Below, one piece after another: positions 1 to 64,000 of a DNA stretch of 64,000 nucleotides; the first letter of the stretch is position 1, and every line of letters begins with the position of its first letter. Made by a program: the position numbers and the translations under genes. A model generated the notes under the pieces. It saw only the letters and a program-made list of their open reading frames with translations, was not told the origin of the DNA and made no database searches. This stretch comes from Glandiceps talaboti (lineage: Eukaryota > Hemichordata > Enteropneusta > Spengelidae): assembly GCF_964340395.1 (NCBI RefSeq), contig NC_135555.1, positions 10,165,931 through 10,229,930 on the forward strand. Reading direction: 5' to 3'.

Positions 1-3000
1 ATACGAAATATAATGAGGTGTGTTAGTACCAAGTTTCATTGTCTACTAGTACCAATACCATAGCTCCCTTTGTGGTAACGACTTGATGATATTCATTACA
101 CCACTGCATCCTAATCTCCATTTTAACATATACATGTGAATTTTCATTCAAACCAGGTCACATTGGTCGCACTATGGTATTAGCAAAGTAACTGTGACAC
201 CAGATAGTTTATCGGAGATGGTGACTTACCAGCTTTCCATATGCTGTGATATTACAAACTTTGCAATACTTTGTAGCCTCTTCCATAGCCTTCTGGTGTG
301 CCCTTTCCTTTCTAATTTTCTCCTCTTGGAGCTTCATATTAGCCTCTTTGATAGCCTTTCTTTCTGCCAACATCACTCTTTCCTTGACATCACGTCGTGG
401 TTCTGGTTTGATGTCAAGCAGACTAGGTAATTCTTCCTGTGATACCTGACTTGTCTTTCCAGAGGATGCTTGATGCTATACAATAAAACAAATTATTAGA
501 TGTTATCCCCAATTTTTTTCTTCGTTCAGCCAAGGAAAAGACTTGTGACCTAAGGGGTCTTTGTCACTACGAGTCTAGTGACACCAGTGGCTGAATGAAG
601 AAAAATATTGGAGAATAACATAATTATGCCAGCACCAGTAATATCACAGAAAAATTGGGGAAAGTAATGGTAATTTTGAATGTTTTGACTCCAATTTCCA
701 ACACACAAGAACCAATGACGTAGACACACATTGTCGTGACATGGACGTGCATTGTCGTAACTTAGAACTAGAGTATATATTCCATATTTTTAGTTCTAAA
801 TAGCTTGGTATAATAGTTGTAAAATATATATATTATATCTTGTATCAACTTACAAATGTAGATACCCACATTCCTGGAAATAAAGGCATTTCTTGTAAAT
901 TTAGAGTTCTGTAGGATCATTCCAAAATTTTCCCTTAAGTTATATTTACCTAAATTGAATATGAATGCCAAGACAAACCAAGTTGAAACTTTGTTCATTG
1001 CAAGTCCTTGCCATGGGAACACACTGTGTCATGGGAGTTAGCAGACATGCATCCATACGCAATAGCAGAACATAAATAGTCATGATTGCTTAAATTTAAG
1101 GTAATGAGCACCTACGAAACCACTATAGCATAAACATAGCCATTATGTCTTTGAATCAAGAAGTTATCCACCTTTCTTGTATTGGGTAGGATTATCATCT
1201 GATCCTCAGATGCAAATGTCCATATTGTATCAGTACAATATTCCACTTACTCAATTTGCAACTTTTTTTTTAAAGAAGAACCACGTGAGAACACCCAATA
1301 TTAGTTATGCAGTACATGTACATGCATATTCATTGAATCGTTTGATTTAATAAGGTTGGTAGGAAAAAGGGTGTGAGTGGCAGTTTCACATACATTGCAA
1401 GTTATGCAACCATAATTTTCTTTGGAACCCTGGTAAGTGACCAGAGAATTCTCAGAGATTTTACCTACTAACTGCCCTTAGTAAAATCCTGGGTGAAAGT
1501 AGTCAACAAAATATATACATATAATACATGTACATATGCAAAAAAAAACGTAGGAGCAAATGAGCATTAAAATCATGAAAAGGTACCGTAGTAAATAGAG
1601 AATACCCAGGGGTGAACAAATCATTTTGTGAACAGGTGGTCGCCGGACCAGTACCTTAAAAAATCCAGTGGTCCTGCTGAAAGAAAGTGGTCCCAGGTCC
1701 CGCTAATGTGAAACATTAAATCTTACCTATGAATCTGTATATTCAGACAACTTTTTAACACAGTTATTAACAGTAAGGTACTGGTCCGACGGACCAGACA
1801 AGGTAAAATTTGTGTGGTCCGCCCCAAAAAAAATCGCTAGACCCGGACCCAAGACCAGTGGATTTGTTCACCCCTGATACCCCTTGTAGTTCGTAGACTC
1901 TGGGTTCATAACTACACATACTCATAGTGTCAAAAGATTCTTGGACACGAATCCCAAATGTTTGCGGACATATCAATACTGACAACACAGCAAAAATTTC
2001 GGCACTTGCTTCCAAAGAATTGTTTTACTTTGTTTTCATTTGTAACTTGTATCACTAGATGTTGGGAAGACATTTTAAAATAAAGCTCAACTATCCCACT
2101 ATACTGGCTCTCATTGCAGGTCAATCATTTAGATAATTCAAACGGCAGACTTGTACATCATTTCATATTTTTGATAACAAGAATACTATGGCATATTAGA
2201 GTTTGGGGTAGTAACAAGGTGGTATTACCCTATTGGTAGCTGTCTATGTGAAAATGTTTCAGTTTTCACAAAAGCACGCATCCAATATGGGTAATTTTCA
2301 CATATGAAATGATATGAATGGTATGAGGTATGAATAAGTCTGAAATGCTTTGAAAAGTAGTCCACAAAACTAGGTCGTCATACTTTAGAAAACTTTCCTG
2401 ACAAAAATAAGAAGGGACTAACATGTGCATACACGGGTCTGTCCAATTTATGATTCTGATTATTATATGATTTCTATGTTAGAAGTCTACTGGCAGTATA
2501 TGTACGGTTCCTGGACTTAAAATCTGTTAACTTTATAACCAAAATTAGAAGAAGTAAAAATGTGACTGTACCCGATCTTGTCGTCGTCTCTTAGAATCAC
2601 TGACTGAACTCTTTCCTTCAGGCTGTGCTGACCTTTTAGTCCCAACTCGGGACTGTTGTCGATTGCTTCCACCTTCATACATCTGTTGTACAGCAGATTG
2701 ACTAAAGACTCCAGGCACCATCATCTGCATTTGAGATTGCACATTTGATGGCATATTGACTCCAGGGACAAGATCAGCCATACCTAATTGGCTTGCTTGG
2801 ATGAGATGAGTAGGAGGTTCCCCTAATAATCCTGGACCAGGGTTGAAAGTTGTGTCATGACTAGATGACACTTTCAGAGGGATCACTTGTTGCCTCTGCT
2901 CTTGCCATTGGTGGGCACTGATCCCTACACTAGGCTGTAAGTATTGCGTACCTTCTTGTATATGTCCATAGTAGTGTGGTAATTGCTGGCCACTGCTGGT

Positions 3001-6000
3001 AGAGCTAACCTCTTTGTGTTGTCTTTGTTTCTGCCTATGGCTGTCACTGCTTCCTACGATTTTCTCTTTTCTCTTTTCTTCAATTTTCCCTTTTCTTTTT
3101 TCTTCATGTTGGCCACGTTCTCGCCTTTGATGGCCACTTGTCCTCGAGCTTTTCTCTTGCTGTTGCTTTCGTTCTTCCCGTCGAAGACCACTACTTCTCA
3201 AGCTTTCCCCTTGCTGTCGGCTGCGCTCTTGTCGTTCTCGGCCACCACTCCCAGAGTGTCTCTCATGTGAATGGTGACGATGACTTTCTGAGCTTTTCCC
3301 CTCCTTATGTTCTTGTAATTTATGGCTATCAAGCCCATAATTTGTCATCATTTGAGGACTTACAGCACTAGAAATATCTCGGGGAAAGGTTTGTTCAATA
3401 GTTTGTTGTGTTGTTGGTGACAGCATTTGAGGATTACGTAGACCTAGATCCCTGTCTTGGTTTTGTCTTTCAAGGAGTTCAACCTGTTTACTAAGGCTAT
3501 AGTAAGTATCCTTGTACTTTTGGATAGTAATTGGATCAACATTTCCTGCTGCAATCCTCATCTCAATCAACGACATCATCTGTTTTACTGACTTCAACTC
3601 TGAACTATTGTTACCATCTTCACCAGGATTGCGCTCACTACCTCGATCATGTGACTGTGAGCCATGGCCATAATCAAATACCTCCTGATTTTGTGGACTT
3701 TCATACTCTGACAACTGAGACATGAGGTCTCTCAAACGAGAAGTATTGGCCCTACTTAAATTGCCATGAGCAAGAATATGCTCTAAAAAGTCTTTTTGTT
3801 GCTGCATTCTTTGCATCATTTCAAACCGAGATGGCTGTTCTTGATGCTGATCTTTGGTATCGACTCTTTGCTGATACTGTAATGTTTCAGGTTGTGGAGA
3901 GAGAAATCTCTCTTGTGAAATATCAGGAGGAGGGTGGGATTGTACGTGTCTTTCGGCCATGTCTTGATCTTGGTATGCCACTCGGCTGTCCATCTGTTGC
4001 TGCATCATTGACATCAATTGCTGCAGCTGGTTTTGTGACACATTCCGGCCTGTCTGACTATTTTTAGCCATTATATTGATTAGTTGTTCACCAAGCTGTT
4101 GGGCAAGTTCTTTTGGAACAGAATCGAGGATATTACCTCTGTCTTCTCTGGGTAAATTTTGACTATGACGACGCTGACCAAACTCATGACCTACAATTAT
4201 ATAAGAGAAGGATAAGTTAATGAAGCAATGTTAGCGTATGACTGCATACACATCTTTCTTTACACATAGTCAAACGTATTGATAATGCTATGTGTGACAC
4301 AGGAATATCAAATAATATTTGACTTTGTGTAATGAGGACAAAATGTGCATGGAACAATTAATTTATAATGGTTTAGCCAGATTAGATACAAACCCTTCTT
4401 GATATTGCCGGGAATAATTCTGGTAACTCTTCCTTCATGGTTGTACAAATGAGCAGTGTAACTGGATATACAACTATCATCCATCAACCCCATATGCAAA
4501 GGTTAATACTTGGATAAATACAGGTACATATCGCTTGGTTCAATGTAGTAAATTTAACACTGGGACACAATTTCAAAACAAAATAAACTGGATGGTTCCC
4601 ACTGCAACGGCATTATGGACTGAGTTCTTGGTCTTCATTTTTAGCTTATAGAAAGGTCTTTCAATTGGAAATACATGTACATTATTTGGACATTAATTTA
4701 ATGCAGCTATTATTTTTCTTGGCTACCATATTCTTGGAGCTGTTCATTGTCAACAGCTTTATCTCAAGGTCACCACTGATGTTAAGGTAAAGTCCCTGTC
4801 AATGTTATTGTTATTGATAATGCTGAGGGTGTAGTTGTAGCAGGCCATTTGAAATTTAAGAGGTATGCACATGTACATGTAGTGAACAAATCAGCCACTG
4901 TGCATTTTAGCAGCACTGTACATTCTATATGTAGCAATTACAATGACAGCTCTTGCACAATCTAAAGCTGGGTAAATTGTATGGGGGAGGGGGCTGATAA
5001 ACTTGATAGATTTCATGTCCTAGCTGTCCCAATGGAAATGCTATAGATTACTTTACAGTTCACTTCAGAAAACATGATATGCCTTGAAGGATTGTGTAAA
5101 TAACAACAAAATGGTTTTGTGTATTTATACAAATTTTGATGGATAAAAGTTATGGACATGGACTCAGGACTCAGGACTCACAGTAATTTACAATTGAAAA
5201 TTAGTAGAACTCTTCATTTGTAAGAGAGAAGTAGCTTCTTTCTTCCCTTTTTTTTTTTTTTTTTTTTTTTTTTTGGGGGGGGGGGGGGGGGGGTTGTATG
5301 TAGGTGATTGTTTTACACCTGCACCTATGTCACCTACTATCTCTTGTCTGGCTGGAATGTGAGCATAAAATGCAACAATCTTGTTGGGTAAACAATACAC
5401 CTCAAAAAAAGTGACCATGTACTTCCCAGGACCCTGCTTCAAATAATAAACATTTTTTTTTTCATTATACTTGTCACAACAATTTCTTTCTGATGCAACT
5501 GAAAAGAGAAAAGAATTCAATTTTTTTTTTCTGAATATCAACTGGCATTGTTTCCTTTCCAAGTTTGTTGGTCAGTCTGGTGTGGGTTTGGTTTTTTTTT
5601 TTCGTTTGTTTTCATGTTAAAAAATCTGCAATTTCCCCATCTGTACAGCTGTAATATTGAGTAAGCTGAGCTCCTGGTCGAAACTTCGGATGTAATAAAT
5701 AAACAAACAAATGAGTTACGTAAGGATTGTTTCTCAGTGAAATATGGAATAAACTTGAACTCTACACGCCAACACTTACAACATAGTATTAAATCATGTT
5801 GTGACTTCCTCGACAACTTGAACAAGGTCCAGTGCAAGATGTGATAGTAGCTAAGTTAGCCATTTGAATCATATGCATTTTCATGATTTTGAGAAATTGA
5901 GAGTTATATACACCTACATTCAAATCAACATAAACATCAGAGATGGGTGAAAGGTTCAGTGCACCTACGACCTTTCCATTATTAAAATAAACGGAGTGTC

Positions 6001-7138
6001 TGGTGACCAGCGCTTGTCAGCAGCATATTGTTCTCGTGACAAGCGCCGGGTGTACGTGTGTACTACAGCCTGGTCGACGTCAACATGTGCGCTAGTAGTT
6101 ACTGACCCGTACCTTTGACACAATTAAGTCCTGGAATGGAGTAACACCGCCACCGAGTCGTTTTCCTGTAGTAGTTTCAAGTTTCCCACCCCAGTTTTAA
6201 TAGTACTTGAGATTTAATGTTTATTTCACGATTCGGCATTTAACTTGCGCGGCCGGTGAGCTGTCGTCAGCTGTTCAGGTCAAATGTCATTACTTTGAGG
6301 CCATCATTGCACATGGGATAAAACAAGTAAAAAGACCATGCAACACCACAAAAACTATACGCGTTTTACCTGTCCTTCACAATAATGAATGTTATTGATG
6401 CAACAAACTTTAGTTGTTTTAGATTAATTACCTTTACACGTTGTACGTAGTACTACATCACATATGCGGCCATGGCCATGTGTGTACGCGACGGACTTCG
6501 CGGTTGTTGGAAAAAACAGGAGCTATCACACGTAAATTAACAGTTTTAAGAACTGATGGTGTTTGATAAAGTGATAAAGTGCAATCAATTTCAAGGGTAA
6601 TAAGAACGTTTACTTGACGCCGAAACACATCATAATGGATGTCAAAGGTCACGCTTGTCAGCAGCATATTGTTCTGGTGACAAGCGCTTGTCAGCAGACT
6701 CGGCCTAAAATAAAACATTGACAGTAATTCTCATTTTTTGCACATTAGTCTATAGTTATTTATGTTCTATAGTTATTTATGTTCTTCGAGTGCTTCACAT
6801 CTGAAGTGACACTATGCGTCTTCGCAGACTAGACGTACGCGTACGAACGAACGAAAACGCCTGTTGACTGACAACATGTGCTGCGCACAACTTAACCATG
6901 GATATGTATTAGTGATAATACATCCATGGCACAACACACTGTCTGCGGTGTCTAAAACCGCGTGTACGGCATAAATCTCGCGGAATCGGCTTCTTTAACA
7001 TTATTACGTCCACAATGTATTCCTTTGATAACGATTCGTAAAGAATTACGCATTCATATTTATGTTACCTCTCATTTCTGAGTCCAATTCGGCGAGGAAC
7101 TCCTCGTACGTTTGGTCCAAGTTCCGTCTCTTCGCCAT
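1..7138 (-). CDS. Gene A: Q-rich U1/matrin-type zinc-finger protein, 5' part only
   Basis: Three coding exons are visible on the minus strand (7138-7069, 4190-2572, 475-230), and the gene continues past the left edge. They encode about 645 residues: a short N-terminus, a 539-codon Gln/Ser/Arg-rich exon, and an exon ending in the Cys half of the first finger. Splice signals are GT-AG, with intron 1 in phase 1 and intron 2 in phase 0, exactly as in genes B and C. The architecture suggests a nuclear protein of the CIZ1/matrin-like class; that is inference from order and composition. A lies head to head with B, with 1.4 kb between the start codons. The His half of finger 1 and everything after it lie outside the window. 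Confidence 0.75.
230..475 (-). CDS. Gene A exon 3, charged helix plus Cys half of finger 1
   Basis: There are 82 codons between tatag|CATCAAG and CTG|gtaagt, phase 0 at both ends. The exon begins with A-S-S-G-K-T-S-Q, like S-P-A-G-K-A-S-Q in gene B exon 3. A strongly charged predicted helix (K-E-R-V-M-L-A-E-R-K...) follows, and the exon ends in C-K-V-C-N-I-T-A-Y-G-K-L, the Cys pair of a U1-type finger. The matching His exon lies left of the window. Confidence 0.8.
501..620. mobile_element. MITE-like inverted repeat, family 1
   Basis: Arms at 501-532 and 588-620 are inverted copies of each other with a few mismatches; both contain TTCRTTCAGCCA. The outer part (to about 690, with AAAGTAATGGTAATTTTGAATG) recurs near 16440-16560 and, in reverse, near 59225-59430, so this is a dispersed family. 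No coding capacity. Confidence 0.65.
1609..1877. mobile_element. MITE with terminal CAGGGGTGAACAAATC
   Basis: The element begins CAGGGGTGAACAAATC at 1609 and ends with the exact reverse complement at 1862-1877. It is flanked by ATACC on both sides, a possible 5-bp target duplication. Internal inverted segments (GGTCCGnCGGACCAG-like) add secondary structure. The CAGGG start recalls hAT elements, but an 8-bp duplication is not seen. No transposase. Confidence 0.7.
2572..4190 (-). CDS. Gene A exon 2, Q-rich scaffold exon
   Basis: The acceptor is TTGTAG|GTCATG and the donor CGG|gtacag, the same donor as in B and C. The exon has 539 codons. It begins with a helix containing L-A-Q-Q-L-G-E-Q, then Q/M repeats, the conserved E-V-F-D-Y-G-H-G-S-Q motif, a helix with K-Q-M-M-S-L-I-E-M-R-I-A-A-G-N, and a long Arg/Ser/His/Gln/Glu-rich stretch (about 3000-3330) with short S-S-G-R-E-like repeats. 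It ends in a basic K-R-R-R-Q-D-R that probably serves as a nuclear localisation signal. Confidence 0.85.
5248..5293. repeat. Homopolymer junction poly-T / poly-G
   Basis: 27 T are followed directly by 19 G. This is a low-complexity tract whose length may be unreliable in the assembly. Confidence 0.9.
6007..6046. repeat. Short hairpin repeat, second copy at 6650-6690
   Basis: GCGCTTGTCA and TGACAAGCGC form a stem around a loop containing AGCAGCATATTGTT. The same block recurs about 640 bp downstream with one base changed in the loop (ctcgtg to ctggtg). A related GCTGACAGGCGCC word occurs at 14827. Probably a fragment of a dispersed inverted-repeat element. Confidence 0.6.
7069..7138 (-). CDS. 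Gene A exon 1 (start)
   Basis: The ATG is at 7138-7136. The exon has 23 codons plus one base (M-A-K-R-R-N-L-D-Q-T-Y-E-E-F...), with a donor GAGAG|gtaaca. Phase 1 and the Y-x-E-F core match exon 1 of B and C, which decides the start. Confidence 0.8.
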
Positions 7139-7385
7139 TTTATATGCTGAGTGTTATTTCTTTCCTCAAACAAATGTCATCAGTGCACACTAGAGGGCTC
7201 GATATGTCGGAAATGTTGACTTGAATTTTTATTTTCGCGTTTAGTTTAGTTCTCATCCGACAAAAACTATTTTACTTTTTATATAATCTATTTTGTAACC
7301 CTAAGGCCTATTATTAACTATTAAAAGAAAAAGAAATTGTTTGGTTCCGGTTACCCCACCTATTTTTTCACTGCGACCCTAAACA

Positions 7386-7466
7386 TTTTTTATGAGTAAA
7401 CATTCAAAAAAAGTATGCAAATACCCCTAGCAACCATGACTACGCCCATAGTAACAGCCAAATTAG
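7386..7466 (-). repeat. Isolated copy of the 114-bp satellite unit
   Basis: Read on the minus strand it contains GGCTGTTACTATGGGCG, TTTGCATAC and GAATGTTTACTCA in the same order as each unit of the array at 42105-42740 in gene C intron 1. Confidence 0.7.
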
Positions 7467-7540
7467 AGCGTTGAAAACTGTTGTTACGGTTTTACATGCA
7501 CTAATTTGAATATTTGTGTTACGTTCAGTCGGAAGGCAGG

Positions 7541-7795
7541 TAATTTGTATCCGACACAGAGCAACTAATTTGTGTCCAACACTGAGCAACTTATTTGAGT
7601 CAGACACGAGCATCTGTGTCCGACACTGAGCATCTAATTTGTGTCCGACACTGAGCATGTTTTGAGTCCGACACTGAGCATCTAATTTGTGTCCGACACT
7701 GAGCAACTTATTTGAGTCTGACACTGAGCATCTATTTTGAGTCTAACACTGAGCATCTAATTTGTGTCCGACACTAGCACTGAGCAACCATGAAG
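7541..7795. repeat. Tandem array of CGACACTGAGCA-centred units
   Basis: About nine imperfect units of roughly 20-30 bp (TTTGTGTCCGACACTGAGCA or TTTGAGTCnGACACTGAGCA) lie in tandem. A minus-strand ORF across the array merely reads the repeat and is not a gene. Confidence 0.85.
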
Positions 7796-8497
7796 AGACC
7801 TCGGTTGTGACAAAAGGCTGAGACCACGAATGTTTCACCAAGTAACAACTGATCTTATGAAAGCTAATGTAAGAAATCAACTCGCCTCATATATTTACCT
7901 TTCCATGATTTCAACTATGCTTGCTCGCTCATCGATGTGAGTAGAGAAATCACCAACAACCAGACTGTCATCAACACATTCGAACTTGCTAATTACCTGT
8001 TACAAGACACTCACACATGAAGAAAAAAATAACATTAAAAAATCTACCTACCCCAACTATTGATTCTAAAATCGGAAGCACTAAGATCTAATCTAGTTGC
8101 AAAAGCTGATTTTTAAATTTGAAAATAAGTATATTAATTTTATTTGGCAAAAAAAACAAAAACAACAACAACAAATACATTATCTTTGATGATGGTGGCA
8201 CCAAAAAAGTTTTAAAAGACTTATTTCCATTAATATTGTTGTCCTCTAACATCAAAACTGTGCCAAGGGACTTGTAATGATATTGAAAATACAAAACAGA
8301 CTAGACAATATACAAGTGAATGAAGCAGAAAGTAGGTCTATTGAAAATAAATAAACTCACTTTCTTCAAAATCAAAAGATGGTTAAAAATGCTTCATTAA
8401 TTAGAATAAACAGGTTATACTGTAATCTACAACAAAAATTACGCTCCAAACGCGTATAAACTGAGATTGTTGGTGTCCCTTTAAAAAAGCATTGCCT

Positions 8498-8539
8498 CAC
8501 TGGAGGAAATAACTGACAAACGCCACAGCGACATACAAA
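8498..8539 (+). promoter_or_regulatory. Conserved 5' leader of gene B
   Basis: The 42 bases before the ATG match the 42 bases before the gene C ATG at 34 positions without a gap, including ACAGCGACATACAAA next to the start. This supports the start choice and a shared promoter-proximal origin. Confidence 0.7.
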
Positions 8540-30293
<21,754 letters not shown>

Positions 30294-30872
30294 AAGGAAG
30301 ATGGCAATGGCAAGGGAAAAAAAGAGAATGTACTGGTTGTCCAAGGAAAGCATCCACTAGCTTAAAAGAAATCTGAAAACGGATTTCACTGTCTGGAGAT
30401 TTCAATCTCTAATAGATTACTTTTAATGATCTGTAATTCCATAGCTTAGTTGACAATGGGATTAAGACTTGATGTTGAGTTGCCTGGTTTAAGATCACCA
30501 GCATTTATATCTTCTTTTTAGAACCTGATTGTTAAACTTACATGTAAATGTACTAGTAAATTATTTGCTTAATTAAGGAAGCCAGAAGGTACTATTCAAT
30601 TGTCATGTGGCAAGAAAAAATGAATTTGAAGTTACTATTCTAAATATGCATGTGACCAGGATAGTTATTCCAAAAATGTGATGATTTGATTTATATGTCA
30701 TATTTTAGCCATTAGATCATTCAGCTTGATCAAAATCATGCCCACATTTTTAGTAAAATTGTTGGGAATACAAACTGGACATTGTTGTGGAAGAATAGCC
30801 TTTTTTTTATCTTTGTATATTTACTGGCAAATTACAGACTGACACAAAAAAGGAAGGATAACCTGTCAGTGA

Positions 30873-30878
30873 AATAAA
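30873..30878 (+). terminator. Candidate polyadenylation signal of gene B
   Basis: AATAAA 580 bp after the stop codon; a later one at 32008-32013 is an alternative. Confidence 0.4.
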
Positions 30879-33070
30879 CTTGAAATACTTTCCTCATTTT
30901 ACCTGGGAAATACAAGTGACTAGCATTATGAAATTTTCCATCGAATTTGAGTGTCTGTGTGGAAAACATAATGTGTATTCACTTTTTCACACTGAAACAA
31001 TGTGAAGGACTGTGTGGAAATTTTCACTTCATGACTGAAATGACACATAACGTTGTAGGTGTCTTGCTGTCAGTACTAATGTTCAACTTTTGGTAGTCTT
31101 TTTCATGTTGTTTTGAGTAATGGTATTAAAGTCAGAACTTTTTCTTCAATCAATGCATGAATATGAGCATCCCTGCTTAGACACATTACACCTACATTTT
31201 TCAGTCTTTCGTGCCAATATTAAGCATATGATACTTTCACATTATACAATCAAGCCAAATTGCCTGGTAAAAACAGAATGGATAGAATTTATTTTCAAGT
31301 CATTTTATGCCCATGTCAATGGTTTTACAGAGTGTAAAGTGACTGTCAAAAAGTTTTGTCATTTTCCACATTTGTTTCTTAGTTTGCACTGGTATAACTA
31401 TATTTTAGTATTGGGGAAGAATAAAAAAGTTACTCATATTTTGTAGAAAACAGATGCATCCATAAAAACTTGGAAAGGCAGTTTGTATTTATGGAGGAAC
31501 TAGTGTCTCATGAAATGTCAAAAATATGTTTAGGAACTTTACAATCTAAGAAGAATATTGTGTTGTGTTTATGCAATATGTATCTATTCTTAAAATAGGA
31601 GTAATTTGGATTTTTCAGCAGACAATATTCAGTGGAACCCTGTCTGTTGGTTCTTCATTTGTATATCATGTTGCACTTCTTTTGTTCCTGCTTATGCAGT
31701 TGGTGCTTCATTTGCATATTTATGTTCTTAGCAAGAGTTATGTAGTTACAAACAAACGAATGTCATTAATATCCAAGTTCATCACAACTCATTTCTTAGA
31801 AATACTGGACATTCCACAAATACACATCAATATTTTACATGGGTTGAAGTTCAACAATAATGCATTTCAGACAACTTCAGGTACACTTTAAGCTGACGTG
31901 CCCTTTAAAACAGTGATTTTAATATTTGCATGATAATGTTTGTGTTGTACAGTACAATTATATATTAAAACTTGAGTTGTTGTTGTAGTTAGTATGATAG
32001 GCTGTTAAATAAATGTTATGGAAATTTCAAGTTGAAACTACCTGTGTGTATGAATCATTGTCTTCGATGGTAGCAATCCCAGACTTGTCTTCCACAATAT
32101 TGGCTGCCATCAATGACTTGGAGAGCCAGTGGGGCCCAGAATAGTGCGTGTGTGTGTGTCACTGTGTGTGTCGAACTATGTCTGTATGTCTTTCTCACAT
32201 GTGCATGCGAACACACACACACACACACACACAAATAGCCACTATGCATGGTTGAAGTTACCAGCATGATAATACTATTTGGTCTTCCTTTTTTCTTCCA
32301 TGTCAAAATTAATTCCAATGTGTTCAGCGGTCTCCCAATCACATCACAACACCTACCCTACCCTAGTCACCCACTGATCATTCCTTACAGCCTACAAGCA
32401 CCTACTATATTTAATGGGGTGAGGGGATTCATTCAAAGAAGCAATTTTACAATATTCATTTTTTAATTGTGAAAAAAAAAACATTTTGTATAACCATAAA
32501 GCAATGAAATGTAAATGTTCAGTCTTTAATACTAAAAACATCGATATCAAATCCATAGTAGTACTGAAATACAGATTTATATGACAGAAACCTCCCTTCT
32601 GGTGCACACATCAAAAAAGAAATGCAATGTAGATCCAAGATTTCAGTCAATGATTTGTATGCAAGAGCTCACCTGAGCGATGCATCATTTGTGATAAATA
32701 CCTGAGAATTTAAGGTGTTAAATAACTCTGTCTGGCCATATTTGGCCACAAGACACCATTTATATCACCCCTGTACTGTTATGCTGCAACAATTTCCCTA
32801 AGCTTGCTGCCTTGAAAAATAGTCACTACAAAACAGCCTTCATGGGAATGGCAGTTTTATGCCCTCCTGGCTAGGCAAAGTACCAAGTACACACAGTAGG
32901 AGTTGTAGAGTAATAATAGGTCCTCCTGTCCTGCATTCCTGTCACATTGAATTCCATTTTGTTCAGTTCTTTTCTATAAACTAGAGATGTGGCTAGTGTT
33001 CCATGTAGTTCATTCCCAATATAAATGGGACTTGACTTGTTCCTCATGGTCTTTCTGACCTCTGTATACG

Positions 33071-33138
33071 TATGAGGACTATGGTGGGCATGGGATAATA
33101 CTCATAAGATCCGAGTATTATCCCACCGTAGTACTCAT
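33071..33138. repeat. Hairpin of about 68 bp
   Basis: GGGATAATACTC and GAGTATTATCCC form the inner stem, and TATGAG...CTCATA the outer, with few mismatches and a short loop. Likely a very small MITE. Confidence 0.65.
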
Positions 33139-34301
33139 ACTATACTATGACGATCCACATGATTTTGAAGGAAAGAACATGTTTTGCTGGACCTTTCCAT
33201 GAACTACTGTGTTACCATGTGTGATTGTGACCACCTCATAGTAGACTGATCTTTTTCTTTGTTTGCCATGAGATTTGCAAAAAAGAGTATCCCTTCTGAG
33301 CTGTAGTAGTTTCCTTTCCTTTCCTCTTGACCTGGTCAAATCTCTATTTTCATACTTTCTTAGACCATCAACTTCTTATCACCTTCTTTGTTGGCTTGGC
33401 TTTGTTAGTTCAAATGTTTTGGCCAGTTTTGACTGCTCCTAAGAAAAGGAAGAATTGCAAAAAAACAGTATCATTCCTGAGCTGTTGCAGCTTGTTTTAT
33501 AGTAACACACATTTGATAAGCTTCAACAAGTAATTTAGGATTGAATGGTTCCTACATTGTAATCATGTTTGAAATATATACCAGAAATTTGCATATATGA
33601 ATATATAATGAACTAGCACAAGCCACATCCAAATTGTTCAGATAATGTGAAGTAGTTTATAATGTTCATTCTGATTGGTTAGAAAACAAAGGAAACAAGC
33701 ACATCTGTAGGCTGTATTGTCAATGAGTGATAAAGTATATGACGTTTTCCAATCAGTGGCAACCTTGTAATAGCTTCACAACACAAATTCTAAAGTTTAT
33801 CGCAACAGGTATATTACAAACTTTGACTATATTATCCTGAGGGTGACCCTACTTATTATTATGTTCACTGTGACACCGTCAAAATGATCGGTCTGTCCGT
33901 TGGTAGATTGCAGACATTTAAAAAAAATGAAGTGTCCATGTAAATTTTGGTGACGTTTTCGTAATCATATTTTCTGTTCATAATCATACTTTATGAGTCT
34001 GAAAAAATTTACATTTGCTGAACAAGACGTTTGAAAAATGGTTCAATTTTTTAAGACTTTGATTGTCACATCTAAGGCAACCAGACTACTAAAGTAAAAC
34101 TATTGAAAGCATCACCAACATAATAACACACTCTTGCTTCTTTTGTCTTTCTTTTCAATCAAATAACTGACTCATCATTTTTAAGGTGAATCATATAAAA
34201 CATGTTAGATTTGCCGTAATGTTGTTTCAACACACTCCTCAATAATCAGCTGATAGTGTATAGGTGTCGGATGGTTCATACGTACTGCAAGCTTTCAGCG
34301 G

Positions 34302-34487
34302 TGATATAATGTTATACATTGGTCTCTGAATGCATAATGTTCATCCTGGTAGAACTCTTCACAAAGCAGGCAGTAAAATCCTGAATTCATATATGAAGTT
34401 ATACATTGGCCTCTGAATGCATAATGTACATCCTGGTAGAACTCTTCACAAAGCAAGCAGTAAAATCCTGAATTCATATACGGTGTA
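34302..34487 (-). pseudogene. Gene C degenerate, tandemly duplicated last finger
   Basis: Two 87-bp copies encode M-N-S-G-F-Y-C-L-L-C-E-E-F-Y-Q-D..., clearly the matrin-type finger of B and D. In both copies the first His is Gln (R-x-Q-C), and in the first the second His is Met. TGA follows the second copy. No intact upstream exon provides a matching frame. Confidence 0.75.
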
Positions 34488-34605
34488 ATTCATATACGGT
34501 GTTTCTGAAAGAAGAGCAAATATAAAAGATAGTGAAGCTTCCTTAAAAATCCAAGCCAAGCATCGTGCAATCTTTCTACAATAAGTCTATAGAAATTAAT
34601 AACAA

Positions 34606-34822
34606 CATAATATAATTATAATCTATCCTACTGGAGACTAGCTGTTGTTTTGAAAAGTAACAGTTTCACGTCCTATCCTGGAAGCTTCTTCAGGCCAACT
34701 GGTGATCTGATGACAGATGGTTGGCGACACCTGAGGGAGTAGAATTGTCATGTGATCAGGAAAACTGTTGCCATTCAAAACAATCGCTAGTCCAGTAGGA
34801 TAGGTTATAATTATATTACATC
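34606..34822. mobile_element. MITE with CTATCCTACTGGA inverted ends
   Basis: About 30-bp ends (TAATATAATTATAA then CTATCCTACTGGA) are inverted at 34606-34637 and 34791-34822, and GCTAGT and TTGTTTTGAA are also inverted just inside. It sits between gene C exon 9 and the finger relic, where the linker, fingers 4 and 5 and the acidic exon should be. Confidence 0.75.
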
Positions 34823-34944
34823 ATGATGTTGATTTGTGTTCACATGTGTTTACCATTGATTTGGTTTTTCCCTATCTGAGATACATCAACAACAAACTTC
34901 AGTCCCATGTTATTTTGAATATATTTTGAATATTGAAATATTAC

Positions 34945-35164
34945 CGAAATATCATCATCGGGAATCACAATTGTTAGCTGTGCATAGTCGGCATAAGCGA
35001 ACGTGTTGTCTGCCTTCTCTCTTGGTTCTGTACTGTTCTTTCCTTCTTGGGCCAACTCTGGATCTACATGTAGTTTACTATCGTCTACATCAGTTAAAAG
35101 CTGAACTATCAGGTGACTTTATCTCTTGTGTTCCAAGTTCTACTTCAGTCAGTCTTTCAGGTTC
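34945..35164 (-). pseudogene. Gene C exon 9 with one-base frameshift
   Basis: Acceptor attgcag|GAACCT and donor TCG|gtaata are sound, but the length is 220 nt. The entering frame reads E-P-E-R-L-T-E...K-S-P-D-S-S-A-F-N and stops. From about 35100 the shifted frame is open to the donor (D-V-D-D-S-K-L...P-D-D-D-I-S). One extra T in the TTTT at about 35096-35099 would explain it; sequencing error is possible. Confidence 0.7.
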
Positions 35165-35631
35165 CTGCAATTTTAAGAATACTACTGTTACTATAGATTT
35201 GAGGAACTTTTACAACACATCAGCTTTGATCAGTCATGCTCTCGACAGTCTCAACTGATTTCTACCTGAAACATAACTACTAATTCAGGTCCACAATTAA
35301 ATACCCTTAGGCTAATAATCACCATTATACCATGCACTAGCCAGGTTCAACAAAAAAATATGGAATATACACTCTGGTTGTTCTACATCACAACAATGTG
35401 CGTCTATGTCACAACAATATGTGTCTATGTAATTGGTTCTGCTGTGTTTGAAATGAGTCAAAATTCTCAAAATTACCAATAGTTTCCCTGATTTATAAAA
35501 AATATTACTGGCAATCGTCTGAGTTAACAAACATATAGGACAATGTGAAATGTTAGAACGAGTACCAATATGAAATGCTAGTAGTCAATGTTTCTGTCAT
35601 CTTTCATAAGTGTATTCTCTTGACTACTTAC

Positions 35632-35715
35632 AGCATTTATATCTTTGGTATCTTCTTCCACAAGTCTTTTTATACTGGTATGATGCTTCTTCCCTTGGAG
35701 ATGCTCTTCATATTT
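35632..35715 (-). CDS. Gene C exon 8, His half of finger 3
   Basis: 28 codons, aaccag|AAATAT to GCT|gtaagt (K-Y-E-E-H-L-Q-G-K-K-H). Confidence 0.8.
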
Positions 35716-36258
35716 CTGGTTATGAAAATTAAGAATAAAATTACACAAAAAATACAGGCCTGTGTAAATAGTAACCCTACTCATTTCTATATTTTTCATA
35801 ATTTCTTGGGTCTGTGCTAGTTATGTGTGTTGACTAAACTTCAGTTCGTGGTTTCTTCACCTTTTTAGCAAAAAATAACTTGACATGTGAGTGTAAGTGT
35901 GATGTACATTGAGTGTTTGTGTTGTTTTCTGCAGCTGTACGTTCATGCACGTAGCGAATGAAAGTGCAGTAGAAACCATTGCACACACAAATGTAATACA
36001 CCTCCACCCCCACCCCCACCCCACACACACACATCTCAAGCATCCACACTGGCACTTGCATGTCATGGAGTTCTCTTACTATTACAATGTGCAATCACAT
36101 ACAATTTCAGGTAAAAGGAATGACCACACACTCATTTTGCTTACTGATATGCAAAAGTGTTTTCGGCATTTCACTGCAGTGCTAATACCACTAGTATGCA
36201 CACATACTGATCCAAGTTATCTCTAGTGTATATATATGGTGTCATTTGAAGTACTTAC

Positions 36259-36312
36259 CTTAACATCAATGTCAATATCACATAAAAGGCACCAAATTGT
36301 TTTCATTGGTGG
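36259..36312 (-). CDS. Gene C exon 7, Cys half of finger 3
   Basis: 18 codons, ttgctag|CCACCA to AAG|gtaagt (I-W-C-L-L-C-D-I-D-I-D-V-K). Confidence 0.8.
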
Positions 36313-36674
36313 CTAGCAAAGAAAAATATATACAAATTCTGTTAAAATACCATTTTATATCATATTGTTATTTTGTCACCCAAAATTAACATAATTAATG
36401 TATGTTGATAGCAGTATCCAATACAAGTGTACTGGAAGCACAAATAAGCCTTATTGGACTTTTCCTGTAAAGTAATCTAGTAAATTCATCTCGCTTCAGA
36501 AGCTGAGAAGTGAGCCAATTCAGTTACCATCCAACACTACAGTAGTAACGAAGCTATGCTAGAGCAGAGGTACATACCATGTAACAGAAATTATCCCTAA
36601 ACTAAATATAACCCACTCTGCAATCTAAAGCCAACTGTCAAATGGATGAAGAAATAAAAAAGACTAACACTTAC

Positions 36675-36776
36675 TTCATTGTCAAAGCCTCCAGGAGAAT
36701 TTTTATACGCCAAGAAATCTATCAATTGTTTTCTTCTCTTCAAATGAGCCATTGCCACTAGGTGGGCTTTAATACC
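36675..36776 (-). CDS. Gene C exon 6, His half of finger 2
   Basis: 34 codons, atacag|GGTATT to GAA|gtaagt. G-I-K-A-H-L-V-A-M-A-H completes C-x2-C-x12-H-x5-H. A basic helix follows. Confidence 0.85.
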
Positions 36777-37195
36777 CTGTATGTCATAAAAAAATATGTC
36801 ATTCATAAAAAGTACTTGCAAAGTACTATATGATCAAATACACTTTCTTGATAGCACCTTCAAATATTCATACACGTCTAGAATAATCTGCTTGAAAAGT
36901 CTGGTTTGCAAAATGCAACAAAATCTTGCATTTTGGCTTGTACACATTAATACATATTGATATTAAATATGTTGTAATTAGACCTCAATAAAACATATAC
37001 CACATCATCAAATCAACAAATGATTTCATCTGTTTCATATATTTGTAAGATTTCACTTAAAATTTGGTAAGTGGTGAAACATACAGTCTTTACAAACTGT
37101 GTCTTGCTAGTGTTCTCTGAAATTTGATCAAGGGTGAAACATACAAACTTTACATAGTATCTTCACCCAGGTTTAGGAGGCTTGGTTTGAGATCC

Positions 37196-37199
<4 letters not shown>

Positions 37200-37246
<47 letters not shown>

Positions 37247-37287
37247 TGTCTGTGTGTCTGTCTGTCTGTCTGTCTGTCTGTGTCTGT
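37200..37287. repeat. (GT)n/(TCTG)n microsatellite
   Basis: GT repeats then CTGT repeats in a gene C intron. Confidence 0.95.
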
Positions 37288-37456
37288 GGGGTGGGGGCAA
37301 GTTAAAAGTTGCATACATTTCCATACAATGTAACAAAAACACAAACCATCTTCCTCTAAGTCTAACCTTAGCAAAACACTCTTTTCATCATTTCTATATC
37401 AATATACTTGCAAGAACTATTGGGTCAAAATACAAACTACACAAACTGTTTTTTAC

Positions 37457-37555
37457 CTTCAAGGCAAGGAACTTTTGTTCACAGATAGCACAGAAGAGTT
37501 CATTGCCATCCTCCAGTTTAAAGGTTTCAGTTTTCAACTTTGCCTCAATAGTATC
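37457..37555 (-). CDS. Gene C exon 5, Cys half of finger 2
   Basis: 33 codons, cttgcag|GATACT to AAG|gtaaaa; ends F-C-A-I-C-E-Q-K-F-L-A-L-K. Confidence 0.85.
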
Positions 37556-37871
37556 CTGCAAGAGAGGAAGTTACAAATATCAGGTGCACATATATGGAAA
37601 TATTTTTATTACAAAACATTTTTATCGATATGTGGTGCTGTGAGACTTCAAAGTATGACATATTAATCCTGTTTTTTGTGTACAAAGATATAGTAATACC
37701 CTCCACCCCATCCCACCCCCTCTAGAAAATAGATTAATTACTCATATCGAGACTGATTGTCACTGGCATTATACTTAGTTCAAAGTTTTCAATGGGGTGT
37801 GAATACTAAATATTTTGGAGGAGTTCAAAATAGAATTACATGTAGCTATTTTAGTCTGCTAAGATACTTAC

Positions 37872-37958
37872 TGGTATGTAATCCAAAACTTGAAATTTTG
37901 ATTTAACTTCTGCTACTACACATTTGTGTTTCTTGCCACGGATGTGTTGTTGATAACT
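37872..37958 (-). CDS. Gene C exon 4, His half of finger 1
   Basis: 29 codons, ttgccag|AGTTAT to CCA|gtaagt (S-Y-Q-Q-H-I-R-G-K-K-H); same length as in gene B. Confidence 0.85.
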
Positions 37959-38905
37959 CTGGCAAAGAGATAAACATATATTCAAATTTGACGTACTAAA
38001 ATTATACAACATGATGTTTAAAAACATTGAGAGCAAACTTTGTTCATTTAGGTCCCTTCCCCCTCCCCTAAATGAAGGTTCACAAGTACGTTTATATTTT
38101 ATGTAACCTATGATGACAACTGTAGCGGTCACAGCACTACCATCGATGTAATGTAAAAACATGATTGTAAACATATTAAAATACTACTAGAAACCCAGCA
38201 CCATATCTCGCATTAGAAGATATTTTTATCAACTGAACAACATCTCAATAGTAAATATAAAAGCTATTGTCATTGAAGGAGTGAAAGTTTTCTATCGAAA
38301 TTTGGTTAGAAGTGCACAAATGAATTTCAGCAATCACATTGATGCTGGACTTCATGAGATATATTGCTGCCAAGAGTGATCAGATTACTGACACATTACA
38401 GCATAAAAAGTACACAAAGACAGCAGTATTATTATGTACAATATTGTGTGGAAAACTCCTATTATATAGGTATACCACTGATTACTTGCACTAGAATGTA
38501 TACATAGTACAGTAATATTATTACAGATTATAGCTATATATGCAAATGATATGCAAATGAGTATGCAAATACCTTGTAAATGGAATTACATGGTCTCAGA
38601 GTACAATTTTTTAATGGAAATTTGCTGTTTCAGATAAATATGTAATAATAGCTTGGGCACTTAGTGTGGACACTTGGGGATATTTGAACACATGTTTGCA
38701 GTGTTTTCTGCTGCATGGCCAAGAGAACACCACAAAATAGTGCAAACACATGCACCGTGAGACGGTGAGTAGACCACACTTGCACTCTCAAATCATGGGG
38801 TTTTCTGTCATAGTTGAACTCCGCCTTCAATTGCAGGTGAAATGTCTGGGATATGATCAAATGATCCTGCTATTACTAATAGACTTCAGTAGCTAAACCA
38901 CTCAC

Positions 38906-39121
38906 CGTTATAGTTGAGGTTACAATATCACAAATTTTGCATCGTACCATATTTTTGCCTAGTCTAGTCATATTCAGATCTTCAGTGATAAACTGTTGGC
39001 ATTCAACAGTTTTTGGTTCATGGGTAGGTTGTTTTAGTTGATCATAATGTCTTGGCAATTCTTGCTGTCTATTTGCATCAGTGTTAGGTGATATGACTGG
39101 TGACACCTTCCAAGTGGGTGA
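38906..39121 (-). CDS. Gene C exon 3, Cys half of finger 1
   Basis: 72 codons, attgtag|TCACCC to ACG|gtgagt; ends R-C-K-I-C-D-I-V-T-S-T-I-T. Confidence 0.85.
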
Positions 39122-39844
39122 CTACAATCAATCAAACAAAACATTTCCTGGGTAAATAATGAGCTCATATAAAGGAAAGAATTCTGGGGAATGCAACAGA
39201 TGAAAAAGAATTACATTTACAAACCCACAAAAAGACAGCTAGATCTACCATAGGACTATATGCGTTTTACATGTTTGCAGGGTCTGGGTGACAGGGTTAG
39301 CTGTCGATTGACTGGGAAAGCCTTGACAGTTCCACAGCAACGTGATATGAAGTGTGCAATATAGCCATGTCACATAGTCCCAAATCTGAATGGATTTTTG
39401 TAGAAATGTGTGATTGTGTTTATGAATTTATATGTGTCTGCAAAGAAAGGAAAATGACTGGTAGCAAATCCCAGCACACTTCTTTTTAATAAAAAAGAAG
39501 AGTTTTAGGTCGGCATTGATTGTAATTTGTTTTTATATGCAAATCAGTATGCAAATTAGATCATGTGGCAATAACAATCACTTAGGGTATACACTCAACT
39601 CAGTCTTCAGAAAGTACGTTTACAAAAAATATATGTTGTTTGTGTGCAATTGCAATTATAACTGCAAAAAGTGGTTGCAACCTCCCTTAAAAAAAGGATG
39701 TTGTCACCAGCAAACATTTCAAAATAGCACTATTGGTGGGTGTAATATGCATACCAAGAACACTGTGAATTGATGGCTGATGACAATTGATAGCAGCAGC
39801 TACTACTACTATCAATGAAAAAAGAAGTGAAAACTGAACTGTAC

Positions 39845-41130
39845 CCGATCTTGTCGAAGCCTCTTAAAATCCTGTTGAATGTTCTGTTCTCTGGACTCCA
39901 TTGATCGTTTAGAGATATGGCATACTTGTTGCTCCCAGCTTCCATAGGAGAAGCTTTGTGATTCAGGTTTTCCATATTTGGAAATACCATCTCCTAGAAA
40001 CTGGTCAGGAAACCTTGGACGATTTGACCTGACCAGAAAGTGACCTTCTCCATACAGTCTTTCATCTGTACTGTGCTTAGGAGATAACGCTTGATTGACT
40101 CGGTGTTGCCTGTGACCCTCCCACTGGTGAACTGGCACCGTTTTCGAATTAGTGTGACCTTCCTGATGGTGACCATCATGCCCACTACCTGGTGGCACCA
40201 TTCTAGAATGACTCCGATCTCCCCAATGGCGACTACCACTCCCACTAGCTGGTGGCACCATTCCAGAATAATTATGACCTTCCCAACGGTTACAATCACT
40301 CCCACTAGCCAGTGAAACCATTCCAGAATGACCTTCCCATTGGTGAGCATCATGCCCACTAGCTGATGGCACCATTTCAGAATAACTCTCATGAGGCCTG
40401 TCTCTAGTGAGAGTGTGACCAGTGAAAGGTGAAGCAGTTTGTGACATTTCCTGAACAGACTTTTCACCTCTGATTCCTCCCCTATACCTCCCTTCATGGC
40501 TGGTATTGTGTTCAGAAAGGCTAGTATTGCACTTTGCCACAGTTTCAGGACCAAAGTTTCCCGCTGTCAGATGCATCTCAGTCATATCTTTCATTTGTTT
40601 TGCAGACTGTAACTGTGTGCCATCAGCACCAAACTGTCCTCCTCTGTCTTGTGAACCATGGCCATAATCAAACACCTCTTGGTCCTGTACAGCTTCCAAA
40701 CGAGACAGTTGAGCATGAATCTCTCTCAATTGAGAAGTACTTGCCAGATCAACACCCCCACGAGCAAATGCCTGCTCAATAACAGATTTCTGTTGCTTGA
40801 TGGCACTATTAACAGGCTGGTGTTGAGTTTTATCTGGCTGTGAGAACATACTTGCTCTGGACATTTGAGGTGAAGGTGGTGACAGTGATGTTTGCTGTGC
40901 CTTACGCTGTTTCTGGTGTATTTTCACTTGGTCATTGAATTGCTCCTGCAACGTTATCATCAACTGGTGCAACTGTTTTTTTATCACTGTCTGCTCACTT
41001 TGACAATTCTCATCCATCAATTGTAACACCTGTTCACCAAGCTTCTGGGCTATTTGTTCTGGAATACCATTCTCAGCATTGTCTGTGGTATGTGAACTCA
41101 GGGTCGGATCTTGCTGTCTAGAGGCATTAC
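39845..41130 (-). CDS. Gene C exon 2, Q-rich scaffold exon
   Basis: 428 codons, ttgcag|GTAATG to CGG|gtacag. It has L-G-E-Q-V-L-Q-L, E-V-F-D-Y-G-H-G-S-Q-D-R-G-G and the K-Q-M helix. It also carries about five copies of a W-E-G-H-x-x-S-x-M-V-P-x-A-S-G-like unit (40110-40400) that B lacks. The end is K-R-L-R-Q-D-R. Confidence 0.85.
40110..40400 (-). repeat. Coding minisatellite in gene C exon 2
   Basis: Imperfect units of about 45-60 bp encode S-G-M-V-P-x-A-S-G-x-x-x-x-x-W-E-G-H; five are recognisable. Found in C only. Confidence 0.75.
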
Positions 41131-42104
41131 CTGCAACAAAATGAGAAATACATGTTTAAAAACATCACTGGTACAATTTTTTAACACACATCTTGTGCCA
41201 ATGGCTATGTAGAAAATGCATATTATTACCATAAAGTACATATTGAGCGTTTTCTCCCTGGCCTATTAGTACAAAGTAAGCAATAAAATCATATAGAGAC
41301 ACAGGAGGGTTTATATAATAAATACTCAAAAATAAGACACAGTATAACTCTACTGTACATCAACTTGATGTCTTTCCCTATGATTACTTGCATAGAGAAT
41401 AAATTTCACCAATCGTATGACATTAATGTTCTCCATCTGCTTTAGGAGAAGAAATTTCTGGAAGTACAATTTTTGTAGAAGTATGAAGGTATGTTCAAAT
41501 CAGCATACAGTGGGCAGACCAGACTGAAATGGTATTTATCTTCTATATCCCCTCTATTACAATAATTTTCATTTATTATTATTTCTTTATTTCAGGCCAT
41601 CAAGATGTCCGATAAAAAAATATCAAAAACATACAAAAACAAAAACAAACGGACAGAATAATATTAAACTAGCAACTATCTTGTACTGTACATGACAATC
41701 CTATAATTTCAACCTTTCAACCTTTCACCCTTTCACCCACCAGGAACTTGTATATTATCACATTACAACAGCTATACCACAGGAAGTATGGAATCAAGTG
41801 AACGATAACTCTGAGCTCTTCATGCAATTTAACCCTTGACCTACAAGTAAATGCAGTCTGTAGCGGTTTCGCTCTCGGTCCTCCGCTAGAAGTTAGAACC
41901 GCTGTTTTTCTTTGCAAACCCCGCAAGAAATAAAAAGTCAACGAAAAATATTGAGCCATACAAAATAAAATATAAAAATACCGCCAATGGCGTTGTAGCA
42001 CAACTGTAGTTTTTAAAAATGTTTATCCATATGCTAGTCTATGCTAACAATAGGTGTTTATTTGCTGAATAACTATCCAGTTGCCTATCCAACCATGTTG
42101 CTAT

Positions 42105-42740
42105 CTTTACGATAAATGCTATCATTTGGCTGTTGCTATGGGCGTGGTCATGTTGTTAGATATATTTGCATACATTTGTGTATGTTTTTGTTCACTTGTG
42201 TATGAATTCCTGATATTGTCTTTGCAATATACGTGATCATTTGGCTGTTGCTATGGGCGTGGTCTTGTTGCTAGGAAAATTTACATACATTTTTTGAATG
42301 TTTATTCAATTGTCTATTAAACCCTGTTATCTTTGTGAAATACACCACCGTTTGGCTGTTGCTATGGGCGTGGTCATGGTTACTAGGGTATTTGCATACA
42401 TTTTTTAAATGTTAATTCATCTGTCTTTCTATTCCTGTTGTTATCTTTGCAATATACGTGATTATTTGGCTGTTGTTATGGGCGTGGTCTTGTTGCTATG
42501 CAAATTTACATACATTTTTTGGATGTTTATTCAATTATCTATTAAACCCTGTTGTTATCTTTGTGAAATACACCACCGTTTGGCTGTTGCTATGGGCGTG
42601 GTCATGTTTGCTAGGGTATTTGCATACATTTTTTGAATGTTTACTCACTTGCTTACCAGATGATGTTGTTATTTGACCAAAATATACTGCCATTTGGTTG
42701 TTGCTAAGGGCGTGGTCATGGTCGCTAGGGCCAATTTTGT
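42105..42740. repeat. Satellite array, about 114-bp unit, six copies
   Basis: GGCTGTTGCTATGGGCGTGG-like words begin at 42128, 42243, 42354, 42468, 42582 and 42696, i.e. spacings of 115, 111, 114, 114 and 114 bp. Each unit also has TTGCATACATTTT or TTACATACATTTT and a GAATGTTTATTCA-like word. Confidence 0.9.
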
Positions 42741-43235
42741 CAAAATGTTTTCAAGAAAATCTGCAGAATAACAGTTTCAGAAACATCTCGCCAAGTTTCA
42801 GACTAATTGACCAAGTACTTTTTGAGATATAAGTTTTTGACCAAAAATGAACATTTTTACACCTAATTTGCATATCACTCATGGAATCATGGTAAGCTTA
42901 ATATTTCTTCGTCCATACATCCCTAGATACATTCCCATTAAATTTCAGCCCAATCTGCTCAGTAGTTTTAGAATTATAGATTTTTAACCAAAAATACACA
43001 TTTTTAGCCCTAATTTGCATATCACTGATGGAATCATCCCGTCATGAACAAATCTTACTTTACACCACCTTAAGAATGTTCCCACCAAATTTCGCACGAA
43101 TCTGCCCAGTAGTTTCTGAGTTTAAGTTTTTTGACCAAAAATCACATTTTTTGACCCAAATCACACATCTGTGACAGACAGACGCCGGGCGATCCCTATA
43201 GCACTACTGAACAAGTTCAGTTGTGCTAAAAAGGA
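42740..43235. repeat. Diverged repeat block next to the satellite
   Basis: The phrases TTTTTGACCAAAAAT or TTTTTAACCAAAAAT and CTAATTTGCATATCACT recur about every 120 bp. The block ends in GACAGACAGACGCCGGGCG, a kind of end common in dispersed elements of marine invertebrates. Confidence 0.6.
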
Positions 43236-43666
43236 ATAAAAAAAAGTATTGTAAAGAAAAAGAAAGCTACAGTTATATTGCAGCTACCCTTGACCCCACG
43301 ACACTGCGTCGACAGTTATATTAATCAACCAACCAGAGTATACTGTGAGCAATACTGAACTCTGGAGCCAGAAATTCGTTTATATATTATCATGATTATA
43401 CAGAAGATCAGTTATTGATATTGTTGAGGCCAACAGAGACTTGAACAGTTTCCTATTTTAACGTTTAACTTTAAATGTTTGTCTGTTTGAGGCTTTGAGT
43501 CGACAGTGTTGTGATAAAATAAATCAATGCCGATACAAGATACACAATACACATGGCAAGTGCAGGAACAGCGCGTTGTGTTTGCAAGTTTACCCTGGTC
43601 AATAGCGCACTGAGCAGTGAATGCAGTCTCGTTATCTTGCAGAGCTATAATGAAAAGCTTGCTTAC

Positions 43667-43748
43667 CAATTGTTGCCCCATATATTTCCAGTTCGGACAT
43701 AAACTCCTGATATTGTTCAGCAAGGCTAGCTAGGCTGTTCGTCGCCAT
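43667..43748 (-). CDS. Gene C exon 1 (start)
   Basis: 27 codons plus one base (M-A-T-N-S-L-A-S-L-A-E-Q-Y-Q-E-F-M...), donor ATTG|gtaagc, phase 1 as in A and B. Confidence 0.85.
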
Positions 43749-43790
43749 TTTGTATGTCGCTGTTGAGTTTGTAAATACTTCTCTCCAGTG
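43749..43790 (-). promoter_or_regulatory. Conserved 5' leader of gene C
   Basis: 42 bases, 34 identical to the leader of gene B without gaps, ending ACAGCGACATACAAA before ATG. Confidence 0.7.
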
Positions 43791-45634
43791 AACTACACCG
43801 AACACTCGCGGTCATATATATGTACGTATGCGAATGTTTCGCATGTTTCAACCACTTCGTACGTGCGCACCGATTGTAAACATCGACGAATATTTCACTT
43901 TACGCCATGGAGGGATGCGAGCAAATGGCATAGATATTGAAGACCCTTTTTCTTTTTAAACTTTGTGTTTTTTTTCTGTTGTTTTCTTCCTTTCGCACTT
44001 GTTTCAGTTGCATATTATTCTTCCTTTATTGACTAAATAAAACTTTCGGAAGTACAGTCAACACTAAGGGGGAAACCATTTGATTAGTGGGGAGTAAGGC
44101 CCGGGGAGTGAGGACTTGCGAAGAAAGAAAATGTTGCCGTCCCCAAAGAGCTGAGGAAGAAATTTGTCTCTGAGCTTCAGGGGAAACAAAATGACCTGAT
44201 GCTTTACAAGTGTCGAATGTTGAACCACTTTCAATTAGACAAACTTTTATGGGACAGTTTTTAATGGAGCTCAGTTGCTATAGCAACTCAAATTAAAATA
44301 GGTGAACTGTCAGTAGCTTAATACCATATAACTGAATCATCTCTTATTTTTCAAGAAAACTTAAATATTTTTTTCTTTTTTCTTTATGCGATAGAATATT
44401 GACCGCCCTAGCGATTGATGCTTTAGGGAGCTAATCGTTGAAGAGTACTAATCAGGAGGTAGTCTGCTTACAGCGTGCATTGGGTGTTTGACTGGTGTTG
44501 ATGATATTCCACATATTAAAGGGGCACAAGCTGAATTGATATGTTTTTTTGGGTGGAATTTTTTTTCTGCCTATTAAAACTCACAGTACAGTGTTCAACT
44601 TACTGAGACACACTTGCAATTGACTGAACTCAAACCTGTGCATTAGAATAACTTATTAACAATCCCATGACGTAATTTATCATACTTATCAACAAATGTA
44701 CAGGAACTCCCTATTATGCAATCAACAATTCTAACAATGCCAGAACACAAATTATAATGTCATAGAGGACATACATCAACATAAACATTATACTGGGATC
44801 TAGTTTAATTGCAGTTTTTTATAACTTATAAGTATGTTCACGAGAGTAAAAAGCACATAAACTCTGCTTTTGCCACTTTAATACCTCACAACTGTTTTCA
44901 GGGATTTGATGAGACTGGACAAATACAACTTTATATTCAACTGGGTATAACAGAAAAATCTGTTTTATTCCATATACAAAATTAAATTCTGGATTGCATG
45001 CTTGCTGCTCCCTGTGGTTTTACAAGAAGCAGGCCATGCAAGCAGGCGTATACTCTACTTTGGCTACAAGTTGTACGAATTAGACAAACTTTTCACGTCC
45101 TAACCTTAGCGAATACAATGTCATGATGTTCTGCAAGTGTTATACAACAGTAAATTTTGAAGATAGCCATAGCTTTTCAGTTGCTATGGATGTTTTCATG
45201 GTTGTTAAGGAATTTTGTGTGGTTTGTGCTATGCTCATTTTCTGGCTTACTCATATTTACAAACCCCCAATCCCCACCCATACAGTAACTGAGCTCCACC
45301 AAATATCATAGCCATGTATCCAGCCATTGTTTACTTTGATTCTCGACCAAATACAATACCTCACGTGCAGACCTTTGGAGCAACAAGCCAAGAACATAAA
45401 ACTTTATCCTGTTGTCTAATCTGCCTCCTGTGCATCTGATGAAATACCAAGGCTGTGATGTTATACTCTCATGCCATAACAACTATTTTAATCCAAGTTC
45501 ATATATTCAGACTTCATTTGCCAATGATCATACCCTACACACACTAATTTCTCATTCATTCATTCATTCATTCCACAAATAAAATCTCATACTTTATTGC
45601 ACATTTTAAACCAAAATTGATAGAGGTAGAAATG

Positions 45635-45722
45635 AATATACTTTTGGAGAACCTCATGTTTCATATACTTTTGGAGAACCTCATGTTTCATATACTTTTG
45701 GAGAACCTCATGTTTCATATTT
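45635..45722. repeat. 27-bp tandem repeat, three copies, then (CA)n
   Basis: TATACTTTTGGAGAACCTCA units occur three times in succession (one per 27 bp). A CA microsatellite follows at 45740-45782. Confidence 0.9.
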
Positions 45723-45735
45723 GAATGATTTCTTC

Positions 45736-45785
<50 letters not shown>

Positions 45786-46332
45786 TGCACTGGTGTCAAG
45801 TACTGCAAAGCCATCTTGTTTCTACATCAGATTTCTGTACATTTCATGCACATAATATCGAGATAAAATGAAAGAGAACACATGACAAATTAAGTTTTAA
45901 AAGTTTATTCTTAAAATCTAATATGACAGGACACTTGTATACTGAGAAGGAATACAAATCTGAGAACAAATTGCAATGCTGTGTAAAATCTATGATTCCC
46001 CAAATTGAGTTACATGTTTGTAACAATGTAACTGAGCTGGCTTGATGAAATGACAGATACTTTCAAATTTTGTATGGCACATTCTTTTTCTGGATAAACA
46101 CAAAATGCATGCTATGAATGAACTTGATATGACATATGCTAGGAATTGGATTGATCAATACAACAAAAGCAAAAAGTATAACTACAGAATATTTCTTTTA
46201 AGTCAAACTTTTGCAACGAAGTTTTTTTCAATGCCTAAGGTACATATAGTCCAATCAGCAGGAGAATAATGAGTGCTACCTATAAAACAGTAGTAAAGGA
46301 AGATTACCATACACTTCAATACAAAGCATTTA

Positions 46333-46445
46333 TAGTCTTGGTTACCCAGACTCCCTCACCACTGGAGGCTCATCCACGAGACCACCCAGACAAGAGGTCT
46401 CGTAGGCAGAGACCCCAGCGGCAAGAGTCTGGGTAACCGAGACTA
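46333..46445. mobile_element. 113-bp MITE with 21-bp inverted ends
   Basis: TAGTCTTGGTTACCCAGACT at 46333 is inverted at 46425-46445 with one mismatch. The word AGTCTTGGTTACCCTGAC also flanks the hAT remnant in gene D, so the family is dispersed. Confidence 0.8.
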
Positions 46446-46732
46446 CAGCATCTACAAATACATCCATCTGTTACATAGTTGACAATTGAATCTCCAGTAT
46501 TTCTAGCTTTTCACTCTCTGTTCTGTTAAACGTTTGGTCATTGAAAATTACAGTTCCTTTAAAATAGCCCAATCCTTTCGATTAGCAAGAGTAATGTACA
46601 ACAAATAGCAAACAATGACAATAATATAACACTTTAACTTGAAAGAAATGATTTGTAGGCATCTATGAATCATGTTATAGGCCCAGTTCTGATTGGGATT
46701 AATATCTTGGTGTGAAAAACAGTTGTCTGTTC

Positions 46733-47030
46733 TAGAACAAAGCTGGTCCACAACAAACGAATGCTCCTATGTAATCCTTACGGCTCCACTGATAAGATGG
46801 CAATAATGTGAGAACATGGGATTGAAACCCTGGCCTTTAAAGGAGTCGGATCACTTCGGATGAGGATTAAAATCTAGGTGTGCAAATCTATGGTTTGGCA
46901 GAGTTTAGATAAAAAGTTTGTCCAGAACAAAAGAATGATCCTCTATAATCGTTATGGCACCACTGATAAGATAACACTGTTGTGAGAACCTGGGATTGAA
47001 TCCCTGGCCTATAACAAGACTTCAGCCACT
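46733..47030. repeat. Dispersed repeat in two adjacent copies
   Basis: About 46733-46845 and 46918-47008 share ACTGATAAGAT, GTGAGAAC, TGGGATTGAA and CCCTGGCC in order. Weaker relatives lie near 49900-50020 and 61230-61370. GGGATTGAATCCC resembles a tRNA T-arm box, so a SINE origin is possible but unproved. Confidence 0.5.
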
Positions 47031-47495
47031 TCAGGAGCTGTATACAGCTTATTAGTGATTCAACTGTTGAAAATTTACTTTTGGTAAGTTAATTTTCCAC
47101 ATCAATCAATGACCTAATTTCTGTATTGAGTATCACAATTTTCAAGCTCAACTGACAAGACTTCAAATTCTAAACTATGCAATTGGTACCTTCTTCAGGG
47201 ATAACCAGCAATTCAAAACTGCATATTCAACATCACTGTGTGCTCAAAGTAATAACATTTCACTGTCCAATTGGATTCCTTGAACCATGAACAATACATT
47301 TTCCACTTCATAATTGGTGTAATTGTTTGGGATACAAACACTGTAATTTAGGACATAAGACTCAGAGGTTGTACAAAAATAGTAAAATATCCCCATTGTC
47401 TACCATCATTAGGGACTAAAGACTTAAACCATTGAAAATCACATTACAAATACAATACAATACAATACTTAGTCATCCACAGTATACTTTAATCT

Positions 47496-47720
47496 TCAAT
47501 ACTGTTGTGGTCTGCCACCGCCACGCATGTGTCTTTGAAATGGACGTGTTGCCCCTCTTCCAAAACCTCCACCTCCCCTTTGGTTACCTCCCATGGGCAT
47601 ACCTCCTCTTTGGAAAGCCCCTCTCTGCATACGTTCTATGAATTCCATCCGTTCTTGCCGTAGCTTTCTCCTCCCACGTTTTGGCGCTCTTTCAAATTCT
47701 TTCACCCTATTTTCATATAC
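47496..47720 (-). CDS. Gene D last exon: basic and Gly-rich tail
   Basis: 74 codons plus TGA, tttcag|GTATAT. K-R-G-R-R-K-L-R-Q-E-R is followed by R-G-G-M-P-M-G-G-N-Q-R-G-G-G-G. It lacks the long minisatellite of gene B. Confidence 0.85.
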   Translation of the reverse strand, partial: VYENRVKEFERAPKRGRRKLRQERMEFIERMQRGAFQRGGMPMGGNQRGGGGFGRGATRPFQRHMRGGGRPQQY

Positions 47721-50700
47721 CTGAAAAATAATGGGAAAGAAATACGAGTTGTTTCATGAGATTACAGCTAAATTATGAAAAGGAGTTCCATTCAAGTTTT
47801 ATATATATATATATATATATATATAATACTTGTATTTCTGCATATTTGTCGCTGACAGATTGAAAACTTACTATCTGCTTCACCCAACAAGTGCACATGA
47901 TGAAGTACGCCCTCTAGTGGTGGTAATGATGCTGCCACACATGATATTCGGTCAAACGTAATGTAATACTCAAAACACAGGTTTTTTATCATCAAAACTG
48001 AAACAATTCTTTATTAAGAACTGTATATTAGCAGTTACACTTCTCTCCATCTCATCATCATTGTTTCAACTGAGCTCTCAATTTCATTTAGTGTACACCT
48101 TTTCAGTTAACAGGACATTTTTTACACAATAAAAGCGTCCTCACTCTTTAACCGTGAATGAAACTGTTCACACTATTGTTAACCATTTCTATGACACTGT
48201 CTCCACCACGTCACCTGTAACAATGCCACAACCCATAAACACACATGCTGCCACTCCCAAGTCTGCACCTGTTATTCAGTAAAATGTTTGTAAAAAATCG
48301 TCTATACCTTGACTGGGTCTCAAACACTTTACCTCTAGCGCTCTACCTTGACAAATCACGTTAAGTAAATATAGTAATGTTGTTAAGATTTTCATTAACC
48401 CAGTCAAGAAAATGTTATTATTTAGTAAGTCATATTATTTTCGGCAAGATAGACAACATTCTGTTTCATGTTTACTGGTTTCAATTGTAAATGGTACGTA
48501 CCTCTAACTTTGCAAAATGGTATTTACATCTACAGTGCTCATCAAATGCAAACTCTGGATCTTTGAAAAATTCTTCACACACCAGGCAATAAAATCCTGG
48601 ACTTATATACGTCTGCCCTGTAATATCAACATATCACAAAAATTGTACAAAACTTGCATTCATCAAAAAGAGTGTTACTGAATATCTTGATAACAGACTG
48701 AAGAGCAAAATTAGTTTTCTGACCTGCATAAATATATAAAATATACGGTAAAAGACGATCTGGTATTGCAATGCATTGTGGTAAATCTTGATACCTCTTT
48801 ATACACCTCAACCTTCATACACACATTGCCATTGGTCAGCATGGCATCATGTGACACTGAATACACTATTTACTGCTGATGTCATTTGGGCTACTGCACA
48901 TCAGTTCTGCTCATAACGAAGTGTCTTCCCCCAACTTTGATCATTTAGTCAGCAACTGCTCCTTCAGTCAAGCGCACAAACCTGAATTGTTTATTCAGTG
49001 AAGATAACTGGTTAAATACACTCAAATAATATAACTATTCCTTGCATGCCTTTGGGTTGACACTATTTACCTAAATATAGTAAAGATGACAAACCCTACA
49101 GCAGGTAATAAATTGTGATATTGCCCTTTAGTGGTATGTGTTATTGCTTTAATAACTGTTAATGTAACAGTAGATGGAATATCATTCATACCTGTCACTA
49201 CACCTTCTGTGTAACCATCGGCAAATTGCTCACTGAATTTTTGAACTTCATCTCCAACTTCATCCACGAAAGATGTGTCTTCTTTATCTTCTCCACTGCC
49301 AGCATCATCATCATCCTGATCATTGTCACTTCCTTCTGCATCCCCATCCTTTTCTATATCTTTGTCCTTTTCTGTCTCTTTGTCCCCTTCCCCTTCTTCA
49401 ACTTCCATTGATTCAGTTTCTTCCTGTCCAACATCATCAGATGGCACTTCTGTACCCTCCTCCTGCCCAGACTCTGTGTTTACATTCTTACTGGCATCAT
49501 CGGATGCAGCTGTTGTGTCATCCGCCTGTTCTGGTTCAACTTTCATTTCCTCAGACTTTCCATACATCTTGGCCAAGGACTGCAAACTTGTGATTTTGAT
49601 AATGAGGCACCTTCTACGTACATTATGTACAACAGTTGTGACGTGATTGTCATATTCCTGACAAGGAAGCAAAAACAAATCAAAAACTATTTATTTTATT
49701 TTTTTTAAAAACCTGGACTATCATACCACATACTTGTATAAAGAAGCTATGCCTATGTCATCCATGTTCTATTTAATGATAACATAAATGTAACAATGTA
49801 ACCTTTAGGGTGGAATAAGGGTTTAGGCCTGTAACATTGACTTTTCTAAAATCTATAATTGGACAAATTCAAAATGAACATTATAGTTTACTGTTTTAAA
49901 GACCAATATCAGATTGGGATAACATTTTGGATGTGAAAAAAATAGTCTGGCAGAGCTATAGAAAGTTGTTCTTATACAAAGAATGATTCTAATTTCTATG
50001 TTATCTGGCCTTATCCCCAAACATTAACATACAACATTTTGTATTGTCTGTTGATTTTTTTTTGAGTGATACATACTGTACTTGAGTCACATGGCACCTC
50101 ACATGAGTGACACTTCCACTCGTTTTCACTGCTGGCTTTAGTATTTGCCATTGCCTGGTGTTCCTGTATATGATGAAAAATAACAAGTAAGATTCTCTTT
50201 ATCATGTTACCATAATAATTGTGTTGCAATGTGAGCATGGTATGAGCATGACATGAGCATGATATAAGCATGGTATTAGCATGATAGATATACATGTACA
50301 AGGATCAATATGATTACAATCTGATCAATGAGAGGGCTCAATTTGCTTTATTTCTTATGCTTGTCCCTTGTGTTCTCTTTTGTTTAAATGTCAGGTGACC
50401 ACCTTCAACCAATGTATCAATCAATCAATCAATCAATAAATCAAATTAATTTTATAAAGTGTCACTTTCCTCTACAATGTAGAGTTCAGTGGCAATGTAC
50501 TGGAAAACAGATTGGCCTTTTAATTCACTCTGAAGGCTTGTTTTATCATCAAAATATAAAAACATAATGCAGCTTTACAATGAGATTCTATCTATAAATA
50601 ATATCTTTGCAATTTGCAGACCATACATTTCTACACCAAACATTTGAAGGAGACTGAACCCCCACCTCCCTCTCATCATTGGGTCTTCAACTAAGACTCT

Positions 50701-51165
50701 GTCACACTATGATTGTTGTGTATACAATTTGTAAACAAAAGACAATGCAAAGGACTAGCACAGTTATACTTCTAGATCATAATTATGACTTCCTTCACTT
50801 GGGTCAAAAGGCACCATGCAAACTTCGATCATCTACATGTACCAGTCTCTCTTTCTGGTAGTACAATAGCAGATGTCGATTACTAATGCTCTGAAATAAT
50901 GCAAGTGTCAAAACAAATAATTCACATTACCTCTAATAATGTCTTTATCATCTCTGTATCATCTTTTTCAACAGCTTCCTGGACTTTGATAATCAGCTCT
51001 GATGACTCTTTCATTATTTCATGTTTATATCCACTGAGATGAATTTTCAAATTCTGTATGAGTGGATACAAAATTTAGAATATGATCCTGAAACTAGTGA
51101 ACATCAACAAACAACATGATGGTGGTAGCAAACAATGTGTGTTCTTTTTCAAATGTAGTGATTTG

Positions 51166-51196
<31 letters not shown>

Positions 51197-54100
51197 GTAT
51201 GCATGTGGTTGTATCCACAAACCAACCACACTATCAGCAGCCTGGAACCCAGGAACACAAAAGAGTAATGAGACCCTCCAAAAAGTGCAACTCAAAGCAG
51301 CAAGATTTGTACTTGGGGATTACAAACCGAAATCAAGTATTACAGACATGCTACAAAAACTAGAATGGGACTCTTTAGAAGTTAGAAGAAAAACTCAATG
51401 GCTCACAGTCTTCCACAAAATCCTAAACAACAAATAGGCATCAACTCTGAAAATTATGTCAGGCCCAAAACCACGCGAAATAGAAGAACAAACAACTTGA
51501 AATGTGCCACTACACATCAACCCCCTTCATCCATTCTTTTTTTCCGGATGCCACAACATTATGGACCAGCTTTCCACAAAGTACTGTTGACATTCAATCT
51601 TGTGAGACATTCAAAATCCACATAAGAAACCAGCACCCCACAAGGTCCATCTAAACGCCCACCACTACTCTCGTCAGAACCTTCCAGTTATGGTCCCTGG
51701 TGGACCAATTTTGGAAGTGAAGACTACAAGGTAGGTGGTGGGTGGGTGGTTGGGTGGGTGGTTGGGTGGGTAGGTAGGTATGCATGTACTTGTCTGTGTT
51801 TGTTTGTGTGTGCTTGCATGTGTGTATGTGAATGTATGTATATGTGTATCATGTATGCATATATTACATTGCTATACTTACTGATTTTCCAAAGTTACAA
51901 TTACATGTTGCACAAGTATTGCCTCTTCCTGGTCTCTTCTTCAAGTTCTTTTTGACTTTATCCTGTTGAGAAGCACAAACATAAATAAATCACTGGAGCC
52001 AGCAAAGGCTATAACTACTGACAATTTTCCAGGCTTCATTTTCAGGTGCAGCACATACCGATAATACAAGACAAAAATATTCCCATTAACTTGAGCAATC
52101 CTAACTTGCCCTTGAAGAATTTGAAAGATCAAACTTTCCCTAAATGATCGACCAAAGATTGTTTACCAACTTATGTATTTGTTTCATAATACGATAGAAA
52201 ACAAGCTATCAGTAAACTAAGATAAACACAAACAAAAACTATTGCTATTGCATATAATGGACTACATAAGGGGGAGATTATAGTAGCCCCCCCCCCCCCC
52301 CCCCCCCATATTTTATATAGCACTTTTGCACTCTCTGTTCAATCCTCCCTACAAAGCACTTTAGATATGTGCCTGGGTAACAATTGTGAGCACCTACGTG
52401 CAGCATAAATACACACATTCTTATAAGCAGTGCCTTGGTTTATAGGCAGATATAATCACCCTGAAATCAAGATGGCACAAACACTGGAAGCTCCTAAAAA
52501 TGTTTACTGCAAGATTGAAGAGGTTGAATGTGCCACTACCTAGCGAAAACCTTGCCATCAGACATGCTGTCCTACTGATAGTGTAATTACATCAACAACC
52601 ACTGACAGCTTATAACAACTAGTTGCAACAATAGGTTCAGTTTGCGTCCAATGTAATCTAGCAAAAAGTTGATTTGCCATTGATGTATCACTTGATAAAT
52701 ACAACTTATATCATCCAAATATGTAGATCTACTTACAACCCTTTGTATAGCATCTTCTTTCTTCTGTGGATCACCTAAATCTTTGATAATTTCACCCAGT
52801 TCATTGACACCTTTCATGAATACCTCAGTACCCATTCTTTTGTCATCTTGCTTCAGCTTTTCATCTTTCTGTTTTGATGCAGCAAAATATATTCAAATCA
52901 GTCAGTGTTACTAATTTTTTACATAGCAATTCCTAAGAAATGGAATTGTTGATTTGAGTGCATTAAAGGAAAAGTCCAGTCAGACTTATTTCTACCTTTA
53001 GTATACTTGTATTGATTACTGCTATCAACTTACAGGAAAAGTCTAGTCAGACTTATTTCTACCTTTATTACACTTGTACTGATTACTACTATCAACTTAC
53101 AGGAAAATCCAGTCAGACTTATTTCTACCTTTATTACACTTGTATTAATGACTGCTATCAACTTAAAGGAAAAGTCTAGTCAGACTTATTTCTGCCTGTA
53201 GTACACTTGTATTGATTACTACTATCAACTTACAGGAAAATCCAGTCAGACTTATTTCTACCTTTATTACACTTGTATTAATGACTGCTATCAACTTAAA
53301 GGAAAAGTCCAGTCAGACTTATTTCTGCCTGTAGTACACTTGTATTGATTACTGCTATCAACTTACAGGAACATCCAGTCAGACTTATTTCTACCTTAAT
53401 TACACTTGTATTGTTTACTATTATCACCTACTTCATTTGACATGTGTTCAGGGACCGTTTTTGGGATATCTTGCAAGGGTTTATAGGAAACCTGTGATGA
53501 CATCATGGTTACCCTACTCTGTTGGTCTTGACAAATACAAATCGTAAGACCAAGAGAGTCTAGGGAATGCACAGTGATGACATATACTTACCGGCATCTC
53601 CTTCAGGTCTTGATATTTAGTTTTTAGTTCAGCCAATTCTAGTGCCTGTTTGTGTTTCTTTCCAGCCAAGTGATTCTTATAACTCTGTAAATAAAGGCAA
53701 TTTTTGGAACTTGACTTTTTTGGATGATATTTATTTTCTAATTGTACATGAATACATATTTTACTTTACAAAATGATTGAAATGATACAAACATAACATA
53801 TACATTAAAATAACATACACTTAAAATACATATACAGTGTAAGTTATGGGGGGGGGGAGGAGCCATACATTTATAGTAGATAGTATCACATACTCGGTTA
53901 ATCATTGTATTGGTATAGTATTAGTCAACTGTTGTGGGTACCGTCGGACATAAAACCAATACAGTACATACCAAGTAAATGGTGGGGGTAGGGATGTGGG
54001 TAGTGGGGAGGAGGGGTCACATTCATTTGTAGTTGTTAGCTGGCAGACAGGGTGTACCATACAATACATAGTATTTTAAACTTTGTATTTCAGCTGTACC

Positions 54101-54713
54101 TGTAAAAGAGAGACCTTTAGGCGATAGATTACAATTACTTACAATTTCACCTGGCGCTTTAACTCCACAGATTTCACAAGTAATCAAGGATTTCTCATAC
54201 TTCTCCAGTTTCTTTTTTGTTTTTTCTTCTGGTGCACTTTCCTCTGCTGTGGCTTCATCTGGTTTCTTTCCTTCCTACAAAACAAATACAAGAGTTGACC
54301 TAGCTCAGTACCTTCAAGAAATCTCGACTTCTCTTACCTGGAAAAATATCAGATATTCTTCACATCAAAAGAGCCTCAAAAGAACTCTAATCATCCTAAA
54401 TGTAATGACCTTCACAGCACACACACACGCACACACACACACATACTGACACACACACACACATACTGACACACACACACACACACACACACATACACTC
54501 ATACATTTACTGCAGACACACACACACACATACACGCACACACACACACATACACACACATACACACACATACATACACACACATACACATGCACATACA
54601 CACACATGTACACACACATGCACACACACATACACATACATACATACACACACATACACATGCACGTACACACATATGTACACACACATGCACACACACA
54701 TACACACGCACAC

Positions 54714-54767
<54 letters not shown>

Positions 54768-57700
54768 GACTCCGTTGTTAACAATAAACACATTATTAAA
54801 GTCACCAATGAAGCAATGAAGCATACCAATTTAGTAAATTGCAAAACCTACCAAAGTTTACATACATCATCTTATAATCAAAACATGACCACAATCCCCA
54901 TTTCACTTGGAAACTTTTTTTGTGTGTTTTAATGGGAGTATAATTGCTTAAATAATTTCTTTCTAATTGGTTACATTCCACAATCTCATCGCATAAGACA
55001 AAAAGACTCATGTTATATACGGTGTGAGGGACTCCATTTCTTTAGGAAAGAGTCTCAGAGTAGTTTTTGATTTTTTTTTAACTAGGAAAAGTTCACACTT
55101 GTACATTGGACACTTGGAGACTTTATATACAAGAAAATGTATACTTGCAAACATAAATACCAGAGCAATACACAGTGCTGCCTGTTTACCACACTAATGT
55201 GTACAATCTGTGATGGATATCACACAATTCTATTACTCGAGTCTTAGACTTACTTCATCTTTTCCACTTTCTTCTGTATCCATGGCAACATCTTTTGGCT
55301 TGGTTTCATCATCATCTAGCAGTAAGGCATCATCTGCTGCCGTAATTGTGAAATTTAAGTCAGACTCTTCTTCCATCTTTGTTTCCTTCTCATCATCTTT
55401 TGTTGTTGTCACCTCAGTAGTTTTGTCTGAACTGTCTTCTGTAGTTGCAGTATCTTGCAGTTCCTCTGGAATAGGTTTGCCTGCTGCATGCATCGCGGCT
55501 TCATACAAAGATTGCAAATTTTCTTCTATGACTACGAAACATCTCCATCTCATTTTGTGTGTCACTTTTGGTACATGGTCTTCATAAGCCTACATGAGAT
55601 AAGGGACAATCGCACAATGTTTGCACAAGCTCAATAAACTAACATCATTCGTCTAGAACCCCCCCCCCCCCCCCCCGAAGACTGTTAATTTGTTTTGACA
55701 ATTCTTTGAATATTTCAATAGATAAGAGTACAGACAATGCTATTTGTGAGATTGTTCCAGTCATTCACAGTGTCCAAAACACTATACTTTTTACCCTTTG
55801 AAATGAATACTATAAATCATAATAGAACATGGTGGAATTACTTTACTTATGTGTTACAGGTTGTAAATCACAAATGCAAAAGCGGAACATTGTGGAATCA
55901 CTTCACTTACATGTTAGAGGTTGTAAATTATAAATGAGAATTACTAATACTTACTACTTCAGTGTTGAATACTGAATCACATATAGGACAATGCCACTTA
56001 TCTTCATCGCTTGCCTTGTGTCTCATCATACCTTTGTATTTCTGTAAAATATTACATAAATAATGTTCAAAACATGTCAGTTTATTCTGAGACTTTTTCT
56101 GGGAAAACCAGACCATTCAGGTTTCCAATACCAATTTTCCTATACAAACTCTTTTGAAGGACTACAGAATTACTAGTAATTGTGGTGATACAACGGGTAA
56201 TACTGATGTAAAGCACTTTCTCTGAGCGCTACACTCGTTTATAGCATTCATATGATCAAGTGTAAAAGTATACTGTTTGAATTGGTTTATTTACAAGCCT
56301 AGCATGTGGCCTTTCTAATGTGGTCAATTAGCAAATGAAAGAGTATACTTTTACACTTGATATGGTTGCTATAAACGATTTGGGGTACATACAGAAAACG
56401 CTTTACTTTGGTGTTATGGGTTGTTCCTACTCTTGGAAAATAGGAAGAATAGCTCTTCTGCAAGGGTCAGGGTAACCAAGACTAGATTATATGTAGTTGG
56501 TGCAAGTTCTTGAAGCCGTTTGACGACTTCGTTGTGCTTTCCGGTCATTACCGCTGCCCCATCAGTTCCTATCCCAACAAGTCCGTCAAGGTCTACTTGT
56601 TTTTCCCGTAAGAATGATGTCACATGGGTGGTGAGTGTCTCTGCATTTAGTGAAATTGTCGGTGACTCGTCCAGGGTTTCATCATATTTCAAAGGTTCAA
56701 TCAACTTCAGAAACTTGACACACAGCTGCCCATATTGGTCAAGAAAACAACAGTTCAAAGTCAATTGTTCGTTGACGCTTACATCAGAAGTCTCATCGAG
56801 CATGATCGCAAAAAACTCAGATTGTTTCAGCTGTTCGATGGTTTCATCTTCAAGTAAGGCTGACAGAATACTCAACATCTCTTGAATGGATTTGTCACTG
56901 CAGTATGTGACACTCTTTGAAATATTGAGGTCATCTTTGACAGACAAGCCGAGTTCAGTCAATAAATCAAGTAACGGTTCAAAGTTTGTTGTATGTGGTA
57001 TGCGACGTTTCGCTAGATGGTACAGGCATTTGAAAGCAGAGACTATGGCGTCATGTTTCACGCCAGTTTGAATGGTTTCGCCGATGTCTTGTGTTGTGGC
57101 GCTCAACAGTTCTAGTTTGATGGCATCACGGTGGGCGGCGGTTTGCTCATGCTCTTTGACGCTGACCAAATGAAGACGTCTGCATGGTGTCTTGTTCCAC
57201 ACATCTCTGTCATAGGGACACTTATCGTACTTCTGACATAGTCTACAATACATGCTCTCATTAGAAATGAAGTACAACCATGTCTTGCAACCATTCGCCC
57301 ATTCTTCTTTGTAGGTAGTTGCTTGTCTCTTCCTCTTCGTGGCTGGAGAATAAGCATCGGTGTGTCTTGACTTCTTCGAAATGGTGGCGGGATTTTCGTT
57401 TTCGTCACCAGGCACCTTGCGTTTCGTTGTAGAAAAATAACGGTCTAACGACATGACTGAATACTTTGAATGCTACTTGAAAATATATTACTGGAGGAAG
57501 CTATAGGAACGTGTGTCACTTGTGTTGTCGATCACAAAATGGATTCAAACAGTTGAATTTTGGTCGCTTTTAAACTTTTTTCTTGCATATGATTCATTTT
57601 GCTTTTAGGAAAAGAAAGAAATCAGTAACGTATGATCAATCATTCATTCATTAGAAACAATACTCATATGTAACATTTTACGTTTGTTGGTAATACTGGG

Positions 57701-60700
57701 GGTACTCCTGGTTTTGATTTTTACCGTCCCATTGAAGATCTCCATACGGACGTTTAACACCTCAGAGCGTGTAATTTACACGTGGTGTCGGCATCATGTT
57801 AAGTTAACTCTGTGTTTTGTTTACGTATCTGAAAGCACGTTGACACCTCGTTGTAGTAGTATTTACTGTCCCTTGTTTCCCTATTATGTATGGTCTAAAA
57901 ACATACCACCTGCACTAGTTTCCAATAAATATTTTAATTCCTTATCATTTTAAACAATTGTTTGTGTGTATGTTATAACAATTGACTTTGAAAGCAGGTG
58001 GTCCATGCCACCTTTGTGACAGTAGGAGTCGTGGTCGGCAACCTTTGAGTTGTGGTTGCTAAATCTGACTGCCGGACGCTTGCGACCGATGGAGACCACC
58101 GTCAGCAGAACCCTGGTTAGTAATATCTATTCTGGGGTGATTGGAAGGATAGCCTTCCTGTAAGGGTCAGGGTAACCAAGACTAGAATATCTATAGCTAC
58201 ATGTATCTTGGGTGCTTAAAAGACAGCTGTCCTGCAAGGGTCTGTCGCTAAGAGGATGGTGCAACTTGAATCATCAAAGTGTTTAAATTGGCAAAACACT
58301 GCAGACATACAGTAGTTGTTTGTACTTATACATGCAGCACCAAAAGACGAAAAATTACACCCCAAAGAGTTCCTTACAAAAAGTTTACAGTGAACTTTGC
58401 TATTACGGGTAGAAATCAACAAGTGATAGTTCAAGAGTGGAAACTATTAAAATACATGTAAATATTCCATTTCACCTTTAGTAATTCCTCTAACTTATCA
58501 ATTTCCTCCTCTTTGACGGCATCCCGGGCTTTGACAATCACGTCAGCCATCTCCTTCATTCTGCCATGCTTATATCCAGCAACATGTTTATCATGATTCT
58601 GTAGGAGGAAATTATGATATAATCTGTGAACTTATGGAATGTCTTCACCAGTGAGGATGAACTTTATGGTGCAAAATGTATAACTGCTATAATTTTAGAC
58701 TTTATCAACATTAAGAAAATCATATGCTGAAACAGCAGGCATTAAAAAGTATCCCTTAGTACAGAACAATGCAGTCCCACTCATGTCTGATTTAAATCTA
58801 CAAGTACTTCTAAACAGCACCCTCATTGGCCAAACTATAAAATCTTTCGTTTTTTTCTGATACCTGGCATAAGGCATATTAATACAATGCACTGATAGGA
58901 ACACATTACAAAATGAAATGTATAACTCATCTTAAAAACTTACTGATTTGCCAACATCACAGATACATATGAAGCAATAATTTTTCTCAATTGAAAACTT
59001 CCCAATATTTTTTTCAACCTCATCCTGGAAAGATATACAAATATGAGAAAAAGAGAAAGTTCAGTTATTATTGTGCAATGGCGAGACTAAATATAAACAA
59101 CCTATGGTCCCAGAAAACATGCATAAGATACAGTGATTGTTGTTATTTTGAGTAACAATTTACACCTGGCAATTCTATGATACAACAACACACATTCACA
59201 TCATTGGTTCTTTGGTACTCACAATATGAATAAAAACATTCCAAATCACCATTACTTTCCCTTATTTTTCATAAATTATGCTTATATTATTTCCCCATAC
59301 TTTTCTTCATTCAGCCAGAAAATACCCATGACCTAACAATTTTATCACTTCCTGTCTTTTGCCTCATAGTGACAAGGCCCCCTAGCTCACTCATATTATA
59401 ACATTGGCAGAACGAAGAATAATATTAACGTGAAGTATTCTGGGGAGAAGACTGTGTGTATGGTCTCTACTAATAAGTCACACAAATCTATAACAACTCA
59501 CAGCTCTCTTTATAGCATCTTCTTTCTTCTCTGGGTCACCGAGATCATGGATGATCTCTCCTCTTTTCTTGTAAGTTTTCATGTATTCGTCCGTATTTCT
59601 TCTCCTGTCTTCATGTCTCTGCTTTACTTCTTCCTGTTACAAAGATGATAAATATATCAATTCTGTGTCACAGCCAACAACAACTTGCAAGTCTTGTTGA
59701 CTTGTTGAAACAAGAGTGCTTGCTGTATTAGCACATGACATTTGACCTTGACTATAAAGGTCATAGTGGGCATGACCTCTCTTTCTTCAATACAAATGTA
59801 CGTCTACAGTTCAGAATAGTATACAACGCTTTCCTGCAGTCATATGAAATCTATGTAATAGACCTGTTGTCGGTTCCAAGATGCATTGTGCATCTCTCCA
59901 TACAATGCCATGTATTGTGTACGCACTGAGGGGTTTGCACGCGCTACTCAGGGGATGGTTGTCACCTGACAGTACCCTGGGTTCACCTGTAAAATCACTG
60001 TCTGTCATTGATGGCATTAAGTCCTTGCTCCATAAAACTCATAATCTAAGACGTCAACATGTCTTTCCATCACTTCCAGATGAAAATGTTATTTTAAATG
60101 TAATAAGAACAAAACAAGACTAAATGTAACAACATAAGCGACATCCTCTCGCGCAATGCATCTTGGAACCGGAAAATCGATTATTGAATCATATATGTAT
60201 GCAGTAAGAGCTGAAGAAGACCAAGCGATTTAGCTTAAATAAACTAACTTACTAGTACGTCAATTATTTCAGTTTTGACTAAGAACTACTTCAAAATACA
60301 ACTACAATGTTTTATATAAAATTATATTGTGTTGACATTTTGTTTCAGACAGAAATGGCTGTCAGTTGTCTGTAAATAAGATCACAACCCAAGCTATATA
60401 AGAGAGATCATCATTGTGCAAAGTGAAATACCAGTGAATTTCACTGACATGTAGAAAAGAAATAGAAGAGGCTGATACCTACAGGAACACACACAATCTA
60501 ATGTTTCTAATTCTTGCATATGATATCATATTTGCCCCAAAAATTCCAAACTTTTTTCGATGGTGGCTAAATACATGTGGGCTTCATCAATGTACATGTA
60601 TAGTACATTATCATGCCAGACTTTCCTTATACCCCAATACAGTTTGTTATCACAAGGTTTTCATCAACCAAATTTTACAGCAGTCTTTTTTTATTGGTTA

Positions 60701-63700
60701 TCAATTGGTCAAAATTACCTGATGTGATTTCTACTGATACGTTTCCAACCAAAGATATACAATGTACAGTACCACAACATGATACAAATAATGATTCACC
60801 CCCCCCCCCCCACACCCATAATTTTACTTGTAGTTTTAAAACCTCAGCTAGAAACACTATACACAGGACACTGCTTCAGTCAATGTTCACAACAATCACT
60901 AGGTATATGTAAATATTTCTCAAGTACTTACTGGCATGTCCCCGTATTCTGGATACTTGACTTTCGCTATTACCATTTCCACGGCTTGCTTGTGTTTTTT
61001 TCCAGAGACATGCATGTTATAGCTCTGCAAGAACAAATATAATTCATCACCATAAAGTCGCTGCCTGCAACACTGACAGAATACAAGGGTTTAACATCAC
61101 ACATATTTAGAGAGGCAATACTGGAGTTAATACCTTTTTTTGGGGTAATTTTTACTGTACTATATTTTAAAAGGTAATTGTGCATGAGGTGGTGTACGAA
61201 CTAAGAAGCCTTGCTTTTGGCAGAGCTAAAACCTGGTATTCGGACATACCACATAAACTTTTCGAGAACAATCCCAGGTCATCACATTCTTAATAAGGAT
61301 TCTTTTGTTCTGAACCAGCTTTTTCTATAGCGCTACCAAACAACCTTATATTAATACTAATCCAAAGTAGATCTCTGTATTAAAGTATAAAAACACTAGA
61401 ATAATCAGGAAACCCCTCCATAAGCCATAAACTGCACCAACAATGCCAGATGACAATTCTAACACCATCAAAGCATGCCTCGATCTAACAGTACAGGATT
61501 TTATGGAAGTATTTTACCCAAGTAAAAAAATTATTAACTCGGCTTGTGGCACACCCTCTCTAATCCCCCCCCCCAAAAAAAAAAAAAACATCTTATTTTA
61601 GAAGAGTGACCAATACTCCATACACATGCCAGTATAAGACAAGTCAAGATATCATTTACTGCATATTATGTTTTGTCTAAGATTTGTTTGTTCATTTTTT
61701 CCAATTAATTCAAACAGTAAATCCACTGTATACAAAATAAAAAAAAGAGATGTAGAGTCTCCTTAAAACTCAATTCTACAGTTTTATGAGCGTTCTGATG
61801 CAATAAACACTCAATATCAATATTAATTAATTGTATACAATAATACACGCACACTGTGCTCAATCAGTGGCAATTGCATACACAAGTAGAAAATCCAACC
61901 AAACAAAAAGAGGCTAAAAAGTTGTCAAAAAAATCAATGAATACTCATTATACTACAAGGGTCTCACCCTCTTCAGGCCAAGTCCTTGTACATGATAATG
62001 GCGGTTGCAGGATTAGGATTTTAATGTAGTGGAAAACATCACTTACTATTTCACCTACAGCCTTTACACCACATATCTCACAATATTTAATGGTATCCTC
62101 TTTATGTTGGAACTTTTTCTGTAGTGCTTCTCTCTCCCTCATCGCCTGTTGATGTTCAAACATTTCCCGCTCACGGTTTCTCATCTGTAGGTGTCTTTGT
62201 CGGATATCTCTTGGTGGGGGTGGGGGTAGTAGTGGTGGGGGTGGGGATAGTAGTGATGGGGGTGATGGTAGTAGTGGTGGTGGTCTTGGTGGCCTGTCAA
62301 ATGGCCTAGGTCCTCTAGGTGGCTAAACAAACCAAACATTGACTGTTAATTCTCTACTTACTTCAAGTAATGGTACATGTACAAATGTATAAACAGAGTG
62401 CAAAATTAGTAGTAGTGTAGGACCCATAGAGAACTAAACGTATCTAGACCACCAAATTAGTAGTAGTCCAAGACACATAGCGTGATAAACACCATATCTA
62501 GACCACCAAATTAGCAGTAGTCCAAGACACATACAGTGATAAACACCATATCTAGACCACCAAATTCATAAGGTGGTGGTCTGTTAGACCAGTGGAAAAC
62601 AATATATGTACTGAAACAGTTCACTGGACTAGATCTGATTACCAATACAGTACAAGTTAAATTGAGCCCTGGCAAACCATATATATGTAATTGAATAGTG
62701 ATGCAGCTGTTAAACATGCTATGCATGCTATACTGTATACATGTACAACTTGATATTAAAAGATGAAAACAAACACAAAATGTACCTCCATCCAATCTGG
62801 GCGTCGTCTCTTAGGTTCACTCTCATAAAACTGTGGTCCTGGAGGCACTGGTCTTTTAGAAATAAGGCGACGTACCAATTGTAGTATACTTCTTAATTCA
62901 AAACCTTCAGATTCTTCATAATCCAGTGCATCATCTCTCAAAAACTGGCCTGAAAAATTACCTCCCCTATCCATTCGTTGACCAGGTCTTCCTCTGGTGG
63001 GCAACATTTTTGGAGGATCTTCCTGCCATTGACGACCACCACGTCCACTACTCTTTTCTTGTTGTTGTCTCTGACCTTGCCACTGCCGTCCACTCCTCCC
63101 AGAGCCACTCTGCTGATGGCGTCCTTGATCTTCCCATTGATCACCATCATCAAAATCACCACCTTGGCTTTTTCTGCGACCTTGCCATTGCAGACCTCCC
63201 CTACCAGGGCTTTTCTGACGTCCATACTGTTGCCATTCAGACTCACCACTTCCATATGTTCCACTTTGCTGCCTACCACGACCTCTACCGGCCCCTCCTC
63301 TTTCTCCACGCTGCCTTTGGTCTGACGATTGAGGATAACTCCATTCTGAAGGAGTCTCTAGTAGATATCTACGACTGCCCCTCCCAGAGCTACCCCCTCC
63401 TTGTTGTCTTTGCTCTTGCCGTTGACGTCCGCCCCTTCCGGTGCTTCCTCCTCCGTGCTGCTTTTTTTCTTGCCATTTGTGGTATCCACCTTTCCCTAGC
63501 ATTGACTGAGACCGCCAGTCACTAGAGCCACCCCTGTCAAAAGTATGGCTCTGTTCCTCTTCACCATCATCCTCCCCAAAATCGACTTGATTTTCAAGAA
63601 GTGAAATCTGTTCACATAGACTGGTGTAAGCATCTTTGTATTGCTCTGCAGATCCAGTATCAAAGCTGGCTGCTAACATCTGTCTCTCCATCGTAGCCTT

Positions 63701-64000
63701 CATCTGTCTCGCAGAGAGCAGCTCTGCGCTTTCACCGTCAGCTGCATAACCTGTAGCACAATAATAAGGCAACCACATGTTAATATTGACAGAACTGTAT
63801 GTGTTACTTTGGGTCTGCAGTGTGCATGTACAGATGCAGAACATGTATTTACACAATAAAAGTACAATTACCGCTACTGGTACACATGTGAATTAGATAA
63901 ACCATATTTAAGACTGACTGCTGTCTCTTTTATTTACATGAAACATTATTCAGTGTGTTGTTTTATCTCACTATCAGTAGTAGTATCACATGACCCAGTG
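47496..64000 (-). CDS. Gene D: CIZ1/matrin-like zinc-finger protein with an internal module duplication (5' end outside)
   Basis: Seventeen exons on the minus strand run from 63750 to the stop at 47496 and encode about 1,181 residues; exon 1 and the first scaffold part lie beyond the right edge. After an RGG/Q-rich exon come two consecutive sets of [finger a, D-L-G-D-P linker, finger d, finger e plus acidic tail], then the matrin-type finger and a Gly-rich tail, seven fingers in all. Fingers 2 and 3 of B and C have no counterpart. All internal introns are phase 0 except those at the start of the scaffold exon and before the last finger (phase 1). A nuclear RNA- or DNA-binding role is inferred from the finger type. 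Confidence 0.85.
48502..48617 (-). CDS. Gene D exon: matrin-type finger
   Basis: attacag|GGCAGA to GAG|gtacgt, same 116-nt length and phases as in B. Y-I-S-P-G-F-Y-C-L-V-C-E-E-F-F ... E-H-C-R-C-K-Y-H. Confidence 0.9.
49192..49657 (-). CDS. Gene D exon: His half of finger e2 plus second acidic region and D-E-V-G
   Basis: 155 codons plus one base, tgtcag|GAATAT to ACAG|gtatga. E-Y-D-N-H-V-T-T-V-V-H completes the finger; M-E-V-E-E and D-D-D-D-A runs follow; then S-F-V-D-E-V-G-D and F-A-D-G-Y-T-E-G-V-V-T-G, matching F-A-E-G-Y-V-A-G-K-S-T-G in B. Confidence 0.85.
50077..50163 (-). CDS. Gene D exon: Cys half of finger e2
   Basis: 29 codons, atacag|GAACAC to ACA|gtatgt; W-K-C-H-S-C-E-V-P-C-D-S-S-T. 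Confidence 0.85.
50931..51053 (-). CDS. Gene D exon: His half of finger d2
   Basis: 41 codons, atacag|AATTTG to GAG|gtaatg; N-L-K-I-H-L-S-G-Y-K-H. Confidence 0.85.
51220..51780 (+). mobile_element. LINE 3' end, opposite strand to gene D
   Basis: One frame reads L-Q-K-V-Q-L-K-A-A-R-F-V-L-G-D-Y, T-D-M-L-Q-K-L-E-W and F-H-K-I-L-N-N, the usual end of CR1/Jockey-like ORF2. A short 3' tail and a (GGTTGGGT)n/(GTAG)n-like microsatellite follow. 5'-truncated, as typical of LINE insertions. Confidence 0.75.
51882..51962 (-). CDS. Gene D exon: Cys half of finger d2
   Basis: 27 codons, caacag|GATAAA to TCA|gtaagt; T-C-A-T-C-N-C-N-F-G-K-S. Confidence 0.85.
52737..52868 (-). CDS. Gene D exon: D-L-G-D-P linker 2
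   Basis: 44 codons, aaacag|AAAGAT to GTT|gtaagt; E-I-I-K-D-L-G-D-P-Q-K-K-E-D-A-I-Q-R-V. Confidence 0.85.
52967..53430. repeat. Tandem array, about 67-bp unit, seven copies
   Basis: Units begin AGGAAAAGTCCAGTCAGACTT or AGGAAAATCCAGTCAGACTT variants and contain ACACTTGTATTGATTACT and ATCAACTTA. Start spacing is 65-69 bp. It lies in a gene D intron. Confidence 0.9.
53592..53684 (-). CDS. Gene D exon: His half of finger a2
   Basis: 31 codons, tttacag|AGTTAT to CCG|gtaagt; S-Y-K-N-H-L-A-G-K-K-H-K-Q-A ... M-P. Confidence 0.85.
54143..54274 (-). CDS. Gene D exon: Cys half of finger a2
   Basis: 44 codons, ttgtag|GAAGGA to ATT|gtaagt; C-E-I-C-G-V-K-A-P-G-E-I, nearly the same as a1 (one change). Confidence 0.85.
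54420..54765. repeat. Long (CA)n/(CATA)n microsatellite
   Basis: About 345 bp of CA and CATA repeats in a gene D intron; all ORFs across it are repeat translations. Confidence 0.95.
55254..55589 (-). CDS. Gene D exon: His half of finger e1 plus first acidic region
   Basis: 112 codons, atgtag|GCTTAT to GAA|gtaagt. A-Y-E-D-H-V-P-K-V-T-H completes the finger; then N-L-Q-S-L-Y-E-A-A and an acidic stretch without the D-E-V-G motif. The exon ends in phase 0, not phase 1 as in the terminal copy. Confidence 0.85.
55955..56041 (-). CDS. Gene D exon: Cys half of finger e1
   Basis: 29 codons, ttacag|AAATAC to GTA|gtaagt; W-H-C-P-I-C-D-S-V-F-N-T-E-V. Confidence 0.85.
56414..58115 (-). mobile_element. 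hAT transposon remnant, 5' end intact, 3' end missing
   Basis: Lies in a gene D intron, same strand. The 5' terminus is CAGGGTTCTGCTGACGG at 58115, a hAT-type end. An ORF from 57454 reads 346 codons: a TTF-like C2H2 region (C-R-L-C...H-R-D-A), then hAT-like core segments (F-F-A-I-M-L-D-E-T-S-D-V and G-I-G-T-D-G-A-A-V-M-T-G). It leaves the family sequence after about residue 320, near 56495, and runs on into flanking repeat DNA. The C-terminal dimerisation region is missing, so no active transposase is expected. Confidence 0.8.
58476..58598 (-). CDS. Gene D exon: His half of finger d1
   Basis: 41 codons, ctacag|AATCAT to AAG|gtgaaa; N-H-D-K-H-V-A-G-Y-K-H then V-K-A-R-D-A-V-K-E-E-E-I-D. Same length as in B and in d2. 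Confidence 0.85.
58944..59024 (-). CDS. Gene D exon: Cys half of finger d1
   Basis: 27 codons, ttccag|GATGAG to TCA|gtaagt; Y-C-F-I-C-I-C-D-V-G-K-S, with an extra Cys after the pair as in d2. Confidence 0.85.
59225..59430. mobile_element. Family-1 MITE, third copy
   Basis: TTCTTCATTCAGCCA near 59302 and a matching right end near 59405-59430; flanking CCATTACTTTCCC is the reverse of the sequence beside the copy at 501-620. In a gene D intron. Confidence 0.6.
59502..59633 (-). CDS. Gene D exon: D-L-G-D-P linker 1
   Basis: 44 codons, taacag|GAAGAA to GCT|gtgagt; E-I-I-H-D-L-G-D-P-E-K-K-E-D-A-I-K-R-A. Confidence 0.85.
60932..61024 (-). CDS. Gene D exon: His half of finger a1
   Basis: 31 codons, cttgcag|AGCTAT to CCA|gtaagt (S-Y-N-M-H-V-S-G-K-K-H ... 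M-P). Confidence 0.85.
62047..62322 (-). CDS. Gene D exon: Pro-rich linker and Cys half of finger a1
   Basis: 92 codons, gtttag|CCACCT to ATA|gtaagt. A Pro/Leu/Ser-rich run (P-P-P-L-L-P-S-P-P) is followed by a charged helix (N-R-E-R-E-M-F-E-H-Q-Q) and C-E-I-C-G-V-K-A-V-G-E-I. Confidence 0.85.
62786..63750 (-). CDS. Gene D scaffold exon (second or later exon)
   Basis: 321 codons, gctacag|GTTATG to GAG|gtacat. It begins with the K-Q-M-type helix (S-A-R-Q-M-K-A-T-M-E-R-Q-M) and Y-K-D-A-Y-T-S-L, then a long G/R/Q/S stretch (R-G-G-R-Q-R-Q-E-Q-R), and ends K-R-R-R-P-D-W-M-E. The upstream D-Y-G-H-G-S-Q part must be on an exon outside the window or lost. Confidence 0.85.

What the first reader, a model, noticed from the sequence alone, without database searches (positions are those of the whole stretch)
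1..64000. Cluster of four CIZ1/matrin-like genes whose fingers are split exactly between Cys and His pairs
Every internal U1-type finger in A-D (14 examined across both exons, plus the Cys half in A) is divided by a phase-0 intron 7-8 residues after the second Cys. Cys-half and His-half exons alternate, and homologous exons keep the same length between genes (54, 87, 102, 123 nt). The exons are thus interchangeable parts: skipping one pair, or joining a Cys half to a distant His half, always keeps frame and can make a hybrid finger. I know of no described locus built this way. Alternative use is inference; the exon structure is seen directly.
Basis: partly seen in the sequence, partly recalled or inferred. 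Interest (0 to 1): 0.9.

Follow-up and report, generated by a model that had tools for sequence, protein, structure and literature searches.

The report
Zinc-finger genes with split-finger exons
A run of four related animal genes has each internal zinc finger cut in two by an intron at the same place; the cut is real but looks inherited from an old ancestral gene, and the two halves have stayed together as pairs instead of being mixed.

Summary
The window lies in an unnamed 590-Mb genome and carries genes A (cut by the left edge), B, C and D. In the window, 14 of 14 internal fingers with both halves present, plus A's Cys half, are split by a phase-0 intron 7 or 8 residues after the second Cys. 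The fetched flank completes gene A: 19 of 19 internal fingers in the four genes are split. The terminal matrin-type finger is not split.

Cys and His halves agree in class in 23 of 25 fingers by mean score and 24 of 25 by nearest neighbour. A tblastn search found no convincing spare halves. Junctions into the terminal finger do not all keep frame. Best reading: an old intron, then duplication of two-exon fingers and of whole genes, with ordinary linear splicing. No cDNA was available, so splicing is untested.

The parts
2572..4190 (-). Gene A, long N-terminal exon ending KRRRQDR|GTACAG
230..475 (-). Gene A, alpha Cys-half exon (the rest of A lies left of the window: in all 5 split fingers and an unsplit terminal finger)
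10823..11862 (+). Gene B, long N-terminal exon
12838..13074 (+). Gene B finger 1 (alpha) Cys half
16670..16756 (+). Gene B finger 1 His half
17434..17535 (+). Gene B finger 2 (beta) Cys half
18108..18209 (+). Gene B finger 2 His half
21161..21214 (+). Gene B finger 3 (gamma) Cys half
22235..22321 (+). Gene B finger 3 His half
25007..25108 (+). Gene B finger 4 (delta, diverged) Cys half
25977..26099 (+). Gene B finger 4 His half
26594..26680 (+). Gene B finger 5 (epsilon) Cys half
27709..28765 (+). Gene B finger 5 His half plus long acidic region; leaves in phase 1
29365..29480 (+). Gene B terminal matrin-type finger, one exon, enters in phase 1
29841..30290 (+). Gene B last exon, RGG repeats (codons; the stop follows)
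39845..41130 (-). Gene C, long N-terminal exon
38906..39121 (-). Gene C finger 1 (alpha) Cys half
37872..37958 (-). Gene C finger 1 His half
37457..37555 (-). Gene C finger 2 (beta) Cys half
36675..36776 (-). Gene C finger 2 His half
36259..36312 (-). Gene C finger 3 (gamma) Cys half
35632..35715 (-). Gene C finger 3 His half (alpha-like in sequence; the only remaining candidate hybrid)
34298..34489 (-). Gene C terminal finger, degenerate, doubled in frame by an 87-bp tandem unit, His1 replaced by Gln in both copies; no in-phase splice into it was found
62786..63750 (-). Gene D, long N-terminal exon (start by the acceptor CTACAG|GTTATG)
62047..62322 (-). Gene D finger 1 (alpha) Cys half
60932..61024 (-). 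Gene D finger 1 His half
58944..59024 (-). Gene D finger 2 (delta) Cys half
58476..58598 (-). Gene D finger 2 His half
55955..56041 (-). Gene D finger 3 (epsilon) Cys half
55254..55589 (-). Gene D finger 3 His half plus acidic stretch; leaves in phase 0
54143..54274 (-). Gene D finger 4 (second alpha) Cys half
53592..53684 (-). Gene D finger 4 His half
51882..51962 (-). Gene D finger 5 (second delta) Cys half
50931..51053 (-). Gene D finger 5 His half
50077..50163 (-). Gene D finger 6 (second epsilon) Cys half
49192..49657 (-). Gene D finger 6 His half plus acidic region; leaves in phase 1
48502..48617 (-). Gene D terminal matrin-type finger, one exon, enters in phase 1
47499..47720 (-). Gene D last exon, RGG tail (codons; the stop follows)

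Best explanation
The cluster is a local expansion of a CIZ1/matrin-type nuclear protein gene. The ancestor probably had a Q-rich N-terminal part, a basic signal, five internal U1-type fingers (alpha, beta, gamma, delta, epsilon), an acidic region, an unsplit matrin-type finger and an RGG tail (seen in B and D). Shown: every internal finger is coded by two exons joined by a phase-0 intron at the same place, and copies outside the cluster share this. Inferred: an old intron sat in one ancestral finger; the two-exon finger was duplicated inside the gene, then whole genes were duplicated, with later loss (C: delta and epsilon; D: beta and gamma) or gain (D: a second alpha-delta-epsilon set) of whole fingers. 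Inferred: the exons are normally spliced in linear order to make a nuclear scaffold protein that binds RNA or DNA. The interchangeable look of the exons is a by-product of one repeated intron position. Skipping of whole fingers is possible; hybrid fingers are unlikely to be a used product.
For: Split in 19 of 19 internal fingers of A-D. Same split in 5 of 5 internal fingers of E and in the one complete internal finger found in F. Same site and phase in finger 1 of the ZFR-type gene: CDICKISCAGPQ|GTAAGT ... CAG|TYKEHLDGQKH, with DZF exons about 5 and 7.5 kb downstream on the same strand. Finger order alpha-beta-gamma-delta-epsilon in A, B and E. Halves of one finger agree in class in 23 of 25 (mean score) or 24 of 25 (nearest neighbour); shuffled pairings give 5.2 on average and at most 16 in 20,000. 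The joined frames stay open through B (1214 aa) and D (1093 aa). The order fingers, acidic domain, matrin-3 domain matches human CIZ1 (PMC11895699, passages).
Against: No cDNA, so linear splicing is not shown. The order of events is inferred. F gave only one complete split internal finger and one epsilon-type His half; alpha, gamma and delta were not found. The N-terminal exons of A and B have no significant Pfam match, and no CIZ1 sequence could be compared, so CIZ1 kinship rests on architecture. Class labels were set by position in A, B, C and E but by resemblance in D and F, so agreement there is partly built in. Two halves sit badly in their class: B4 Cys and C3 His.
Confidence: 0.82

Rival explanations
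1. The half-finger exons are a combinatorial set: alternative splicing joins non-adjacent Cys and His halves to make hybrid fingers with new specificities.
Against: Halves stay paired in class in 23-24 of 25 fingers; no convincing spare halves; the same geometry occurs in the ZFR-type gene next to an unsplit finger; junctions to the terminal exon lose frame. The inverted pair is a copy of a dispersed repeat with at least 163 matches in the genome, so it is not special to this locus.
Confidence: 0.04
2. Whole-finger skipping (a Cys+His pair left out) is used to make isoforms with different numbers of fingers, while each finger keeps its own halves. This is compatible with the best explanation.
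For: Phase-0 symmetry of pairs; whole fingers have been lost or doubled without breaking the frame in D; human CIZ1 is extensively alternatively spliced (PMC6226236, PMC2945943, passages).
Against: No transcript data; the human CIZ1 events in those passages are not frame-neutral finger skips (exon 9 is 122 nt; CIZ1-F shifts the frame).
Confidence: 0.3
3. Introns were inserted repeatedly and independently at the same site in each finger (an insertion hot spot or introner-like element).
For: Finger 1 of the ZFR-type gene has the intron at the same place while its finger 2 does not. Of 171 pairs of the 19 finger introns, 6 share a match at E 1e-3.
Against: 165 of 171 pairs share none. Of the six, B1/B2 and B3/B5 are dispersed repeats with at least 163 and 68 matches in the genome, and the A3/B4 match falls on the microsatellite in B4's intron; the other three are 34-79 bp and were not followed. 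The split is in every internal finger of A-E, as expected from descent.
Confidence: 0.08
4. B finger 4 is a genomic hybrid made by deleting an alpha His exon and a delta Cys exon.
Confidence: 0.03

Closest known systems
CIZ1 (human and mouse)
   Same: Q-rich N-terminal part, internal C2H2 fingers, acidic domain, then a matrin-3 type finger, in that order (PMC11895699 and PMC4783944, passages). From PMC2945943 (exon 9 = r.1702_1823, passage) the exon 9/10 junction would fall in codon 608, inside finger 1 (593-617), if the numbering starts at the start codon; so human CIZ1 too may have an intron inside a finger.
   Different: Three internal fingers, not five; that junction would be phase 2, not phase 0, and exon 9 is 122 nt, so not frame-neutral. 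RGG tails were not compared. Sequence orthology not tested.
ZFR (zinc finger RNA-binding protein)
   Same: Finger 1 of the ZFR-type gene in this genome is split at the same place and phase.
   Different: Finger 2 is unsplit; DZF domain present; a different family. Naming it ZFR rests on the DZF exons and on recall of the finger sequence.
zf-met / JAZ fingers elsewhere in this genome
   Same: Same finger type; the two alpha fingers scanned pass the zf-met cut-off.
   Different: 14 listed zf-met matches are unsplit (150 of 1428 candidates scored), but a six-frame search can only see unsplit ones, so this is no count of split ones.
d4 / DPF family
   Same: Isoforms in which a single C2H2 finger is lost or disrupted through exon skipping or inclusion (PMC11678306, passages).
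   Different: A single Kruppel-type finger, not a repeated array of split fingers.

Membership tests
U1-type / zf-met C2H2 fingers | CX2CX11-14HX5H spacing with all four ligands (range recalled) | tested here: met
   25 of 25 complete internal fingers examined in A-F, CX2CX11-12HX5H
U1-type / zf-met C2H2 fingers | Pfam zf-met (PF12874) match over the curated cut-off | tested here: inconclusive
   Of 6 correctly spliced internal fingers scanned (of 25), 3 pass (A1, D1, D3) and 3 do not (C2, C3, D5)
CIZ1 | Order: Q-rich N-terminus, fingers, acidic domain, matrin-type finger | tested here: met
   Genes A, B and D by reading the exons (Q-rich and acidic judged by eye); C lacks the acidic part and has a decayed last finger; the acidic part of E was not read out. 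Reference order from PMC11895699
CIZ1 | Sequence orthology to vertebrate CIZ1 | not testable with these tools
   No CIZ1 chain among the PDB matches; no annotated animal genomes held
CIZ1 | Three internal fingers (as in human and mouse) | tested here: not met
   Five in A, B and E, six in D; only C has three
Combinatorial exon array (Dscam-like, recalled) | Extra unpaired or mutually exclusive exon copies | tested here: not met
   3 of 119 tblastn matches outside known half exons, none convincing
Combinatorial exon array (Dscam-like, recalled) | Transcripts with alternative choices | not testable with these tools
   no cDNA held

The most novel reading that the evidence does not exclude
The half-finger exons form a combinatorial array in which splicing joins Cys and His halves of different fingers, making hybrid fingers with new RNA or DNA specificities; C finger 3 (gamma Cys half, alpha-like His half) would be a genomic trace of the same exchange, and the inverted repeat pair around B's His-1 and Cys-2 exons a way to bring it about.
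Probability: 0.04. Interest if true: 0.85.

Novelty: new variant of a known kind. Interest (0 to 1): 0.3.

Why it matters
It is a clean case of a finger array that seems to have grown by duplicating a two-exon finger, unlike the single-exon arrays of many finger genes (recalled), and it links the intron of a CIZ1-like family with that of a ZFR-type gene. A five-finger CIZ1-like family with a tandem expansion could help to trace the origin of CIZ1. If hybrid fingers were found in cDNA it would be a new way to diversify binding specificity, but the evidence here is against it.

Tried and rejected
Hybrid origin of B finger 4: looked good inside the window, weakened once gene A's delta finger was fetched.

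One gene or two for D: the D3 His exon leaves in phase 0 into D4, and the joined frame is open to the RGG tail, so one gene with a doubled three-finger set is preferred.

Introns as related elements: my first self-comparison was capped at 400 pairs and E 1e-15; one search compared the 19 finger introns directly and found 6 of 171 pairs with a match, of which two are dispersed repeats.

Selection: dN/dS for A-E halves 0.33/0.63 (Cys) and 0.37/0.74 (His), for B-C 0.49/0.87 and 0.72/0.74; 91-178 codons, so only a hint of fast change.

Superseded: the first Pfam and PDB scans used finger peptides that I joined wrongly at the splice point in places; one search replaces the Pfam scan, the PDB scan was not repeated. 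In one search the start of E's gamma Cys exon was set 6 nt too late, and the ends of E's first and last half exons were not fixed.

Literature: ten searches were answered; four of them returned no papers. The listings shown had no title describing a locus with every finger split. The library lacks most subscription papers, so absence in print is not shown. Papers seen as passages only: PMC2945943, PMC6226236, PMC11895699, PMC4783944, PMC5144077, PMC11678306, PMC9887622. PMC8927971 was seen only in a listing.

Full report
What is there. The window is G000:C8:10165931-10229930 of a 590-Mb genome in 47 contigs. Reading frames and splice sites give four genes: A on the minus strand (4190 down past the left edge), B on the plus strand (10823-30290), C on the minus strand (41130-34298) and D on the minus strand (63750-47499). 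First coding exons upstream of the long N-terminal exons were not sought. The joined B frame is open for 1214 aa and D for 1093 aa.

The split. In the window 14 of 14 internal fingers with both halves, plus A's Cys half, are divided by a phase-0 intron. The Cys exon ends 8 residues after Cys2, or 7 in B3, C3, D2 and D5. The next exon has His1 as its fifth residue, then HX5H. Flanks fetched completed gene A: His half at -415, then beta, gamma, delta and epsilon pairs down to -23371, and an unsplit terminal finger at about -25918. So 19 of 19 internal fingers in the four genes are split. All 38 half exons have AG before them; 35 of 35 with located phase-0 ends are multiples of 3 followed by GT. 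A spliced A1 finger matches zf-met over 1-25 of 25 positions at 37.4 bits; three of the six internal fingers scanned in that call pass the cut-off.

Finger types. By order and sequence the fingers fall into five types. A, B and E carry alpha-beta-gamma-delta-epsilon; C carries alpha-beta-gamma; D carries alpha-delta-epsilon twice. Exon lengths follow type: His-delta is 123 nt in 4 of 4 copies in A, B and D and in E. This is what duplication of genes and of whole fingers would leave.

Not only in the cluster. A search with the B N-terminal exon found A, B, C and D, a further gene E on the same contig 5.8 Mb away, and a distant gene F on contig C1. E has five internal fingers, five of five split, and an unsplit terminal finger. 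F has one complete internal finger, split at the same place (CTICEQKLTTNK|GTGAGA ... CAG|AVDDHIRSMSH), an epsilon-type His half without a Cys half found, and an unsplit terminal finger; alpha, gamma and delta were not found. Of the zf-met loci cut out (eight loci of about 3 kb, from five places in the genome), one place shows a split finger: CDICKISCAGPQ|GTAAGT, next exon TYKEHLDGQKH, then an unsplit second finger. DZF exons lie at C13:4020635 and 4022826 on the same strand, so I call it the ZFR-type gene. The geometry is identical: phase 0, 8 residues after Cys2, His1 at residue 5.

Introns. Of 171 pairs of finger introns, 6 share a match at E 1e-3. B1/B2 is a 56-bp inverted pair around the His-1 and Cys-2 exons of B; it belongs to a dispersed repeat with at least 163 matches in the genome. 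B3/B5 is another dispersed repeat with at least 68 matches. A3/B4 falls on B4's microsatellite. The remaining three matches are 34-79 bp and were not followed. So there is no common intron sequence, but an inverted pair that could in principle help to skip His-1 and Cys-2 exists.

How it most likely works. The proteins resemble CIZ1 in order of parts: Q-rich N-terminal region, basic signal, fingers, acidic domain, matrin-type finger. Human CIZ1 has fingers at 593-617, 656-676 and 687-709, an acidic domain at 741-761 and a matrin-3 domain at 796-831 (PMC11895699, passages). B and D add an RGG tail. By analogy (inference) they are nuclear scaffold proteins that bind RNA or DNA through the internal fingers and associate through the terminal one. 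The split exons are most simply an old intron copied with the finger, then spliced in linear order. PMC2945943 gives human CIZ1 exon 9 as r.1702_1823 (passage), which would place the exon 9/10 junction in codon 608, inside finger 1; that would be phase 2, so it is not shown to be the same intron, and it depends on the numbering used there.

Limits. No cDNA, no annotated animal genomes, no CIZ1 sequence to compare. The six-frame genome searches score only the best candidates, so counts there are lower bounds. The ten literature searches showed no title describing such a locus in the listings I saw, in a library that lacks most subscription journals.

Verdict. A real, tidy and perhaps undescribed gene structure, but the striking regularity is explained by descent. 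Interest 0.3.

Noticed in passing
10823-11862 and 39845-41130: The N-terminal exons of B and C are 78% identical over 794 bp while their finger halves are only 61% (Cys) and 53% (His) identical at the DNA level: gene conversion of the N-terminal exon, or fast change of the fingers.
   Followed up: partly
28128-28570: The acidic part of B's last His exon is 76% identical over 443 bp to the matching exon of gene A left of the window, although the fingers of A and B are only about 50% identical.
   Followed up: no
13124-13179 and 17834-17889: Inverted pair of a dispersed repeat (at least 163 genome matches) in the two introns that flank B's His-1 and Cys-2 exons.
   Followed up: partly
21450-21747 and 26969-27245: Another dispersed repeat (at least 68 genome matches) in the introns of B fingers 3 and 5.
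   Followed up: partly
56414-57472 (minus): An ORF inside a D intron matches zf-C17orf113 over its cut-off and DUF4371 below it; it looks like a hAT-type transposase fragment (recalled).
   Followed up: partly
20043-20405 (plus): Reverse-transcriptase fragment (RVT_1, 28.6 bits, just under the cut-off of 29.6) in a B intron.
   Followed up: partly
34298-34489 (minus): Gene C's terminal finger is doubled in frame by an 87-bp tandem unit, with His1 replaced by Gln in both copies, and I found no acceptor that fits the phase of C's last His exon; the 3' end of C looks decayed.
   Followed up: partly
23007-23432 (plus): ORF with seven copies of a 27-bp repeat (KSPDESAET) between B fingers 3 and 4; a possible extra acidic exon with weak splice sites.
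   Followed up: partly
52963-53426: Tandem repeat of period 67, seven copies, in the intron after D finger 4.
   Followed up: no
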